Source: Oceanicoccus sagamiensis (GTDB taxonomy: Bacteria > Pseudomonadota > Gammaproteobacteria > Pseudomonadales > Dasaniaceae). From it: a stretch of DNA of 64,000 bases. The stretch's first letter is position 1, and every line of letters begins with the position of its first letter. This document shows, piece after piece, positions 1 through 64,000 of the stretch. The stretch spans positions 2,356,001 to 2,420,000 of the forward strand of contig NZ_CP019343.1 of NCBI RefSeq assembly GCF_002117105.1, given 5' to 3'. The position numbers were made by a program, and so were the translations under genes. The notes beneath the pieces are model-generated. The model saw nothing but the letters and a program-made list of their open reading frames with translations, searched no databases and had not been told where the DNA came from.

Positions 1-296
1 TTGGTTAGCTTTCTTATCGTTCTCAGTGCAGCTGTACCCCTATATATTGGGGTTGGTGAAAAACTTTATACAAGATAATGCGGTTTTGGGGTTAATGCAA
101 GGGTAAAGTTCTGAGGACAAACTGTGGATAAAGTGTGGGTAAAGGGCTCTGTCTGTGACCACTAACCTGCAAACTCAGGAATGGTAATAATTCATAGAAA
201 ACAAGGGCTAACAAATCATTTTTTAACCGCTAAAAATATTTTCTTATAACTAAAGATATTGATATGCGCTTAAGTTATGTCTGTTTTTATTGTTGG
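1..296. other. Left-edge intergenic region with a DnaA-box-like site
   Basis: No complete gene is visible. A short frame is open from the window edge to a TAA at 76-78 and reads as a hydrophobic stretch; it could be the tail of a gene to the left, but nothing confirms it. At 123-131 the bases TGTGGATAA are an exact reverse complement of the DnaA box TTATCCACA, and TGTGGGTAA at 134-142 is a one-mismatch neighbour. Two boxes alone do not make an origin. The rest is AT-rich and lies beyond the stop codon of the ABC ATPase gene. Confidence 0.3.
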
Positions 297-1337
297 TTAT
301 TTGTCCGGCAGAAAGGCGATCAGGTGCTCTACTTCGGCCTGGATATTCAGTGTATCGCCCACGGAATAATCGTGGTGACTGGGGAATAAAGATTCCACCA
401 AACTACCGGTTGGCAATTGCAGGGTGTAGAGCGTGGCGCTGCCGGAAAACACTTTTTTTACCACCGTGCTGCTGATGCCATTATCGGGGTTGAGCACAAT
501 ATCGTCTGGCCGCACTAACACGTCAACGGGGGTATTCGCTGGCCAGTCATAACTGCGGTTGCCGGTCATCACACCGAGCTCGGTTTTAATACGGTGCTGG
601 TCAATGCTCATGCCTGGCAACAGGCCGCCCTGGCCAATAAAGTTTGCGACAAAGCGGTTGCAGGGTTCGTGGTAGAGATTAAAGGGGGTGTCCCACTGTT
701 GCAGTCGGCCGTTGTGCAGCAGCCCAATCCGGTCGCCAAAGGCAAAGGCCTCTTCCTGGTCGTGGGTGACCAGGATCGCGCTGGTGCCTACTTCTTTGAG
801 AATATCTCGTACTTCTAAATTGAGGTGACGGCGAAGGTCGACATCAAGGTTGGAAAAAGGCTCGTCCAATAATAGCAGGCGCGGGTTGGGAGCCAGAGCC
901 CGGGCCAGTGCCACGCGCTGTTGCTGGCCGCCAGAAAGTTCATGGGGGAAGCGTTGGGCAATGGACTCTAATTGAATCAGGTCCAATAGGCTGTCGACGA
1001 TTTCATTCTGTTCCAGCAGTGGTGATTTTTGAATGCCAAAACGGATATTGTCGCCAACGGTGAGGTGTGGAAATAGCGCATAGTCTTGAAACACCATGCC
1101 AATCTGCCGTTGCTCGGGTTCAAGTTGAAAGCTATGGTTACTCAGCAGCTGGTCGCCCAGGGTAATGGTACCGCTGGTCAGCGGTTGAAACCCGGCGATG
1201 GCGCGTAATGCGGTGGTTTTGCCGCAGCCGCTGGGGCCTAGCAGGCAGCAGATATCACCGTCATTCACATCGAAGCTGACACCGTCAAGTACCGCCTGGC
1301 TGCCGTACTGGCACTGGATGCTATCAACTTTTAGCAA
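297..1337 (-). CDS. ABC transporter ATP-binding protein (FbpC/PotA-like)
   Basis: Nucleotide-binding subunit of an importer, 346 residues. Walker A is GPSGCGKT at residues 34-41, the signature LSGGQQQR lies near 134-141 and Walker B LLLLDEP near 155-161, with a switch histidine in the ILVTHDQEEA stretch. About 100 residues follow the ATPase domain and resemble the TOBE-type regulatory domain of the FbpC, PotA and CysA group. Ferric iron, polyamine, sulfate or molybdate are the usual substrates; the sequence does not decide. No permease or binding protein is next to it, so the partner genes must lie elsewhere or to the left. It starts 11 bases after argF stops and is probably cotranscribed with argD and argF. 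The same ATPase-argF adjacency is, from memory, found in Pseudomonas. Confidence 0.88.
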   Translation of the reverse strand: MLKVDSIQCQYGSQAVLDGVSFDVNDGDICCLLGPSGCGKTTALRAIAGFQPLTSGTITLGDQLLSNHSFQLEPEQRQIGMVFQDYALFPHLTVGDNIRFGIQKSPLLEQNEIVDSLLDLIQLESIAQRFPHELSGGQQQRVALARALAPNPRLLLLDEPFSNLDVDLRRHLNLEVRDILKEVGTSAILVTHDQEEAFAFGDRIGLLHNGRLQQWDTPFNLYHEPCNRFVANFIGQGGLLPGMSIDQHRIKTELGVMTGNRSYDWPANTPVDVLVRPDDIVLNPDNGISSTVVKKVFSGSATLYTLQLPTGSLVESLFPSHHDYSVGDTLNIQAEVEHLIAFLPDK

Positions 1338-1348
1338 GGTATCGGTCC

Positions 1349-2254
1349 TTATTGAGTCAGCAGTAATTCCATTAAGGCTTTTTGTGCATGTAAGCGGTTT
1401 TCGGCTTCATCCCAAATAACGGTATCAGGGTGGTCCATCAGTTCGGCGCTGATTTCTTCACCGCGGTGGGCAGGCAGGCAGTGCATATATAAGGCATCGC
1501 TGGCTGCTACCGAGAGTAGCTGGTCATTTAATTGATAGCCGGTAAAGAGTTTTATGCGTTCGGCTTGCTGATCTTCTTGGCCCATGGATGCCCAGACATC
1601 AGTGACTAGCAGATGTGAGTCTTTAGCTGCGGCCACAGGGTCGCGAACAATGCTGACGCGATCTTTGTTGGCCTTGATTAAATCGCTGTTAGGATCAAAC
1701 CCTTCCGGGCAGGCGATACGCAGTTCGAAGTCAAATTGTCGGGCCGCATTAATATAAGACTGACACATATTATTGCCATCACCAATCCAGGTCACTGTTT
1801 TGCCCTGGATGCTGCCTCTGTGTTCGGTAAAGGTTTGCATATCAGCCAGTAGTTGGCAGGGGTGATAGTCGTCGGTAAGTGCGTTAATCACCGGGACCTT
1901 TGAGTTTTGGGCAAAACGCTCGATAATTTCATGGCCAAAGGTACGGATCATAATAATATCCGTCATTGACGATAGCACTCTGGCGCTATCTTCTATCGGT
2001 TCGCCGCGGCCCAATTGGGTATCTCGGGGCGAAAGAAACATGGCGTGACCGCCAAATTGCGCCATCCCCGCTTCAAAGGAAACCCGGGTGCGGGTGGAGG
2101 ATTTTTCAAACACCATGCCCAGCACTTTATTTTTAAACGGGTCGTTATGGCCGCCATTGGCCAGCTCGGCTTTCAGGGCAATCGCTCGAGTAATCAAGTT
2201 GTTTAACTCGGTGGGCGATAAATCCAATAGTGTTAAAAAGTGTCTAGTAGCCAT
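1349..2254 (-). CDS. argF: Ornithine carbamoyltransferase
   Basis: Cytoplasmic enzyme that joins carbamoyl phosphate and ornithine to give citrulline in arginine synthesis. The protein has 301 residues, the normal family length. The carbamoyl-phosphate loop STRTR is at residues 53-57, the HPCQ motif appears as YHPCQLLAD near 131, and the catalytic [10 protein letters not shown] is near 257. It sits between argD upstream and the ABC ATPase downstream on the same strand. The argD-argF gap is 69 bases and holds no clear terminator, so an argD-argF-ATPase operon is likely. The ATG at 2254 has only a weak ribosome site. The argG gene for the next pathway step is at 15 kb on the other strand. Confidence 0.96.
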
Positions 2255-2323
2255 GAGGTTTGTTCTATTTGTAAGCGTTTAAAGTAAAATGCAGTTGCAT
2301 TGCCCGTTATCCAATGGACCCTG

Positions 2324-3502
2324 TCAGGAATGAGACACTGCAAACTGGTTAATAATATCGACAACCGATGCCAGCAGAATCTCTGCCTGTGCCTGGTTAA
2401 TAATTAAAGGGGGCAACAGGCGGATAACATTGCCAGCGGTAACATTAATTAAAATACCTTTATCCCGTGCCAGGCTAACCAGGTCAGCGCAGGGTTGCGT
2501 CAGTTCGATGCCAATCATCAAGCCCTGGCCGCGAATGTCTTTAATAATGGCCTGCTCGCTCAGTTGTTCCTTAAAGCCTTCTACTAGCCATTTCCCCAGC
2601 TTGTCGGCATTGTCACACAATTGCTGCTCCGCGATGGTGTCAACCACAGCTTGCGCGGCGGCACAAACCAAAGGATTACCGCCATAGGTGGAGCCGTGAT
2701 TACCGGGCCCTAATGTGTTGGCGGCTTTGCCCTGTGCCAGACAGGCGCCAATCGGTAAGCCATTGCCCAGCCCTTTAGCCGTGGTGACGACGTCAGGCAG
2801 TAGTGGGTGGTGTTGGTAGGCGAAGTACTTGCCGGTACGGCCATTCCCTGTTTGCACTTCGTCCAGCATCATAAGCCAGTGTTGCTGGTCGCAGAGTGCA
2901 CGTAGCTCAGTCATAAAGTTTTCAGGCAGCATATTAACGCCGCCTTCGCCCTGAATCGGTTCGAGCAACACTGCCACGACATTGCTATTGTTTTGTGCAA
3001 TATTTTCCAGAGCTTTAATATCGCCATAGGGGGCGCGCAGAAAGCCGCCGACCAGCGGTTCAAAGCCAGCCTGAATTTTGCGGTTGCCTGAAGCGGTAAG
3101 AGTTGCCATGGTGCGGCCGTGGAAGGCGTTGTCCATCACCACGATTTGCGGCAGATCGATACCGTTATTATGGCCGTAAAGACGGGCAATTTTGATCGCC
3201 GCTTCGTTGGCTTCTGCCCCTGAATTACCAAAGAATACCGACTCCATACCCGACACTGCGCAGAGCGACTGGGCTAATTGCTGCTGGCGTTCGATACCGT
3301 ATAAGTTGGAGGTATGAATCAGTCGGTCAGCCTGGGTTTTGATGGCTTCAGTCACGGCGGGGTGCGAGTGCCCGAGTGCATTGACACCGATGCCGCTAAT
3401 AGCATCCAGATATTCGTGGCCTGCCTGGTCATAGAGGTAGACATTTTTGCCATGGCTAAAGCTCACCGAGGGCTGGCCATAGGTATTCATAACAGCTGTC
3501 AC
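2324..3502 (-). CDS. argD: Acetylornithine aminotransferase (class III, PLP)
   Basis: PLP-dependent aminotransferase that converts N-acetylglutamate semialdehyde to N-acetylornithine; many homologs also act as succinyldiaminopimelate aminotransferase. The protein has 392 residues. Visible signatures are GNSGAEANEAAIK for cofactor phosphate binding, the LDEVQTGNGRTG stretch with the cofactor-facing aspartate, and TTAKGLGNG with the Schiff-base lysine near 242. GTG at 3502 is preferred because AAAGGA lies 7 bases upstream on the minus strand; an ATG four codons further in (3490) is the alternative. Its leader carries an intrinsic-terminator-like hairpin (3558-3581). It is the first gene of the arginine operon. 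Confidence 0.95.
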   Translation of the reverse strand: MTAVMNTYGQPSVSFSHGKNVYLYDQAGHEYLDAISGIGVNALGHSHPAVTEAIKTQADRLIHTSNLYGIERQQQLAQSLCAVSGMESVFFGNSGAEANEAAIKIARLYGHNNGIDLPQIVVMDNAFHGRTMATLTASGNRKIQAGFEPLVGGFLRAPYGDIKALENIAQNNSNVVAVLLEPIQGEGGVNMLPENFMTELRALCDQQHWLMMLDEVQTGNGRTGKYFAYQHHPLLPDVVTTAKGLGNGLPIGACLAQGKAANTLGPGNHGSTYGGNPLVCAAAQAVVDTIAEQQLCDNADKLGKWLVEGFKEQLSEQAIIKDIRGQGLMIGIELTQPCADLVSLARDKGILINVTAGNVIRLLPPLIINQAQAEILLASVVDIINQFAVSHS

Positions 3503-3809
3503 TGTTTTATCCTTTCATAGTTACCGGTTGGCGTGATTGGATTAAGCGCCAAAAACGCAAAAAGGCAGCTAGAGCTGCCTGATTTAAGGGCTAATAGTAT
3601 AGCGCCAATCGCAGTTTGGCAATTATTCTCTCGACAATACATCGAGGGCAATGCCCCATAGCTGCTGGGGTTTTCCGGCTTTGCTGTTGTTGCTGAGAGG
3701 GATTGGCCGGATCGTGAATAAATCAGACTAATTTAGTGGGGCAATAGGGCGCAAATCACGGTACAATGCGGTCAAATTATTAAGTTCAAATTTTTAAGTT
3801 AAGGTATAC
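3503..3809. promoter_or_regulatory. Divergent control region between argD and grxD
   Basis: About 300 bases without a gene separate the divergent argD (minus) and grxD (plus) genes. On the minus strand, TTGCCA and TATACT are 15 bases apart just before the leader hairpin, a slightly short sigma70-like promoter. I could not make out a confident ArgR box or a clear grxD promoter. The region has no repeats apart from the hairpin. Confidence 0.4.
3558..3581 (-). terminator. Hairpin with T tract in the argD leader (possible attenuator)
   Basis: On the minus strand the sequence reads AGGCAGC-TCTA-GCTGCCT followed by TTTTTG, a compact intrinsic terminator. It lies about 60 bases upstream of the argD start, and no gene precedes it on either strand, because grxD runs away from it and argD begins after it. 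A TATACT -10-like box lies just upstream on the minus strand (about 3595-3600). It may therefore act on argD transcription itself. Confidence 0.6.
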
Positions 3810-3812
3810 GTG

Positions 3813-4139
3813 ATGGACATAACGGAAACAATCAAAGATCAAATTGAGAGCAACCCCATTATTCTTTATATGAAAGGTTCTCCCAACCAACCTCAGTGTG
3901 GTTTTTCAGCCCGTACCGTACAGTCATTGATGTCTTGCGGTGAGCGCTTTGCCTTTGTTGATATTTTATCCAACCCGGAAATTCGCGCTAATCTGCCCGC
4001 TTATGCCAATTGGCCAACTTTCCCCCAGTTGTGGGTAGCGGGTGAGTTGGTTGGTGGCTGCGATATCGTTTGTGAGATGTTTGACAAAGGTGAGCTGCAA
4101 ACGTTGATCAAAGAGACGGCTGCTGCAACGGCCGAGTAA
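3813..4139 (+). CDS. grxD: Monothiol glutaredoxin Grx4 family
   Basis: Small cytoplasmic glutaredoxin that carries and delivers [2Fe-2S] clusters together with BolA-like partners. The single-cysteine active site CGFS is at residues 29-32, followed by the family's WPTFPQLW and GGCDI motifs that bind glutathione. The length of 108 residues is normal. ATG at 3813 is chosen over the overlapping GTG at 3810 because AAGG at 3801-3804 gives an 8-base spacing. A strong terminator follows at 4212. Its neighbours, arg genes and bfr/bfd, match the Pseudomonas order, but a TonB receptor, a kinase and a lipoprotein now separate it from bfr. Confidence 0.96.
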   Translation: MDITETIKDQIESNPIILYMKGSPNQPQCGFSARTVQSLMSCGERFAFVDILSNPEIRANLPAYANWPTFPQLWVAGELVGGCDIVCEMFDKGELQTLIKETAAATAE

Positions 4140-4211
4140 GGCCTGGCAATATGCTGAGAGGCATTGCTAGCTGATAGCGTAGGCATCATTGATTCAGCCG
4201 CTTAATTTATT

Positions 4212-4237
4212 AAACCGCCTCAGGGCGGTTTTTTTGT
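4212..4237 (+). terminator. Rho-independent terminator after grxD
   Basis: AAACCGCC-TCAG-GGCGGTTT followed by more T residues: an 8-bp GC-rich stem with a four-base loop and a U tract, 73 bases after the grxD stop. Confidence 0.92.
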
Positions 4238-4261
4238 AGGTGTAATTTGTATATAAACGTT

Positions 4262-4285
4262 ATTGCAAATCATTATCATTTAGAA
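4262..4285 (+). promoter_or_regulatory. Fur box upstream of the TonB-dependent receptor
   Basis: The stretch AATCATTATCATTTA contains two adjacent ATCATT hexamers, the core repeat of the Fur operator. It lies about 45-65 bases before the start of the receptor gene, where a bound Fur-Fe(II) repressor would cover the promoter. This predicts induction in low iron. Confidence 0.75.
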
Positions 4286-4326
4286 TAACATTCCCGCATT
4301 GTATTAATGTATCAGGGGATTTAGTT

Positions 4327-6528
4327 TTGTTAATAACGAAGAGCAAACCTTTCGGCTTATTGCTGGCTCTGGCAACAGCTTCAGTTGCCGCCGATTCAAA
4401 GAGTGAGAGTAGTCGTGTAAAGGCTGAAAAGGCCTCGCAAGTATCATTAGAACAAGTAGTGATTATTGGCTCCAAAGATGAAGCCAGAACTATGTCGGGT
4501 TCAGCGTTTGTGATTGATGAAGTTGAGCTGGAAAAATTTGAGTACACCGATATTCATCGTATTCTACGCCAGGTACCGGGTGTCTATGTTCAGCAGGAAG
4601 AGGGCTACGGTCTGCGCCCGAATATCGGTATTCGTGGTGCCGGTGGCAGCCGCTCTGAAAAAATCACCCTGATGGAAGATGGTGTGCTGATTGCCCCCGC
4701 GCCTTACTCAGGCCCTTCGGCTTACTACTTTCCTACGACTGGCCGAATGACGGCAGTTGAAGTATTAAAAGGCCCGGAAACATTAAAGCAGGGCCCCTAT
4801 ACCGTTGGCGGTGCCGTTAACTTAATCTCTACCCCCATTCCAAAACAGGCCGAAGGTCTGGTACAGGTAGAGATTGGTAATGATGGCGAAGACCGACTGC
4901 ATGCCTGGTACGGCGATAGTACTGAGCAGTTAGGCTGGTTACTGGAAACGCATCAGCACAATGCCGATGGTTTTAAAAGTATTGACCGCTCTAATACGGA
5001 TACAGGGTTGGATAAAGAAGATTATCTGGCCAAGTTGCGCTTGAATACACCTGAGGGTGAAGGTTTGTACAATCAGGTTGATATCAAACTGCAATACTCT
5101 ACCGAAAAATCCAACCAAAGTTATTTGGGCTTAACCGATGCTGACTTTGATCGCGATTCAAACCGTCGCTATGGTTTAAGTGAGTTGGATCAGATGGATA
5201 ACGAGCATGCCTCGGCAACCGTTAGCCACTTGATTGCTTTTAATGATGAGCTGTCCTTAAAAACTACCGCTTATTACAATGACTTCGAACGTGATTGGTA
5301 TAAGTTAAGTGGTGGCGGTAAATATATTGAGGCAGCCAATACGGGTGATGCGATAGCTCAGGGCATTCTTGATGGCACGGAAGATGTTGATGGCCTCAAG
5401 GTAAAGCATAATGCGCGTCAGTATGAATCTTACGGTTTACAAAGTGAGTTGAGCTGGCAGGTAGCTTTTGTCGGTATGGACCACGATTTGGATTTTGGTG
5501 TGCGCTGGCATGAAGACGAAGTTGATCGTTTCCAGCCAACGGATATTTTTAATCAGGTAAACGGTAGTTTGGTTTACGACTCTACCGATCTGCCAAGTTC
5601 TTCTAATAACCGCGTCGAAGAAGGCGAAGCGCTTTCTTTATATATCATGGACCATATCTCTGTAAATGAGCAGCTGGATATCACTGCGGGTATTCGTTAT
5701 GAAGATATCGATACTGAACAAAAACGTTATAGTGATGTCGACCGTAGCTCGTCTACCGTCACGGCAGAAAACAGCACTAGCGAAACCTTGTTGGCATTAG
5801 GTGCCACCTATCAGCTAAATCAGCAGTGGGGCTTATTGGCCGGTGTTCATCAGGGCTTTGCACCAGCCAGTGCTGGTTCAGAAGATGTTGACCCCGAAGA
5901 GAGCACCAACTATGAAGCGGGTGTGCGTTTTACTGAAGAGAACTTATTTGTAGAAGCGATTTACTTTTTCAGTGATTACGAAAACTCCGTCCAATATTGT
6001 ACTGTGGCAAACCCCTGTGACGGCCAAACTTCAGGCAGTATTAGCCAGGGCGAGGCTGAAATCGAAGGCTTGGAATTCCTGGTCAATTACGACTTTGCCG
6101 GTCAGGCAGCCTATAGTATTCCGGTGAGCTTTACCTACACCTATACAGATACTGAAATCACCAGCAGTAGTGACGATGGCGATTTTCTCAAGGGTGATTC
6201 TTTGACGGATATTCCTGAAAACCAGTGGGCAGCTTCCATTGGTTATGTCGCAGCTTCTGGTTGGGATACCTACTTGAATGCCAGTTATACGGATGAAACC
6301 TGCATTGATAACACCTGTGACCGTTCCGGTGTTGATGACAGATTCTTAACCACCGATGACCTGCTGGTATTTGACCTGTCTGCAAGCATGCCGCTTAACG
6401 CTCAGGCCCGTGTTTATGCCAAGGTTGATAACCTGTTGGATGATCAGGAAATTGTTTCCCGCAAGCCAGATGGTGCCCGTGCTAATAAGCCGCGCACCTT
6501 CTATGTGGGCGTTAAAGTTAGCTTCTAA
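4327..6528 (+). CDS. TonB-dependent receptor, FecA-like (ferric chelate uptake)
   Basis: Outer-membrane active transporter of 733 residues. It has a signal peptide (hydrophobic core about residues 9-21), a TonB-box-like segment around VSLEQVVIIG, a plug domain with LRQVPGVYVQQEEG, NIGIRGAGGSRSEKITLMED and VEVLKGPETLKQGPYTVGGAVN, then a 22-strand-type barrel ending in VGVKVSF with the terminal phenylalanine needed for barrel assembly. The plug is most like FecA/Fe(III)-dicitrate receptors, but the ligand is not certain. No FecIR pair is adjacent, so control is probably direct through the Fur box. The start is TTG at 4327; no in-frame ATG gives a complete signal peptide. Confidence 0.9.
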   Translation: MLITKSKPFGLLLALATASVAADSKSESSRVKAEKASQVSLEQVVIIGSKDEARTMSGSAFVIDEVELEKFEYTDIHRILRQVPGVYVQQEEGYGLRPNIGIRGAGGSRSEKITLMEDGVLIAPAPYSGPSAYYFPTTGRMTAVEVLKGPETLKQGPYTVGGAVNLISTPIPKQAEGLVQVEIGNDGEDRLHAWYGDSTEQLGWLLETHQHNADGFKSIDRSNTDTGLDKEDYLAKLRLNTPEGEGLYNQVDIKLQYSTEKSNQSYLGLTDADFDRDSNRRYGLSELDQMDNEHASATVSHLIAFNDELSLKTTAYYNDFERDWYKLSGGGKYIEAANTGDAIAQGILDGTEDVDGLKVKHNARQYESYGLQSELSWQVAFVGMDHDLDFGVRWHEDEVDRFQPTDIFNQVNGSLVYDSTDLPSSSNNRVEEGEALSLYIMDHISVNEQLDITAGIRYEDIDTEQKRYSDVDRSSSTVTAENSTSETLLALGATYQLNQQWGLLAGVHQGFAPASAGSEDVDPEESTNYEAGVRFTEENLFVEAIYFFSDYENSVQYCTVANPCDGQTSGSISQGEAEIEGLEFLVNYDFAGQAAYSIPVSFTYTYTDTEITSSSDDGDFLKGDSLTDIPENQWAASIGYVAASGWDTYLNASYTDETCIDNTCDRSGVDDRFLTTDDLLVFDLSASMPLNAQARVYAKVDNLLDDQEIVSRKPDGARANKPRTFYVGVKVSF

Positions 6529-6546
6529 GGGGCTATTCCCCTCCTC

Positions 6547-6580
6547 AACCCGTCATTGGTGTGCCATGGCGGGTTTTTTT
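6547..6580 (+). terminator. Terminator after the TonB-dependent receptor
   Basis: AACCCG pairs with CGGGTT across a partly paired loop and runs into seven T residues at 6574-6580. It separates the iron-regulated receptor from the kinase gene. Confidence 0.8.
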
Positions 6581-6694
6581 ATGCTCATAGAAGGCATCTT
6601 ATCGGGCATTGCTGCTGTGTTATAAAATCAATTGTGCTATAAAAAGCAATGATTTCAGCAGCATAACCAATAACAAGCAATAAAGGTGTAGCGC

Positions 6695-9286
6695 ATTAGT
6701 ATCAATGTCCCTGGTTACCGTGTGATTCGTCCCCTTGGACGAGGCGGCATGGCAACCGTATATTTGGCTATTCAGGAGAATTTTCAGCGCGAGGTGGCGT
6801 TGAAAATCATGGCGCCTGCTTTATCTGAAGAGAGCACTTTTAGTGAGCGGTTTTTGCGTGAGGCGCGGATTGTCAGCCGTTTGGTGCATCCACATATTGT
6901 CACCGTTCACGATGTGGGTATTGAAAATGGTCACCACTATTTATCCATGGAGTATATTGAGGGCCATGATTTAAAGGAGCGGCTGCCCAGTCTTAATGGC
7001 GAGCAATTATTTCGAGTATTAAAAGAAGTGGCCATGGCGCTGGATTATGCTGGCCGCAAAGGCTATGTCCACCGCGATGTAAAGCCTGAAAATATTATGA
7101 TTCACAATATTGATGGCCGCGCGGTATTGATGGACTTTGGTATTGCCCGAGCTGCCGATTCCGTTAGCACCATGACGAGAACCGGCACCGCTCTGGGTAC
7201 CCCTCATTATATGAGCCCTGAGCAGGCCAGAGGTGATGCGATTGATGGCCGTTCCGACCTCTACAGTATGGGGGTGCTGTTTTACTATATGCTAACCGGG
7301 CGGGTGCCCTATGAAGCGGATTCGCCAGTAGCGGTGGGTATTAAGCATGTTTCTGCGGCGCTGCCCAAGTTACCGCAAGAGCTTTCCAGCTATCAACATT
7401 TGCTTGATAAGCTGATGGCAAAAAAACCGGAAGATCGCTACCGCAATGGTCAGGAGTTAGTGGCGGCTTTGCAGCGAGCAGATGCCTCCCTTATTGATAA
7501 GCACAGGCCCCAGGAGGGGTTTGAGTATTTGGGCAGTCATGAACATACGCCATTGCGTAGTGATCAGGTCAAAGTCGTTGTGCCTGAGCGAAACTCTGCC
7601 GATAGCAGTGCAGAGACTGGCGAGATGCAGGCCATGGCATCCTCTGCTTCACTGGCGACACCACAGCCAGGAGAGCCCCTGCATATCCCCAAAGAAGATT
7701 TAGACAATCGCCCGGAGCCAAAGCGGGGCTCCTTAGTGGCGGTGGCAGCCTCGGTGTCGCTGGCACTGGTGTGTGGTGCAGCTTATTATTTTTACCAGCA
7801 ATCGGCTGGCGATGATAAAGCGGTTCCCATGCAAAGCCAGACAATCAAGCCCCAAACGGCCCCAGCGCCGCTACCTGCCAAAGTCAGTGAACCTGTTGAA
7901 AAAGCCATAGCCGCCAAGCCTGTTACTCCAGCCCCTATACCCGCGCCGGTAGCCGCGGAGCAAACAGACGTGGTTGTTGAGGAGGTGGTGGTTGAGGAAG
8001 TCGTTGATAATGCGCCTGCGGTCGCACCCGCAAAGCCAGCCGAGCCGATTCAGTCGGGTGAACGGTCGGTGGCCGAGTTATTAAGTCAGGCCGCATCGCT
8101 GGATAAGCAGCCGGGAAAAATAGCTGAGCAGGTTGAACTGTATCGCCAGGTTCTGTCCTTGCAAGCGGATAACGATACGGCTCAGGCAGCTTTAGCTAGC
8201 GTCAAAAGTCAGGGGCTGCTTAATGCGCAGCAGGCCGCCGATGCAGGGGAATATCAGACCGCTCAGCAGCAGCTTGATTCAGTAACAGCTATTTTCCCCG
8301 AGTTAGTCGATACCGAACAATACCAGCAACTGTCTCAGCAGTTAGCTCAGGCTCAAACGCTGGCTACGTTATTCGCGCAGGCTGATGAGCATTTCGACCG
8401 CGATCGCTTAATTAAGCCTGAGGGCAATAACGCCAAAGAAACCTTTGAGCAGATTCTGGAGATTGACCCTGACAGCACGGCGGCAAGGCAGGGGCTGAAA
8501 AAAATTACCGATCGCTATCTGGTGTTAGCTGAGTCATCCCGCAAGAAGCGGGCATACCGTAATGCGCAGTCGATGGTTGATAATGGCTTAAGCGTTGAGC
8601 CGGAGAATGCCGCACTATTAGCGCTGCAAGAAACCTTAAGCGCTGAATTAAAATTAGAACAGGATGTTCAGGCCTTATTGGCTTTGGGTGATGAGCTTGC
8701 GCAACAGGAGAAATGGTTTAGCACTGACCAGGATGCCGCGGTGAAAAAATATTTGGATGTGCTGGCAATGCAGCCGGGCCGCTCTGAGGCGCAAACTAAA
8801 ATTGCCGCAGCGGTTGATGAGTTTGTCACGGATGTGAATGGTTTAATTGCGGTTAAAGATTATGATATTGCGGCGGAGCAGGTTGCTCTAGCCATGCGCT
8901 TATTACCGAATAATGAAAAGTTAAAATCCACGGTGTTAGTGCTGGAGAGTATTAAGCCCCTAATCGATGGCTTGGTGTTATCGGGTGTGGCCATTGCTGA
9001 TCAAGACGCGCCAACTGAGAGCAGTATTCGTGCTGACCGTACTTTGCATCTGTCTTTTCGGTACCAGAACCTTGAAAATCCAACCACAGTATTCCAGGCT
9101 GTGTTGTTTGATGGTGGCCGTTCTGTCCAGATAGCTGGCGTGCCGGTGGTGGTGGTCGGCGAAGAGGGGTACACTCAGTTCCGAATGGATCGCCCAGTAG
9201 AAGGCTTTGCCGATGGCGGTTATCATCTCGATATTATGCTGGCGGGTGAGACTATATTTACCTACGGTTTTGTGATCAGCAAATAA
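6695..9286 (+). CDS. Membrane-bound Ser/Thr protein kinase (PknB-like) with C-terminal helical repeats
   Basis: Bacterial Hanks-type kinase of about 863 residues. In numbering from GTG 6722 (add 9 for the start preferred here) it shows glycine loop LGRGGMATV (5-13), catalytic lysine K28, HRDVKPEN near 117, DFGIARA near 138 and GTPHYMSPEQ. A transmembrane helix follows near 338-360, then a Pro/Ala/Val-rich linker, TPR-like helical repeats (about 450-770) and a C-terminal beta domain, all predicted periplasmic. The start is odd. GTG 6722 would cut off the usual GYRI segment and has no ribosome site, whereas ATT at 6695 has AAAGG at 6682-6686 with 8-base spacing, and the frame is closed by TAG at 6689. 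A lipoprotein gene follows 44 bases later. Confidence 0.88.
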   Translation: MSINVPGYRVIRPLGRGGMATVYLAIQENFQREVALKIMAPALSEESTFSERFLREARIVSRLVHPHIVTVHDVGIENGHHYLSMEYIEGHDLKERLPSLNGEQLFRVLKEVAMALDYAGRKGYVHRDVKPENIMIHNIDGRAVLMDFGIARAADSVSTMTRTGTALGTPHYMSPEQARGDAIDGRSDLYSMGVLFYYMLTGRVPYEADSPVAVGIKHVSAALPKLPQELSSYQHLLDKLMAKKPEDRYRNGQELVAALQRADASLIDKHRPQEGFEYLGSHEHTPLRSDQVKVVVPERNSADSSAETGEMQAMASSASLATPQPGEPLHIPKEDLDNRPEPKRGSLVAVAASVSLALVCGAAYYFYQQSAGDDKAVPMQSQTIKPQTAPAPLPAKVSEPVEKAIAAKPVTPAPIPAPVAAEQTDVVVEEVVVEEVVDNAPAVAPAKPAEPIQSGERSVAELLSQAASLDKQPGKIAEQVELYRQVLSLQADNDTAQAALASVKSQGLLNAQQAADAGEYQTAQQQLDSVTAIFPELVDTEQYQQLSQQLAQAQTLATLFAQADEHFDRDRLIKPEGNNAKETFEQILEIDPDSTAARQGLKKITDRYLVLAESSRKKRAYRNAQSMVDNGLSVEPENAALLALQETLSAELKLEQDVQALLALGDELAQQEKWFSTDQDAAVKKYLDVLAMQPGRSEAQTKIAAAVDEFVTDVNGLIAVKDYDIAAEQVALAMRLLPNNEKLKSTVLVLESIKPLIDGLVLSGVAIADQDAPTESSIRADRTLHLSFRYQNLENPTTVFQAVLFDGGRSVQIAGVPVVVVGEEGYTQFRMDRPVEGFADGGYHLDIMLAGETIFTYGFVISK

Positions 9287-9330
9287 TGTATCTTAGATAA
9301 CAATCGACTCTAATAATTAAGGAGAAAATT

Positions 9331-10101
9331 ATGTTGAGAGTAAGCTTACTGATGTCAGTGATGGTGCTGGCTTTGTGGGGCTGCCAGGCACCGCCGGATT
9401 TAAAAAAGCTGCAAGATGAAAACGGTGCTTTAGAACAGCAGTTGGGCCAGGCTAATCGTGATATTAGCAAACTAAAGGCCGACAAAGTCCTGTTGCAGCA
9501 AGATGTTGCAGAACTCAATCGCGTAGTCAGTGTGTTAGGGCAAGAGAAAAATTCCCGGGTAACAGAGTCCACTAATCTGCGGGGTGAAGTGCGCCAGTTT
9601 GTGCAAGCCCGTATTGATAGTTTAAAGACTTTCCTCTTAGCCAGTGATTTACTGGATTATATTGGCGGTGAGTTGGTTGAGCGTTCCAATGTAGATAAGC
9701 AGCCGCTGTTGTTGGTTGATCTTTATAATAAAGTACCTCGCAATGGCACCTTGACCGGTGTTGGGGGCTATTTCCAGGCTACAGGTAATATATCGGTTAA
9801 AGTGTTACGTCCTATTGCTGGCAACCTGGTTGTTGTTTGGGCCAGCCAGCCTATTGCAGTACCTGAGCGTGGCGTTCAGCGCTTGACCTTCCCGGTGACT
9901 GTTGGGGTAGAAAAAGGCGATCTGCTTGCCTACCACTTGGGTTCAGTGGGGATGGTTGGTTTTGATACGGGTACGGGTGACACCCGTTACCTGAATGATG
10001 ATGTGATGGTGGGAGCTAGCTTAAAGCCCTCTTCATTACAGGGTGAAAATGACAAACGGGCCTACTCTATGGGTGTGTTTGGTTTGTTAAATTCCCTCTG
10101 A
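9331..10101 (+). CDS. Putative lipoprotein with coiled coil, partner of the kinase
   Basis: A 256-residue protein with a lipoprotein signal peptide ending in ALWGC (lipid cysteine at 18). Residues about 25-75 form a leucine-heptad coiled coil (KLQDENGALEQQL, LKADKVLLQQ). The rest, about 85-256, is a beta-rich domain with many Gly and Val that I do not recognise. A good ribosome site, AAGGAG, precedes the ATG by 8 bases. It is only 44 bases after the kinase stop on the same strand and ends at a strong terminator, so the pair probably form an operon. A periplasmic lipoprotein beside a kinase with a periplasmic sensor region suggests an interaction, but nothing in the sequence proves it. Confidence 0.7.
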   Translation: MLRVSLLMSVMVLALWGCQAPPDLKKLQDENGALEQQLGQANRDISKLKADKVLLQQDVAELNRVVSVLGQEKNSRVTESTNLRGEVRQFVQARIDSLKTFLLASDLLDYIGGELVERSNVDKQPLLLVDLYNKVPRNGTLTGVGGYFQATGNISVKVLRPIAGNLVVVWASQPIAVPERGVQRLTFPVTVGVEKGDLLAYHLGSVGMVGFDTGTGDTRYLNDDVMVGASLKPSSLQGENDKRAYSMGVFGLLNSL

Positions 10102-10108
10102 TTGGCAG

Positions 10109-10138
10109 CGCCATTCCCGTTGCGGGAATGGCGTTATT
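10109..10138. terminator. Hairpin between the convergent lipoprotein and bfr genes
   Basis: CGCCATTCCCG-TTG-CGGGAATGGCG is a perfect 11-bp stem with a 3-base loop, followed by TTATTTA. It lies between two convergent genes and can stop transcription from the left; the T tract is imperfect. Confidence 0.8.
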
Positions 10139-10168
10139 TACCTGAATGTACCAGCCCTACAGAGCTTG

Positions 10169-10636
10169 TTAACTCATCTGGCTCTGTTGATAGTTTTGCA
10201 AGCCAACCCGGTCAATCAAGCCTAGCTGCGTTTCCAGCCAATCGATATGCTCTTCCTCTGACTCCATAATATCCTGGAATAAATCCCGGCTGACATAGTC
10301 GCCAATTGATTCGCAGTAGCCAACGGCGTCTTTTAAATCTTTGTGAGCAATCATTTCCAGTTTCAGGTCACACTCCAGCATTTCCTGGGTGTTTTCACCG
10401 ATCAATAGTTTGCCAAGGTCTTGCAGGTTGGGTAGGCCTTCGAGAAACAGGATACGCTCGATCAGGCTATCGGCATGCTTCATTTCATCAATGGATTCGT
10501 GATATTCGTGGTCCCCCAGGTCTTTTAGGCCCCAGTCTTTATACATTCTTGAGTGCAGGAAGTATTGGTTGATCGCAACCAGTTCATTGCCTAATACGGT
10601 GTTGAGGTATTCAATAACCTTGGCGTCGCCTTTCAT
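10169..10636 (-). CDS. bfr: Bacterioferritin
   Basis: Haem-containing ferritin of 155 residues that oxidises Fe(II) and stores it as a mineral in a 24-subunit cage. All ferroxidase ligands sit at canonical positions: E18, E51, H54, E94, E127 and H130. Methionine 52, the axial haem ligand, is present, so this is the haem-binding type and a functional ferroxidase. Its ferredoxin partner bfd lies upstream on the same strand. The 170-base gap contains an AT-rich stretch with a poor Fur-like match, so bfr may have its own promoter. It ends facing the kinase-associated lipoprotein gene. Confidence 0.96.
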
Positions 10637-10805
10637 GGTCTATCTCCGGGGTAAGTGGATCCGTGGTTTAGGCCAAGTGTGTGCCAGCAATGCAGGGCTG
10701 TCAATGCTAAGTTATTGATTTTGAAAAGATAAAAATAGAAATAAAAGTTATTCTCACTCGCACTTGCATCTTAAGGGAGTGATTTAATCAAATAGAAGAG
10801 GGGGA

Positions 10806-11009
10806 TTAGCTGACAGCGTAGAAAAGCTGCTCATTATCGACATTGCGCTCAACGCTTTCATCGAAAACCTCGCGGGCGAGGATGCCACATTTGCCACACT
10901 GGGATGCAAGGTTCAATTCTTTGCGGACCTGACCAAACTGGGTAGCGCCATTGGCAACCGCTTCGCGGATTTGGCTGTCAGTAACGGCTTTGCATAAACA
11001 GATGTACAT
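10806..11009 (-). CDS. bfd: Bacterioferritin-associated ferredoxin
   Basis: Small [2Fe-2S] protein of 67 residues that passes electrons to Bfr haem so that stored iron can be released. Four cluster ligands are visible: C4 and C6 (ICLC) and C38 and C41 (QCGKC), the characteristic CXC...CXXC spacing of Bfd. It lies just upstream of bfr. A strong Fur box at 11064-11082 sits about 55-75 bases before its start, predicting expression when iron is short, as expected for iron mobilisation. Confidence 0.96.
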   Translation of the reverse strand: MYICLCKAVTDSQIREAVANGATQFGQVRKELNLASQCGKCGILAREVFDESVERNVDNEQLFYAVS

Positions 11010-11063
11010 GGCGGCTCGGGTTCTTGTGGGTCAGTCATTAATGTGAAAAGAATGTTAAGTTAA

Positions 11064-11086
11064 ATGAGAATCATTGTCAATATCAT
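11064..11086 (-). promoter_or_regulatory. Fur box upstream of bfd
   Basis: ATGAGAATCATTGTCAATA, followed by TCATTT, is a classic Fur operator of the AATGAGAATCATT type. It lies upstream of bfd on the minus strand. It is too far from the peroxiredoxin start (about 250 bases) to be its obvious operator. Confidence 0.82.
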
Positions 11087-11145
11087 TTAGATGTATTATT
11101 ACCGCGACAACGAGCCTAGTTTGCACGATAAACAATCAATGAATA

Positions 11146-11159
11146 TTGATATCAATCAA
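11146..11159. promoter_or_regulatory. FNR/ANR-type box between bfd and the peroxiredoxin gene
   Basis: TTGAT-ATCA-ATCAA is an exact match to the FNR consensus TTGAT-N4-ATCAA. It lies in the 326-base divergent region, about 137 bases from the bfd start and 177 from the peroxiredoxin start. Either gene could be under oxygen control; the distance to a promoter is not resolved. Confidence 0.6.
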
Positions 11160-11335
11160 TAGTTTTTGACTATTATGGCGATTTAAAAAAATCAGTGGGC
11201 TTGGGCAGGGTGGCTGTGTACTATGGCTGCCATGTTTGAACTCACCCTCGGTTGGCTTTTACCGGTCGGTTGGGGCGTTAGAATGACATTGATGTTAACT
11301 ATTATTTTCCTTAATTTTTTGGAGGCTAGAAAACA

Positions 11336-11938
11336 ATGAGTGTACTCGTTGGCAAACCCGCACCGGATTTTACTTGTAACGCAGTATTGGGTAACGGCGA
11401 AATCGTCGATAATTTTAATCTGGCAGAAACGATCAAAGGCAAAATCGGCCTGGTATTTTTCTACCCACTGGATTTCACCTTTGTTTGTCCTTCTGAATTA
11501 CTGGCGGTTGATCACCGTATGGATAAATTTAAAGAGTTGGGTGTAGAGGTGATTGGTGTTTCTATCGACTCTCATTTTACCCATAACGCATGGCGTAATA
11601 CGGATGTAAACAATGGTGGTATTGGTCAGGTGGGTTACACTTTGGCGGCTGATATTAATCATGATATCTGTCGCGCTTATGATGTTGAGTCTGCAGGTGG
11701 TGTTGCTTTCCGTGGCGCGTTTATTATCGATGCGGAAGGTGTGGTTCGTTCACAGACTGTGAATGATTTACCACTGGGCCGTAACTTCGACGAATTTATT
11801 CGTGTTATCGAAGCCCTTCAGTTCCACGAAGAGCATGGTGAAGTTTGCCCAGCTGGCTGGAGCAAAGGTGATAAAGGTATGACCGCGTCACCAGACGGTG
11901 TTGCTGCTTATCTTTCAGAGAATGCTGACAACTTGTAA
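11336..11938 (+). CDS. 2-Cys peroxiredoxin (AhpC/TSA family)
   Basis: Thiol peroxidase of 200 residues that reduces hydrogen peroxide and organic hydroperoxides. The peroxidatic cysteine is C51 in YPLDFTFVCPSE, and the resolving cysteine is near 171 in EVCPAGW, followed by the C-terminal arm of typical 2-Cys enzymes. No AhpF reductase is adjacent, so thioredoxin is the likely reductant. GGAGG at 11321 gives a good ribosome site. It lies divergent from bfd, in the same relative place as the homologous peroxidase gene of Pseudomonas, and next to iron-storage genes, which fits protection against iron-driven oxidative damage. Confidence 0.94.
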   Translation: MSVLVGKPAPDFTCNAVLGNGEIVDNFNLAETIKGKIGLVFFYPLDFTFVCPSELLAVDHRMDKFKELGVEVIGVSIDSHFTHNAWRNTDVNNGGIGQVGYTLAADINHDICRAYDVESAGGVAFRGAFIIDAEGVVRSQTVNDLPLGRNFDEFIRVIEALQFHEEHGEVCPAGWSKGDKGMTASPDGVAAYLSENADNL

Positions 11939-11987
11939 GTTGCCACACTTCTTGTGCCGTCCTGAAATACATTGACGGTTGTTGATT

Positions 11988-12020
11988 AAGCCGGTTGCCA
12001 TGGGTGACCGGCTTTTTTTT
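11988..12020 (+). terminator. Terminator after the peroxiredoxin gene
   Basis: AAGCCGGT pairs with ACCGGCTT around an 11-base loop and is followed by a run of T residues, about 50 bases after the stop codon. Confidence 0.9.
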
Positions 12021-12156
12021 GTCTGTTATTTCTGCGAAGGGGGGCTGAGATAAATATCTGTAGGTGGCTAGGGGTATAGTGGTGCTGGGTCGTGAAAAAG
12101 ATAGTGCTCTAAGGTGTTTGAATATTTGGGAGAAGTGAACAAATGCTTGCAGTATT

Positions 12157-12223
12157 GTAGGGTGGATTATAATCCACCAAACCCAGCCAAGAGTCATTCT
12201 CGGTGGATTACAATCCACCCTAC
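12157..12223. repeat. Dispersed palindromic element, copy 1
   Basis: A 67-base element with long inverted ends: GTAGGGTGGATTATAATCC at the left and GGATTACAATCCACCCTAC at the right. Each arm itself contains a smaller palindrome, GGATTATAATCC or GGATTACAATCC. A second, nearly identical copy is at 31446-31516. Both begin after AGTAT and share ACCAAACCCAGCC just inside the left arm, while the centre differs. It is intergenic, between the peroxiredoxin terminator and rnt. It looks like a REP/MITE-type non-coding element; no transposase is nearby. Confidence 0.85.
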
Positions 12224-12299
12224 TACTGGTTCAATCAACAAACTAAAAAGCAAGAAAACAGCGTATAGGTTTATTTCTGACGGTATTTAGCGCGGGAAA

Positions 12300-12941
12300 T
12301 TAGCCAGGAAAACCGCCCAGATCCTTCCATCGGTTGACGATGAGGCAAAATAACTCTGCCGTCTTTTTTGTATCGTAGGCCGCCGAATGTGCTTCGGCAT
12401 TATCAAATTCTATACCCGCTGTTTGGCAGGCTTTGGCGAGTACCGTTTGACCAAAAGCCAAACCCGACAAGGTTGCTGTATCAAATACTGAAAAGGGGTG
12501 AAACGGGTTGCGTTTGATTTGGCAGCGTTCAACCGCAGCCATTACAAAACCGTGATCAAAATGGGCGTTATGTCCTACTAGTACAGCGCGGGTGCAGTCA
12601 TGGGCCTTGACCTGTTTTCTAATGGCTTGCAGTAATTCCGGAAAAACCTTTTCCTCTGCATCGGCTTCGCGAAACGGGTGGTGTGGGTCTATGCCGGTAA
12701 ATTCCAATGCTGCCGGGTCCAGATTGGCACCCTCAAAAGGCACGACATTAAAGGCGTAGGTTTTATCGAGTTTAAGCAGGCCTTCGTCATCCATGGTAAT
12801 GGTGGTTGCGGCTATTTCCAGCAGGGCATCGGTTTGGCTATCGAAGCCGCCGGTTTCCACATCAATGACTACCGGCAAAAAGCCGCGAAAGCGTTTTGAG
12901 AGTGGGTGTAATTCTTCTTCGTCAAAATTATCGTCAATCAC
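12300..12941 (-). CDS. rnt: Ribonuclease T
   Basis: DEDDh 3'-5' exoribonuclease of 213 residues that trims the 3' ends of tRNA (CCA turnover) and other stable RNAs, acting as a dimer. Catalytic residues visible are D27 and E29 in VVIDVETGG, the aspartate in [10 protein letters not shown], and the histidine and aspartate of [14 protein letters not shown]. Conserved phenylalanines of RNase T, as in GHNAHFD, are present. It begins 9 bases after pyrC stops on the same strand, so the two are cotranscribed. The rnt-pyrC pairing is, from memory, conserved in Pseudomonas and relatives. Confidence 0.95.
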
Positions 12942-12950
12942 GGTTTTTCC

Positions 12951-13994
12951 TTAGCTTGGGACAACCTGCCATTGCAGAGTTTCGCCAGCGCAAAGTGGTA
13001 TCACTTGTGAGTCGCCAAGAGGCAGGCTGTCGGCAACTTTCCAGGGGGATTTTTTTAGAGTAATCGTATCGGTGTTTCTTGCCATGCCATAAAAGTCGGG
13101 GCCATTATGGCTGGCAAATTGCTCCAGCTTATCGAGTGCGCCTGCCTGCTCGAAGGCCTGGGCATAGAGCTCGATAGCGGCATAGGCGGTGTAACTGCCA
13201 GCACAGCCGCAGCTGGTTTCTTTATTGTCTTGGGTATGGGGAGCTGAGTCGGTCCCCAGAAAGAATTTGCTGCTGCCACTGGTGGCTGCTTCAATTAGTG
13301 CCTGCTGGTGGATATTGCGTTTTAATATCGGCAAGCAGTAATAGTGCGGGCGAATTCCACCTACCAGCATATCATTGCGATTATAAAGCAGGTGGTGGGC
13401 GGTAATGGTTGCGGCAACATTCTGCCCGGCCCCAGCGACAAAGTCAGCGGCATCTTTGGTGGTGATATGTTCCAGTACCATCGGCAATTCAGGGAAGTCG
13501 TTGGCTAGCTGTCTCAGGGTCCGGTCAATAAAAACCTTCTCGCGGTCAAAAATATCAATCTCATGGTCGGTGACTTCACCGTGTAATAAAAATCGCAGGC
13601 CTTCCTGTTGCATGGCTTCAAGGGCCGGGTAGATAGTGTTGATATCGGTAACGCCGGAGTCTGAATTGGTTGTCGCCCCCGCGGGGTAAAGTTTGCAGGC
13701 TACTACGCCAGCGGCTTTTGCCTGGCGAATATCCTCGGCAGTGGTATTGTCCGTCAGGTAAATTACCATCAGTGGCTCCACCTGACGCGGGCAATCTTGC
13801 TGGGCGGCCATAATACGCTCGCGATAAGCGCTGGCTTGGGCGCCGTTACTGACCGGAGGTACTAGATTGGGCATCACAATGGTGCGGCCAAAATACCGGG
13901 CCATAGCGGGTACTGTGTGAGTTAGTGCTTGCTCATCTCGCAGATGAACATGCCAGTCGTCTGGACGAGTGAGGGTGAGTTCTGTTGAGGTCAT
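12951..13994 (-). CDS. pyrC: Dihydroorotase (class II)
   Basis: Zinc amidohydrolase of 347 residues that closes carbamoyl aspartate to dihydroorotate in pyrimidine synthesis. The metal-binding HVH is H15/H17 in [10 protein letters not shown], the bridging carboxylated lysine is near 101 in [13 protein letters not shown], further histidines are in LLHGEVTD and LEHITT, and the catalytic aspartate is in LGTDSAPH. The compact length matches the E. coli-type class. It is the upstream member of the pyrC-rnt operon and is divergent from motY. Confidence 0.96.
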
Positions 13995-14132
13995 GGGTCG
14001 CTTCTATTCAATGCAGGGAATGCTGGCCACTGGGCGCTGAGCGTGCATGCTACCGGATTCGACGCAGGGTTTAAAGAAATAGGCAGATTTGCCGATAACG
14101 GCTTAGTGATAGATTAGTAGTGGGGGTTCGCC

Positions 14133-15005
14133 ATGAGTCGTTTATATTTGCATCTAATGTTAGGCCTGTTAATCAGTGGTTGGGCCTTGTCTGCCCATGC
14201 GCTGCGTTTGGGGCCAGGCATGAATCATGCTGAATGGCGGCTGGAGCTTTCCCCGTTTGAGTGCAAAATGTGGCAGCCGCTGCCTTATTTCGGCGATGCA
14301 GTATTCTCTAATCGCGCCGGTGAAGAGCAAAAGTTTTATCTGGCTCCCACCCGTAAAGCCATGAAGGCGGGCGAGGCCAGATTGGTCTCGACGCCTCCGG
14401 TTTGGGATGAAACCCGCCGCAGCCTGGATATGGGGATTGTTAAGGTACACCCGAACAAGCCCTCTATCTCGCTGGGTAAAAAGCGTTCTACCCAGCTATT
14501 AAATGAACTGTATGATGGTATGTCGCCGGTCTTTTCTCGCCCCTCCTGGTATGCGGAGGATGAAGATATTGAAGTCTTTCTATCGTCGATTAATTTCCGT
14601 AAGGCCTATGATCAATACCGGGGCTGTCTGGCGGCCTTGCTGCCGGTCAACTTTGACCAGATTAACCGCTCGAGAATCCACTTCCCCACTGCAAAGTATG
14701 AGTTAACCCGGGCATCCAAAACCCAGTTAGATCATGTGGTGCAGTATGTGAAGGCCGACCCTTCCGTCACCAGCTTCTTTATTGATGGCCATACCGACAA
14801 TGTTGGGCGTCGGCTCTATAACCTTGATCTGTCGAAGCGTCGGGCGGAAGCGGTGACCAATTATCTGGTGGCCAACGGGGTGGACGAGGCCATCATAACG
14901 ACCCGTTATCACGGCGAGCGCTATCCTTTGGTTAGCAATAGCAGTGGTAAAAACCGCTCGTCCAATCGGCGGGTGACCATCCGTCTGGAGCGGGAAGGGC
15001 TCTGA
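14133..15005 (+). CDS. motY: MotY-like flagellar stator protein, OmpA C-terminal domain
   Basis: Exported protein of 290 residues with a signal peptide (cleaved after about SAHA), an N-terminal domain of about 150 residues with the MotY-type WRLELSPFECKM, and a C-terminal OmpA-like peptidoglycan-binding domain (IDGHTDNVGRRLYNLDLSKRRAEAV near 214-238). In Vibrio and Pseudomonas MotY forms the periplasmic T ring that holds the stator around the motor. Its place between pyrC and argG is the same as in Pseudomonas, which supports the name over a generic OmpA protein. No other flagellar gene is in the window. Confidence 0.88.
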   Translation: MSRLYLHLMLGLLISGWALSAHALRLGPGMNHAEWRLELSPFECKMWQPLPYFGDAVFSNRAGEEQKFYLAPTRKAMKAGEARLVSTPPVWDETRRSLDMGIVKVHPNKPSISLGKKRSTQLLNELYDGMSPVFSRPSWYAEDEDIEVFLSSINFRKAYDQYRGCLAALLPVNFDQINRSRIHFPTAKYELTRASKTQLDHVVQYVKADPSVTSFFIDGHTDNVGRRLYNLDLSKRRAEAVTNYLVANGVDEAIITTRYHGERYPLVSNSSGKNRSSNRRVTIRLEREGL

Positions 15006-15145
15006 TTACCCCTTTATTGACCGATGACGGGCCTGAATTGTCCCAAGCCCGTCTGTCACCACTCGCCTTCTGCGACAAACCCCAGTAGAATAGCCGCCCT
15101 CAAAACCCCCTAGAACCCTCTTTTACAGCGTGTGTGGAGATTTTC

Positions 15146-16366
15146 ATGTCTGATATCAACAAAGTCGTTTTGGCCTATTCCGGTGGTCTGGATACTTCCG
15201 TTATTGTCCGTTGGTTGCAAGATACCTATAACTGCGAGGTGGTGACCTTTACCGCCGATATTGGCCAGGGGGAAGAAGTTGAGCCCGCCCGTGCCAAGGC
15301 TGAAGCGCTGGGAGTGAAGGAAATCTATATTGATGACCTGAAAGAAGAGTTTGTCCGTGACTATGTATTCCCGATGTTTCGCGCTAATACGATTTATGAA
15401 GGCGAGTACCTGCTGGGCACCTCAATTGCCCGCCCGTTAATTGCCAAGCGTCTGATCGAAATTGCTAATGAAACCGGAGCTGATGCTATTTCTCATGGTG
15501 CTACCGGTAAAGGTAATGATCAGGTGCGTTTTGAACTGGGCGCCTATGCCTTAAAGCCCGGTATTCAGGTGATTGCACCTTGGCGTGAGTGGGACCTGAC
15601 TTCCCGTGAAACCTTAATGGCTTACTGTGCTGAGCGTGATATTCCGGTTGATTTTGCGGGTAGCAAGAAGAAGTCACCTTATTCAATGGATGCCAATTTG
15701 CTGCATATCTCCTACGAAGGTGGCATTCTTGAGGACCCTTGGGCAGAAGCCGAGGACGATATGTGGCGCTGGAGTGTCTCTCCTGAACAGGCCCCCGATA
15801 CCCCTACCTATCTGGAATTAACCTACCGCGGTGGTGATATTGTCGCGATTGACGGTGAAGCCATGTCCCCTGCCACGGTATTGGCCTACCTTAATAAAGT
15901 GGGCGGTGCCAACGGTATTGGCCGCTTGGATATTGTTGAAAACCGCTATGTAGGTATGAAGTCTCGCGGCTGTTATGAAACCCCGGGGGGCACCATTATG
16001 ATGCCGGCCCACCGTGCGATTGAGTCCATCACTCTGGACCGTGAAGTGGCGCATTTAAAAGATAGCCTGATGCCCAAATATGCAGAGCTTGTGTATAACG
16101 GCTACTGGTGGGCTCCTGAGCGTCAGATGCTGCAAACTGCTATTGATGAGTCTCAGCAGTTTGTTAATGGTGATGTCAGAGTTAAGCTCTATAAAGGCAA
16201 TGTCACCGTTGTTGGCCGCCGTTCAGAGCAGTCGCTATTTGATGAAAGTATTGCGACATTTGAAGATGATGCCGGTGCTTATGACCAGCAGGACGCGGAA
16301 GGCTTTATTAAGTTGAATGCATTGCGTATGCGCATAGCGGCAAATAAGGGCCGCTCCATGTTATAA
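15146..16366 (+). CDS. argG: Argininosuccinate synthase
   Basis: ATP-dependent ligase of 406 residues that condenses citrulline and aspartate, the step after ArgF. The N-terminal ATP pyrophosphatase loop AYSGGLDTS is present, as are [15 protein letters not shown] and [20 protein letters not shown] 15146 is preferred because GGAG at 15136-15139 is 6 bases upstream; a GTG at 15134 is in frame but overlaps that ribosome site. A strong terminator follows. No arginine operator could be called with confidence. Confidence 0.97.
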
Positions 16367-16385
16367 ATGTGGTGAATCCCCCTTC

Positions 16386-16412
16386 AAAAAGGCTGCTTTC
16401 GCAGCCTTTTTT
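16386..16412 (+). terminator. Terminator after argG
   Basis: AAAAAGGCTGC-TTTC-GCAGCCTTTTTT: a perfect GC-rich stem with a tetraloop and a U tract, 20 bases after the argG stop. Confidence 0.95.
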
Positions 16413-16582
16413 GCTATCTGCCCCGAAAAAATAAAAGCCTAAAGAGATTTGTGAGTTAGTTCTCGCAACTAAAGGATTTTATTGAATATTATTGGATTTG
16501 AACTATTCTGGCTTAAGGAATGGAATTCGTGAATCGATCCTATCAAATTATAAAGACTCCGTTGGGAGATCAGGAAGGTAAC

Positions 16583-18712
16583 ATGCTGAAGCTGAAAGAT
16601 TTTTTAATGCACTACGGTAAGCTGACCTCAGCTGCTCTATTAGTGACCTTAACCGTAGCTTGTGGGAGCGGTGGTGGCTCCGACAATATTCTATGTGGTG
16701 GAGAGCCCTGTGAAGATACTACCCCGGAGACTCTGGCTGAAACTGAAGGTACTGACGGTACTATCAGTATTGGTAACGGTTCTGGCTCTTCCTTTGAAAC
16801 AGGTGTTATTGCTGCCGATATCGGCGCTGCCAGCCTGGCTGCCAATGCCAGTACCGTATTGACGGTAACGGTAGTGGACCAGAGTAATAGTCTGGTGAGT
16901 GATCAAGCGAACGTTACCTTTTCTTCCAACTGTGTTGATACGAATTTAGCAAGATTTGATCGCTCCGCAGTGGTGACCAGCTCTGGTTCCGCCAGTGTGA
17001 CCTACACAGCTGCGGGCTGTGAGGGTGTTGATGTGATAACCGCTACCTCAGGAGAGGTGTCGGCCACGATATCGATAGTCGTTGAAGCGGAAGTGATTAG
17101 CATCGGTAGTGGCAGTGGTGCTGACTTCGTTCCCGATGAACTGGCACTGGGTATTGGTGCTGGTGCGCAATTAGCTGCTGGTGGCCAAACCACGATCAAT
17201 ATCAGTATTGCTAATCAGGACGGCGAATTACAGACCGCCGATGTGTCCAGCCCAACGTCAATAAGCCTGACCTCAGGTTGTGTGACACAGGGTTTGGCGA
17301 CACTTAGCAGTACCTCCATTGATACCGTGACAGGATTAGCCCAGGTTGTATTTACTGATCAGGGTTGTGGTGTAGCGCCCGATGGCACCGTCGATACAAT
17401 TACCGCGTCAACATTAGGTCTGTCCGCATCGGTTGAGCTGGATATAGCTCCAGATACTGTTAACCAGCTTGAATTTGTTTCGGTAGAGCCCGATATTTTA
17501 TTCTTAAAAGGTACCGGTGGTGAAGAAACTGCAATCGTCACCTTTAGAGTGGAAGGTCAGTTAGGCGGTCCTGTTGCTGGTGCTGAAGTAGAATTTGCCT
17601 TAAGTACTGAAGTGGGTGGTTTAACCCTGCCAGTGTCTGAGGGTGTTACCAACTCTGCAGGTGAAGTATCGGTGACTGTGCAAGCCGGTACTGTTCCAAC
17701 CTCCGTTCGAATTATTGCTACTGAACAGTCCACCGGTACATCGACTATCTCTGATGGTTTGACCGTGGCTACGGGTATTGCTGATTCCGATAATTTTTCG
17801 GTTGTTGCTGAAACCATTAACCCAGAGTGTTGGACAGGTTTACAGGGTAATACTGTCAGTATTACCGCTTTTGTAGGTGATGTATTTAATAACCCTCCAC
17901 CGGATGGCACTGTCGTTCAGTTTATTACCGAGGGCGGCATCGTTGAGTCTTCATGTAAAACGTCGGGCGGTCGCTGTAGTGTGCAATTTACCTGTACTCC
18001 TGAATTTGTTAGTGATGGGCGTATTGAAATCATGGGTTATACCATCGGTGCGGAATCATTTGATGATACCAATACGAATGGTGTGTTTGATGCGGGCGAT
18101 AGTTTTGTCGCCGCCGATAACGATATTACTGAAGCCTTCCGTGATGATAATGAAAACGGTGTTTATGACGATATCCAATATCTGGATTTTAACGTCAACG
18201 GCTCCTTTGATGATGTGGATGGGCAATATACCGGGCCTTCTTGTGATGCTCCGGATGATGGCACAGTCTGTTCTGGCAGCAGTACCTTGCATGTCTTTGA
18301 TTCTGTAACACTGTCGCAATCCAATCCTAGTGTGACTAGAATTCTTGGTACTGAGAATGTTCCTGCGGTTATGCCAGCAGATACCTTTGCCAATGTTTTC
18401 GCTGGCACCAGCTTTTTCGTGGCTAATTCAATAGACCTTTCGCCGGGTGACAATAACGTCTTTTTAGGGACATTAGTGCTGGGTGATAGCAATCTGAATT
18501 CGCTGCCATCAGGCACTACGATTGCATTATCTGCTGATAATGGTGAAGTAGCGGGTAGTGGTTTTACGGTATTGAATACCAATCGCCCAGCCTTTATCAA
18601 TATTATAATGAGTGCTGATGATACGCCCAGTGCGGATGGTGCTTTAACCGTGACCGTGACTGTTCCTGGTTATAGTGCGGTGGAGCTTTCTTTCCCGGTT
18701 GACGATAATTAA
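16583..18712 (+). CDS. Surface lipoprotein with Ig-like (Big-type) repeats
   Basis: A 709-residue lipoprotein with LTVAC (lipid cysteine 27) followed by a Gly/Ser-rich tether. The body is a chain of invasin-like bacterial Ig domains, Ser/Thr/Val-rich with repeated EVISIGSGSG-type linkers and paired cysteines (SNCVDT...AAGCEG, SGCVTQ...DQGCGV). Around residues 485-540 are Asp/Asn-rich DTNTNGVFDAGD and DDNENGVYDD segments resembling calcium-binding EF-hand/dockerin loops. ATG 16583 is chosen over an upstream in-frame ATG at 16520 because AGGAAGG at 16572-16578 precedes it and the lipoprotein signal then begins correctly. A role in surface adhesion or matrix is inferred. It stands alone between terminators. 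Confidence 0.75.
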   Translation: MLKLKDFLMHYGKLTSAALLVTLTVACGSGGGSDNILCGGEPCEDTTPETLAETEGTDGTISIGNGSGSSFETGVIAADIGAASLAANASTVLTVTVVDQSNSLVSDQANVTFSSNCVDTNLARFDRSAVVTSSGSASVTYTAAGCEGVDVITATSGEVSATISIVVEAEVISIGSGSGADFVPDELALGIGAGAQLAAGGQTTINISIANQDGELQTADVSSPTSISLTSGCVTQGLATLSSTSIDTVTGLAQVVFTDQGCGVAPDGTVDTITASTLGLSASVELDIAPDTVNQLEFVSVEPDILFLKGTGGEETAIVTFRVEGQLGGPVAGAEVEFALSTEVGGLTLPVSEGVTNSAGEVSVTVQAGTVPTSVRIIATEQSTGTSTISDGLTVATGIADSDNFSVVAETINPECWTGLQGNTVSITAFVGDVFNNPPPDGTVVQFITEGGIVESSCKTSGGRCSVQFTCTPEFVSDGRIEIMGYTIGAESFDDTNTNGVFDAGDSFVAADNDITEAFRDDNENGVYDDIQYLDFNVNGSFDDVDGQYTGPSCDAPDDGTVCSGSSTLHVFDSVTLSQSNPSVTRILGTENVPAVMPADTFANVFAGTSFFVANSIDLSPGDNNVFLGTLVLGDSNLNSLPSGTTIALSADNGEVAGSGFTVLNTNRPAFINIIMSADDTPSADGALTVTVTVPGYSAVELSFPVDDN

Positions 18713-18768
18713 TCTCCGGCAATCTCTGCCATTGCTGCGGCGATAGCAGAGAGATAAAGCGTAGAAAT

Positions 18769-18804
18769 AAAAAAAGCCGGTTGCTAACAGCAACCGGCTT
18801 TTTT
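18769..18804. terminator. Bidirectional terminator
   Basis: AAAAAAGCCGGTTGC-TAACA-GCAACCGGCTTTTTT: a perfect 9-bp stem flanked by A and T runs, between the convergent Ig-like lipoprotein and CoA-transferase genes. Confidence 0.95.
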
Positions 18805-18821
18805 ATTGAAGCCGCTTTTAT

Positions 18822-20027
18822 TTAAGCAATAACGCCAGAGCCTTTGAGTTGTTCAAGGCTGCCGGCATCCAGCCCTAACAGATCTTTTAAAACCTCATCA
18901 TTATGGCTGCCAAGTTGCGGACCAGACCAGGTTGTTTCTCCGGGGGTGGATTTTAGCTTGGGTAAAATTGCCGGAATCTTTAATGGCTTGCCATCAATTT
19001 CAACCTGCTCAAACATGCCGCGCGCTTTGTAGTGCTCATCGTTCATCATATCTTCTACATTGTAGATCGGGCCGACCGGCACACGCTCTGCTTCCAGCGT
19101 ATCAATAATAGTTTTTGCATCATTATCCAAACACCATTTAGCCAGAGCATTATCAATCTCCACTTCATGAACCACACGGCCAGCGTTATCTGCCATCTCT
19201 GGGTTATCTGCCATCTCCGGATAACCGGCGGCAATCATCAGGCGTTTAAAAATAGCGTCGCCGTTACCGCCAATCACCACATATTTTGCATCGCGGCAGC
19301 GGAAGGTATTAGTGGGCACGATACCGGTTACCGTAGTACCGGAAGGCTCGCGAATCACCCCAGCGCCGTCATATTCAGGGATGACCGCTTCCATCAAATT
19401 AAACATAGACTCGTAAAGGGCAACATCAATCACTTGCCCTTCGCCGTCTTCATTATTACTGCGCTCAATAATCGCCAGAGTTACACCTAGCGCAGCATGG
19501 ATAGCGGCAATGGTGTCACCAATACTTAAATTAGGGCGTACTGGCGCCTGGTTTTCAAAGCCGTTGACATAGCGAAAGCCACTATAGCCTTCACAGACCG
19601 AAGCATAGCCGGGCTTCACTGAATTGGGCCCATCCTGGCCGTAACCGGAGATGCGGGTGTAGATAATACCGGGGTTGCTCTGCTTAATGGCGTCCGGGCC
19701 AAGGCCCCATTTTTCCATAACGCCGGGGCGAAAGTTCTCAACTAACACATCAGCCGTATCGATCAGCTTGCGCACCAGCTCTCGGCCTTCTTCGGCCTTT
19801 AAGTCGATGGTCACGGATTTCTTATTGCGGCCCAGGCTATGCCACCATAGCGAGGTGCCGTTTTGCACTTCGCGCCAGCCGCGGATAGGGTCACCGCCTT
19901 TGGGTGGTTCGACCTTAATCACTTCAGCGCCAAAATAGGCCAGCATAGAGCCAGTAAAAGGGCCTGCCAGTAATTGGCCTAATTCAATAACACGGATGCC
20001 TTCAAGGGGGCGTTTACGGCTGGACAT
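18822..20027 (-). CDS. CoA-transferase family III (CaiB/BaiF)
   Basis: A 401-residue enzyme that moves CoA between carboxylic acids. N-terminal GIRVIELGQLLAGPFTG and GAEVIKVEPPKGGD, then RNKKSVTIDL and DVLVENFRPGVMEKWGLG, are the family signatures. The catalytic aspartate lies in LSIGDTIAAIHA. Substrate is not predictable; relatives act on oxalate, carnitine, bile acids, succinate or itaconate derivatives. The start ATG 20027 has ACAGG 9 bases upstream; an upstream ATG at 20063 would add 12 residues absent from relatives. A short NPEMAD unit is directly duplicated near 19190-19215 (codons repeated almost exactly). It is monocistronic and ends at a shared terminator. Confidence 0.9.
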   Translation of the reverse strand: MSSRKRPLEGIRVIELGQLLAGPFTGSMLAYFGAEVIKVEPPKGGDPIRGWREVQNGTSLWWHSLGRNKKSVTIDLKAEEGRELVRKLIDTADVLVENFRPGVMEKWGLGPDAIKQSNPGIIYTRISGYGQDGPNSVKPGYASVCEGYSGFRYVNGFENQAPVRPNLSIGDTIAAIHAALGVTLAIIERSNNEDGEGQVIDVALYESMFNLMEAVIPEYDGAGVIREPSGTTVTGIVPTNTFRCRDAKYVVIGGNGDAIFKRLMIAAGYPEMADNPEMADNAGRVVHEVEIDNALAKWCLDNDAKTIIDTLEAERVPVGPIYNVEDMMNDEHYKARGMFEQVEIDGKPLKIPAILPKLKSTPGETTWSGPQLGSHNDEVLKDLLGLDAGSLEQLKGSGVIA

Positions 20028-20230
20028 GAGCAATAACCTGTCAATCATAAAAAATGGCCGCAAATCATATCATGCCAATCAGTGGATGGCAGAGGCTAAA
20101 CTGGCCGATAATTCCGGTATTAATGTGATGAATACTCCCTGCAAGCGCTTAATTCACTGACAAATATTTATAATCGGTCTTGAAGCAGGTAACCTTGCCT
20201 CCTTTCAGTCATCATTCAATAAGCAAGATT

Positions 20231-20941
20231 ATGCAAACAATTCACCCGGTTCAGGCCGGCGAAACCCTGATAGACCAAGGTTGCTACCATTACTACCGGG
20301 TTACTGGCGGTGTAGAGGAAAAAATGCCGGTGCTAGAGCCTTGGTCCCGCCATCAATCCGGTGATGTGGTGATTACCAGAGCAGAAAGAGATGCCAGAGA
20401 ACTGGGTAGCCAGATTTTAGTGCAATCTGTGTCAGTGGATGGAGCGATTAGTGAATTTGATGTCGTGATGCGCAGCTTTGATCAGCAAACCGTGGCTGAA
20501 GTGTCTGCCCACTACCAATGTTTTGGCAACCATGTGATGGTCAAACGGACAGACGCCTATGCCCAGGTGACCGAGCAGAGGGTAGAGCTGGGTGAGTTTA
20601 TCGTATCGCCCCTGATGCGTATTTATACCGGGGATGTTATCCAGCGTCTGCATGAGTTGGGAGAAAGTCAGGTGTTAGTTCCCTGGATCCGTGACCCAGC
20701 CGATTTGCAGCAATTGCTGACGCCCTTAACCAGCCAGCGGCAAGCAAATTTTGAAGAGCAGGAGTCGTTGGTGATTGCCGGGCGGTCAGTGGTCACTGAT
20801 CGCTACCAATATTTTGGTGGCGAGTATCTGCCGGGTACCTTGTTCTGGCTGGACAAGAACAAGGTATTGCAGCGCTATCTATGGCAGCAGGATGAAAACA
20901 CCTGTTGGGATACACGTCTGGAGGAATTTCTCAGGGCATAA
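20231..20941 (+). CDS. Uncharacterised protein, distant paralog of the 57.5 kb gene
   Basis: A 236-residue soluble protein without signal peptide or membrane helix, predicted mainly beta. I recognise no named domain. A central block SPLMRIYTGDVIQRLHELGE and the general layout resemble the hypothetical protein at 57538-58257 (HPIIGDGLLMKLYDLSQGPG), suggesting a shared family. ATG 20231 has only a weak ribosome site (AAGCAAG); an in-frame TTG at 20180 would extend it by 17 residues without a better one. It is divergent from the CoA-transferase gene and ends at a bidirectional terminator. Confidence 0.65.
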   Translation: MQTIHPVQAGETLIDQGCYHYYRVTGGVEEKMPVLEPWSRHQSGDVVITRAERDARELGSQILVQSVSVDGAISEFDVVMRSFDQQTVAEVSAHYQCFGNHVMVKRTDAYAQVTEQRVELGEFIVSPLMRIYTGDVIQRLHELGESQVLVPWIRDPADLQQLLTPLTSQRQANFEEQESLVIAGRSVVTDRYQYFGGEYLPGTLFWLDKNKVLQRYLWQQDENTCWDTRLEEFLRA

Positions 20942-20951
20942 TACCGCTCAT

Positions 20952-20985
20952 AAAAAAAGGGAGTGATAAAGATCACTCCCTTTTT
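20952..20985. terminator. Bidirectional terminator
   Basis: GGGAGTGAT-AAAG-ATCACTCCC, a perfect 9-bp stem flanked by seven A and five T residues, between the uncharacterised gene (+) and slyD (-). Confidence 0.95.
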
Positions 20986-21004
20986 GGCGTAATAGCTGGG
21001 TGGC

Positions 21005-21466
21005 TTAGTGTGCGTGGCCGTGATCCAGCTCTTCAGCAGTGGCTTCGCGAACGCCTTCAATTTTACCTTCAAAGTGCAGCGTTAAACCCGCCAGAGGGTG
21101 GTTGCCATCAACCGTTATCGTGTCATCGGTGACCGCAGTGACAGCAACAGTCATTGGGCCATTGGGTGACTCGGCATTAAACTGCATACCCACCTGAATA
21201 TCCTGATCGGGTGGAAAGGAGGTACGTGGAACCTCTTGTACCATCTCTGGAATATGATCGCCGTAGGCTTCTTCAGGTTTAATCGTGACTTTAAATTCAG
21301 CGCCTTCCGTCTTGCCCGTTAGCTCATTTTCAAGGCCGGGGATAATACCCGCAGCACCGTGTAAATAGACCAGGGGTTGTCCTTCCTGTGACTGGTCCAT
21401 CACTTCACCACTATCATTGGTGAGGGTATATTGAATACTTACAACAGAATTCTGGCCGATTAACAT
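21005..21466 (-). CDS. slyD: FKBP-type peptidyl-prolyl isomerase SlyD
   Basis: Cytoplasmic prolyl isomerase and chaperone of 153 residues. The FKBP half shows YTLTNDSGEVMDQS and PLVYLHGAAGIIPGLENEL; the inserted IF chaperone flap runs from about 65 to 120; then DGNHPLAGLTLHFEG is typical. The C-terminal tail is short (LDHGHAH), unlike the long His/Cys nickel-binding tail of E. coli SlyD, so metal binding is probably weak. ATG 21466 is preferred because GAGGA lies just upstream; the frame is open further, to 21511, but that extension is unlike the family. Confidence 0.93.
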   Translation of the reverse strand: MLIGQNSVVSIQYTLTNDSGEVMDQSQEGQPLVYLHGAAGIIPGLENELTGKTEGAEFKVTIKPEEAYGDHIPEMVQEVPRTSFPPDQDIQVGMQFNAESPNGPMTVAVTAVTDDTITVDGNHPLAGLTLHFEGKIEGVREATAEELDHGHAH

Positions 21467-21912
21467 GATTTTTTCCTCAGTAGGTGGACTCGCTATCCAC
21501 CCAGGCAGCAAGTTTTATTGTTTAATTATGATTCTATATATGGGCTAATCCATGGGGATTTCAAGGGTGGCAGGTACTAAATCACACTTTTCAGCCTTAA
21601 TGGGGTGCTAGTGTAGCGTTTAAAGACGGTTAATTCGACTTTTTAAAGCATTTGCTGAGCAGCGCAAACCACTGTTGTTGAGTCTTTCTTCCCATGGCTG
21701 CCATCACCCGAACCGCAGGCTCCAGATACTGTTATTCAGGCAGTGCTTATCGATAGTGTTAGATGGGTCAATAGCTTGTTGCTGTTATGGCATAGCCTGA
21801 GAGGCTGTTGCATTAAACCCTGGTCAGGCCTGCTACCCAAACGGGCGCAATAGGATTGCTGCCCCAAAGTCTTTCGCGTAGTCTGCATGCCAACAAAAGG
21901 AGAGTTGTATTA
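21467..21912. other. Gene-free divergent region slyD / MFS
   Basis: About 446 bases. The slyD ribosome site GAGGA is at the left edge and the MFS ribosome site AAAGGAG at 21896-21902. I see no RNA gene, repeat or convincing operator in the rest. Confidence 0.5.
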
Positions 21913-23088
21913 ATGAAAGCAGGTTTTGGCAATGTTTTTATTCTGGCATTCAGTAATGCTCTGGCGTTTTCGGTAACGCCAATGATGATGTTGGTGGGCA
22001 GCTTGTTAGGTGCGGATATGGCGCCCTCGGTTGATTGGGCCACCTTACCGATTGCACTTATGGTGATCGGCACAGCGATTGGCGTGGTGCCTGCAACAAA
22101 ACTGATGCAGTCCCTCGGCAGAAAAAATGCGCTGTGGTTATTTATGGGGCTGGGTATAGCTACGTGTTTGTTGGCCAGCGAAAGTCTGGTGTATCACAGT
22201 TTTACCTTGTTTTGTGTCTGTGCATTATTTATCGGCGTTACCAATGCGGCGTTGCAGCAAGTTCGTTTTGCGGCGATGGAATGTGTTGATGCCAGCAAAG
22301 CGGCGACAGCAGCATCGGTCATTATGTTAGGAGGTGTGTTGGCGGCGATAGTCGGGCCGGAGTTAGCCGTTTTCGGTCGTCACCTGACCGAGATAGATTA
22401 TCAGGGCTCTTTTTGGTTGGTGGCTGCCAGTACCGGTTTGGCAGCCATACTCTTAACGTTTTTTTCTCCCGCACAACAAGCGGCTGTCACCACTGCCAGC
22501 ACCACAAGGCCAATCAGAGAGATTCTGCAAAACCGCGCCTTCTGTTTGGCGGTGGCCAGTGGTGTAGTCGGTTATATGGTGATGACTTTTGTTATGACCT
22601 GTACACCCATCAGTATGCATAACCATCATGGTCATAGCCTGGCAGATACCAAATGGGTGATTCAATGCCATATTGCCGCGATGTTTTTACCCTCATTAGT
22701 GTCGCCCTGGTTATTCCGCCTTTTAGGGATTAGAGGCATGATGGTAACGGGTTTAATATGTTATGCCATTACCATCGCAATTGGGGTGGTTGACACTTCC
22801 GTGAATGGTTTTTGGTTACAGTTAGTGATGCTGGGTATTGGCTGGAATTTCTTATTTGTTTCAGGAACCGCTCTGCTGCCCAGTACCTATTTACCGGGTG
22901 AGCAATACCGGGCGCAATCGTTTAATGACAGTACCGTATTTTCAATTCAGGCTGTTGCCTCCCTGTCGGCGGGGTGGGCTATCAGCTCAACCAGTTGGCA
23001 GGCTGTTTTACTCCTGTGCACAATACCGGTAGGCTTGATGTTGTATGCTTTGCTATGGAGCCGGTCAGCTAAACTGGCAGTCAGCTGA
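21913..23088 (+). CDS. MFS transporter
   Basis: Integral inner-membrane protein of 391 residues with about 12 hydrophobic helices, of the major facilitator type. The loop after helix 2-3 has MQSLGRKNALW, an A-motif-like sequence. A histidine-rich loop in the middle (MHNHHGHS) may bind metal. ATG 21913 follows AAAGGAG at 21896; an upstream in-frame TTG would add a basic segment without a ribosome site. The GntR-type gene follows 42 bases later on the same strand and is a plausible local regulator. Substrate unknown; a drug- or metabolite-efflux role is only a guess. Confidence 0.85.
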   Translation: MKAGFGNVFILAFSNALAFSVTPMMMLVGSLLGADMAPSVDWATLPIALMVIGTAIGVVPATKLMQSLGRKNALWLFMGLGIATCLLASESLVYHSFTLFCVCALFIGVTNAALQQVRFAAMECVDASKAATAASVIMLGGVLAAIVGPELAVFGRHLTEIDYQGSFWLVAASTGLAAILLTFFSPAQQAAVTTASTTRPIREILQNRAFCLAVASGVVGYMVMTFVMTCTPISMHNHHGHSLADTKWVIQCHIAAMFLPSLVSPWLFRLLGIRGMMVTGLICYAITIAIGVVDTSVNGFWLQLVMLGIGWNFLFVSGTALLPSTYLPGEQYRAQSFNDSTVFSIQAVASLSAGWAISSTSWQAVLLLCTIPVGLMLYALLWSRSAKLAVS

Positions 23089-23130
23089 AAGGACGACTTA
23101 CTATTTTTTGTTAACAAAAGGAAATAAATA

Positions 23131-23871
23131 GTGACCAAAGAGACCATAAAAACCTTTGCATTAGACCCTCACAGTCCAATGCCTTTGTACTATCAGGTAT
23201 ATACCTCTATTACCGACCGTATCGCTACCACCGAGTTTACCGCTAACCAATTACTACCGTCAGAACGCTTATTGGTTGAGCAGTATGGCGTCAGTCGTAT
23301 TACCGTTTCCCGCGCGATGGATTTACTAAAAGAAAAAGGTGTTATTCGTTTGCACCATGGCAAAGGGCATTATGTTAATCGACAAAAGCTGCATAACGAT
23401 CCCACTTCAAGAGCCAGTATCAAAGATTATTTGAGTGAGCAGGGCGTGGAAACCGATTGGCAGGTTTGCCATAAAGAGTGGTTAAATGGCCCGGACAGTG
23501 AGTCCATTGGTTTAAACCTGCCAATGGGTAGAAAGTATTTTCAAGCGCAGCTAATGATGCGTAGCGATGGCAAGCCGGTTGGATTTTATTATCTCTATGT
23601 GCCCTGGAAAGTAGCGCGAGCTGCTCGTGTTGATGCGATGGATGAAGATAGCCTGTTAACATTTTTGCGGGACTCTCCCACGACTAATAATTGTAAAACC
23701 GAGCGCTGTCTGGATGCGATGTTGGCGGAAGGTGCTGCGGCAAACCAGTTACAGTTGGCCGAAGGCTCAGCAATGATGCGGATTGATATTCGGTATACAG
23801 CATCCAGCGGTACACTCGTGCAGGCTATGCGTTCTTTTTATCGCGGAGATAGTTTTAGTTATAGATTTTAA
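23131..23871 (+). CDS. GntR-family regulator, HutC subfamily (UTRA domain)
   Basis: Transcription regulator of 246 residues. The N-terminal winged helix-turn-helix is clear (LLPSERLLVEQYGVSRITVS, then KGVIRLHHGKGHYV), and the C-terminal part of about 150 residues has the UTRA small-molecule-binding layout seen in HutC, FarR and PhnF. GTG start with AAAGGA 8 bases upstream. It follows the MFS gene closely and may control it in response to the transported compound. Its stop overlaps the convergent Sir2-like gene by four bases (TTAA). Confidence 0.9.
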   Translation: MTKETIKTFALDPHSPMPLYYQVYTSITDRIATTEFTANQLLPSERLLVEQYGVSRITVSRAMDLLKEKGVIRLHHGKGHYVNRQKLHNDPTSRASIKDYLSEQGVETDWQVCHKEWLNGPDSESIGLNLPMGRKYFQAQLMMRSDGKPVGFYYLYVPWKVARAARVDAMDEDSLLTFLRDSPTTNNCKTERCLDAMLAEGAAANQLQLAEGSAMMRIDIRYTASSGTLVQAMRSFYRGDSFSYRF

Positions 23872-24599
23872 GGTTCACAGAGGTCGCTGTTAATATATTC
23901 CAGTGCCGTCATAATGTGGTAGTTGGCGTTTGGGTAATTAATAGTCACGGGTTCGGGGTCAATAATGTCTATCGGCGTATTTTTCTGGTAAGCAATCTCC
24001 AATGCCATTTGGGTGATATTGACGCTAAACGAGGTGCCCATAAACACGATTTTATCGGCATCGCGCATGCGCTGCTGTGCTTCACTGATGCGGTAATTCT
24101 CCGTGTAATATTCATCAAATAACAGCACGTAGGGTTTATAGGCCTGATGTAGTTGAGGCGGTGACTGTTGTTGAATATTAAACAGTGCCAAGAGGGATTC
24201 GCTAAGTCTGTCTTCGTCGACATCATCCCAGGGGGTGTCGATAATCTCTACGATCTCCTCCTGCGGGTAAAAAATAGTCCTTTGGTCTAATCGTCCATGA
24301 ATGGCAATATAGTGTTTATTGCCAGCTTTACCATCCAGACCATCAATATTTTGCGTGATCAAATTTTTATCCGCCAGCCAATGGTGAACCTCGTTGGGGC
24401 CGTGGTGGCGATAAGTGGCAAAGCGGTGGTAATACCACGATAAAAACTCAACAGGATTATTGATATACATATGGCGAGTGGCCATTTCCTGTGGTGTATA
24501 GTTCTCGCTGTCAATCGTCCAATAACCATCCCGGCCGCGGAAGGTCGGAATACCACTTTCAGCACTGACGCCGGCACCGGTAATATATAGCGTGTTCAT
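23868..24599 (-). CDS. Sir2-family NAD-dependent protein, zinc cysteines absent
   Basis: A 243-residue sirtuin-fold protein. The NAD-binding motifs are intact: GAGVSAESGIPTFRG near the start, TQNIDGLDGKAG, and the catalytic histidine in AIHGRL. The two CXXC pairs that normally bind structural zinc after HG are missing: the stretch RTIFYPQEEIVEI has none, and the whole protein has a single cysteine close to the C-terminus. The later GTSFSVN motif is also typical. It may still remove acyl groups or act on ADP-ribose; loss of the zinc module leaves the substrate uncertain. GGAG precedes the ATG. It overlaps the end of the GntR gene by four bases. Confidence 0.85.
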   Translation of the reverse strand: MNTLYITGAGVSAESGIPTFRGRDGYWTIDSENYTPQEMATRHMYINNPVEFLSWYYHRFATYRHHGPNEVHHWLADKNLITQNIDGLDGKAGNKHYIAIHGRLDQRTIFYPQEEIVEIIDTPWDDVDEDRLSESLLALFNIQQQSPPQLHQAYKPYVLLFDEYYTENYRISEAQQRMRDADKIVFMGTSFSVNITQMALEIAYQKNTPIDIIDPEPVTINYPNANYHIMTALEYINSDLCEP

Positions 24600-24685
24600 T
24601 CAAGCTCCGGATTGATGTCCCATAGAAGATTGACGATACTAAAAGCAATTTGCAAAAATGGCTAACTTATTTGTAATAGGCCTCT

Positions 24686-25867
24686 ATGTTTAAAGTTATT
24701 CTTAATACGGTAGTCGTGCTGCTGGTTTTTTATCTGGGTTGGTTGGCCAGAGAATGGTCCTTACCCGACGCTGAAAGCACTGTTGTAGCTAGTTCGTCGT
24801 TTATAACGGATAACAGGGCAGCGGCACAGATTTACCCCGGGGCAAAGCCACAGCCCAAACAGCAACAGGCTGTGGCGCCCAGCTTTAATGCTCTGTTAGT
24901 GGCGCGGGCCTTTGATGAGGCGATAGAGGTCTATGATGAAACTGTAGCGATCGATGAAGTCAGGGCTGCGCAGTATCGCCAGACTCTGCTTAAGTATCTT
25001 CGGCTGCGGTTGGACAATAATGATGCCCCGGCCCTGATGGCCTTAATCGATCTGTATTTATCCCGCTACTATGATGATATTGAAGTCTTGCTGGTGTTGG
25101 CAGAATTTCAACGTCGGCAAGGCTATGTGGATGAGGCTGCAAGAGTCTTTCAGTTGGCGTTTACTTATGCCTTCCAGCCCGCACAAAAGCAGCGGGTGTC
25201 TGACAGTTTTATTAGCTTTGTTAATGCGGTGGATGGTGCGCTGTCCCAACAGCAGCGTTGGCTTGAGTTGCAGGCCTTTTATGAGTTATTGGCCTCTATC
25301 GATTTATCGGGGCCAGGCTATAGTTGGCGCTTGGCCAATTTATATGTGCAGTCAGGGGATAGAGTGGCTGCCTATGATCTGTTGTTGCAGCTACAAGAGA
25401 ATGGCTTTTATGTCGACGAGACAAACCGTTTGCTGGTTTTGCTGGAGCAAGATCAGGCCGGTGATTATACGGCAGCTGCTCGAGATTCCATTGCGCTTGT
25501 CAAAAAAGGTAATCACTATTTGGTTCAGGTTATGCTGAATAAAACCACTGAGGCTACCCTGATGATTGATACCGGTGCTTCGGTAACTTCCCTGTCGGCG
25601 GATAGCTTTGCTGCACTATCACAATATACCCCGTTACATTATGTCGGTAGCCGGTTATTTAATACGGCCAATGGTGTTACGCAAGGAGATGTCTATTCAG
25701 CGGCCAGCCTGAGTCTGGGTAATCAAGAACTCAGTGATATCAATATCGCCGTATTGGATTTTCAATCATCACCGGGGGTGGACGGTTTGTTAGGGATGAA
25801 TGTACTGCAAAATTTCCGTTTTGAAATTGATCAGGATAAGCAGCAATTATTGCTTAGCCCCCGCTAA
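24686..25867 (+). CDS. Membrane-anchored retropepsin-like aspartic protease with helical repeats
   Basis: A 393-residue protein. An N-terminal membrane helix (VILNTVVVLLVFYLGWL) anchors it, probably with the rest in the periplasm. Residues about 70-265 are TPR-like helical repeats. Residues about 275-393 form a retropepsin-like domain: LMIDTGASVTSLS with catalytic aspartate near 295 and the later GLLGMNVL turn, as in the clan AA proteases found in many proteobacteria. Such domains work as dimers with one DTG each. The target is unknown. Its stop overlaps the convergent hydrolase gene by four bases (CTAA). Confidence 0.85.
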   Translation: MFKVILNTVVVLLVFYLGWLAREWSLPDAESTVVASSSFITDNRAAAQIYPGAKPQPKQQQAVAPSFNALLVARAFDEAIEVYDETVAIDEVRAAQYRQTLLKYLRLRLDNNDAPALMALIDLYLSRYYDDIEVLLVLAEFQRRQGYVDEAARVFQLAFTYAFQPAQKQRVSDSFISFVNAVDGALSQQQRWLELQAFYELLASIDLSGPGYSWRLANLYVQSGDRVAAYDLLLQLQENGFYVDETNRLLVLLEQDQAGDYTAAARDSIALVKKGNHYLVQVMLNKTTEATLMIDTGASVTSLSADSFAALSQYTPLHYVGSRLFNTANGVTQGDVYSAASLSLGNQELSDINIAVLDFQSSPGVDGLLGMNVLQNFRFEIDQDKQQLLLSPR

Positions 25868-26711
25868 AGCAACGCTTGAACAGTGGTCAGTACCGTTTGG
25901 TAACGCTGCTTGATATCGCCATCCACCGAGTGGAAATAAAAATTATCAGCGAGGTTGGTATGCAGTAATCGTTTGCTATACGCGGCAAGAATACTCCCGG
26001 ACCAAAGAATAATATGCGTATCGCTGGTCACGGTTTGCAGTTGTTCAACGCGCTCATTAGCAAACGCCGCTCGATAGGCCTGATCGTATTGATCGCCGGC
26101 TTTTAAATAATCCAGCACAGTTTTTTGTACCAGCTCTAACGGAATAGCACTGGTTTGATCGTTGACCTCAAACCAGGGAAAACCGACATACAATTTTTTT
26201 GCCATTGACCATGCGATTGATAGATGCTCACCATTATCCCGCGCCGATAAGTCAGGGAAATACTGTGTCATTATTTTTTCCCGCTCCTGATCACTAAAGC
26301 TGGCGGCATTTTCCAAAACCAGAGCACTCAGTTTTTCCGGGTAGGCTTTGGCAAACTCAATCCCAATTTGCGCACCAGTAGCGCTGCCATAAATCAGCGG
26401 CTGTTGAAGCTTAAGTGCATCAATAAATTGGGCGAGTGCATCCACATAATCGGTGAGCCCCCCTGATAAGCGGGCAGAGAGTCTGATAGGCCATACCCCG
26501 GTGTGTCCCATGCAATAGCCCGTGTGCTTGGTGCCAGCAGTTGCAGCAAGGGTTCCATAAACGCGGAAGAGAGCGGCGAGGGGTGTAATAGAATAATCGG
26601 GCGGGTATTTTGGGGGCTACCGCTGGTATCCCGATAGTGTATTTGCCATTCATGACCGCCAGTACTAAGGTTGATGTAATGCTTGCGAATAATAGGCTGG
26701 GCTGTGTTCAT
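25864..26711 (-). pseudogene. Alpha/beta hydrolase, frameshifted
   Basis: Two overlapping frames on the minus strand together make one alpha/beta hydrolase of about 282 residues. The first (26711 to about 26460) gives ILLHPSPLSSAFMEPLLQLL and WDTPGYGLSDSLP; the second (about 26455 to 25864) continues with TDYVDALAQFIDALKLQQPL, IYGSATGAQIG (nucleophile elbow GSATG) and DTHIILWSGS. The break lies at a run of six G (minus strand; 26458-26463); one extra G restores the frame exactly. It is either a recent mutation or a homopolymer error in the assembly. The expected protein is complete otherwise. Confidence 0.82.
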
Positions 26712-26808
26712 AAGGCCTGCGGCAGGTTGATAGTGATAATGGCTAGTTTATTCCCTGTAGCGCCATTAGCATAGCCCACAAGATAAAGACGTCTGCAAAG
26801 GAAGGTCT

Positions 26809-27755
26809 ATGGCATCGGCTGGTTTATTGGCATTACTGGATGATATCGCGACACTGCTGGATGATGTGGCGCTATTAACCAAAGTGGCGGCAAGAAAAAC
26901 CTCCGGTGTATTAGCCGATGATTTGGCATTAAACGCCCAGCAGGTGTCCGGTGTCAGGGCGGAGCGAGAGTTGCCGGTTGTGTGGGCGGTGGCTAAGGGC
27001 TCGGCAAAAAATAAATTAATCATCGTTCCCGCTGCGCTGATGTTAAGTGCCCTGGCCCCCTGGATCATTACACCGCTACTGATGTTGGGTGGGTGTTTTC
27101 TTTGTTATGAAGGTTTTGAAAAAATCGTTCATCACCTTTTTTATCATGATACGGATAAGCAGCAAGCACAGCTTGAAAAGCTGCAAGCCGTTGCTGATAG
27201 TGAGGTCGATTTAGTGGCCTACGAGCAAGAGAAAATACGCGGAGCTATCAGGACGGACTTTATCTTATCTGCTGAAATTGTAGTGATTGCTTTAGGTACC
27301 GTTAAAGACGTGGCCTTCTCCCAGCAGGTGATGGTGGTCTCGTTGATAGCTGCGCTGATTACGGTCGGTGTTTACGGTGTAGTGGCGGCTATTGTGAAGT
27401 TGGATGATCTGGGTTTTTATCTATTGCACTCTGAAGCCGCTGGGCGTTGGCAGGCTACCAAGCGGGGAATGGGTAGGGCGATTCTCAGGTTTTGCCCTTA
27501 TCTGATGAAAACATTGTCGGTGGTGGGAACGGCGGCCATGTTTTTAGTGGGGGCGGAATTTTAATTCATGGCTTGCAGTTATTGCATCAGTGGCAAATTC
27601 TGCTGGCGGGGGCTGAGCTGATAGTTGCTATGGGCCCCATGGCCGAAGTGCTATCTACGGTCGCTTATACCGCGGCGGTAGGTGTTGTAGCGGGAGCCAT
27701 TTTGGTTGCCTTGGGCGGAGTAGCGGCGAAAGTTATGGCGGCGGTTAAAGCTTAG
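26809..27755 (+). pseudogene. DUF808 family membrane protein, frameshifted
   Basis: Integral membrane protein of the DUF808/YedI type, function unknown. Frame one covers residues 1-250: [38 protein letters not shown] and several membrane helices. It stops at 27564 right after AAMFLVG, where the family continues with a glycine-rich GGGILIHGL; that sequence is present in the next frame up to 27755 (LLHQWQILLAGAELIVA, VGVVAGAILVALGG). One extra G in the five-G run at 27549-27553 joins them into a normal protein of about 315 residues. A ribosome site GGAAGG precedes the ATG. The stop overlaps the convergent MerR-type gene by four bases. Confidence 0.85.
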
Positions 27756-28516
27756 GCTTCAGAGGCCTCCAGTGCTAAAAATAACTGGGCGTACAAAAAG
27801 GCGTTGTCACCTTTGGCACGAAACAAATAGCCATCATTATTTTCGGTGACTTCAGGTTGCTGGTGAGCCTCGCAGTCCTGCTCACCGGCTGCAATCGTTG
27901 TTAATGCCTGCTTAACCTTTTGCGCATGGGATGCAAATTGAACAGAGTATGTATCTTCATCGCGCCAGATATGCAAATGGGTGCCACGCAGATCTGAAAA
28001 CACACTGTCCCATTCTTCAGAGGCCAGGTTGCAATGCAGGCGTGCCACTAATTTACTCAGTGAGGATGGCTTATGCTCATGGCCTTCATGACCGCAGACT
28101 TGCTCCACCAGGTCGCGGTAATGTTCGCCGGCTTCTTTGCCGGCACTACTGTCTACCTGTACCGTCAGATCGTCGAGAAATAATTCCAGTTCATGCCTCA
28201 GTACCAGCATTTCTGTGACTCGGCGTTCAATTTCCAAAAAGCGCTGTTCGGCGATAGTAATAATGTCCGCACCGTGGTTTTTGTCCTCCTTATCAGCCCC
28301 CACAATTAACTTGATATCACTCAGGGAAAAACCATAGCGTTGCGCGCTGCGGATAAAACGCAGAGTGCGCTCAGCTTCCTGTGAATAAAGCCGGTAGCCG
28401 GACTCTGTGCGGCCAGAAGGCGTTAGTAATTTTTCCTTCTCATAGTAACGCAGTAGCGAGGTGGCCACATTGCCGCGCTTGGCGAGTTCACCAATGGTGA
28501 TTGCTTCATTACTCAT
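27752..28516 (-). CDS. MerR-family transcriptional regulator
   Basis: Regulator of 254 residues. The N-terminal helix-turn-helix reads ITIGELAKRGNVATSLLRYYEKEKLL, then GRTESGYRLYS and RFIRSAQRYGFSLSDIK, typical of MerR. A long dimerisation helix follows. The C-terminal region has a Cys/His-rich segment (QVCGHEGHEH) and further cysteines (LHCNLA, EQDCEA) that may sense metal or thiol stress. It is longer than CueR/ZntR and carries an extra C-terminal domain of about 100 residues. ATG 28516 gives the usual MerR N-terminus; the frame is open 15 codons further up. It may act on the divergent membrane protein gene at 28637. Confidence 0.85.
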   Translation of the reverse strand: MSNEAITIGELAKRGNVATSLLRYYEKEKLLTPSGRTESGYRLYSQEAERTLRFIRSAQRYGFSLSDIKLIVGADKEDKNHGADIITIAEQRFLEIERRVTEMLVLRHELELFLDDLTVQVDSSAGKEAGEHYRDLVEQVCGHEGHEHKPSSLSKLVARLHCNLASEEWDSVFSDLRGTHLHIWRDEDTYSVQFASHAQKVKQALTTIAAGEQDCEAHQQPEVTENNDGYLFRAKGDNAFLYAQLFLALEASEA

Positions 28517-28636
28517 AACAGTCTGTGCTGGTTGTTGGCTCAATAGAACCAAGAATAACATAGTCAGAAAACTAGCGATTAAAAAATCATTAGGCTAGGA
28601 TATGGGCCTTATTGCTGATTAGTTATTGAGAGTGTT

Positions 28637-29287
28637 ATGCCGAATTATATCCTCGCGACCTATGCTGTTGTGATTGTTGCTTTATTCCTTTGGAGTTTCC
28701 GCTGGGGGGATAATACCTCACCCCGATTATGGTTTTTACGCTTAATGATGTTTGGCATGTGGTATGACAACTGTATGCAGAGCCTGGGTAATTGGGCGAT
28801 GGATTTTGATTGGTATTTACCGCTAAGTTATCCGCGCTGGGCATTGCATGTATTGGTATTGCCCTTTATGTGGATTTTTACGGTGTCTATTATGCGGTTG
28901 GCCGGTATTCGTTTTGCGGAGAATCGGCTGTTTGTCAGTATTGTCTGGGTGATTATTGCCGTATCAGTGGCTTATGGCGTATGGGTAGATGTGATTACCC
29001 AGCAGCTGGAGCTGATAGAGCCGCTCGGGGTGGCTAAATATACCAGTGCTCATAGTGCGCCTCCCTATCCCACACTCTTGGCGAATACCGCGGTTATTAT
29101 AATGTCGATTGCCATCTGGCGGGTCAGTGGTTGGCCCTGGTTATTTGCCGGTGCGGCGTTTATTTTTGTGGTTAATGGCGGTACGGCGGGGCAGGAGTGG
29201 AGCTTCCTATCGGGCAATATGGCTGAAGTGGTCTTTATATTTGCGTTGCTGAATACCGAAAAGCATTTTAACCCTGTCCGGCGCTAG
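28637..29287 (+). CDS. Uncharacterised polytopic membrane protein
   Basis: A 216-residue hydrophobic protein with about six to seven predicted membrane helices (for example YILATYAVVIVALFLWSF, LFVSIVWVIIAVSVAYGVWV). It is rich in Trp and Tyr. I do not recognise the family. It begins 120 bases from the divergent MerR regulator, which could control it. It ends before a strong inverted repeat and the convergent DUF481 gene. Confidence 0.6.
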   Translation: MPNYILATYAVVIVALFLWSFRWGDNTSPRLWFLRLMMFGMWYDNCMQSLGNWAMDFDWYLPLSYPRWALHVLVLPFMWIFTVSIMRLAGIRFAENRLFVSIVWVIIAVSVAYGVWVDVITQQLELIEPLGVAKYTSAHSAPPYPTLLANTAVIIMSIAIWRVSGWPWLFAGAAFIFVVNGGTAGQEWSFLSGNMAEVVFIFALLNTEKHFNPVRR

Positions 29288-29348
29288 TGCCGGATGGTAC
29301 GGTGACTATCTTTCCAGCTTCCTATGTTGGCCTTAAGTGATTCAAACA

Positions 29349-29383
29349 CTATTCTACCTGCCCATTGCTGGCAGGTAGAATAG
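29349..29383. terminator. Perfect 14-bp inverted repeat between convergent genes
   Basis: CTATTCTACCTGCC, a 7-base loop, then GGCAGGTAGAATAG. The stem is perfect, but no T tract follows on either side. It lies between the membrane protein (+) and the DUF481 gene (-) and probably acts as a shared transcript-end hairpin. Confidence 0.65.
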
Positions 29384-29394
29384 CTTGAGCCCAT

Positions 29395-30333
29395 TTAGAA
29401 TGAGTAGCTAACTGTCACTGCGGTTTCTGTATCCGCATGCTTGGTATCGGCGGGTACTTCTTCCTTGTATTTAACGGTATACGAAAGAACAATCGATACT
29501 TCACCAATCACCTTTACTTCAAGCGCTGTTCTTGAATTGCTGATGGTATTGTCTTCACCCGCTTCAACATTAAAGCCTTGAGTAAACGTCGAGTTTTCTG
29601 CAAAGTCCCAGATATAGTTGGTGAACATTCTGACGACCGCTTCTTCGCTGTCTTCGCCGTTGTCTTCATCATCGACTTTGCTGTAGCGATAACCAGGACC
29701 GATTTCAGCATTCCATTCCATCGTGTCGTTATCCAGAATGGTTCGTCCATAACCCATCGAGAATGTGGTGATATAGTCAAAGCCACTAAAGCGATCATCG
29801 TCATAGGAGTGATAACCGTAGATATAGTCTTTTTCATTATATTTATAGGATAAGCGGTTTGCTAAAAAATATTTCTCAGCGGTATTGATGCCGTCACTCT
29901 GGGAGTAAGAAGAGCTGAATAAGAAGGTGTATTTCCAGTCCTCTGTTTCACGGAAAATTTCGGCTCTGCTTTTGGTAGAGGTTTCTTCGGTATTGCCATT
30001 GGTATCCACAAAACCAAATTCCACACTGCCTGTCCATAATTTGGTTTCTTCTTCAATATCAGCAGCGGCTTCGGCAATATCGGCGGCTACATCTTTAATA
30101 TCTTCCGCTTCTTCCGTAATTTCTTCGGCGTCGCTGCCATCACTGCTGTCAATTTGGCTGGTCAGTTGTTCGAGTTGTTCCGTCAGTGCCTGAATTTCGG
30201 CATTGAGTGCTTCAACTTTTTGGCTGGCCTCCGGGGTCATAGCTCTTTCTTCTTCGGCCAGCGATTGGTTGGCGGCTAAAAGACTGGCTACCAAAGAGGC
30301 AGCCAGAGTTTTCTGTAATACTCTGAGTTTCAT
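29395..30333 (-). CDS. DUF481 outer-membrane protein with coiled coil
   Basis: A 312-residue exported protein. A signal peptide (LAASLVASLLAANQSLA) is followed by a Glu/Ala-rich coiled coil at about 35-90 (QKVEALNAEIQALTEQLEQL, then EEITEEAEDIKDVAADIAEA) and a DUF481/YdiY-type beta-barrel (WTGSVEFGFVDTNGNTEETS, then SYKYNEKDYIYGYHSYDDDR) ending in TVSYSF. Related proteins are called salt-induced outer-membrane proteins. It is 33 bases downstream of mscS on the same strand, so the pair likely respond together to osmotic change; that link is an inference. Confidence 0.85.
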   Translation of the reverse strand: MKLRVLQKTLAASLVASLLAANQSLAEEERAMTPEASQKVEALNAEIQALTEQLEQLTSQIDSSDGSDAEEITEEAEDIKDVAADIAEAAADIEEETKLWTGSVEFGFVDTNGNTEETSTKSRAEIFRETEDWKYTFLFSSSYSQSDGINTAEKYFLANRLSYKYNEKDYIYGYHSYDDDRFSGFDYITTFSMGYGRTILDNDTMEWNAEIGPGYRYSKVDDEDNGEDSEEAVVRMFTNYIWDFAENSTFTQGFNVEAGEDNTISNSRTALEVKVIGEVSIVLSYTVKYKEEVPADTKHADTETAVTVSYSF

Positions 30334-30366
30334 TGTGGGTCCTTAATAAAAATATACGTTAAAAAA

Positions 30367-31185
30367 TTATTGTTGTTGTAAGTGAACATCCATTTGTGGG
30401 AAAGGTATGCTAATGCCTTCCTGATCAAAACGGAGTTTTATGGTTTCCAGTAATTCAAATTTGGTAGGCCAGTAATCCGCCGAGTTAACCCATGGGCGCA
30501 CTACAAAGTTAACTGAGGAGTCGGCCAGTTCCGCTACTGCTATGGTCACCGCAGGGTCTTTTAGTACACGGCTTTCGTTGTTGATAATTTCTTCAAGTAC
30601 ATGTTTGGCTTTGCGAATATCGGCATCGTAGCCAATGCCCACGATTAAATCGATCCGGCGGGTGGCTTCCATAGAGTAGTTGGTGATATTGCCGCCCATA
30701 ATATTGGAATTGGGAATAATAATAACTTTGTTATCACCGGTCTTCATTTTCGTGCTAAAAATGCCGACTTCATCAATAACACCCATTTCGCCTGCGGCCT
30801 CTACAAAATCACCGGAGCGAATAGGGCGGAATAATATCAGCAGTACACCGGAAGCGAAGTTGGAGAGGGAGCCCTGCAGGGCAAAACCAACGGCTAAACC
30901 TGCGGCACCAATAATGGCAACAAAGGATGCGGTTTCAATACCGATTTGACCCAGTGCAGCAATAATCGCAAAAGCAAATAAAGCGGTATAGATAATACTG
31001 CCAACAAAATTGCTGATGGTTTTGTCGACGTTTTTCTTATTCATGCTGTTGGTGATGGCATTGGCGATGGCTCTTGCCAACCATTTACCAATAATAAAAA
31101 TGGCGAGTGCAGTAATTAGTTGCACGCCATAGGTAACAATCAAGTTAGGTGCGTCTTCAAGTAGCTTATCGATATTAAATTCCAT
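30367..31185 (-). CDS. mscS: Small-conductance mechanosensitive channel MscS
   Basis: Inner-membrane tension-gated channel of 272 residues that releases solutes on osmotic downshock. Three N-terminal helices end in the pore-lining helix (GAAGLAVGFALQGSLSNFAS), whose Gly/Ala pattern is diagnostic of MscS. The beta domain follows (FRPIRSGDFVEAAGEMGVID, IPNSNIMGGNITNYS) and then the C-terminal alpha-beta vestibule. Length is close to E. coli MscS. A GGAG ribosome site precedes the ATG. It heads an operon with the DUF481 gene. Confidence 0.93.
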   Translation of the reverse strand: MEFNIDKLLEDAPNLIVTYGVQLITALAIFIIGKWLARAIANAITNSMNKKNVDKTISNFVGSIIYTALFAFAIIAALGQIGIETASFVAIIGAAGLAVGFALQGSLSNFASGVLLILFRPIRSGDFVEAAGEMGVIDEVGIFSTKMKTGDNKVIIIPNSNIMGGNITNYSMEATRRIDLIVGIGYDADIRKAKHVLEEIINNESRVLKDPAVTIAVAELADSSVNFVVRPWVNSADYWPTKFELLETIKLRFDQEGISIPFPQMDVHLQQQ

Positions 31186-31605
31186 AATGCTCTCCGGTAT
31201 TGTTGACGGACTATTAATAAGGCAGGTTTTGTTATTTGTTAGGCTTTTTTATTTTGGTGACGGCATTCTATCAGCTTGTGAGGAATAAAATAGGGGGAGT
31301 GGTCAGCTGTAATTGGTTTGGCTCCTTGATGGAGGTGGGTAGATTTTGGTGGGGGTGTTCAGCGTATGAGTTTTAATGGGCTTTGGGCTAGCCCCCTCAT
31401 CGCCTTAAGATCAGGCATTCTTTCAAGTTTGTTGAAACCAGTATCGTAGGGTGGATTACAATCCACCAAACCCAGCCATCAGTTACCCTATACCGGTGGA
31501 TTATAATCCACCCTACGGGCTAAGCCCCTGCCCAGTGCTGCTCGTTCCCTGCCTAGTCAAAATTAGGAGGCCGTAGCGAAAGCCCCCGATAAGCCCCGGT
31601 AAAAT
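31186..31605. other. Gene-free region upstream of mscS containing a repeat
   Basis: About 420 bases between mscS and the aldehyde dehydrogenase gene, both on the minus strand. It holds the second copy of the dispersed palindromic element (31446-31516). The rest contains no frame with a convincing ribosome site. Confidence 0.6.
31446..31516. repeat. Dispersed palindromic element, copy 2
   Basis: A 71-base element with ends GTAGGGTGGATTACAATCC and GGATTATAATCCACCCTAC, matching copy 1 at 12157-12223. The two copies have the TATAA/TACAA variants swapped between arms, share ACCAAACCCAGCC inside the left arm, differ in the central 15-20 bases, and are both preceded by AGTAT. The arms are almost fully complementary, so a transcript would fold into one long hairpin. 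Confidence 0.85.
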
Positions 31606-33072
31606 CTAACGACCGCCTAATGGGTCCTGAGGTGAAACGCCAACCACCCGTGCGCCGGTGAAAAACTCAATTGACTGGGAGTGCCCTTCTTCGCCAATCC
31701 CGGACAAACCCCAGGCAGAACGTGGCGCTGAACCGCTTAAGCTCAATAGGCTATAGCCATTGATCTTGACCCCACCGGTGCGCATTTCGCGGGCAAATGC
31801 CAGTGCGCGTTCTTCGTTTTCACTGTAAACGTAACCCGCCAAACCAAACGGCGTACCATTGGCCAGGGCCAATGCTTCAGCGTCGGTGGAGAAGGTGTGA
31901 ACCGCAGCTACCGGGCCAAAGACTTCTTCTATCGTGTCTTCAGGCTTGCAGCCATCGATTAAGGTTGGCGCAATAAAATAGCCATTGAGGTCAGGCAGCT
32001 TGGTGGATGACAGTGCCTTGCCGCCTTTGGCTACCAGGTCGTCAATCGCTTGCAGGTTGGCTTTATACTGGCCAGCATGAACCATTGGGCCCATCTCGGT
32101 AGCTTCCAATAGCGAGTCACCCAACTTAATTTTTTCCAGTTTTTCCAGCACAGCATCCAGCAACTGTGTCTTTATGCTTTCATGAACAACCAGGCGCCCT
32201 AAAGCGCGGCACCACTGAGCATTTAAGTTAGTCATGCCAAATACAATGCCCGTGGCTGTTTTGTCGATATCACAATCTTCAAAAGCGACTAAGGCATTAT
32301 TGCCGCCAAGCTCTAACTGAGTGGGTTTAAAGTCATCGGCACAGGCGCGTGCAATGGCTCGTCCACCGGCTAAGCCGCCAGTAAAAGAGACGGATTTAAT
32401 GCGGGGGTCTTCCACCATGGGGCTGCCAATCGTGCGGTTGCCAATAGTGAGTTGGAAGGTGCCTTTGGGCAGGCCGACCTTTTCAATCGCCTGAGCCATA
32501 ACAATGGCGGAGTGGGGTGCCCATTCTGAAGGTTTTAAAATACAGGGCGCACCGGCGGCTAAAGCACTGGCGATTTTATGGGAGCCTATTGCTGTCGGGC
32601 CATTCCAGGGTGAGATAAGTAGGCTGGGGCCCCAGGGGCGCATAAAGTAATCGACATCACCTTTGGGGCCGGGGACTTTATGGTCCAGACCGCCATCGCG
32701 AATAAATTGTGCCGCGCCTTTAAATACCATGGGCACAATCGCCGCCATCTTACGGGTGGTATGGACAATAGCGCCGGTGGTGATTGAGTCCGAGTAGCTA
32801 ATCACTTCGGCCATATCTGGTTTGGCCAGTTCGTCGCCAATCTTATCTAGAATATCGGCTCGCTCTGCCGCAGGCGTATGCTCCCATTCGCCCCCTTCAT
32901 AGGCGGTGTGGGCCGCTTGCAGGGCTTCTTCAACCTGCTCCGGGTCGCAGGATAACTGGGCCTGGATCGGTTCGGCGGTATTGGCATTACAAAGGCTGTT
33001 GTTGCGATCAACGGTGGGCACTGAGGTGCCGCCATTAATATAATTGATCAATTCCGGTAGTTGTGGGCTCAT
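31606..33072 (-). CDS. Aldehyde dehydrogenase family protein
   Basis: NAD(P)-dependent aldehyde dehydrogenase of 488 residues. Motifs seen: SPWNGPTAIGSHKIASALAAG with the active-site asparagine, LKPSEWAPHSA for cofactor binding, FTGGLAGGR, the general base in LELGGNNALV, and the catalytic cysteine in NAQWCRALGR. The C-terminal EVFGPVAAVHTF and GGVKINGYS are standard. The substrate cannot be told from sequence. It is a single gene with a weak ribosome site, upstream of which lies the gdhA gene on the same strand, 163 bases away. Confidence 0.9.
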   Translation of the reverse strand: MSPQLPELINYINGGTSVPTVDRNNSLCNANTAEPIQAQLSCDPEQVEEALQAAHTAYEGGEWEHTPAAERADILDKIGDELAKPDMAEVISYSDSITTGAIVHTTRKMAAIVPMVFKGAAQFIRDGGLDHKVPGPKGDVDYFMRPWGPSLLISPWNGPTAIGSHKIASALAAGAPCILKPSEWAPHSAIVMAQAIEKVGLPKGTFQLTIGNRTIGSPMVEDPRIKSVSFTGGLAGGRAIARACADDFKPTQLELGGNNALVAFEDCDIDKTATGIVFGMTNLNAQWCRALGRLVVHESIKTQLLDAVLEKLEKIKLGDSLLEATEMGPMVHAGQYKANLQAIDDLVAKGGKALSSTKLPDLNGYFIAPTLIDGCKPEDTIEEVFGPVAAVHTFSTDAEALALANGTPFGLAGYVYSENEERALAFAREMRTGGVKINGYSLLSLSGSAPRSAWGLSGIGEEGHSQSIEFFTGARVVGVSPQDPLGGR

Positions 33073-33235
33073 AGATAACGATGACCGTAATGTAAGTGCT
33101 GAAAAGATGGCCGAGATTATAGCTGAAGGAAGGAGGAAGAGGAATCTTTGTATTAAAGCTATATCTTTAGGTCAATTGATGGGTTGGTAGGGTAAAAGAG
33201 CTAGGCCCCGGTAAGCCGGGGCCCAGCAGGCCGTG

Positions 33236-34579
33236 TTAGGCAACACCGTAGGCGAGCATAGCGTCGGCAACCTTGATAAAGCCGGCAATATTGGCGCCTT
33301 TTACATAGTTCATATAGCCGTCATCATCACCGTGCTTGGCGCACTGGGCGTGGATACCGGTCATAATATCCTTCAGTTTCTGCTCCAGATCCTCCTCGGT
33401 CCAGGACATACGCAAGCTGTTTTGGCTCATTTCCAGGCCAGAGACGGCTACACCTCCGGCATTAGCGGCTTTACCCGGGCCATACAGCAATTTGGCGGCC
33501 TGTAAGACATGGATGGCTTCTACCGTGGTGGGCATATTGGCCCCCTCAGAGACGGCTTTACAGCCATTGGCCACCAATGCTTTAGCGTCGTCGGCATCCA
33601 GCTCATTTTGCGTGGCGCAAGGGAAGGCTAAGTCGCATTTAACCTCCCAAGGGCGTTTGCCCGCATGGAATTCACAGCCATATTTTTCGGCATATTCGGC
33701 AATGCGCCCGCGTTTTACAGTTTTTAGCTCAATGATAAAAGCCAGTTTTTCCGCATCGATACCGTCCGGGTCATAAATAAAGCCCGATGAGTCGGACATG
33801 GTGACAACCTTGCCGCCGAGGTGGTTAATTTTCTGGGTGCAGTAAGTCGCTACATTACCGGAGCCTGATACCACGCAGGTTTTCCCGGCAATCGAGTCAC
33901 CGTGGTGTTTCAGCATTTCTTCCATAAAGAAGGCATTGCCGTAGCCGGTAGCTTCGGTGCGAATCAGGCTGCCGCCAAATTCCAGCGCCTTGCCGGTTAA
34001 CACACCCGTAAACTCGTGGGCCAGACGCTTATACTGGCCAAACATATAGCTGATTTCACGGGCGCCTACGCCAATATCGCCGGCGGGTACATCGGTGTTA
34101 GCGCCAATATGGTGGTAGAGCTCGGTCATAAAGGCCTGGCAAAAACGCATTACTTCGCGGTCAGATTTACCCTTGGGGTTAAAGTCCGAGCCTCCTTTAC
34201 CAGCGCCCATGGGCAGTGTGGTCAGGCTGTTCTTAAAGGTTTGTTCAAAGCCGAGGAATTTTAAAATCGACAAATTTACCGACGGGTGAAAGCGCAGGCC
34301 GCCTTTATAGGGGCCTATAGAGTTATTAAACTGCACTCGATAGCCGCGGTTTACCCGGATATTGCCTGCGTCATCTTCCCAGTTAACCCGAAATATCACC
34401 GTGCGGTCAGGCTCGGTCATACGTTGGATAATGCCGGCCTGCTGGTATTTGGGGTTTTCAAGAATAAATGGGATAACCGACTCAGCTACTTCATAAACCG
34501 CCTGGTGAAACTCAGGTTCCCCAGGTGTTCTTTTTTTCAGCCCTTCCATAAAATGATCGAGAGATAAGTCTTCGTACAT
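33236..34579 (-). CDS. gdhA: NADP-specific glutamate dehydrogenase
   Basis: Hexameric enzyme of 447 residues that aminates 2-oxoglutarate with ammonium and NADPH. The glutamate-site motif LPMGAGKGGSDFNPKGKSD with the catalytic lysine, the GGSLIRTEATGYG domain start and the nucleotide fold VSGSGNVATYC are clear. It is of the small hexameric class (about 450 residues), not the large NAD-dependent type. GGAGG just before the ATG gives a strong ribosome site. It is divergent from the redox locus that begins at 35050. Confidence 0.96.
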   Translation of the reverse strand: MYEDLSLDHFMEGLKKRTPGEPEFHQAVYEVAESVIPFILENPKYQQAGIIQRMTEPDRTVIFRVNWEDDAGNIRVNRGYRVQFNNSIGPYKGGLRFHPSVNLSILKFLGFEQTFKNSLTTLPMGAGKGGSDFNPKGKSDREVMRFCQAFMTELYHHIGANTDVPAGDIGVGAREISYMFGQYKRLAHEFTGVLTGKALEFGGSLIRTEATGYGNAFFMEEMLKHHGDSIAGKTCVVSGSGNVATYCTQKINHLGGKVVTMSDSSGFIYDPDGIDAEKLAFIIELKTVKRGRIAEYAEKYGCEFHAGKRPWEVKCDLAFPCATQNELDADDAKALVANGCKAVSEGANMPTTVEAIHVLQAAKLLYGPGKAANAGGVAVSGLEMSQNSLRMSWTEEDLEQKLKDIMTGIHAQCAKHGDDDGYMNYVKGANIAGFIKVADAMLAYGVA

Positions 34580-35049
34580 AGCGCCCTCCAGTGACAGCTT
34601 GTGTATTGGTTTTTATTGGCTAACAACCTTGCCGAGCCTTTACTTACAGGTAAGTTATTTCTGGTTAGCGCCCGGGCAAGTTTTCAGTGTAGACGAATTT
34701 ATCCGTAGAGAAGTATATATCCCTGCTTCTTTATGGGGCGGGTGAGTTTAAGTCTAAATATTGCGCTTACATATTGTCCCTACATATTGCCGTGGCTTTA
34801 AAATTATCGTTTAATGCGTAGCTGGTTTATGGGGTAAGGGGTTGGTCTTGATGGCCAGATAGCCGATAAGCCAGTAGCTTGGATTGTTGTGGTTAAAGCT
34901 GTAGTCACCTATAGCTTAATGCAGTAGCTTAATGCAGTAGCTCAATACAATAGCTGAATACAATAAAACGTAAGCACAATAAGTGCCCTAATGGCTTCTT
35001 CCATTGGTGGGCATAAACAATAAGCAAAATAATCAAACAGGGGATGTCG
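34580..35049. promoter_or_regulatory. Control region between gdhA and the redox locus
   Basis: A 470-base divergent gap. It includes a four-copy 13-base tandem repeat (34912-34963) and, around 34767-34790, a spaced direct repeat TACATATTG-TCCC-TACATATTG. The AGGGG before the first gene is at 35038-35043. No small gene is evident. Confidence 0.5.
34912..34963. repeat. Four tandem 13-base repeats before the redox operon
   Basis: Four head-to-tail units: TAGCTTAATGCAG twice, then TAGCTCAATACAA and TAGCTGAATACAA. The first two are identical, the last two differ at three to four bases. The array ends about 85 bases before the start codon at 35050, where an activator or repressor array could sit. 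It could equally be a neutral slippage repeat. Confidence 0.8.
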
Positions 35050-37590
35050 ATGTCTAACCGTTTTCATATAGCGGTTGTTGGTTCAGGCCCGGCGGGCTTG
35101 AGCGCGGCGGGTCGCGCTGCTTTTTATGATAAGCAGAAACGTGAAGCTGACCCCTCTCATGACTATACCCACGTCCTCCTTGAATCCTTTGAAAAACCGG
35201 CCAAAACCATCCAGCGCTACCAAAAGGGCAAGCATGTTATGGCTGAGCCGGGTTTTTTGGATCTGCGTAGTGATTTTGACTTTGCTGCCGGTAGCCGTGA
35301 AACCATCCTGGGTGGCTGGGAGCAGCGGGTAGACGATAGCGACGTTAATATTCGCTATAACACCGAAGTGACCAAAATTGAGGGCCAAAAAGGCGATTTT
35401 GCCCTGACCCTTAAAGATGGTTCAGTCATTCATGCAGACTATGTGATTTTGGCGATTGGCCTTGAGGGTAACCCGCGTAAATTGGGTGTGCCCGGCGAAG
35501 ACTTTCCACTGGTTCAATATACGCTGGATGATCCTACCGCCCATAGCGATGAAACTGTGGTCGTGGTGGGTGCCGGTGACTCCGCCATTGAGAATGCGCT
35601 GGGTCTGGTCAAGCAGAATAAAGTGGCCATCCTGAATCGTCGCGATGAATTTTCCAGGGCGAAGGAGGGCAACCTGAATGCCATACTCGCCGCCAATGCT
35701 GATGCCTCCGTACCACTGACCTGTTACTACAGCACCAGTGTTAAACACATTACCCAGACCGAAGAAGGCGGCTATGAGATTACCCTCAATACCTCAGAGG
35801 GTGAAGAGAGCTTTGCCTGTGACCGGGTGATTGCCCGTTTGGGTGGTGTACCGCCCAGAGGTTTTGTGGAGTCGATTGGTGTTGAGTTCCCCAACAAAAA
35901 GCCCGACGCAATCCCTGAGTTAACCGGCAAATATGAATCCAATGTTGAGGGTTTATATATTATCGGCTCTCTTGCCGGTTACCCGCTCATTAAGCAGGCG
36001 ATGAACCAGGGCTATGATGTTGTCGAATATATTCTCGGCCACGACATCAAACCCGCCGACCACCCTTTATTAGAGCTGCAATTTAATTTGCTGCCCTACC
36101 TGAAAGATGTTGATGATCTCGTTACCCTGTTTCAGCAGCGTATACCCATGTTCCGGGAAATGAACGCTCTGCAGTTTCGTGAGTTGGTGATTGAAAGCGA
36201 CATTTTGGTGAGTTACGAAGATGGCCCGATGCTGGAGGATGTGCAGTCCAAGGCCAAAGCGTTGGAAGAAAAACTGGCCCAGCGTGATCCGCGCCCGCGT
36301 TTTACTAAAATTATTCGCGCCGGTGATGCTATCTATCGCGATGGAGACTTTACCAACTCCTTCTTCACCATTGTTGAAGGCGAAGTCAAAGTGGATATGC
36401 CCGGTATTGCCAAGCCGATGACCTATACCCGCGGCCAGTTTTTTGGTGAGGCCAGCTTGCTATCTGGCAGGCCCCGTGAAGGCAATGCCATTGCCGGCAA
36501 AGATTGTATTATTGTAGAAACACCCCGTCGTACCATGGTTAAACTGATGAACTCCAATGATGAAGTTCGCGATGGTATCGATTTAATTTTTATTGTTCGC
36601 GCCCTGCAAAAACATGTGGCGCCGCAATTATCCGTGGCAAAACTCAGCGAGTTTGCAGCATCGGCTGAGCTGCGTACATATAAAGCCGGTGAGGTGTTAT
36701 TTAAGCAGGGTGAGGTTGGTGACTCGCTGCATATTATTCGCCGTGGCTCGGTGAGTTTATTGCGAGAAACCAACGGCGAAAAAATTGTAGTGGCCCAGCA
36801 CCAGTCCGGAAAAATTGTGGGCGAAATGTCTTTGATGGGTGATCCCATTCGACGCGAGACCGCCACCGCCGCTGTATTGACCGAAACGATAGAACTCGAT
36901 AGAAAATCCTTTATGCGCCTGGTAAAAGCAGATACCTCCCGGATTGAAGTGCTGCAAAGCAATGCCAGTGAGCGCGCAGTGACCCATACCACCATGGAGG
37001 CCCGCCCCGAAGTGGGTTCGGTGATGCAGTTCTTAATGGACGAAGGTTTGGGTGAGGCAACTAACTGCTTAGTGATTGCAGAAGACCTTTGTGTCGGCTG
37101 TGATAATTGTGAAAAAGCCTGCGCCGAAACCCATAATGGGATTTCTCGTTTGGATAGAAAGTCCGGTGCCTCCTACGGCGAATTACATATCCCTGTTTCC
37201 TGCCGTCATTGTGAACAGCCCCACTGTATGAAAGATTGCCCACCCAATGCGATTCACCGGGCATCCAGTGGTGAGGTGTTTATCGACAACAATTGTATTG
37301 GTTGTGGTAACTGCGAATCTAACTGCCCTTACGATGTCATTAAGCTGGCCTACGATGCACCGAAAAAACCCGGCTTCTGGAGTTGGTTATTGTTTGGTTC
37401 CGGTTCAGGCCCAGGCGAAGAGCTTGGCTATAGCCCAGATGAAGTCGCCAAGAAGAAAGGCAAAAAAGCCGTTAAGTGTGATGCCTGTATGAGTCAGCCC
37501 AGTGGCCCGGCCTGCGTTAACTCCTGCCCGACAGGGGCCGCAGCCCGGCTATCGCCCGAACAATTTCTGCAACTGGTAGAGAAGCGCTAA
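35050..37590 (+). CDS. Flavoprotein reductase - 2x cyclic-nucleotide-binding - polyferredoxin fusion
   Basis: A multidomain redox protein of 846 residues, no signal peptide, probably cytoplasmic at the membrane. Residues about 1-330 are a thioredoxin-reductase-like FAD/NAD(P)H module (VVGSGPAGLSAAG and VVVVGAGDSAIENA) without the redox CXXC of true thioredoxin reductases, closer to YpdA-type proteins. Two cNMP-binding folds follow at about 415-510 (GQFFGEASLLSGRPRE) and 530-650 (GKIVGEMSLMGDPIRRE). The last part (about 680-845) carries ferredoxin motifs CVGCDNCEKAC, CRHCEQPHCMKDCP, CIGCGNCESNCP and CDACM...CVNSCP, enough for about four [4Fe-4S] clusters. ATG 35050 is preferred (AGGGG upstream). 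The next gene begins 3 bases after its stop. It should pass NAD(P)H electrons to the membrane under cNMP control. Confidence 0.88.
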   Translation: MSNRFHIAVVGSGPAGLSAAGRAAFYDKQKREADPSHDYTHVLLESFEKPAKTIQRYQKGKHVMAEPGFLDLRSDFDFAAGSRETILGGWEQRVDDSDVNIRYNTEVTKIEGQKGDFALTLKDGSVIHADYVILAIGLEGNPRKLGVPGEDFPLVQYTLDDPTAHSDETVVVVGAGDSAIENALGLVKQNKVAILNRRDEFSRAKEGNLNAILAANADASVPLTCYYSTSVKHITQTEEGGYEITLNTSEGEESFACDRVIARLGGVPPRGFVESIGVEFPNKKPDAIPELTGKYESNVEGLYIIGSLAGYPLIKQAMNQGYDVVEYILGHDIKPADHPLLELQFNLLPYLKDVDDLVTLFQQRIPMFREMNALQFRELVIESDILVSYEDGPMLEDVQSKAKALEEKLAQRDPRPRFTKIIRAGDAIYRDGDFTNSFFTIVEGEVKVDMPGIAKPMTYTRGQFFGEASLLSGRPREGNAIAGKDCIIVETPRRTMVKLMNSNDEVRDGIDLIFIVRALQKHVAPQLSVAKLSEFAASAELRTYKAGEVLFKQGEVGDSLHIIRRGSVSLLRETNGEKIVVAQHQSGKIVGEMSLMGDPIRRETATAAVLTETIELDRKSFMRLVKADTSRIEVLQSNASERAVTHTTMEARPEVGSVMQFLMDEGLGEATNCLVIAEDLCVGCDNCEKACAETHNGISRLDRKSGASYGELHIPVSCRHCEQPHCMKDCPPNAIHRASSGEVFIDNNCIGCGNCESNCPYDVIKLAYDAPKKPGFWSWLLFGSGSGPGEELGYSPDEVAKKKGKKAVKCDACMSQPSGPACVNSCPTGAAARLSPEQFLQLVEKR

Positions 37591-37593
37591 GCG

Positions 37594-38487
37594 ATGCATG
37601 ACAATATTTTAAAATTTAAAAACGGCCGCTACTTTTTTATTACCGTAGCGATGCTCGCCATTTGTTTTGCTATCTACGCCACTCAGGGTGGTAAACAGCC
37701 TGCCAATGGCGGCACCTGGCAGGGTTATGTATTAGGTACGCTGGGGGCGGTATTAATTGTTTGGTTAACCGCGCTGGGCAAGCGCAAACGCAACTATAGT
37801 TCGCGGCTGGGTTCGATGCAGGGTTGGGCCTCTGCACATGTTTATCTGGGAACCAGTTTGCTGATAGTGGCTACCCTGCATTGCGCGGTGCAGTTTGGCT
37901 ATAACGTGCATACTCTGGCCTACGGCTTAATGTGCCTGGTTATCTTTAGTGGCTTTGGCGGTGTCTATGTCTATATGCGTTACCCCAGTTTAAGTGCGCG
38001 CAATCGGGCCAATAGCTCCCGTGCAGAATTGTTTGCCGAGCTTGCAAGCCTGAACGAAAGCGTTCGCAAGCTGAGTAAAAATTGCGACCCGCAAGTTCAT
38101 GCGGTCGTTGATAGCGCTATCGATAGAACCAATATTGGTGGCGGTGCGGTGGCCCAGCTTATGGCTATTGATGCATCGCAAATGTTAAAAGAGGCTGATG
38201 AAGACAGCTTGCGCACGGCGGCATCCAGAGTCAGCAATAAAGACCAGCAAGCCGTGGTCGATTTTATCGCCCAGCGCATTCCTCGCAGCCGTAAACAGGA
38301 TGAATCTGCCACCTTACAAGAATTGCTGACGATGTTGTGCCGCCGTCAGGCGCTGCTGCGAAAAATTCGTAAAGATATTCAATTACAGGGCTGGATGCAG
38401 ATTTGGCTGTATCTTCATATACCGCTAACCATTGCTTTATTGTTTGCATTGGCGGTACATATTATTGCTGTATTTTTTTACTGGTAG
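37594..38487 (+). CDS. Membrane protein, candidate haem b electron carrier
   Basis: A 297-residue protein with about five membrane helices: two near the N-terminus (YFFITVAMLAICFAIYA; WQGYVLGTLGAVLIVWLTAL), two with histidines (ASAHVYLGTSLLIVATLHCA; YGLMCLVIFSGFGGVYVYM) and one at the C-terminus (IWLYLHIPLTIALLFALAVH). A helical soluble domain of about 150 residues lies between helices four and five. Histidines inside helices resemble cytochrome b haem ligands, but I cannot place the family. It lies 3 bases after the flavoprotein gene and 9 before the FHA-cytochrome gene, which fits a membrane relay between them. Confidence 0.72.
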   Translation: MHDNILKFKNGRYFFITVAMLAICFAIYATQGGKQPANGGTWQGYVLGTLGAVLIVWLTALGKRKRNYSSRLGSMQGWASAHVYLGTSLLIVATLHCAVQFGYNVHTLAYGLMCLVIFSGFGGVYVYMRYPSLSARNRANSSRAELFAELASLNESVRKLSKNCDPQVHAVVDSAIDRTNIGGGAVAQLMAIDASQMLKEADEDSLRTAASRVSNKDQQAVVDFIAQRIPRSRKQDESATLQELLTMLCRRQALLRKIRKDIQLQGWMQIWLYLHIPLTIALLFALAVHIIAVFFYW

Positions 38488-38496
38488 ACCCACGCT

Positions 38497-40236
38497 ATGG
38501 ATTTTTTATTACGGGAAGTAACGACTGATCAGGGTATGGTCGTTTATCAAGATACCGAGCTGACGGCTGATACTGTCAGTATTGGTAGCGCGGGCGACCA
38601 GCTGATCCAGGTTCGCGGCGGTAAAATCCAGTCGGCCCATGCGGTGATTAAAAACGCTGGTGGCCAGCTTACGATTACTGGCGTCAATAAAAATACCTTT
38701 GTAGTCAATGGCGAGGTGGTTAAAAGCCATGCGCTATCGGTGGGCGATATTGTTGAGTTTGAATCCCATCAACTTACAGTGGCCCAGCCACCGGCGGGTT
38801 TTGATGCAGCCTGTGAAATCACCATTGACCATGATTTACAGGACCATGCACTGGAGTCGGTTTATCGTACCAGCCTTGCCGATACCACCTTGGGAAAAAG
38901 ATTACCGGCCTATTTGTTAAGTGCTTTAGTCGTGGTAACGGTTTTACTGTGGCCGATTTCCGCGCACTTTATGCGGGACAACCCCGTTGACCCGGCCACC
39001 GGTCATCAGCAATACAGTAAAGCAAGTGCCGGTGATGTGTTGTGGTCCAGTGGCCCCTTGCTGCCCGCTCACCAGTTAGAAATTGGTGATGATTGTTCAG
39101 CCTGTCATAAGGTTCCTTTCCAAACGGTGCAGGATGAAGCCTGTATTGATTGTCACCAGGGTGTGGCTGATCACTTTGCCTATGGTGATACTGCCCATGG
39201 TGGTGAGTTGGGGGCTCTGCATATTGATCTGGGTGTTACTGAATGTCAGAGCTGTCATAAAGAACATAATGAACCCGCGGCAATGGTGGTCAGTGCCGAC
39301 TCGCTGTGTGTCGATTGCCATGATGACCCGCTAAAAGTCTCCGCATCTTCTGCCGGGGTAGAGGCGGTAACCGGTTTTGATAGTGATACACATCCGGCCT
39401 TTAAACTGAATTATTTATTGCCGAAAATTGTTGAGAAGGGTACCGGCGTTGGTGTTGAGTGGTACAACCAATTGCATCTTGAAGGTTCGGCGCAGGCGGA
39501 TTTGTCCAATTTAAAATTCCCTCACGACGTGCACCTTGATGCAGAAAAAGTTCAAACGGCTGGCACTGCCGAAGCGATGGTCTGTAGTGATTGTCACACC
39601 TTAAAATCTGATAACGAACATTTTGAATCGATTACCATGGAGCAGCATTGTTCTTCCTGTCACGATCTTAATTTTGATGTGGCTGACCCCGAGCGTGAGT
39701 TGCCCCATGGTGACCCCCGCACCGTGGTACAAACCATTGAAGAACACTTTGTCCGCGTTTACACCGACCCCGACTATAAGCCTGCGGGTTCAGAGCGTCG
39801 TCGACGTCGCCCTGGCCAGTCAGTGGGTGCTGAAGCCTGTAAAGAAAGTCCCTTTGATTGCGGTATGAAGCGCGCAACAATCGAAGCGGGTATTCAATTT
39901 ACCCAGCGTGGCTGTGTGACTTGTCATGAAGTCTCTGATAATAATTCCGACGATATTTATGCCCGCTGGACTGTGTTGCCGGTCAAAATAAATCACGATT
40001 GGTATGGCCGTGCTATTTATGACCACGCCAGCCACTTAACCCAGCGCGGCAAGACCGAGAATCAGGTCTGCTCCAGTTGTCACGAGGCTGGGCAGTCAGC
40101 TAGTAGTACCGATGTGTTGATTCCGGGTATTGAAAATTGCCAGAGCTGCCACGGTGATGTGTCAGTCGACAATAAGGTATTGGTTAATTGCGTGTCTTGT
40201 CATGCTTTCCATCCGCCGACTAAAGAACAGCTGTAA
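38497..40236 (+). CDS. FHA domain - TM helix - decaheme cytochrome c fusion
   Basis: A 579-residue protein with an unusual layout. Residues about 1-105 form an FHA-like domain (IGSAGDQLIQV, IQSAHAVI, NKNTFVVNG), somewhat degenerate because the usual GR is GS. A single membrane helix near 147-166 (LPAYLLSALVVVTVLLWPIS) follows. The rest, predicted periplasmic, contains ten CXXCH haem motifs: CSACH, CIDCH, CQSCH, CVDCH, CSDCH, CSSCH, CVTCH, CSSCH, CQSCH and CVSCH. With FHA inside and hemes outside, it could link Ser/Thr phosphorylation state to periplasmic electron transfer. It sits between the membrane relay and the outer-membrane genes. Confidence 0.9.
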   Translation: MDFLLREVTTDQGMVVYQDTELTADTVSIGSAGDQLIQVRGGKIQSAHAVIKNAGGQLTITGVNKNTFVVNGEVVKSHALSVGDIVEFESHQLTVAQPPAGFDAACEITIDHDLQDHALESVYRTSLADTTLGKRLPAYLLSALVVVTVLLWPISAHFMRDNPVDPATGHQQYSKASAGDVLWSSGPLLPAHQLEIGDDCSACHKVPFQTVQDEACIDCHQGVADHFAYGDTAHGGELGALHIDLGVTECQSCHKEHNEPAAMVVSADSLCVDCHDDPLKVSASSAGVEAVTGFDSDTHPAFKLNYLLPKIVEKGTGVGVEWYNQLHLEGSAQADLSNLKFPHDVHLDAEKVQTAGTAEAMVCSDCHTLKSDNEHFESITMEQHCSSCHDLNFDVADPERELPHGDPRTVVQTIEEHFVRVYTDPDYKPAGSERRRRRPGQSVGAEACKESPFDCGMKRATIEAGIQFTQRGCVTCHEVSDNNSDDIYARWTVLPVKINHDWYGRAIYDHASHLTQRGKTENQVCSSCHEAGQSASSTDVLIPGIENCQSCHGDVSVDNKVLVNCVSCHAFHPPTKEQL

Positions 40237-40282
40237 GTTTACTAATAAGAAAGCAACAAAGGATTTAGAACAGGAATCTAAA

Positions 40283-42346
40283 ATGAACTTTCGAAAACTA
40301 TGTCTGGCCCTGCCAATGATTGCTGCGCTAGCAGCTTGTTCAGGTGGTAGCTCTACTGCCGATAAAAGCGGCACCGCAGAGAATGTTGATAATGGCTCCA
40401 GTGGCTGTGATGGGTCCTGTGCGGATACACCGACCAGCCTGACTACCAGCGATGTAGAAACCATTCTGGCGCAGGCTATTGCCGAAGCGCAGGCTCAGGG
40501 TATTGATGCCACGATTGCTGTCTCCGACCGCGTAGGTAATGTGTTAGCGGTTTACCGTATGGGTGATCCGGCAAGCCGTCGTGTGTTATTAGCAACGCAA
40601 ACGGATGCTGATGGCAATGCTGTGATCGATAGCGGGCTGGAAGGTATCGCCTTGCCTACCGGTGGCGTAGCGCTAAATATTGATGATCAGGCCGCGATTG
40701 CCAAAGCGATTACCGGTGCTTATCTGTCTTCCGAAGGCAATGCCTTTTCTACTCGTTCTGCCAGCCAGATTGTGCAGGAAAATTTTAATCCGGGTGAAAC
40801 CGATCAGCCCGCCGGTCCCTTATTTGGTGTGCAGTTTAGCCAGCTTTCCTGTTCTGATTTTACTGTGGACAATACGGCGATTAGCCATGGTCCCAAACGT
40901 TCCCCGCTAGGTTTATCAGCCGACCCTGGTGGTTTGCCACTGTATAAAAACGGTACACCAGTAGGGGGCATTGGCGTTATTGCCGATGGTTTATATTCGC
41001 TGGATATATCCATTGCAGATAGTGACCGCAATGCCGATGAAATGATTGCCTTTGCTGGCACATATAATTATTCAGCCCCGGTTGATCGCCGCGGTGACCG
41101 TATTACCGTTGAAGGTAAAACCTTCCGTTTTAGTGATGTCGGTTTTTCAGACCTGATGGCCGACCCGGAAACGGCAACACCCTATGCCAGTATTCCTGCG
41201 GTTACTGGCGCCTTAATCCCTGTGTTTGGTTATAGCGATGGCACTATCCGCGGTGGTGTCGCTTTTGGTCAGCCCGCCTCAGGTATTCGTCAGGATACCG
41301 CGGGTTTCCCTGCGGGTTTAGATGCGTTTATTTTTGTTGATGCCGCTAATGCCAACCGTTATCCGGCAGTGGCTGGCAGTGATGGTTTGATGTCCGCCAA
41401 CGAAGTACAGGTCGTTATGGAAGAAGCGCTGTCTATTGCCAATAGAGCGCGTGCACAAATTCGTCGCCCTCTTAATAGTCAGGCCAGAGTCACTATTACC
41501 GTGGTGGATACCGCCGGTGAAATTCTCGGCATGGTACGTACCCGAGATGCCCCTGTGTTTGGTGCGGATGTTTCCGTGCAAAAAGCGCGTACAGCGGCTT
41601 TCTTTTCAGCATCAACCGCCGCGGATTTTTTAAACGCGCAGCCCGATGCTAAATATTTTGATATTTCAGATGATGCTCTGGCGTTGACCACTCGTGAAGC
41701 TGTGGTGATCGGTGACTATGTCACTGCAGTTCAGGATTTTATTCCCGATCCTAATGCATTGACCGATGGCGCTTTCGCTTTTTCTGATCGCGCGGGCGGT
41801 AACTTATCACGTCCGTTTTATCCCGATGGTCTGGAAGGCAATCCGCCAGGGCCCTTTAGTAAACCTGCCGGTTCCTGGAGTGTTTTCTCTACCGGTTTGC
41901 AGTTGGATATGATTATGAATGGCATTATCCAGCACGTATTAAGTGTGGCTACCGAAAATGCCGGTTTAACCGGTGCCATCCCCGATATTAATGATCGCTG
42001 TTCCGGTGTGGACTTTACCCCTGAGACATTAGCCTTTGTCGCCACTGGTACCAATAATCAAATGGCCAACGGTAGCCAGATTTTCCCCGGTAGTGTCCCC
42101 ATCTACCGCGGCAGTACACTGATTGGTGGCATTGGTGTTTCCGGTGATGGTATTGATCAGGACGATATGATTAGTTTTCTCGGTGTGCACAATGCCGCTG
42201 AGCGTTTAAATGGTTCCATCAATAATGCGCCAGCGGATATACGCGCAGACAAGTTAACTCCACAGGGCGTGCGTTTACGATTTATTCAGTGTCCACAGGC
42301 ACCGTTTTTAGACAGCGACGATGACAATGTGTGTGAAGGGAAATAG
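40283..42346 (+). CDS. Lipoprotein with two GlcG/HbpS-like haem-binding domains
   Basis: A 687-residue lipoprotein: signal peptide ending LAAC (lipid cysteine 19) and a Ser/Gly/Cys-rich tether. Two domains resemble the GlcG/HbpS family. The first, after about residue 50, has VETILAQAIAEAQAQGIDAT and LPLYKNGTPVGGIGV; the second, after about 370, has VQVVMEEALSIANRARAQIR and VPIYRGSTLIGGIGVSGDG. The family binds haem or small oxidised ligands and occurs beside cytochromes and dehydrogenases. ATG 40283 is chosen because AGGA lies 7 bases upstream and the lipobox is then correctly placed; an upstream in-frame start at 40130 lies inside the previous gene. Function in this locus is inferred: haem delivery or an outer-membrane accessory. 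Confidence 0.78.
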   Translation: MNFRKLCLALPMIAALAACSGGSSTADKSGTAENVDNGSSGCDGSCADTPTSLTTSDVETILAQAIAEAQAQGIDATIAVSDRVGNVLAVYRMGDPASRRVLLATQTDADGNAVIDSGLEGIALPTGGVALNIDDQAAIAKAITGAYLSSEGNAFSTRSASQIVQENFNPGETDQPAGPLFGVQFSQLSCSDFTVDNTAISHGPKRSPLGLSADPGGLPLYKNGTPVGGIGVIADGLYSLDISIADSDRNADEMIAFAGTYNYSAPVDRRGDRITVEGKTFRFSDVGFSDLMADPETATPYASIPAVTGALIPVFGYSDGTIRGGVAFGQPASGIRQDTAGFPAGLDAFIFVDAANANRYPAVAGSDGLMSANEVQVVMEEALSIANRARAQIRRPLNSQARVTITVVDTAGEILGMVRTRDAPVFGADVSVQKARTAAFFSASTAADFLNAQPDAKYFDISDDALALTTREAVVIGDYVTAVQDFIPDPNALTDGAFAFSDRAGGNLSRPFYPDGLEGNPPGPFSKPAGSWSVFSTGLQLDMIMNGIIQHVLSVATENAGLTGAIPDINDRCSGVDFTPETLAFVATGTNNQMANGSQIFPGSVPIYRGSTLIGGIGVSGDGIDQDDMISFLGVHNAAERLNGSINNAPADIRADKLTPQGVRLRFIQCPQAPFLDSDDDNVCEGK

Positions 42347-42355
42347 AGCGAAGTC

Positions 42356-44221
42356 ATGATGAAAAAAATATCTATAACAACCGCTGCTGCGCTTGGCTTA
42401 TCGATGTTGTTGACGGCCCCAGGCAGTACTGCCCAGACGCAAGATAATTGTGTAGAAGCCTCTCAGGCTGAAGAGAGTGGGCGCAGTGCCAAACGCCGTC
42501 GTTCCAGCAAACAGGTTATTTGTGAGCCCAGTGTTGAGACGGAGGTGGTGAGCAAAAGCGAGAGTTCCAGCAGGCGCAGAACTGCCGAGGCTGACCCCTC
42601 AAGAGCGCGCAAGCCCAATCCGGTTTCGCCCATTCCACGCCCCCGTGTTGAAGACTATGTTGCCTCAGTGCCGATACCGGACCGCTGGCGTATTGTCGAT
42701 AGCCTGGGCTATGAAGATAACTGGTACGACCCTTATCACCGCAATACCTTAAAAGGGGATAAGCCGGTTTATGGCGAAGACTGGTTTTTTAATCTCGGCA
42801 TTATTTCTGATTCGGTTTATGAAAAGCGTGAAGTGCCCACGCCAGTCGGTGGTAGCTCAACTCGCAAGCCCGGAGGTATCGATGTATTTGGTTCTTCCGA
42901 TCAGTGGCTCCTTAACCAAAATCTGGCGATGGAATTTGTCTGGTATAAAGGCGATACCGTATTTCGCCCACCCGATTATGAATTTCGTATTATCCCGGTG
43001 ATCAACTATAACTACGTTAATCTGGATGAAGTGCAGGGCATTAATGTTGACCCCGGTCGTGATGATACCCGCCATGATCACCATATTGGTTTGCAGGCAG
43101 CCTTTGTTGATGTGCACTTGCGCAATGTATCAGACCGGTTTGACTTCGATAGTCTCCGTGTTGGTATCCAGCCCTTTAGTTCAGATTTTCGCGGCTTCTT
43201 ATTTCAGGATAACCAATTTGGTATACGCCTGTTTGGTAATCGCGACAATAATATTTTTCAATACAATCTTGCGCTGTTTCAGCGGATGGAAAAAGATACC
43301 AATAGTGGCTTAAACGACCACGGTGAATCTTTCCGCGACGACTATGTGTTTGCCGCCAATCTGTATTGGCAGGATTTATGGGTTAAAGGCTTTATGTCCC
43401 AGGTGACATTAATTCATAACCATAATGATGAAGAGGGCGAATTCTTTTTTGATAATAACGGCTTTATTGCCCGCCCGGCTTCACTGGGTCGAGAAGTGCC
43501 CCGTGGTTATGACGTGACCTATATCGGTTATAACGGTGATGGCCATATCGGTCGCTTAAACTTAACCGCCTCTGCTTATTTTGCCTTTGGTGAAACTGAC
43601 CCCGGTGTATTTGTAGATGAAAAAGTTGATATAGAAGCTGCCTTTTTCGCCGCTGAACTATCGATGGACTTTGATTGGTTTAGACCCCGCGCCTCCTTTC
43701 TTTACGGCAGTGGCGATGATGATCCCTTTGATGATAAAGCTACCGGCTTTGACGCTATCTTTGAAAACCCGCAATTTGCCGGCAGTGATAACAGTTATTG
43801 GATTCGGCAAAATGTTCCGTTGATTGGTGGTGGTCGTATTGCGCTATCGCAACGTAACGGTGTGTTAAATTCCATGCGCTCATCAAAAGAGTTAGGCCAA
43901 TCTAACTTTACCAACCCCGGTATTATTTTAATGGGATTGGGTTTTGATATGGATCTGACCCCTGAGTTGAGATTAAGCGGTAACTTTAATCAATTATATT
44001 TTGATGAAACCGAAGTGCTGGAAGTCGCCCGTAATCAGGGCAGCATCGATGATGAAATCGGGCAGGACTTATCGCTGGCGCTGATTTACAGACCGTATAT
44101 GTCACAGAACGTGGTACTGAGAGCCTCCTATGCGCGCTTACTACCCGGTGATGGTTATGATGATTTATTTGAAGATGAAGACGCCGATTACTTCCTCTTC
44201 AATCTTATTTTAACGTATTAA
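42356..44221 (+). CDS. Outer-membrane beta-barrel, putative porin of a porin-cytochrome complex
   Basis: A 621-residue exported protein. After a signal peptide (TTAAALGLSMLLTAPGSTA) comes a basic, low-complexity segment at about 40-95 rich in Arg, Lys and Ser (AKRRRSSK, SSSRRRTAE, RARKPNP). The rest is a beta-barrel with alternating hydrophobic strands and terminal LFNLILTY. It lies between the lipoprotein and the decaheme genes, where MtrB- or PioB-like porins lie in known conduits, but no sequence motif of MtrB is visible (no CXXC near the start). Alginate-export-like barrels are another possible relation. The start is 9 bases after the previous stop. Confidence 0.75.
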   Translation: MMKKISITTAAALGLSMLLTAPGSTAQTQDNCVEASQAEESGRSAKRRRSSKQVICEPSVETEVVSKSESSSRRRTAEADPSRARKPNPVSPIPRPRVEDYVASVPIPDRWRIVDSLGYEDNWYDPYHRNTLKGDKPVYGEDWFFNLGIISDSVYEKREVPTPVGGSSTRKPGGIDVFGSSDQWLLNQNLAMEFVWYKGDTVFRPPDYEFRIIPVINYNYVNLDEVQGINVDPGRDDTRHDHHIGLQAAFVDVHLRNVSDRFDFDSLRVGIQPFSSDFRGFLFQDNQFGIRLFGNRDNNIFQYNLALFQRMEKDTNSGLNDHGESFRDDYVFAANLYWQDLWVKGFMSQVTLIHNHNDEEGEFFFDNNGFIARPASLGREVPRGYDVTYIGYNGDGHIGRLNLTASAYFAFGETDPGVFVDEKVDIEAAFFAAELSMDFDWFRPRASFLYGSGDDDPFDDKATGFDAIFENPQFAGSDNSYWIRQNVPLIGGGRIALSQRNGVLNSMRSSKELGQSNFTNPGIILMGLGFDMDLTPELRLSGNFNQLYFDETEVLEVARNQGSIDDEIGQDLSLALIYRPYMSQNVVLRASYARLLPGDGYDDLFEDEDADYFLFNLILTY

Positions 44222-44238
44222 AATTGGATATTAATACA

Positions 44239-47200
44239 ATGACTGCGTCCAAAAAAATGATAACAAGCTCCGGAAAAATATTGCAGGCTGCTTTATTGCT
44301 AAGTGTTGCATTAACCGCCAATGCCGCTGGTATGTACAAAAAAGTGGAGCGCGATTATGTGACTGCGCCGAATGCGCCAGCGTCACAATCGCAAGCCGAA
44401 GTTGACCAGAAAAGTAATAGCTGTATTAGCTGTCATACTGATTCGGATAGTAAAACCATGCATACCAACCCCGGTGTCAAACTGGGTTGTACCGATTGTC
44501 ATGGTGGTAACACCTCCGTGTTCCGTCCGGACGGTAGCGAGAATGGGCAGGAGCCTTATCTGGCTGCAATGAGTGAGGCTCATATTCTTCCGCAGGTTCC
44601 CGACAAGTGGCCCACTCCCAGCAGTCGTAACCCGGAAAGAACCTACACCCTGTTAAACCATGAAAGCCCTGAGTTTATTCGTTTTATTAACCCTTCGGAT
44701 TATCGCATTGTTAATGAAGCCTGTGGCGCTTGTCACCAAGCCACTATTGAAGCCTCTATTCGCAGTTTGCACTCCACGGGTGCGATGTTATGGGGTGGCG
44801 CTTCTTATAATAATGGTATTCTGCCGAATAAAAATTACTTCCTGGGTGAGTCTTATACCCGCGATGGTAAGGCGCAGTTGATTAAGGGGCCAGTAATCCC
44901 TGATGAGTTTAAGCAAGCGGCAGCGGATAAAGGGGTAATTGAAGCCCTATATCCATTACCGGCCTGGGAGACCATAAAGCCTGGTGATATCTTCCGTGTA
45001 TTTGAACGCGGAGGTCGCAATATTACCAACCTGTTTCCAGAAACCGGTTTGCCCAGCAACCTTGGCCAAATTCAGCGCTTGGAAGAGCCGGGTCGTCCCG
45101 ATATCAAGCAGTCGAACCGAGGACCGGGAACCGGTGGCAGAATTTCAGTGCCGGTTATCAATATTACCAAAACCCGTTTAAACGATCCTTTTACCTGGTT
45201 TATCGGTACTAACGATCAGCCTGGTGATTACCGCAACTCCGGTTGTGCCTCTTGCCACGTAGTTTATGCCAATGACCGCGACCCGCGTCACTCAGGCCCC
45301 TATGCACAATTTGGGCACGATGGTCAGTCCATCACCAAAGACCCTACCATTGATAAAGAAGAAAAGGGCCATCCACTACAGCATACCTTTACCCGGGCAA
45401 TCCCCACCAGTCAGTGCATGATTTGCCATATGCACCAGCCCAATATGTTTATGAATACCTTCCTCGGTTACACCATGTGGGACTATGAGTCCGACGCACC
45501 GCAAATGTGGCCGGAGCAACAGCAGTATCCTTCCCATAAGGAAACCCGCGATGTATTAGATCGCAACCCGGAAGGTGCGGCGCCACGGGGCAAGTGGGCC
45601 GATGTTGAGTTCCTGAAAAAAGTTTGGGATAACAATGACAAGATGCAGGATACGCAATTTGCCGACTACCACGGTCATGGTTGGAACTTCCGCGCTATTT
45701 TTAAACGCGACCGCAAAGGTAATCTGTTAGATGCCGAAGGTGCAAAAGTTGCCGATGATGATCCAAAGAAATTTGAAAAAGCCGTACATATGTCATCCAT
45801 CCATGTCGATGTTGGTATGCACTGTGTCGATTGTCACTTCTCACAGGATAACCACGGTAATGGCCATATTTATGGTGAAGTGGCCTTGGCGGTAGAGGTG
45901 GATTGTAAAGATTGTCACGGTACCTCCAAAGAGTATCCCAATCTGTATACCTCCGGTCCCGCCGCTCTTGAGGGCGGTGCCGACCTGTCATTATTGCGCA
46001 CTCCCGATGGTCGTCGTCGTTTCGAGTGGATCGATGGTGAGCTGTTCCAGCGCTCTTCTTTATACCCGGACAAAGAGTGGAAGCTCAGTCTGGTTAAAGA
46101 CAGCGTGACCGAAGGGCACGCCGAGTACAATAAGAAAGCCGCCCGCGCAAAATTGATGAGCAAAGATACCGACAAGCAAAACTGGGGTGAGGATGTGCCC
46201 GCTGAAGATTTGGCGCACTCCTATGATGATATGGAGTGTTATACCTGCCATACCTCATGGACCACCAGTTGTGGCGGTTGTCACCTGCCGATTGAAGCGA
46301 ACTGGAAAACCGAACGCCATCACTATGAGGGCGGTGAGAGTCGTAACTATGCCACCTATAATCCGCAGGTAGCTCGCGATCAAATCTTTATGTTAGGTCG
46401 CCGTGGCCCGGCTAAAGGTGGCAAGATAGCACCGACCCGTTCAACCTCGGCGTTAGTTTTGTCTTCTACTAATTCCAACCGTGAGAAGATCTATATCCAG
46501 CAGCCGCCCATCGCGTCCAGTGGTTATAGCTCGCAGGCCTTTAACCCGCACTTCCCACATACTGTGCGTAAAACAGAAACCAAAACCTGTAGCGATTGCC
46601 ACGTTTCCAAAGATAACGATAACAACGCGATTATGGCGCAGCTCTTAATGCAGGGTACCAACTTTATTAACTTCGTCGGCTATAACGCCTGGTTAGGTGG
46701 TGACGGAGAAATCAGTGCGGTACAGGTGACGGAGTGGGATGAGCCGCAAGCGGTTATCGGCAGCTATCTGCATAAATATGCCTACCCTGATTGGTATCAG
46801 GACCATTTGGATAATTTAATGGTGTTGCAAAAAGTGCATAAACACTCTGCCGGTACAGCCAACTGTCTGCAACTGCGAGGTGAGTACCTCTATGTGGCAG
46901 AGGGCAGTGATGGTATGCAGGTCTACGATGTAGCCAGTATTGCCAACAAAGGTATTTCCCAGCGTATTATTACTGCACCCTTTAGTGCTCTAGGCCATGA
47001 TGCCCATATCAGCAGTGAAAATGCGACCTGTGTTGCCTTGCCGTCTAACCAGCCAATTGCCCCGGCGCAAAACCAGGGCGATTTGATGCGTATCGACAAT
47101 CAGGAGCAACCGTTTCACCCCATCTATACCTATGCGGTGATTACCGATGCGGTGGAAGGTTTGATTTTGGTAAATATCGATACCTTTATGGATGGTGAGC

Positions 47201-47976
47201 CGCGCAATAACTTCCTTGAGCGCGCCTTAACCTGGAATGAAGGTGGTGTTCTCGATGGCGCCCGCCATGTCACTGTTGGTGGCCACTACCTCTATATCAC
47301 CACTGATACCGGTGTGGTGATTGTCGATGTGGATAATCCCTTGGAGCCAAGCGTAACCGCTACTATACCAATGACCGGTGCTCAGGCTACGGCGATTCAG
47401 TTCCGCTATTTATTTGTTACCGATAGCGAAGGTCTGAAAGTGGTTGATATCAGTAATATCCAGCAGCCCCTAATGATTGCCAATAACACCATCGCCATTA
47501 ACAATGCTTACAAAATGCATTTGGCCAGAACCTATGCCTATGTGGCAGCGGGTGACGAAGGTGTGGTGATTGTCGATATCACTCAGCCAGAGGCGATGCA
47601 GGAGTACCAGCGATTTAATGCGGATGGTGAACTTAAAGATAGCCGCGATGTGATTGTGGCGACAACTAACGCGTCATTAATTGGCTATGTCGCTGATGGT
47701 AGCGGTGGCTTAAAAGTCTTGCAGCTAACCTCGCCAGAGAGCCAGCCCAAGTTCTATGGCTTTAGCCCTGATCCCAAGCCGCAGTTAATTGCCAAATATG
47801 CAACCGGCAAACCGGCATTAAGTTTGTCTCGGCCACTGGAGCGTGACCGTGGGGTGGATGAAACCGGAGGGCAAATCTCTGTCTTTGGCCGCCGTGGTTC
47901 AAGGCCCTTTAATAAGCAGGAAATGGAAAAAATGTACCTGAATGGCGACGGCAAGCCCTGGTTTGTTGAAGATTAA
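44239..47976 (+). CDS. Decaheme cytochrome c with LVIVD-type beta-propeller
   Basis: A large secreted redox protein of about 1245 residues. Signal peptide (LQAALLLSVALTANAAG), then ten CXXCH sites: CISCH, CTDCH, CGACH, CASCH, CMICH, CVDCH, CKDCH, CYTCH, CGGCH and CSDCH, spread to about residue 795. The C-terminal 400 residues carry LVIVD-type repeats (GMQVYDVASI, GLILVNIDTF, GVVIVDVDNP, GLKVVDISNI, GVVIVDITQP, GLKVLQL), which should fold as a beta-propeller. ATG 44239 gives a good signal peptide; an upstream TTG at 44224 is in frame, and neither has a strong ribosome site. It is the best candidate for the surface-exposed terminal electron carrier of the locus. Confidence 0.88.
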   Translation: MTASKKMITSSGKILQAALLLSVALTANAAGMYKKVERDYVTAPNAPASQSQAEVDQKSNSCISCHTDSDSKTMHTNPGVKLGCTDCHGGNTSVFRPDGSENGQEPYLAAMSEAHILPQVPDKWPTPSSRNPERTYTLLNHESPEFIRFINPSDYRIVNEACGACHQATIEASIRSLHSTGAMLWGGASYNNGILPNKNYFLGESYTRDGKAQLIKGPVIPDEFKQAAADKGVIEALYPLPAWETIKPGDIFRVFERGGRNITNLFPETGLPSNLGQIQRLEEPGRPDIKQSNRGPGTGGRISVPVINITKTRLNDPFTWFIGTNDQPGDYRNSGCASCHVVYANDRDPRHSGPYAQFGHDGQSITKDPTIDKEEKGHPLQHTFTRAIPTSQCMICHMHQPNMFMNTFLGYTMWDYESDAPQMWPEQQQYPSHKETRDVLDRNPEGAAPRGKWADVEFLKKVWDNNDKMQDTQFADYHGHGWNFRAIFKRDRKGNLLDAEGAKVADDDPKKFEKAVHMSSIHVDVGMHCVDCHFSQDNHGNGHIYGEVALAVEVDCKDCHGTSKEYPNLYTSGPAALEGGADLSLLRTPDGRRRFEWIDGELFQRSSLYPDKEWKLSLVKDSVTEGHAEYNKKAARAKLMSKDTDKQNWGEDVPAEDLAHSYDDMECYTCHTSWTTSCGGCHLPIEANWKTERHHYEGGESRNYATYNPQVARDQIFMLGRRGPAKGGKIAPTRSTSALVLSSTNSNREKIYIQQPPIASSGYSSQAFNPHFPHTVRKTETKTCSDCHVSKDNDNNAIMAQLLMQGTNFINFVGYNAWLGGDGEISAVQVTEWDEPQAVIGSYLHKYAYPDWYQDHLDNLMVLQKVHKHSAGTANCLQLRGEYLYVAEGSDGMQVYDVASIANKGISQRIITAPFSALGHDAHISSENATCVALPSNQPIAPAQNQGDLMRIDNQEQPFHPIYTYAVITDAVEGLILVNIDTFMDGEPRNNFLERALTWNEGGVLDGARHVTVGGHYLYITTDTGVVIVDVDNPLEPSVTATIPMTGAQATAIQFRYLFVTDSEGLKVVDISNIQQPLMIANNTIAINNAYKMHLARTYAYVAAGDEGVVIVDITQPEAMQEYQRFNADGELKDSRDVIVATTNASLIGYVADGSGGLKVLQLTSPESQPKFYGFSPDPKPQLIAKYATGKPALSLSRPLERDRGVDETGGQISVFGRRGSRPFNKQEMEKMYLNGDGKPWFVED

Positions 47977-47988
47977 GCCGGGGGCATG

Positions 47989-48035
47989 TATGGCTGTGAA
48001 CGAATGCTCGTTTGCACAAAACTTTCACAGTCATA
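47989..48035. repeat. Imperfect inverted repeat after the decaheme gene
   Basis: TATGGCTGTGAA pairs with TTCACAGTCATA with one mismatch, separated by 23 bases. No T tract follows. It could be an mRNA end hairpin or an operator. Confidence 0.5.
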
Positions 48036-48059
48036 TAGCCAATAATTGCCTATACTAAT

Positions 48060-48085
48060 TTGATCGGTCGGCTTGATCGGTCGGC
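48060..48085. repeat. Exact tandem 13-base duplication before the pentaheme gene
   Basis: TTGATCGGTCGGC occurs twice head to tail, immediately after TATACT (48051-48056), a likely -10 box. The pair lies about 115 bases before the pentaheme gene. It may be a regulator site for a second transcript within the redox locus. Confidence 0.75.
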
Positions 48086-48199
48086 GCAAGCCTTGGGGTA
48101 TCACGCCTACGTATCTGTCGAGCTGTGGTAGCTCATATCAACGGATTAATAACGGCTGTTTAATAACAACTATTTCATACAAGAAGGGAGCTGGGTGCC

Positions 48200-49500
48200 G
48201 TGATCGTACTCAACATAAAAGCTTTATTATCGGCCTTGGCACTATGGGCCCTGCTTTGCTTACAGGCTAATGCTTTGCCTCAATACGATGATGATAAGCA
48301 TCTGGGTGTTGCCAGTTGTGCCAGTAGCGTTTGCCACGGTAAGAGTAAGCCGGTCGAGGGCGAGAATGTGATGCTCAATGAGTATCGCACCTGGTCAACC
48401 GAAGATCGCCATGCCAGAGCCTACCAGACTTTATTATCTAAAGAGTCCAAGCGTATAGCCCGTAATCTTGGTCTGAAAAGCGCCCATACCGCGGATATTT
48501 GTCTGGACTGCCATGCTGATAATGTCGCCAACGATAAGCGCGGCCCCAAATTCCAGATTAACGATGGTGTGGGTTGTGAAGCCTGTCATGGCGGGGGCGA
48601 GCAGTGGATAGAAAGCCACACCGAAGAGGGTGTTACCCATCAGCAAAATCTTGATAAAAATATGTACCCTACAGAGGATGGTTTGGCTCGGGCCAAGCTG
48701 TGTCTGTCCTGCCATTACGGCACCCGAGATAAGCTCACCACCCATAAAATAATGGGCGCAGGTCATCCTCGCCTGAGCTTTGAATTGGAAACCTTTACGG
48801 CCAATCAGCCCTCCCACTATTTGGTGGATGCCGACTATAAACAGCGCAAGGGCGAATTCAGCGGCTTTACCATGTGGATTGTCGGTCAGATTGAAACCGC
48901 GAAAGCCAGTTTAGAGCTGATGGATGCCTACCTGATCAGTGAAAACCAGTTGGTGCCAGAGCTGTATTTCTATGATTGCCATGCCTGTCACCACCCCATG
49001 TCCGATACCCGCTGGGGCCAACTGAAGCTAAAGCCGGCCTTCCTCCGGGTGTGATTCGTTTAAATGACGCCAATTTCCTGATGTTGCTGGAATTAACCCA
49101 GATAGTGTTGCCCGCTGAAAACGCCAAGCTTAAGCAGGCGGTTGTCGCTATGCACAAAGGTTCTTTGACGACCAAATCATCACTGAAAAAAGCGGTTACT
49201 GACTTATCGGCGGTGGTTGCCCGTCTGGATCAGCAGTTGACTGCTACTGCTTATAGCGACCAGCAGACCAAAGCGGTAAGAGCCCGCCTGTTAACCCAGT
49301 CTGCCAAAGGGCAGTACCGTGATTTTGCTGCGGCTGAGCAGGCCTTTTTGGCGATTGAAAGTATCACCATTGCATTGAACCAGGATGCTGATTTGGAGAA
49401 ACAACTCAACTCGTTGTACGATACTTTGGAAAATGAAGATGGCTTTAGCCCGCAAACCTTTAAGTCGGTTGCTGCTAAGGTGAAAAGTGCATTTAAATAA
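48200..49500 (+). pseudogene. Pentaheme cytochrome c, frameshifted near 49035
   Basis: Signal peptide (KALLSALALWALLCLQANA), then haem sites CASSVCH (a CX4CH variant), CLDCH, CEACH, CLSCH and CHACH. The first frame ends at 49054 in a nonsense tail (AFLRV) just after HPMSDTRWGQ. The next frame continues without gap as LPPGVIRLNDANFLMLLELT and a helical C-terminal domain to 49500. Inserting one G in the GG at 49035-49036 fuses them into about 433 residues, as in related multiheme proteins whose PGVIRLND-type segment directly follows the last haem. The GTG at 48200 has AGGGAG 9 bases upstream. It may carry electrons in the periplasm for the locus. Confidence 0.8.
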
Positions 49501-49589
49501 GATGGCACGTGTTTGATAGCTAGCTCTAACAATAAGTAGTACAAAGAGCGTTTGTACTGAGATTAGGACGTACTGAGACCCTAAGCACT

Positions 49590-50432
49590 ATGGCTTTTAT
49601 ACAGTTCGATGCCAAAACCCACCCGGGCAGGGTGAGGGACCATAACGAAGATAATATCTTTGGCAGCGCTGACTCTAATCTTTGGGTGGTAGCCGATGGT
49701 ATGGGTGGCCATGCCTGTGGTGAAGTAGCCAGTGAAATTGTGGTCAAACGACTGCGCTCCTCTTATAGTGAGGGCGAGACATTATCGGCAGCCATTGAGT
49801 TAGCTCACGAGGCGGTGACTCAGGAAGCTGAAGTTAACCAGCGCGCCAAGGGTATGGGGGCTACGGTTGTCGCCATGTCGACGGCCAATCAGCAATATAC
49901 TATTTCCTGGGTGGGTGATAGCCGAGCTTATCGCCTGCGCAATAACCAGCTGGAGCTACTGACCCGCGATCACTCCTATCTGGAGTGGCTAAAAGACAAC
50001 GGCATTACCGTCGAAGAAGCCCGCAAACATCCCAAGCGTAATGTGATCACCCAAAGTATTGGTGTGGGTGAGCCCAATCCGGACACCGTCACCGGTAGCT
50101 TTGAACCCGGCGACCGCTATTTATTATGCAGTGATGGCCTTAACGACGAGCTGACCGATGAAGAAATTTGTGCCTTATTGCGCTCCAGCGAGAACAGTGA
50201 CGTCGTCACCCAAACACTGATCGATGCGGCACTGGATAGTGGTGGCAGAGATAATATCAGTGTGATTGTGGTGGATATCGACCCGCAAAGCCGTAAGGCG
50301 GCACCGGTGGTATCCGCTGATGCTTTAAAAAGTGCATTAAAGTCAGACAGCGCTAAAAAAACCTGGCTGCCGATTGTCGGTGGGGTGGCCGCGGCCATTA
50401 TCTTTGCTGTGGTTTTAGTGATGTTGAAATAG
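49590..50432 (+). CDS. PP2C-family Ser/Thr protein phosphatase, C-terminal membrane anchor
   Basis: Metal-dependent protein phosphatase of 280 residues. Motifs: DHNEDNIF, VADGMGGHACGEVAS, SWVGDSRAYRL, LLCSDGLNDELTDEE and GRDNISVIVVDI supply the metal-binding aspartates. Unlike soluble Stp, it ends in a membrane helix (WLPIVGGVAAAIIFAVVLVML), so it is tail-anchored at the inner membrane. It is followed 79 bases later by a double-FHA protein with the same kind of tail. Together they look like a local dephosphorylation and phospho-reading module for the cytochrome locus. No kinase is in the locus; one is at 6.7 kb. Confidence 0.93.
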   Translation: MAFIQFDAKTHPGRVRDHNEDNIFGSADSNLWVVADGMGGHACGEVASEIVVKRLRSSYSEGETLSAAIELAHEAVTQEAEVNQRAKGMGATVVAMSTANQQYTISWVGDSRAYRLRNNQLELLTRDHSYLEWLKDNGITVEEARKHPKRNVITQSIGVGEPNPDTVTGSFEPGDRYLLCSDGLNDELTDEEICALLRSSENSDVVTQTLIDAALDSGGRDNISVIVVDIDPQSRKAAPVVSADALKSALKSDSAKKTWLPIVGGVAAAIIFAVVLVMLK

Positions 50433-50511
50433 AATTTCTGACGCCAGGCGTTGGCTTGGTGCAATACAGTAGAATGTTTAACTTAGATATAGAGACAAAT
50501 AGGTAACTGCA

Positions 50512-51477
50512 ATGACATCAAGTGATACTCCCCAAGCCAGTGGCATTATGCTGAAATCCCTGGACGGTGAAGAGCCCATAGAATTGAGCGGCGAGATGGT
50601 GGTTGGCCGGGGTTCTGCATCTGACTTTGTGATTGATCAGGAGAGGCTGTCCAGAAAACATGCGCGCTTATCCGAAGGTGATGGCGCGGTATTGGTGGAA
50701 GATATGGGCTCTACCAATGGCACTTTTGTGAATGGTAATAAAGTAGAGAGTCCGACTCTGGCAAAAAATGGCGATGTGATTAAATTTGATACCTTCGCTT
50801 ACGAAGTTTGTGTGATTGGCGGGGTAGATGCCACCGATGCCACCGTATCCAATGCGGCGGTTCACGAAGAAGTACTGGAAGCTAAAACACAGATGTTCCA
50901 GGCGCCTAAAAGCTGGGCGCTGGATGATAATAAGTCGGCGGAAGGCACCCAGGTGATGTCTCTGGATATGCTCAAGCAAAGTGCGCCTCCTGAAGCTGGT
51001 GAGGGCAATATTGCTGAGGATATCAGCACCGATGTGCCGGTATTGGTGTGCACCAGTGGTGAATTACAAGGCAAAACCTTTAAATTCAATACCCGTGAAA
51101 AACTCACCAAGTGGGAAATTGGCCGTGCGGATAGTTGTGAAATTCAAATTGATGATGGCAGTGTATCAACCAACCATGCTCAGTTGATTCATGAAGGTCG
51201 GCGCTGGAAGCTGATTGACCTCATGTCGGCTAACGGAACCTATGTTAATGACAACAAAGGTCTGACCAGTTACTTAAGCTCCGGTGATAAAGTACGCTTT
51301 GGGCAGGTTGAGTTTATTTTTAAATTGAATGCTGATGGTGACACGACCGATCCAGTGGCCAAGCCAGTTAAAGAAGCTAAATCGGCTGCATCGTCAGGTG
51401 GTGGTTTACCTACCTGGGTACTGGCTGTGGGCGCTTTTGTCGTGACAGCGGCAGTACTTTACTTTGTCTTAGGCTAG
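50512..51477 (+). CDS. Tail-anchored protein with two FHA domains
   Basis: A 321-residue protein. FHA1 (about 22-95) has the full signature VGRGSASDF, LSRKHARL, STNGTFVNG. FHA2 (about 180-270) has IGRADSCEI, VSTNHAQL, SANGTYVND. A low-complexity linker with several threonines (KTQMF, GTQVMSLD) joins them and could be phosphorylated. The C-terminus is a single membrane helix (PTWVLAVGAFVVTAAVLYFV). It binds phosphothreonine peptides by family knowledge. It lies after the PP2C gene and before a terminator, ending the locus. The FHA-cytochrome and a kinase are the obvious candidate partners. Confidence 0.92.
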   Translation: MTSSDTPQASGIMLKSLDGEEPIELSGEMVVGRGSASDFVIDQERLSRKHARLSEGDGAVLVEDMGSTNGTFVNGNKVESPTLAKNGDVIKFDTFAYEVCVIGGVDATDATVSNAAVHEEVLEAKTQMFQAPKSWALDDNKSAEGTQVMSLDMLKQSAPPEAGEGNIAEDISTDVPVLVCTSGELQGKTFKFNTREKLTKWEIGRADSCEIQIDDGSVSTNHAQLIHEGRRWKLIDLMSANGTYVNDNKGLTSYLSSGDKVRFGQVEFIFKLNADGDTTDPVAKPVKEAKSAASSGGGLPTWVLAVGAFVVTAAVLYFVLG

Positions 51478-51503
51478 CTCCCAAGCTCTGGTTTTACCCG
51501 ATA

Positions 51504-51540
51504 CAGCTGCCCGGTTAACCGGGCGGCTGTTATTGTTTCT
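51504..51540 (+). terminator. Terminator at the end of the redox locus
   Basis: CAGCTGCCCGG-TTAA-CCGGGCGGCTG, a long GC-rich stem with one mismatch, followed by TTATTGTTTCT. It closes the PP2C-FHA transcript. Confidence 0.8.
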
Positions 51541-51629
51541 GGCCTGGTAAAACTTAAACCTACTTTACATTGCAGTTTGCTAAACTTCTCTAATAATAAG
51601 ACTAACTGATCTGATCAGGGGGACCACCA

Positions 51630-52451
51630 ATGACCCAGCCTATAGCCGCTGCGCTGATTGCTCTGCTGTTTTGTGTTTCCATGCTGACCTACCTGCTGCG
51701 TTACCGCAATACCGACAACGAAGTCTATAGCCCCATGGCGGCCTGGAACCGGGCGATCAACTATTTTTGCCTGGCGTATTTAATGGGGTGGTACTTTGGG
51801 GTTTGGGATATGGTGCTGAACAACCCCGTCGCTACCGCTGAACACATGGAGCTGGATCAGTGGTGGTATTGGGTGGTTGGCGTCTTTGCCTGGATACTGT
51901 TCTCTTATTGGGGCGTATGGGCTCGTTTTACTATTCGCTTCGATCGTAAGCTGGACCTGTTACCCCAAATTGTATTCGGTATTTTGTGGGGTACTGCCAG
52001 TGGCCAGGTATTTTTGGCCTGGTGGAATATCGCTACCGCGGTTGGCGGCGGTGAGTGGGCAACTTGGCAGGTCTATGCTTTCGTCTATGCCGCGCTGACT
52101 TTCTGGCAGTGGTTTTTAATGGATATGTTTTGGGATATTTATATCTCGCCTGAGCATGACACTCTTTTTTCTATCGGGCTTAAAGTGGCGGTTACCCATG
52201 TGCCTAATATCACCATTACCCTGTGGTTTTTTGCGTTGTATGAAAACGCCCTTATTTTTATTGCCCTGCAAACTCTGGCGCTGACCGGCGCCTGTATTAT
52301 GATGCGTATGCCCGCCCCCTGGTCGAAAGAGCAGCATTTGCTGGCGCGAAAGATACCGTCAGTTTTCTTTGGCTTACCTCGCTGTGGCGGTTATGTTTCC
52401 CCTGACCCTGAGAATGATGCCTATCTCCGTGCAGCTCACCTGCCTCGTTAA
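51630..52451 (+). CDS. Uncharacterised membrane protein
   Basis: A 273-residue, Trp-rich polytopic protein with about six to seven membrane helices (AALIALLFCVSMLTYLL; WWYWVVGVFAWILFSYWGVW; QVYAFVYAALTFWQWFLM). The tail RCGGYVSPDPENDAYLRAAH is hydrophilic. I do not recognise a family. GGGGGA 8 bases before the ATG is a strong ribosome site. The next gene, also a membrane protein, begins 4 bases after its stop, so the two are probably translated together. Confidence 0.65.
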   Translation: MTQPIAAALIALLFCVSMLTYLLRYRNTDNEVYSPMAAWNRAINYFCLAYLMGWYFGVWDMVLNNPVATAEHMELDQWWYWVVGVFAWILFSYWGVWARFTIRFDRKLDLLPQIVFGILWGTASGQVFLAWWNIATAVGGGEWATWQVYAFVYAALTFWQWFLMDMFWDIYISPEHDTLFSIGLKVAVTHVPNITITLWFFALYENALIFIALQTLALTGACIMMRMPAPWSKEQHLLARKIPSVFFGLPRCGGYVSPDPENDAYLRAAHLPR

Positions 52452-52455
52452 ACCT

Positions 52456-53130
52456 ATGAATAATAAACCGCCCATCACCGTTATTAAGCCATGGCACAAA
52501 ATCGCCGAGGAAATTAATCTGCCGCTGCCCACTGCCATATGGGTATTAGGGGCGCATGCATTTACCCTGCTATCGCCATTGCTGCTGATGGCCTCAGTGC
52601 ATATTTACTGGGATTATTTACAGCAGGTTTTATATGCCCCCGAGCTGCTTTACCTCAGCGCCATTGTGATGATGATCGGTAGTGCCTTTGAGATTGCCGA
52701 CAATACCTTTGACCGCTGGTACTTGACCGGCTTGCCACCGTCATTGTGTGATTGGCTGTTTAGTTGCTGTATCTGCTTATCGATTGCCCTGAATATCACC
52801 GCTTTTATGGGGCAATATACCCTGCTGGTGATAGCAGCCTTTGCTGCCGTTATTGGTTTTGCGGTGATGTACTTGATGGATTGGCCGCAAGAGATCATGC
52901 GGGGTGGATTGGGTATAGTCTCGGCCTTTTCACTGTATTGGGTCGTGGGGGACCCGGTCGCTTTTTTCAGTTTTCTGTCGGCTTATTTAACAGTGTATTT
53001 TTTTACTATTTTAAAAGCGACCCACGCGCAATCCATGCATGGTTTTACCACCATAGTGAATGCCTTTGGTATGTTGTGTACTCCTTGGGCTTTTTATAAC
53101 GGTGCGGCGGGGAATTATCCAATATTATGA
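52456..53130 (+). CDS. Uncharacterised membrane protein
   Basis: A 224-residue protein with about seven hydrophobic helices (AFTLLSPLLLMASVHIYWDY; LLVIAAFAAVIGFAVMYLM; PVAFFSFLSAYLTVYFFTIL). Family not recognised. ATG 52456 is 4 bases after the previous gene; the frame is open upstream to a TTG at 52369, but that part overlaps the coding end of the previous gene. Its TGA overlaps the ATG of a 30-residue reading frame. The three may form a membrane-protein operon. Confidence 0.6.
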   Translation: MNNKPPITVIKPWHKIAEEINLPLPTAIWVLGAHAFTLLSPLLLMASVHIYWDYLQQVLYAPELLYLSAIVMMIGSAFEIADNTFDRWYLTGLPPSLCDWLFSCCICLSIALNITAFMGQYTLLVIAAFAAVIGFAVMYLMDWPQEIMRGGLGIVSAFSLYWVVGDPVAFFSFLSAYLTVYFFTILKATHAQSMHGFTTIVNAFGMLCTPWAFYNGAAGNYPIL

Positions 53131-53219
53131 TGGTTATTACGGTGGCTACTGTGATTGTGGCTGCCAGCCTGGTGTTTAAACCGCTATTGATGCGCCTGCC
53201 CGCCACGGTTCGCCGTTAA
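53127..53219 (+). CDS. Small single-helix membrane peptide
   Basis: A 30-residue frame beginning at an ATG that overlaps the previous stop (ATGA). It reads MMVITVATVIVAASLVF, a single membrane helix, then a basic end (RLPATVRR). Stop-start overlap and the sharp hydrophobic/basic pattern support translation, but its short length limits certainty. No family can be assigned. Confidence 0.4.
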   Translation: MMVITVATVIVAASLVFKPLLMRLPATVRR

Positions 53220-53335
53220 CCCTGCCTGTCTGGTTCTGACTTAGGGCCTCCTTCCGCTAGATATCCTTAGAGTTTTTGTCGAATAAGTTTACAAAGAGAC
53301 AGCTGTTAAAGTGCGCTCTATCGCTTAACTTGTTG

Positions 53336-53353
53336 AAATATATTGATATATTT
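53336..53353. promoter_or_regulatory. AT-rich palindrome before the PEP-CTERM gene
   Basis: AAATATAT-TG-ATATATTT is a perfect 8+2+8 palindrome about 90 bases before the PEP-CTERM gene start. It may be an operator; its AT-only composition makes chance occurrence possible. Confidence 0.3.
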
Positions 53354-53442
53354 TAATTGGCTCACTTTTTGCTGTTTTAGTAATCACAAACATAAGTTTA
53401 GTTCTTTATTTTATACCAATTAAGGATATGGAGATTACGACA

Positions 53443-54249
53443 ATGAAACTTCAAGTAGGTAAATTACTTGTAACCGCAACGGCAATGGGCAGCATTGCGG
53501 CCAATGCCGCGGTAATTACTATCGATTCAGGTAGTGAAGCTGCACTCAATGCTATTGAAGCCACATTCCAATCAGGTTTGGCCGTTAGCGTGCTGGAAGA
53601 CTTCGATGGCCTTGGTGATGCTACTGCAGTATCCTCAAGTAATGAGCAGGACGCCTGGGAAGCCACAGCCAATAGCTTTAGCACCAATGTCGGTACCTTT
53701 ACTTTAGATATCGCAGGTCAGGCTGGTGGCAATGTCAATAATGGCAATTTGATGATCGAAAGTGATCAGACGGGTGAGTTTGGTCGTGAGTCACTGTCCA
53801 GTGATGACAATGACTTTTGGTTAGACAGCAATGATGCGGGCCAGGTTACCTGGAGTATTTTTGATAACCTAAGCTCTACCGCCATTGACTTTGATTCTAT
53901 TGGTTTTTTCCTTTCTGATCCTAATGACCAGGGCGCACGTCTTAACCTGATCTATGACGATGGTACATCTACTAGCGAGCAGATTGACACAGGTTACTCT
54001 AGTGATTCCCTGTTCTATGTCACCATTCAAGCAGCTTCAACGATTGCCAGCGCATCGCTTGTATTTGAAAACTGCGTTGACGTGAACTCTTGTGATTCAT
54101 TAGATCCTAACGATGGTTGGGGTATTGATGATGTTGTCATTGGTGCTTCCAAAGATCCAAGGGTTAATGAAGTACCTGAGCCGGGTAGCATTGCACTACT
54201 AGCGCTTGGTGTTGCAGGTTTAGGTCTTGCGCGTAGAAAGAAAGCCTAA
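53443..54249 (+). CDS. PEP-CTERM sorted exported protein
   Basis: A 268-residue secreted protein. Signal peptide (LLVTATAMGSIAANAA), a beta-rich, Asp/Ser/Asn-rich body of about 215 residues with GWGIDDVVIG near the end, and a C-terminal PEP-CTERM signal: VPEPGS, a hydrophobic helix (IALLALGVAGLGL) and ARRKKA. In such genomes an exosortase (EpsH/XrtA) recognises the signal and moves the protein to the surface or matrix; none is in the window. ATG 53443 (GGAG 9 bases upstream) is preferred over an ATG at 53428 that is only one base from its AAGGA. A terminator follows. Confidence 0.9.
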   Translation: MKLQVGKLLVTATAMGSIAANAAVITIDSGSEAALNAIEATFQSGLAVSVLEDFDGLGDATAVSSSNEQDAWEATANSFSTNVGTFTLDIAGQAGGNVNNGNLMIESDQTGEFGRESLSSDDNDFWLDSNDAGQVTWSIFDNLSSTAIDFDSIGFFLSDPNDQGARLNLIYDDGTSTSEQIDTGYSSDSLFYVTIQAASTIASASLVFENCVDVNSCDSLDPNDGWGIDDVVIGASKDPRVNEVPEPGSIALLALGVAGLGLARRKKA

Positions 54250-54270
54250 GCAACCTTCGTTGTTTAGCAT

Positions 54271-54301
54271 AAAAAAAGGCGCCAAATTGGCGCCTTTTTT
54301 T
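54271..54301. terminator. Bidirectional terminator
   Basis: Seven A, then GGCGCCAAATTGGCGCC, then seven T. It serves the PEP-CTERM gene and the convergent DUF169 gene. Confidence 0.93.
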
Positions 54302-54368
54302 ATGTTGAAATTTTTATCGTTGAAAGGTCGCGTTTAAAAATAAAGGGCTGGCAAAAGGCCAAGCCAGT

Positions 54369-55394
54369 TTATTTATCACGTTTAAACAGGCTTATCACTT
54401 TAGCTAGCTTGCTGCCTTCAGCTTGTTTCATAAATTTGCCCATCCCTGCACTCTCAGCTTGCTCCTTGACCACTTCAACGGTGATACGCTGATAGTTTTG
54501 CTCTTCGGCAAAATCCTCAACATTGCTCACTGCAAACTTGCGCACAAATTTAGGCGCTTTGGCAATCGTTTCTACGGCGGCTATATCCCACTCCATTGAG
54601 ATTTCCAGCCCATATTTTTCCTTGGCCACTTTTGACACCTTATCGGTGCGATTGGCGGCGCGTTCCTTTTTGGCTTTTTGTTTGTCCCAGTAGGGGGAAT
54701 CCTCTGGGCGGGTAGCTTCAAAAATACCTTTAACATCCGGGGTGGCGCCCAAAATATCAATAATTCCATCGGCCCATTTGGCGGGGATAATCACAAACAG
54801 CTCACTCTCCTTAAGCTTATTATTATTGCGACCACCGACATCCCCTGGTGTGATAATGACATTGTCATTATAAAAAGGACTGACAAACATGTCGCTGCAA
54901 TAGGAATTACCTGCTGCCGTATCAGGGCGAGTGCCGTCTTTAACTGCGCGTGCTGCCGACACCATGCCAGCAACACCGGGGGTGCAAACAACCACAATCC
55001 AATCCACCTCACTGCCTTCGGGGACATTATCCAGCGGTGCTGCGCCAAAGCCCTTTACCGTTCCCTGAGGCAAAATATATTCGCCGGAATTAAAGGTATA
55101 AGCGGCATCGATATTGTAGGCGGGGATATAGTCCGTTAGCAGGCGGCCAGACTGTATTTGCTCATTGCCTTCATGTACGCCGGTGATATACGCCCCGTGA
55201 ATACAGTCCTGATTTTGGCGGTCAAAATAGACACGCTTGCCGTCATCCATCGCGTGACGAAGAATCTGGCAGGGGTCGACTTTAATACCGTCATAGCTGT
55301 CGGGGATCTCATCCACAAATTTAGTGATGGCGACGGGCTTGCCGCGAACCTTACCGTCTAAAACGTCGCAAATACCTTGGATATTCATACTCAT
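54369..55394 (-). CDS. DUF169 protein with C-terminal PCP_red-like domain
   Basis: A 341-residue soluble protein. The first 230 residues resemble the DUF169/COG2043 family (GKPVAITKFVDEIPDSYDG; CQILRHAMDDGKRVYFD; IVVVCTPGVAGMVSAARAV), which has several conserved cysteines and unknown function. Residues about 265-315 (WDIAAVETIAKAPKFVRKFA, IEDFA-like NVEDFAEE, QRITVEVVKEQ) match the short PCP_red domain known from light-independent protochlorophyllide reductase subunits and often found on Fe-S proteins. Together a redox or cofactor role is possible. It is divergent from the MarR gene with a palindrome between them, so MarR control is likely. Confidence 0.7.
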   Translation of the reverse strand: MSMNIQGICDVLDGKVRGKPVAITKFVDEIPDSYDGIKVDPCQILRHAMDDGKRVYFDRQNQDCIHGAYITGVHEGNEQIQSGRLLTDYIPAYNIDAAYTFNSGEYILPQGTVKGFGAAPLDNVPEGSEVDWIVVVCTPGVAGMVSAARAVKDGTRPDTAAGNSYCSDMFVSPFYNDNVIITPGDVGGRNNNKLKESELFVIIPAKWADGIIDILGATPDVKGIFEATRPEDSPYWDKQKAKKERAANRTDKVSKVAKEKYGLEISMEWDIAAVETIAKAPKFVRKFAVSNVEDFAEEQNYQRITVEVVKEQAESAGMGKFMKQAEGSKLAKVISLFKRDK

Positions 55395-55439
55395 TATTTT
55401 CCAGTTCAGTGATTGCTTAAAATAATAAAACCGTTATAT

Positions 55440-55457
55440 TATATGTAATTACATATA
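55440..55457. promoter_or_regulatory. 18-base palindrome, candidate MarR operator
   Basis: TATATGTAATTACATATA is a perfect palindrome in the 107-base gap between the divergent DUF169 and MarR genes. Such symmetric AT-rich sites between a MarR gene and its divergent target are typical MarR operators. A smaller palindrome, TGATAATTATCA, is at 56006-56017 after the MarR gene, before the next operon. Confidence 0.65.
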
Positions 55458-55501
55458 TCAATTCTTTTTTAACCATTTACATAACTTGATCGTCGTTATT
55501 T

Positions 55502-55981
55502 ATGAATAAGCCTGTCGCAGAAGAGTCCGGTTCAGCTCAGTCGCTTATGGGTATACCTACCGCTGTAGACCTGTTGCCTTATCTGATGAATCGCTTGACG
55601 AGCAAGATCAATCGGATGTGGCTGCTGGAATTGCGCCCACATGGTTTGACCATCCCACGCTGGCAGGTGCTGTCTATTCTTAAGGTGATGGATGGCTGCC
55701 GCATTGGTGAGCTGGCGGAAATGGCAGGTTCCGAGCAGGCGGTATTAAGCCGGGTGGTTGACCAGATGCAGCGTGATGGCCTGATTGAGCGACGGCCTGC
55801 TGCCGAAGATAGCCGAGCCACGGAGGTCTGGATTACCCCGTCTGGTGATAGTCTCTACCAACAGTTACTCCCCCAGGCGGCTCGGCATGTCGATCGGCTG
55901 GTTCGTGCTTTTGATGATGGCGAAGCCTCCCAGATGGCGCAAAGTCTGGAAAAAATGCTGGACGACATCGCCGGGCAGTAA
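55502..55981 (+). CDS. MarR-family transcriptional regulator
   Basis: Dimeric winged-helix regulator of 159 residues. The DNA-binding part reads LTIPRWQVLSILKVMDGCRI, GELAEMAGSEQAVLSRVVDQ, and the wing DGLIERRPAAEDSRATEV, a standard MarR layout. It probably responds to an aromatic or lipophilic compound. It is divergent from the DUF169 gene and upstream of the GST/SDR/hydrolase cluster, and could control both through the palindromes at 55440 and 56006. Confidence 0.9.
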   Translation: MNKPVAEESGSAQSLMGIPTAVDLLPYLMNRLTSKINRMWLLELRPHGLTIPRWQVLSILKVMDGCRIGELAEMAGSEQAVLSRVVDQMQRDGLIERRPAAEDSRATEVWITPSGDSLYQQLLPQAARHVDRLVRAFDDGEASQMAQSLEKMLDDIAGQ

Positions 55982-56005
55982 GCCTGTAGCCTACCCCTGA
56001 AAAAC

Positions 56006-56017
56006 TGATAATTATCA
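56006..56017. promoter_or_regulatory. 12-base palindrome before the catabolic cluster
   Basis: TGATAATTATCA, a perfect palindrome with the same AATT centre as the putative MarR operator at 55440-55457, about 160 bases before the first gene of the next operon. A weak candidate for a second regulator site. Confidence 0.35.
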
Positions 56018-56172
56018 ACGAATAGCCCCTGAGCCTTGATTAATCTAAGCGGGCTATTTCTCCCAGCTCGGCGATTAGGGCCTATTCCTGCTTTGTTTAA
56101 AAGATATAAAGATAATATAATAGGTCAATTAAGGTTCGGGCTAATCTATCCCCAACAACGAGGCTCTATCCC

Positions 56173-56835
56173 GTGGACTATCTACTATTAAAATATGCTC
56201 ATATCATCGCCTTTGTGTATTGGCTTGGCGGCGATCTGGGTACCTTCTTTGGCAGCAAGTATGTGTCAAAGCCCGAGCTAAGCCCTCAAACCCGGGCTAT
56301 TGCCCTGAAGATTATGCTGGCCTGTGATCAAGCGCCAAAGATTGCCATGCCATTGATGTTTCCATTGGGCTTACAGATGGCTGTGATGCTGGGTATTATC
56401 GCGGCCCCTGTGGCGGTGATTATCGCGGTATGGCTTGTCGCGATTATCTGGGTAATCAATGTGCGCTATATGTACACCACAGATAACCAGGCAGCCAAGG
56501 CTAAAGTGGGTCAAATTGATTTTTGGGTGCGGATAGTGGTTATTGCAGCTATTACCACTTATGCCATTATGGGTTTATTGGATAGCAGCTTAATTGCCGC
56601 ACCCTGGGTAGCCTACAAAATGCTGATCTTCGCCGCGCTGGTATTTTTCGGCCTGATGATTCGTAAAAACTTGCAGCCCTTTATTATGGCGTTTGGCAGA
56701 ATGATGCGAGAAGGGGCCAGCGATGAAACCAATGGCATTATTGATGCTGCACTGCATCGTGTTCACCCCTGGGTTTACGGTATTTGGGCTGGCCTATTAT
56801 TAAATGCAGCTATTGGTGTTCACTTACTCGGTTAA
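56173..56835 (+). CDS. Uncharacterised membrane protein (CopD-like helices)
   Basis: A 220-residue inner-membrane protein with about five to six helices. The first carries a histidine (YAHIIAFVYWLGGDLGTFFG), and a late HRVHPWVYGIWAGLLL has another pair, a pattern seen in small haem or copper membrane proteins such as the CopD type. The family is not certain. GTG start with GAGG about 10 bases upstream. The GST gene follows 12 bases later, making this the head of a likely operon. Confidence 0.62.
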   Translation: MDYLLLKYAHIIAFVYWLGGDLGTFFGSKYVSKPELSPQTRAIALKIMLACDQAPKIAMPLMFPLGLQMAVMLGIIAAPVAVIIAVWLVAIIWVINVRYMYTTDNQAAKAKVGQIDFWVRIVVIAAITTYAIMGLLDSSLIAAPWVAYKMLIFAALVFFGLMIRKNLQPFIMAFGRMMREGASDETNGIIDAALHRVHPWVYGIWAGLLLNAAIGVHLLG

Positions 56836-56847
56836 TAGAGACTTTCT

Positions 56848-57495
56848 ATGAAATTATATAGCGTACCGCATTCGCCTTTTGCATCCAAAGTTCGGATTCA
56901 AATTTATGCCAAAAACCTTCCTGTTGAGATTGTTGCACCGGAGGGGTTTCGTACGCCTGAGTATGAAAAAATTAACCCACTAGGAAAAATTCCAGCCTTG
57001 GATACCGGTGAGGTGGTACTGCCAGAATCCGCGGTTATTATGGAATTTCTGGAAGATAGTTTTCCCGACAACCCTTTACGTCCGACGGATATCAAAGAGC
57101 GTGCACTGGTTAATTTATTTTGCCAGGTTCCGGATACCTATGTTTCTCCTGCTTTATTTCCTTTGTTTGCCCAAGTGTTTGGCAGAACTGCCAGCGATGA
57201 AGACATAGCGGGACACCTGGCCAATATGAAAGTGCAATTGGCAATGCTGGAAAATTTATGGGTTCAATACGGACGCGATCAACATAACACGCTGGATTTG
57301 GCGGACTGTCATCTGGCGCCGGTGATGTTTTTTATCTTTGATGTCTGTGCCAGTTTTGGTGAAACAGACCCCCTGGCGGATTGCCCGGCACTAACAGCCT
57401 GGTGGCAGTGGGCCAATAACAATGAACATATCAGTCGTGTACTGGTGGAGTTAGATGAAGGCTTTAAAGCGTTTCTGACTCGTATGAAAGGTTAA
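56848..57495 (+). CDS. Glutathione S-transferase family protein
   Basis: A 215-residue protein with a thioredoxin-fold N-terminal domain (YSVPHSPFASKVRIQIYAKN; NPLGKIPALDTGEVVLPESA with the glutathione-binding ES) and an all-helical C-terminal domain (TLDLADCHLAPVMFFI). The putative catalytic serine is in the HSPFASKVR region. Bacterial GSTs in catabolic clusters cleave ethers, remove halogens or isomerise maleyl compounds. It sits between a membrane protein and an uncharacterised gene in the cluster. Confidence 0.9.
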   Translation: MKLYSVPHSPFASKVRIQIYAKNLPVEIVAPEGFRTPEYEKINPLGKIPALDTGEVVLPESAVIMEFLEDSFPDNPLRPTDIKERALVNLFCQVPDTYVSPALFPLFAQVFGRTASDEDIAGHLANMKVQLAMLENLWVQYGRDQHNTLDLADCHLAPVMFFIFDVCASFGETDPLADCPALTAWWQWANNNEHISRVLVELDEGFKAFLTRMKG

Positions 57496-57537
57496 TACTG
57501 TATTATTTCCCATAACAAATATTGATAGAGAAGCCGT

Positions 57538-58257
57538 ATGAAAAATCATAGTTCTATTCGAGGCACTATTATTTATACCTCAAAAAAACCTGAGCGTATG
57601 GATGAAGAGCGTGGCCGTGAGTACTTTACCTTAACCCGCCAGTCTGACGACAATATTGTGATGTTAGCCCATTGTGAAATTGATGATGAGCCGGATGTGA
57701 TTCGCGATGTGGCGATGGCTCTGGATAAAAACTCTGCACCGCTGGATTGTTCTGTGCGCTTAAGTGTCGGCGGTAAGTTTGAAGGCACCGGCTGGATGCG
57801 TTTTACGGATACCTATGCAGAGCTGGAAACCTTTAACCAGCGCGATGGCCGGATTACTCAGCGTCTAGAATTGGACGAGCCCTGCAAATGGTTGCAGTCA
57901 CACCCAATTATTGGTGATGGCCTGCTGATGAAATTATATGACTTAAGTCAGGGCCCCGGTAAGCAGCGTGTGCCTAAAGCCCTGCTAACGTCACCGGATC
58001 ACCGTGGAGCCTCAGGCCCACAATATTTTAAATGTGGTTTTAGTTTGGTCTATGTCGGTGAAGAAGAAGTTACTGTACAGGCCGGAACCTTCCAGTCGCG
58101 TCATTTCCAGGTGACCGATACCGCAGGTGAATTACCCGAAGAGCATCCTCCTTATGATGTGTGGGTAACGGCGGATGATGACTATGTGGTATTGAAAGCC
58201 GGTGTTGCCGGTTATATGCAAACGCATTATGAGTTGACTGAATTAGTTCGGGATTAA
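57538..58257 (+). CDS. Uncharacterised protein, distant paralog of the 20.2 kb gene
   Basis: A 239-residue soluble, mainly beta protein with no signal peptide. No named domain recognised. The centre (HPIIGDGLLMKLYDLSQGPG, RVPKALLTSPDH) and the C-terminal pattern (YFKCGFSLVYVGEEEVTVQA, FQSRHFQVTD, DVWVTADDDYVVLKAG) resemble the 20.2 kb protein in layout (VVTDRYQYFGGEYLPGTLFW). Its position between the GST and SDR genes suggests a lipocalin-like or accessory role in the same pathway, which is unproven. Confidence 0.6.
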   Translation: MKNHSSIRGTIIYTSKKPERMDEERGREYFTLTRQSDDNIVMLAHCEIDDEPDVIRDVAMALDKNSAPLDCSVRLSVGGKFEGTGWMRFTDTYAELETFNQRDGRITQRLELDEPCKWLQSHPIIGDGLLMKLYDLSQGPGKQRVPKALLTSPDHRGASGPQYFKCGFSLVYVGEEEVTVQAGTFQSRHFQVTDTAGELPEEHPPYDVWVTADDDYVVLKAGVAGYMQTHYELTELVRD

Positions 58258-58365
58258 TCGATAGGGGTGTAGTGGATTTAAGGGAGCGCCATCTCCGGAC
58301 AGCGCTATTTCCTGCTGTTTTACGCCCCGGAAATTTACCTCGACTCGTTGCTAACAGGGGAAAAA

Positions 58366-59171
58366 ATGCCAACCACAGTAATCACAGGCAGCGCTGGCGG
58401 CATCGGCGGCGGTATGGCCAAGGCCTTTTACGATAGAGGCTTTAATGTTGTTATCAGTGACCTGAACCAAACCCTGCTCGACGAACGTATTAAAGAGATT
58501 GCAGGCGCTAACGCAGAGGGCCGTATACATAGCGTTATCTGTAATGTGACGGATCCGCAGCAAGTCCGGGCACTATGGGATCAAGCTGTTCAGCACTATG
58601 GTCAGATAGATTACTGGATTAATAATGCCGGTTTGGGGGTACCCAGAAATATATACACGAGTCGAGTATCGATCGTTTGATGGGTATTATTGATGTGAAT
58701 ATTAAAGGCGTTATTATAGGTACCCATATCGCGGTTAATGGTCTTCAGCAACAAGGTGGTGGCAAAATTTATAATACTGCCGGTATGGGTGAAAACGGTT
58801 TTACCCGCCCAACCATGGTCAGCTACGGCACCACCAAACGCGCTGTTGGTTATTTTTCCAATGGGGTGGCCAAAGAGATTGAAGGTAGCGGTGTGACCAT
58901 TGGCTGGTTAAACCCCGGTATGGTAATCACCCCAATGGTGATTAATGATGCCAAAGAAATGGGTGAAGAGCGCTGGAAAAAAGAAGGGCGCTTTATGTTT
59001 AGTATTTTTGGTTCGTCGCCAGAAGCCACGGGCGAAGAATTAGTAAAAAGAATGGTGGCTGATACTAAAAATGGCACCTTTATTAAGTTGCTTTCAACAC
59101 CAAAAATGTTATTGGGTTTTGCACTGCATATGATTAGAAAAAAAGATCGTTTGCAACCCTATGGTATTTAA
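58366..59171 (+). pseudogene. Short-chain dehydrogenase/reductase, frameshifted
   Basis: Two frames form one SDR of about 268 residues. The first (to 58680) has the cofactor motif TGSAGGIGGGMAKAF and NNAGLGVPRN. The second starts in the neighbouring frame with SSIDRLMGIIDVNIKGVIIG and contains the active-site serine region, the catalytic YGTTKRAV, and the C-terminus to 59171. The switch is near 58655-58665; one extra base there restores the frame (NIYT, then ESSIDRLMG). The active-site tyrosine and lysine are intact, so the protein would be active if the indel is an assembly error. AGGGG 5 bases before the ATG. Confidence 0.85.
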
Positions 59172-59209
59172 AAAAGCTACATGATATTCAACAATAAAAA
59201 GGCAGTGTT

Positions 59210-60166
59210 ATGCTAAGTTGGCGTCTAATTACCGTTCCATTAAAAATTCTTCTTGCGATTATCGTGCTTTATGTTGTTTGGGTATTATTTGCTTTTCGCG
59301 ATATTCCTATCAGTGAGCTGGAGAAAAAATACGGCGGCAATAACTTACAGCGCTTTGATATAGACGGTGTTTCACTGGCCTATAAAGTAGAAGGGCAGGG
59401 TCCTGCGATTGTGTTGATACACTCCCATTATTGGACCATGCGTTTTTGGCAGCCCTGGGTTGATGTATTAAAAGAAAACTATACCGTTATCCGCTACGAT
59501 TTAACCAGCCACGGGTTGACCGGTCCTGATCCCACCGAAGATTATTCCCGCAAAAGAGCCTCGGTATTATTAGAAGGTTTAATGGATCATATTGGTGTTG
59601 ATAAATTTAGCCTGGTGGGCTCCTCTACCGGCGGTGCTATTGCTTTTTACTATACCGCGACTCGCCCCGAGCAGGTCCGGGATCTGGTGATGATTAATAC
59701 GCCGGGTATGCCGCGGCTGACTAACAAATATATGGAGCGTGGCCTGCCTTCATGGGGGGGCTATATTTTCTATCTACTGCCGCAGGAGATTTTCCGGGGG
59801 TTTTTACAAGCGCCGGTTGTAGATAAGGATTTGATTACTGATGAAGTGCTGACCGAGTTTCACGAGATGTACCGTGGCTCCGGTAACCGTATGGCAGAGT
59901 TTCATCGTATGCGCGGTTGGGAAAAGACCGACCCGGCGCCGCTATTAAAAAATATTACCGTACCGACCATGGTTATGTGGGGCGAAGATAATCCACAGTT
60001 GCCGGTGGAGTCTGTTGACCTGTTTGAAGAGCGCCTGATCAATGCTGAAAGGGTAGAAAAAGTGATTTACCCTGATGTCGGCCATATTGTGCCTTTTGAA
60101 ATCCCGGGGCAGTCCCTGGCCGATGTTGAGACCTTTATTGCCGCCAATCTTGAGGGTGCCCAGTGA
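59210..60166 (+). CDS. Alpha/beta hydrolase, membrane-anchored
   Basis: A 318-residue hydrolase with an N-terminal membrane helix (LKILLAIIVLYVVWVLFAF). The core has the oxyanion region LIHSHYWTMRFW, the nucleophile elbow VGSSTGGAIAF, the acid in MVMWGEDNPQLP, and the histidine in PDVGHIVPFE: a complete Ser-Asp-His triad. C-C bond hydrolases and esterases of aromatic pathways have this form. Its stop overlaps the GTG start of the next gene by four bases, so the two are coupled. Confidence 0.88.
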   Translation: MLSWRLITVPLKILLAIIVLYVVWVLFAFRDIPISELEKKYGGNNLQRFDIDGVSLAYKVEGQGPAIVLIHSHYWTMRFWQPWVDVLKENYTVIRYDLTSHGLTGPDPTEDYSRKRASVLLEGLMDHIGVDKFSLVGSSTGGAIAFYYTATRPEQVRDLVMINTPGMPRLTNKYMERGLPSWGGYIFYLLPQEIFRGFLQAPVVDKDLITDEVLTEFHEMYRGSGNRMAEFHRMRGWEKTDPAPLLKNITVPTMVMWGEDNPQLPVESVDLFEERLINAERVEKVIYPDVGHIVPFEIPGQSLADVETFIAANLEGAQ

Positions 60167-61176
60167 ATATAAGAACTCTGTTATTGATGCTTGTCGCCTT
60201 GCTGGCAGCCTGTGCTGATGAGGTTGTCTTACCTGAGGCCAAACCCTTGGCGGCAACCGAGCAACAACTTGCCCAACTGTATAAAGCTGAGCCGGGTCCT
60301 TATGCGGTGGTTCGCAAAAACGATATTGTATTAGCGGTGAGTGACGATAAATCCATGGATTTATCGGTGAGCTACCCAGAGGGTGAAGAGCAGTTCCCTT
60401 TGCTGCTTTTTTCTCATGGCAATTGGTCCGACAAAGATAAATATAACAAGGTTATCGATCACTGGGTTAGTCATGGTTATATTGTCGTTGCGCCCAACCA
60501 TCTGGATTGCTGTAGTGCCATGCACGGCATTATTAATAGCGTTCGCTATGGTCAGTTTGGTTTGATTGATGAGCGCATGAAAGATTTTAATTATCTGTTA
60601 GATAATCTGGATGCGGTAGAAAATACCGTGACCGGTCTCGCTGGTCGTATTGATCGTGATCGCATTGCTGCTACCGGCCATTCATTCGGTGCATTTACCG
60701 CACAACAATTTGGCGGTGCCGCGACCTTTAACCCCGATACGGAAGACTATGTTTATTATCCCGATCAACGTATCAAGGCGGTTGTGGCTATCTCGCCACC
60801 CGGCCCTATGTTCGATGTGATTAATGAAAATAGTTGGAAAAAATTCCAAAGACCGATGTTGCTAAGTACCGGTACCTGGGATTCCAATGCGCAGTTTTGG
60901 CCCGACTGGCGGCTACATAAAATGTCCTTTGATACTGCAATAGAAGGCAATAACTATGCATTGATTACTCAGGGTGCCGACCACTATCTGGGTAATTTAA
61001 TCTGTCGTCCAGAGCGAGAGCAGGCGCCACAGCATGACGCCTTAATGATGTTAAATTCAACCTCGACTGCCTTTCTGGATGCCTATGTAAAAGACAGTGC
61101 AAAGGCGCTGGCCTTTATTGATGGCGATCAGCTTGCCACCCTGACATCCGGTTTTTCTATTATTGAACGCCGATAA
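60163..61176 (+). CDS. Lipoprotein alpha/beta hydrolase (PAF-acetylhydrolase/chlorophyllase-like)
   Basis: A 337-residue lipoprotein: signal peptide ending LLAAC (lipid cysteine 17). The hydrolase domain has LLLFSHGNWSDKDKYN, YIVVAPNHLDCC, the nucleophile elbow ATGHSFGAFTAQ, and a late TQGADHYLGNL with the histidine, like the dienelactone-hydrolase/PAF-acetylhydrolase group. It is likely anchored in the periplasm or outer membrane. GTG start overlapping the previous stop. It could cleave an ester before uptake or storage; the substrate is unknown. Confidence 0.85.
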   Translation: MNIRTLLLMLVALLAACADEVVLPEAKPLAATEQQLAQLYKAEPGPYAVVRKNDIVLAVSDDKSMDLSVSYPEGEEQFPLLLFSHGNWSDKDKYNKVIDHWVSHGYIVVAPNHLDCCSAMHGIINSVRYGQFGLIDERMKDFNYLLDNLDAVENTVTGLAGRIDRDRIAATGHSFGAFTAQQFGGAATFNPDTEDYVYYPDQRIKAVVAISPPGPMFDVINENSWKKFQRPMLLSTGTWDSNAQFWPDWRLHKMSFDTAIEGNNYALITQGADHYLGNLICRPEREQAPQHDALMMLNSTSTAFLDAYVKDSAKALAFIDGDQLATLTSGFSIIERR

Positions 61177-61213
61177 ATCTTTCGGCCCCTGCTATATGCA
61201 TTACACTTAGTAA

Positions 61214-62152
61214 ATGCATAAGCTCACCACTGGTCTTTTTTTACTCTGTATTTTTCCCTTGCGGCTTATTGCCAGTGAGGGAGAAGAGCAGCCCATACCA
61301 TCGACATGGGTAGACTCCGCCCATAGCTATACTTATGAATCCGTTGACCGTCTGGCCGGCTGGATGGATAGTTTTTTTGGGGTGCCTCGGGCTGATCTGG
61401 AGTCGGCATACTCCTCCTTGCGGATTAATGTCGAAAATGAGTGGGAAGAGGGTAATGGCACTGACGAAAAAATTAAATTGCGCGGCAAGGTGCATCTGCC
61501 ACGGCTGAATAAACGTCTTAGCCTGGTCTTTACTGATGAAAATGATGAAGAGCTGGATATTGATAGTGGTGTCAGTTCCATTAACGATGATAACGACAAT
61601 ACCAAAGTCGGCCTGCAATACAATCTTCGTGAAAAAAGTAATTCCCGTGTCGACTTTGGTGTGGGCTTAAAGTCCTCTGTCAAAGGCAAAGCCAATGTTC
61701 GCTATCGTTATGACCTGCCCTGGGGCGATAAATACCTGAACCGTTTTACAGAAACCCTCTACTTTGTCGATACCGAAGGTTTTGGCTTGCGCTCCCGCTA
61801 TGAGTTGGATAGAAAGCTGGATGATGACCGTTTGGTGCGCTGGTCTAATAATGCAAGATTTGCCGAAGAGATTGATGGTGTTCATTGGGTGACGCGGTTA
61901 ACTCTGGCTGAGCGGCTTAGCAAAAAAGAGGCCTTGTCGAGATATGTATGGATAGCGGGTGAAACGCGGCCCGAATATTTGACCACCGCCTACGGCTTGG
62001 GGATGCGTTATCGGCGCAATATTTATCGCCCCTGGTTGTTTATGGAGTTAGAACCAGCCTATGCCTGGAAGCGAAAAAAATATGAAGACCGCCGTGAAGG
62101 GGTGGTGTTATTTACGCTGCGCTTTGAAGTATTAATAGAGCGCTTGCGCTAA
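61214..62152 (+). CDS. Uncharacterised exported barrel-like protein
   Basis: A 312-residue protein with a signal peptide (TGLFLLCIFPLRLIAS) and a beta-rich body with alternating polar and hydrophobic residues (NVRYRYDLPWGDKYLNRFTE; YGLGMRYRRNIYRPWLFMEL). It ends in TLRFEVLIERLR rather than with a terminal aromatic residue, so a classic Omp85 signal is not clear. Family not recognised. It is 37 bases after the hydrolase gene and ends at a shared terminator, as the last gene of the cluster; a role in substrate passage across the outer membrane is a guess. Confidence 0.62.
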   Translation: MHKLTTGLFLLCIFPLRLIASEGEEQPIPSTWVDSAHSYTYESVDRLAGWMDSFFGVPRADLESAYSSLRINVENEWEEGNGTDEKIKLRGKVHLPRLNKRLSLVFTDENDEELDIDSGVSSINDDNDNTKVGLQYNLREKSNSRVDFGVGLKSSVKGKANVRYRYDLPWGDKYLNRFTETLYFVDTEGFGLRSRYELDRKLDDDRLVRWSNNARFAEEIDGVHWVTRLTLAERLSKKEALSRYVWIAGETRPEYLTTAYGLGMRYRRNIYRPWLFMELEPAYAWKRKKYEDRREGVVLFTLRFEVLIERLR

Positions 62153-62164
62153 GGGAAAAACAAT

Positions 62165-62194
62165 AAAAAAGGGCTGAATATTCAGCCCTTTTTT
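62165..62194. terminator. Bidirectional terminator
   Basis: AAAAAAGGGCTGAATATTCAGCCCTTTTTT. The 18-base perfect palindrome with flanking A and T runs ends both the cluster (+) and the racemase-family gene (-). Confidence 0.95.
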
Positions 62195-62210
62195 ATACGG
62201 TGGTAGTCGT

Positions 62211-62984
62211 TTAGTGTTCTGCTAATAAAGAACCGAAACCACGAATGCGATCAGGAATACCGTTGCTACGCAACGCATGCCAGAACGTTAAAGCGTTAAT
62301 GGCCAGAACCGGCTTGCCCAATTCAAGTTCAAGCTGTGCCGCCAGCTCAACAAAGTGCAGATTAGTACCGGCCTGTAAAATCAGGTCAACATCATCACCG
62401 TCGACCTCTTTAACCAGTTCGCGGGTTTTTAATGAGGTCTCATGAGCAATTTGCTCAGGGCCTGGTGAGCAGTGGCCTTTAATACGCACGACTTCATAGC
62501 CGATATCACTTAAAAACTTCACCACCATGCTGTCGCCAACGGGCATATAAGGGCTGATACAGCCAATGCGTTTGACGCCGGGGTAGCAGGCTAATGCATC
62601 CTGGATGGCCTGAGCACCAAAGGTAATGCCGCAGTTGCCCTCAGCGTTGGCGATATCATTATATTTATTAAACTCGCGGTCAGAACGCTCTTTACCGTCC
62701 CAAAACGTTTCCGCGGAATAACCAAAAATAACGTGGTCGGGGGATAGGCTCATCGCATCGCGCAGCCCTTGTTCGGTTGCCGCACCAATCGCTTCAACCA
62801 TGCCAACAAAATCTTCTTCGGTTTTGACTTCCATTGCCGGAATATTACAGGGACGGGTGGCCAATACGACGCCAGTAGGCTTCATCATATGGTATTCGGT
62901 TTCAACTGCGGTATTGGTGGATGGAACCAATACGGCAAACTTTTTGCGATAGCCGTAATAATCTGTGCCGTATTCAAATGACAT
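62211..62984 (-). CDS. Asp/Glu racemase superfamily protein (maleate isomerase/arylmalonate decarboxylase-like)
   Basis: A 257-residue cytoplasmic protein with the two-domain racemase fold. Motifs: VLVPSTNTAVETEYHMM near the N-terminus, GCISPYMPVGDSM, and ILQAGTNLHFVELA then GKPVLAINALTFWHALR. The two catalytic cysteines of maleate cis-trans isomerase are not at their usual places: VIFGYSAETF and LQAGTNL have Ser and Gly instead. Relatives with the GTNL form are widespread and uncharacterised, so activity may be a hydrolase or decarboxylase. A strong AAGGAG precedes the ATG. It lies between the catabolic cluster and an SDR gene. Confidence 0.82.
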   Translation of the reverse strand: MSFEYGTDYYGYRKKFAVLVPSTNTAVETEYHMMKPTGVVLATRPCNIPAMEVKTEEDFVGMVEAIGAATEQGLRDAMSLSPDHVIFGYSAETFWDGKERSDREFNKYNDIANAEGNCGITFGAQAIQDALACYPGVKRIGCISPYMPVGDSMVVKFLSDIGYEVVRIKGHCSPGPEQIAHETSLKTRELVKEVDGDDVDLILQAGTNLHFVELAAQLELELGKPVLAINALTFWHALRSNGIPDRIRGFGSLLAEH

Positions 62985-63112
62985 GGTGTGCTCCTTAAAT
63001 AGCAGAAAGTCGATATAACCGGGCTTGTACTTGCTTGAATGGTTATATTAAAGTTATAACAATAGTATTAATAGCAACTATACCAGAACTGTCGACTATT
63101 TAGGAGAGCCCT

Positions 63113-63838
63113 ATGAGCCATACCGAGACACCCACCCAGCGCGTAGCTCTGGTCACCGGTGCCAACCGCGGCATTGGCTTGGAAGTGACCCGCCAACTGG
63201 CCCGGCAGGGCATTCATGTGGTTGCGACGACGCGCAGTGAGTCTATGGGACAGGCGCTGGTTAACGAGATGACAGCAGCGGGTCTTAGTGTTTCTTCCTT
63301 TGTTCTGGAGGTGACCGATACTGAGCAGTGCCAGGCTCTGTTTGGCCATATCAGCAAGGCCTACGGCCGTTTAGATATCCTGGTGAATAACGCCGGTATC
63401 GCCCCGGATCAGTGGCAGTCGGGCTTTCAGCTCGATATTGATCTGTTCCGTGAAGTGATGGATGTGAATGTCTACAGCGCTCTTCGCCTGATCCAGCTAT
63501 TTACCCCCATGATGCAGTCTCAGGGTTATGGCCGGATTGTTAACCTCTCATCAGAACTGGCCTCGCTGGCTACCTCAGAAATGGGTAGCACTTTGGCTTA
63601 CCGCACCTCCAAGGGGGCGCTAAATACGGTGACCAAGCTGCTCTCGCTGGAGTTAAAAGACGCGCCCAATATCAAGATGAATGCTGCGGCCCCGGGTTGG
63701 TGCCAAACCGAGCTGGGGGGTGAGGGGGCTCCGCGTACAGCGGCAGAGGGGGCGGATACCGTCGTCTGGCTGGCAACGCTGCCGGAAGATGGGCCAACGG
63801 GAGGCTTCTATCGGGACCGGGAGCCTTATCCGTGGTAA
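63113..63838 (+). CDS. SDR family oxidoreductase (carbonyl-reductase-like)
   Basis: A 241-residue NAD(P)H-dependent reductase. Cofactor motif TGANRGIGLEV, NNAGIAP, the active-site serine in NLSSELASL, and the catalytic YRTSKGALN are all present. The C-terminal GGEGAPRTAAEGADTVVWLA and GGFYRDREPYPW are typical of plant and animal carbonyl/salutaridine reductase-like SDRs found also in bacteria. A ribosome site, GGAGAG, lies before the ATG. It is divergent from the racemase-family gene. Confidence 0.92.
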   Translation: MSHTETPTQRVALVTGANRGIGLEVTRQLARQGIHVVATTRSESMGQALVNEMTAAGLSVSSFVLEVTDTEQCQALFGHISKAYGRLDILVNNAGIAPDQWQSGFQLDIDLFREVMDVNVYSALRLIQLFTPMMQSQGYGRIVNLSSELASLATSEMGSTLAYRTSKGALNTVTKLLSLELKDAPNIKMNAAAPGWCQTELGGEGAPRTAAEGADTVVWLATLPEDGPTGGFYRDREPYPW

Positions 63839-63908
63839 TCGCAACCCCTGATAATGGCTGGCTATAGTGGTTAATAGCTCTCGCTGGAAAAAATAGCAGG
63901 CATAAAAA

Positions 63909-63926
63909 AGCACCCCTAAGGGTGCT
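63909..63926 (-). terminator. Terminator for a gene entering from the right
   Basis: AGCACCC-CTAA-GGGTGCT. On the minus strand the hairpin is followed by a T run (complement of AAAAAA at 63903-63908). It overlaps the stop codon of the minus-strand reading frame described next. Confidence 0.7.
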
Positions 63927-64000
63927 AAAAGTATCTATATTCGAGACCGAGGATGGTGCGTGTTTCAATGGTTACAGATTAGTTGAATAGTGCCGGTAAA
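63925..64000 (-). other. Possible 3' end of an outer-membrane receptor gene (edge)
   Basis: On the minus strand the last codons before a TAG at 63925-63927 read TIETRTILGLEYRYF, a typical barrel-closing end of a TonB-dependent receptor or porin, and a terminator begins right at that stop. However an in-frame TAA at 63979-63981 interrupts the frame before the window edge. Either the gene is damaged, another indel lies here, or the resemblance is chance. Confidence 0.3.

Follow-up and report, generated by a model that had tools for sequence, protein, structure and literature searches.

In the Mtr, Mto and Pio systems, electrons enter at the inner membrane and are relayed by periplasmic cytochromes to a barrel and an outer decaheme; the well-studied extracellular conduits (Mtr, Omc) draw these electrons from quinol. 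He et al. (2017; PMC5566968) described an inner-membrane protein (IMP) class with a PCC3/PCC4 signature and, where the paper treats PCC4, proposed inward flow to quinones. A metagenomic study (PMC13264449, June 2026) presents as its group 1 a set of 11 clusters in which a 4-5 kb decaheme gene stands beside a ~20-strand porin, 7 of them with a ferredoxin-NADP reductase in the neighbourhood, and suggests electron export; gammaproteobacteria are among its porin-cytochrome-bearing MAGs. The portions of these two papers and of PMC10734462 that concern such genes report no tested function for the set described below.

The locus lies in a 64,000-nucleotide stretch of Oceanicoccus sagamiensis DNA (NZ_CP019343.1, positions 2,356,001 to 2,420,000; the window). 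Nine proteins, named A-G, I and J, are encoded on the + strand in one block at 35.04-51.48 kb of the window:

A, 35044..37590, + strand: cytoplasmic NAD(P)H flavoprotein with two cNMP-binding domains and an NrfC/DmsB-like C-terminal Fe-S part
B, 37594..38487, + strand: di-haem b-type cytochrome with five TM segments, in the PCC3/PCC4 IMP class
C, 38497..40236, + strand: cytoplasmic FHA-like domain, one TM (136-154) and a periplasmic decaheme cytochrome c
D, 40283..42346, + strand: HbpS/GlcG-type lipoprotein (lipobox Cys19; Pfam HbpS-like)
E, 42356..44221, + strand: outer-membrane beta-barrel (AlphaFold model and Foldseek)
F, 44224..47976, + strand: exported decaheme cytochrome with an LVIVD beta-propeller at the C-terminus
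G, 48200..49054, + strand: N-terminal piece of a C554-type pentaheme (Pfam Cytochrome_C554)
H, 49048..49500, + strand: C-terminal remainder of G, read in a different frame
I, 49590..50432, + strand: Stp1-like PP2C phosphatase with a C-terminal TM
J, 50512..51477, + strand: double-FHA protein with a TM at its C-terminus
Terminator-like hairpin, 51503..51530, + strand: 26 bases 3' of J; 12 pairs, 9 of them G-C, and a T-rich tail

Open reading frames, translations and domain matches confirm an earlier note that had put all nine proteins at these places on one strand, and also the 3- and 9-base spacing it gave for the genes at 35.05-40.24 kb, which holds for A-B and B-C. The next gaps measure 46 (C-D), 9 (D-E) and 2 bases (E-F), with D most likely starting at 40283, judging from its lipobox signal, and not at the TTG further upstream where the listed ORF begins; then follow 223 (F-G), 89 (H-I) and 79 bases (I-J). 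The F-G gap is wide enough to allow for a second unit. The hairpin after J, a consensus match alone, has the most pairs and the most G-C pairs among 31 terminator-like hits and is the sole intergenic one on the + strand. Upstream of A, a consensus scan found no Fur-, CRP- or FNR-like site scoring above shuffles, and no sigma-70-like match on the + strand in the gap.

We consider it fairly probable that the cluster encodes a conduit, driven by NAD(P)H and controlled by a cyclic nucleotide, that exports electrons across the cell envelope. This reading starts from what the sequences show: domains, ligands for haems and clusters, signals of topology, the order of the genes and their co-occurrence; from these we infer cofactor loading, direction, use of NADPH over NADH, placement of F, ligand, gating and acceptor. 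Electrons from NAD(P)H, with NADPH favoured, would pass to the FAD of A, then through its four [4Fe-4S] clusters to the two b haems of B, crossing the inner membrane, and on to the periplasmic decaheme of C and the pentaheme G. F, in or on the barrel E and accompanied by the lipoprotein D, would receive them and deliver them to an acceptor at the outer membrane or beyond it, for which Fe(III)/Mn(IV), flavins, humics or O2 are candidates. The two cNMP domains of A, which lie between its flavin and Fe-S parts, would gate cytoplasmic entry, and I and J would add a phospho-layer in part of the family. The membrane potential, inside negative, favours outward movement of electrons.

The flavoprotein part of A spans residues 8-323 (Pfam Pyr_redox_2/3), the cNMP-binding domains lie at about 422-500 and 544-629 (Pfam cNMP_binding, twice), and the C-terminal part carries four [4Fe-4S] Cys sets (Pfam Fer4_7 and Fer4_11, the latter, PF13247, at 37.7 bits against a cut-off of 26.2). 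Searches against solved structures return matches to Fe-S subunits, cNMP domains and thioredoxin-reductase-like flavoproteins. Conservation was judged in five family alignments of 29 rows, chosen from the window and 33 complete loci with near-copies and some over-long ORFs left out: 16 Cys of A are invariant in 29 of 29 rows, as are R199 and R205 of an 'NRR..FxR' segment, which we take to resemble the NADPH motif of thioredoxin reductases. A thioredoxin-reductase role for A is unlikely, because its flavin part has no CXXC, and this candidate was rejected. In the window, as in some other loci, an NADP-specific glutamate dehydrogenase gene (gdh) adjoins the cluster or lies one gene away; this adjacency is attractive but a minority feature, with gdh within 1.5 kb of the cluster in 3 of the 23 gdh-bearing genomes among 48 searched (48 loci chosen from 80).

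B has five predicted TM segments and exactly five His invariant over 29 rows (82, 96, 106, 275 and 289). It carries WX3HX13H twice (W78/H82/H96 and W271/H275/H289) and SGXXG (S119/G120/G123), all invariant in the 29 rows except S119, which is kept at 90% or more; no Pfam ferric-reductase family matches. B thus shares with the PCC4 described in PMC5566968 a five-TM IMP with both motifs, and A corresponds to the Fe-S (pfam13247) protein found upstream of the IMP in PCC4 subgroup II. These likenesses speak for electron uptake, as proposed for PCC4, in which extracellular Fe(II), Mn(II) or a cathode would feed the quinone pool or NAD(P)+. So do two Nitrosomonas loci that carry the cluster, and a table in PMC10734462 that lists a 10-haem 'Forkhead-associated protein' for iron-oxidising Gallionellaceae, with 27 as its last-column entry. 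The other hosts include Marinobacter, Alcanivorax, Steroidobacter, Sphingomonadaceae and Phenylobacterium, and many of those named (Alcanivorax, Marinobacter, Steroidobacter, Phenylobacterium) are heterotroph genera, which argues against uptake. Flow direction is not readable from sequence, yet reduction of NAD(P)+ from Fe(II) would run uphill in redox terms and against the membrane potential, and we regard uptake as rather unlikely.

On the periplasmic side, C matches Pfam FHA, Cytochrome_C7 and Cytochrom_c3_2 and has 10 CXXCH and exactly 10 further His invariant in the 29 rows. Its 27.5 bits against the TIGR03508 cut-off of 192.2 set it apart from DmsE/MtrA-type decahemes; among solved structures it finds two weak cytochrome c family matches (E 6e-4 and 9e-3), the others being unrelated or weaker. 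CcmF is found in the genome. The pentaheme G has four CXXCH and one CX4CH, a set present in 56 of 56 relatives of 380-530 aa. A frame change near 49.04 kb divides the window copy between 48200-49054 and a C-terminal part that runs to 49500, and this broken G counts against the conduit reading; in L146 and L151, the two nearest relatives looked at, G is a single 436-aa ORF that aligns across both window pieces (G and H).

At the outer membrane, no Pfam family matches E at E 0.01. Its AlphaFold model (mean pLDDT 70.8) lists 21 strands, two of only 3 residues, and Foldseek matches it best to AlgE (E 5e-16, TM 0.65 on target) and also to Occ-type transporters; AlgE is a polysaccharide exporter, so this modelled likeness would count against a conduit. 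The 2-base spacing of E and F places a barrel beside a multihaem cytochrome, the arrangement of porin-cytochrome complexes. F combines a signal peptide, 10 CXXCH, 14 further His invariant in 29 rows and an LVIVD match (Pfam, 69.6 bits). When residues 51-1250 were modelled, pLDDT came out high for the propeller and low for the haem part; this poor modelling makes the placement of F provisional and counts against the conduit reading. By sequence, F has a single match among solved structures, at E 0.56. F could instead be a dedicated surface reductase for one substrate (an oxyanion, haem or an iron chelate) that E and D handle, reductive iron or haem uptake being one form of this. The transporter matches of E, the HbpS-like domain of D (Pfam, 86 bits; a haem-degrading family) and weak matches of F to ExtM, ExtN and ExtO (NCBIfam models whose names refer to selenite/tellurite reduction) point that way. 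The Ext matches, however, are short and far under cut-off (52/800 and 24-25/200 bits), the stretch upstream of A shows no Fur-like site above shuffles, and no free haem site is evident in F, because its invariant His suffice for bis-His ligation of all ten haems. We regard a dedicated reductase as unlikely.

The earlier note's proposal of a single set of genes that supplies every layer between a cytoplasmic NAD(P)H flavoprotein and the cell surface is supported by the domains, and the conservation of this set by co-occurrence. A lack of co-occurrence in other genomes, which that note had named as refuting its proposal, is clearly not what is seen. The order A-B-C-D-E-F is kept in 44 of the 56 loci (of 80) with room for it, i.e., at least 9 kb before F. 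Among 276 genomes, that of the window included, A occurs in 12, C in the same 12, E in 10 of these and F in 9; in a 299-genome draw from the phylum, all 7 F genomes fall among the 10 with A. The A count leaves out 29 of 41 matching genomes, in which the profile match was limited to the flavin part, and keeps G332, which has the cNMP-to-Fe-S part only, at a contig end. Counts by tblastn are preferred, because ORF picking masks genes in GC-rich loci. A chance neighbourhood is rejected on this recurrence of order and co-occurrence. The cluster is accessory, given that A occurs in 2 of 7 genomes of the genus.

The same counts bear on a wholly periplasmic redox relay beside a transport barrel, with no electrons crossing the outer membrane. 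A and C occur with no F match in G169 and G221, A occurs without F in G423, G449 and G543, and IMP-multihaem sets without porins are noted in PMC5566968, in the part of that paper that concerns them. Against such a relay, 10 of the 12 A/C genomes have E and 9 have F, and E is labelled in 72 of the 80 F loci. The A-B-C-G side of G221 adjoins a 5-haem protein and a protein of barrel size that differs from E, G543 has D beside A and C, and the genomes without F include drafts. This relay is very unlikely.

Cyclic-nucleotide-binding domains use a phosphate-binding cassette with Glu and Arg, and A has both: Glu469/Arg478 of domain 1 in 29 of 29 rows, and, in domain 2, Glu594 in 20 and Arg603 in 29 of 29. 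Of 80 loci, 8 have class III cyclase sequence, in one case a fragment where the contig ends, and 6 have a CpdA/SpdA-like phosphoesterase; in a further 15 loci the corresponding numbers are 4 and 3. These are raw counts, from queries taken from loci where such genes had been noticed, and most of the alphaproteobacterial cases may stem from one inherited event. All four neighbour phosphoesterases scanned stay below the NCBIfam cut-offs of their best models (SpdA, 137-158/400 bits; CpdA, 66-106/225 bits); the neighbour phosphoesterases do reach that of Metallophos. The window locus itself has no cyclase or phosphodiesterase, while three class III cyclase hits, one weak, lie elsewhere in its genome. 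Most loci have no such gene close to the cluster, which counts against cyclic-nucleotide control; with the invariant domain-1 motif and such neighbours in several lineages, the cNMP link made in the earlier note has nonetheless gained in strength.

The phospho link is weaker than that note had it: a PP2C phosphatase (I) and FHA domains (J) are present, but they are confined to part of the family, and the contacts of C are mostly lost. Phosphothreonine binding by FHA domains involves an Arg after Gly, a Ser three before His and the Asn of NGT. Both FHA domains of J (Pfam FHA, twice, 135 bits; TM 303-321) have GR, S-x-x-H and NGT in the window translation. I scores 217 bits on NCBIfam NF033484, slightly below the cut-off of 230, and has a TM at 260-278. 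In the FHA-like domain of C, 17 of 29 rows keep the contact Arg, 2 keep the Ser, and 18 have Leu, Ala or Gly at the Asn column (66); the window C has Asn there, but Ser instead of Arg. C as a proven phosphothreonine reader is rejected on these grounds. I or J is labelled in 26 of the 71 F-bearing rows, window included, of a tree built from those of 81 rows with a long enough F; 8 of the 71 lack room, and L031 is labelled 'without' although tblastn gives a J match.

More tentatively, the export conduit might be a cNMP-gated, NADPH-driven respiratory or 'NADPH-oxidase-like' two-membrane machine. Possibly cAMP or cGMP would act on A directly to control surface electron flow, not via transcription, and, by lineage, a local cyclase/phosphodiesterase pair or the PP2C/FHA layer could be added, perhaps in aerobic heterotrophs not known for EET. 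If true, electron export would come under the direct control of a signal, through cyclic-nucleotide sensors within an NAD(P)H-fed enzyme. To our knowledge the host groups (Marinobacter, Alcanivorax, Steroidobacter, Sphingomonadaceae, Phenylobacterium, Nitrosomonas) are seldom considered in extracellular redox chemistry, and the cluster is a testable candidate for unexplained surface reduction of metals, flavins or superoxide by aerobes.

The earlier note had proposed a new system, which holds in part. We found no paper joining an FHA domain, a multiheme cytochrome, extracellular electron transfer and a cyclic nucleotide, none joining LVIVD with multiheme cytochromes, none joining multiheme cytochromes with cyclic nucleotide-binding proteins, and none joining decaheme cytochromes with both cyclic nucleotide-binding and pyridine nucleotide-disulfide proteins. 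The main text of PMC13264449 mentions no cyclic nucleotide, FHA, phosphatase or LVIVD, but a similar cluster is listed there, and the class of B was already published (PMC5566968). Compared by description only, group 1 (4-5 kb, ~20 strands) looks like the same cluster, given without cNMP, FHA or PP2C; in the window, F is 3.75 kb and E has 21 model strands.

Among described systems, the cluster shares with PCC4, as set out in PMC5566968, a porin and 5- and 10-haem cytochromes; the PCC4 cytochromes have 4, 5 and 10 haems, whereas those here have 10, 10 and 5, and the propeller, the FHA-like decaheme and the cNMP domains are differences. The likeness of the HX13H pairs of the IMP class to the FRE/NOX membrane domain is noted in the same paper. 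The route from NAD(P)H through FAD to two b haems on HX13H pairs would resemble that of FRE/NOX ferric reductases and NADPH oxidases, which cross one membrane; here, by contrast, four [4Fe-4S] clusters intervene and c haems lead through a second membrane. Mtr/Mto/Pio entry is a CymA-like quinol oxidation, whereas entry here would be a cytoplasmic NAD(P)H flavoprotein; the barrel and decahemes match no Mtr/Mto/Pio family in Pfam or NCBIfam, and Mtr/OmcA membership was rejected on that basis. Judged by its genes, the cluster is a little-described relative of the known metal-breathing conduits, not a wholly new system.

Genes A to J lie on one strand of a single-contig genome of 4.47 Mb, with a glutamate dehydrogenase gene (gdh) beside them:

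35044-51477, + strand: the block from A to J
A: flavoprotein of 848 aa; by Pfam, a Pyr_redox flavin domain, two cNMP-binding domains and an Fe-S region at the C-terminus
B: b-type cytochrome of 297 aa with five TM segments
C: inner-membrane decaheme; an FHA-like domain, then one TM, then ten CXXCH
D: HbpS lipoprotein with a lipobox
E: outer-membrane barrel
F: decaheme with a C-terminal LVIVD propeller; signal peptide and ten CXXCH
G: C554-type pentaheme, four CXXCH and one CX4CH (H, its C-terminal piece)
I: PP2C, TM helix at its end
J: double-FHA protein, TM helix at its end
33236-34579, divergent from A: NADP-specific glutamate dehydrogenase (748 bits, cut-off 536)

Genes A to F are separated, in order, by 3, 9, 46, 9 and 2 bases, the first two values (A-B, B-C) being those the earlier note had reported for the start of the block; further along, F and G are 223 bases apart and I and J 79, with 89 bases ahead of I. 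A terminator-like hairpin after J (51503-51530), by consensus match the strongest of the region in pairs and in G-C pairs, is the sole + strand hit of the terminator scan located between genes and, as a consensus match only, fits a transcription unit that ends at J. A consensus scan found no sigma-70-like match on the + strand between gdh and A, and a second start could be hidden in the F-G gap. In the window, a frame change near 49.04 kb breaks pentaheme G (48200-49500) in two, through either a true lesion or faulty sequencing; in L146 and L151, two of the fetched relative loci, it is a single 436-aa ORF. In the same-genus genome G420 (L151, 4472-8265), F is two overlapping ORFs.

Cofactor ligands, counted in 29-row alignments that include the window, are strictly kept. 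A has 16 invariant Cys, every one within its Fe-S part and together enough for four putative [4Fe-4S] clusters, and no CXXC in its flavin part; of the five invariant His of B, four form two HX13H pairs; C combines its ten CXXCH His with exactly ten other invariant His, and F its ten with fourteen others. The ligand sets of A, B, C and F suit a functioning chain from FAD through Fe-S centers and b haem to bis-His c haems. CcmF is found in the window genome. R199 and R205 of A are invariant and lie within NRR..F.R, a segment similar to the motif by which thioredoxin reductases recognize NADPH. The gdh gene adjoins cluster genes or sits one gene off in a minority of loci (L027, L069, L079, L147, L151, L182, L183, L184 and some alphaproteobacterial loci); among 48 genomes searched, 23 have it, just 3 of them within 1.5 kb of the cluster.

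A scan based on F yielded 98 relatives, of which 80 loci were kept, from gammaproteobacterial, alphaproteobacterial and Nitrosomonas records (named by record title). Many of these loci are incomplete, and tblastn labeled A in 54, B in 54, C in 56, D in 63, E in 72, G in 71, I in 26 and J in 26. Among the 56 loci that extend 9 kb or more upstream of F, A-B-C-D-E-F stand in order on a single strand in 44, D alone is missing in 4, D-E-F have the A-B-C side elsewhere, opposed or outside the stretch covered in 7, and F is alone in 1. Co-occurrence across genomes, the check proposed in the earlier note, bears out its grouping in the same way: in a class draw of 276 genomes, window genome included, A (counted on a match to its cNMP/Fe-S part) is found in 12, C in the same 12, E in 10 and F in 9, the A-C overlap having a hypergeometric chance of 3e-21 with kinship ignored. 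The tenth E genome, G332, has a match that breaks off (profile 34-533 of 603). A flavoprotein matching A by its flavin part alone, mostly of about 420-500 aa, occurs in 29 of the 276 (L123-L140). In a phylum draw of 299 genomes, A is found in 10 and F in 7, all of the latter belonging to the former; in an order draw, C is matched in 13 of 145 genomes at E 1e-3, part of these matches being weak or FHA-only. A is an accessory trait, present in 3 of 10 genomes of the family and 2 of 7 of the genus. The cluster also appears in L063, a MAG titled, probably in error, Klebsiella pneumoniae; on the F tree it falls among MAG records of proteobacteria.

A-B-C look like an inner-membrane module and D-E-F like an outer one, since L184, from a genome of the phylum, and some alphaproteobacterial loci, L058 among them, have the A-B-C side opposed to the (G)-D-E-F side, and since three genomes have A and C with no F match. 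In G221 (L141, 5089-16277), which gave no F match in the 276-genome draw, C-B-A-G stand next to another G-like protein, a protein of 542 aa with no Pfam family and a pentaheme of 593 aa; these neighbors may be an alternative outer-membrane part coupled to that inner module. In G423 and G449, C lies close to A (L179, L180), and the phylum draw found no F in either. As for the outer parts, the model of E is a barrel of 21 listed strands (mean pLDDT 70.8) with AlgE and Occ porins as closest structural neighbors and no Pfam family, and that of F (residues 51-1250) is confident in the propeller and not in the haem half (mean pLDDT 58.8), the proteins recognized among the Foldseek matches listed being propellers. 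L074 has a candidate minus-strand ORF of 545 aa with 21 CXXCH motifs, and a DUF169 protein matching PCP_red (protochlorophyllide reductase 57 kD subunit) lies at 54369-55394 of the window.

In domain 1 of A, Glu469 and Arg478 of the phosphate-binding cassette (FGE..L.SGR.R) are kept in 29 of 29 rows; in domain 2, Arg603 is kept in all 29 and Glu594 in 20. Class III cyclase sequence is present in 8 of the 80 loci (L028, L045, L068, L070, L071, L072, L080, L088), as well as in 4 of 15 additional loci that were fetched (L142, L147, L181, L182), and a calcineurin-type phosphoesterase like the cyclic-nucleotide phosphodiesterases CpdA/SpdA in 6 of the 80 (L058, L068, L070, L071, L072, L088) and 3 of the 15 (L182-L184), counts that carry no background rate and whose queries were drawn from loci already seen to have such genes. 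The L080 cyclase is a fragment at a contig end, and the nearest cluster gene is about 8 kb away in L045 and about 4 kb in L181. Five cyclases were scanned with Pfam: those of L070, L071, L147 and L182 are fused to CHASE2, that of L142 is not. The phosphoesterases scored under both the SpdA and CpdA cut-offs. In G239 (L147, 4837-17690), a cassette between A and B encodes, besides a CHASE2 class III cyclase, one TPR and one FecR protein and a lipoprotein-like protein of 2251 aa; 7 of the 80 loci also have FecR-like matches in the vicinity of the cluster. Several of the cases in alphaproteobacteria may go back to a single event, but Oceanobacter (L028), G239 and G169 provide further, separate contexts. 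The cNMP link claimed in the earlier note is upheld by the domain-1 motif and by these neighbors in some lineages, but the window locus itself has neither a cyclase nor such a phosphoesterase; away from the cluster, three hits to class III cyclases, two of them strong, lie in the window genome. Gating of the conduit by cNMP is plausible.

The phospho link claimed alongside it probably holds for a part of the family. J has two FHA domains canonical by residues in the window translation, but in C, where PF00498 is detected in 19 of 29 proteins, the phosphothreonine contacts are mostly lost (Ser kept in 2 of 29 rows, Arg in 17, with Ser at the Arg position in the window), and I and J are each labeled in 26 of the 80 loci. 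No kinase-like ORF was seen by eye beside them. On a tree of F built by a quick method (26 rows labeled I/J, 37 without, 8 without room), I/J changes 3 times versus a shuffled mean of about 20; a single clade of 26 rows contains 24 I/J-labeled ones, two Marinobacter rows fall elsewhere, and L031, the one 'without' row inside the clade, has a J match by tblastn. The phospho-layer is likely a property of this clade, not of the whole family.

Sequence evidence argues strongly for a conduit, with export as the likely direction of electron flow. A literature search, largely without subscription papers and without preprints, gave none recognized among the matches listed that links these parts to a function. 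The available part of PMC10734462 tabulates a 10-haem Forkhead-associated protein for Gallionellaceae (27 in the table's last column), that of PMC13322032 has a cluster of Mtr type, and that of PMC9230427 holds nothing relevant to the cluster. Judged by its genes, the cluster is a real, conserved variant of porin-cytochrome conduits in which NAD(P)H would feed in from the cytoplasm and cNMP sensors form part of the entry protein. In the portion available of PMC5566968 (He et al., 2017), the porin-cytochrome classes PCC3 and PCC4 have a five-TM inner-membrane protein with SGXXG and two WX3HX13H, motifs that B shares, and an Fe-S pfam13247 protein upstream; their haem numbers differ from those of the window cluster. 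The group of PMC13264449 fits E, F and A by description, its main text, as far as available, being without cNMP, FHA or phosphatase. On these partial sources, the candidate 'new system' of the earlier note is almost undescribed but belongs among the known porin-cytochrome conduits as a variant (PMC5566968, PMC13264449).
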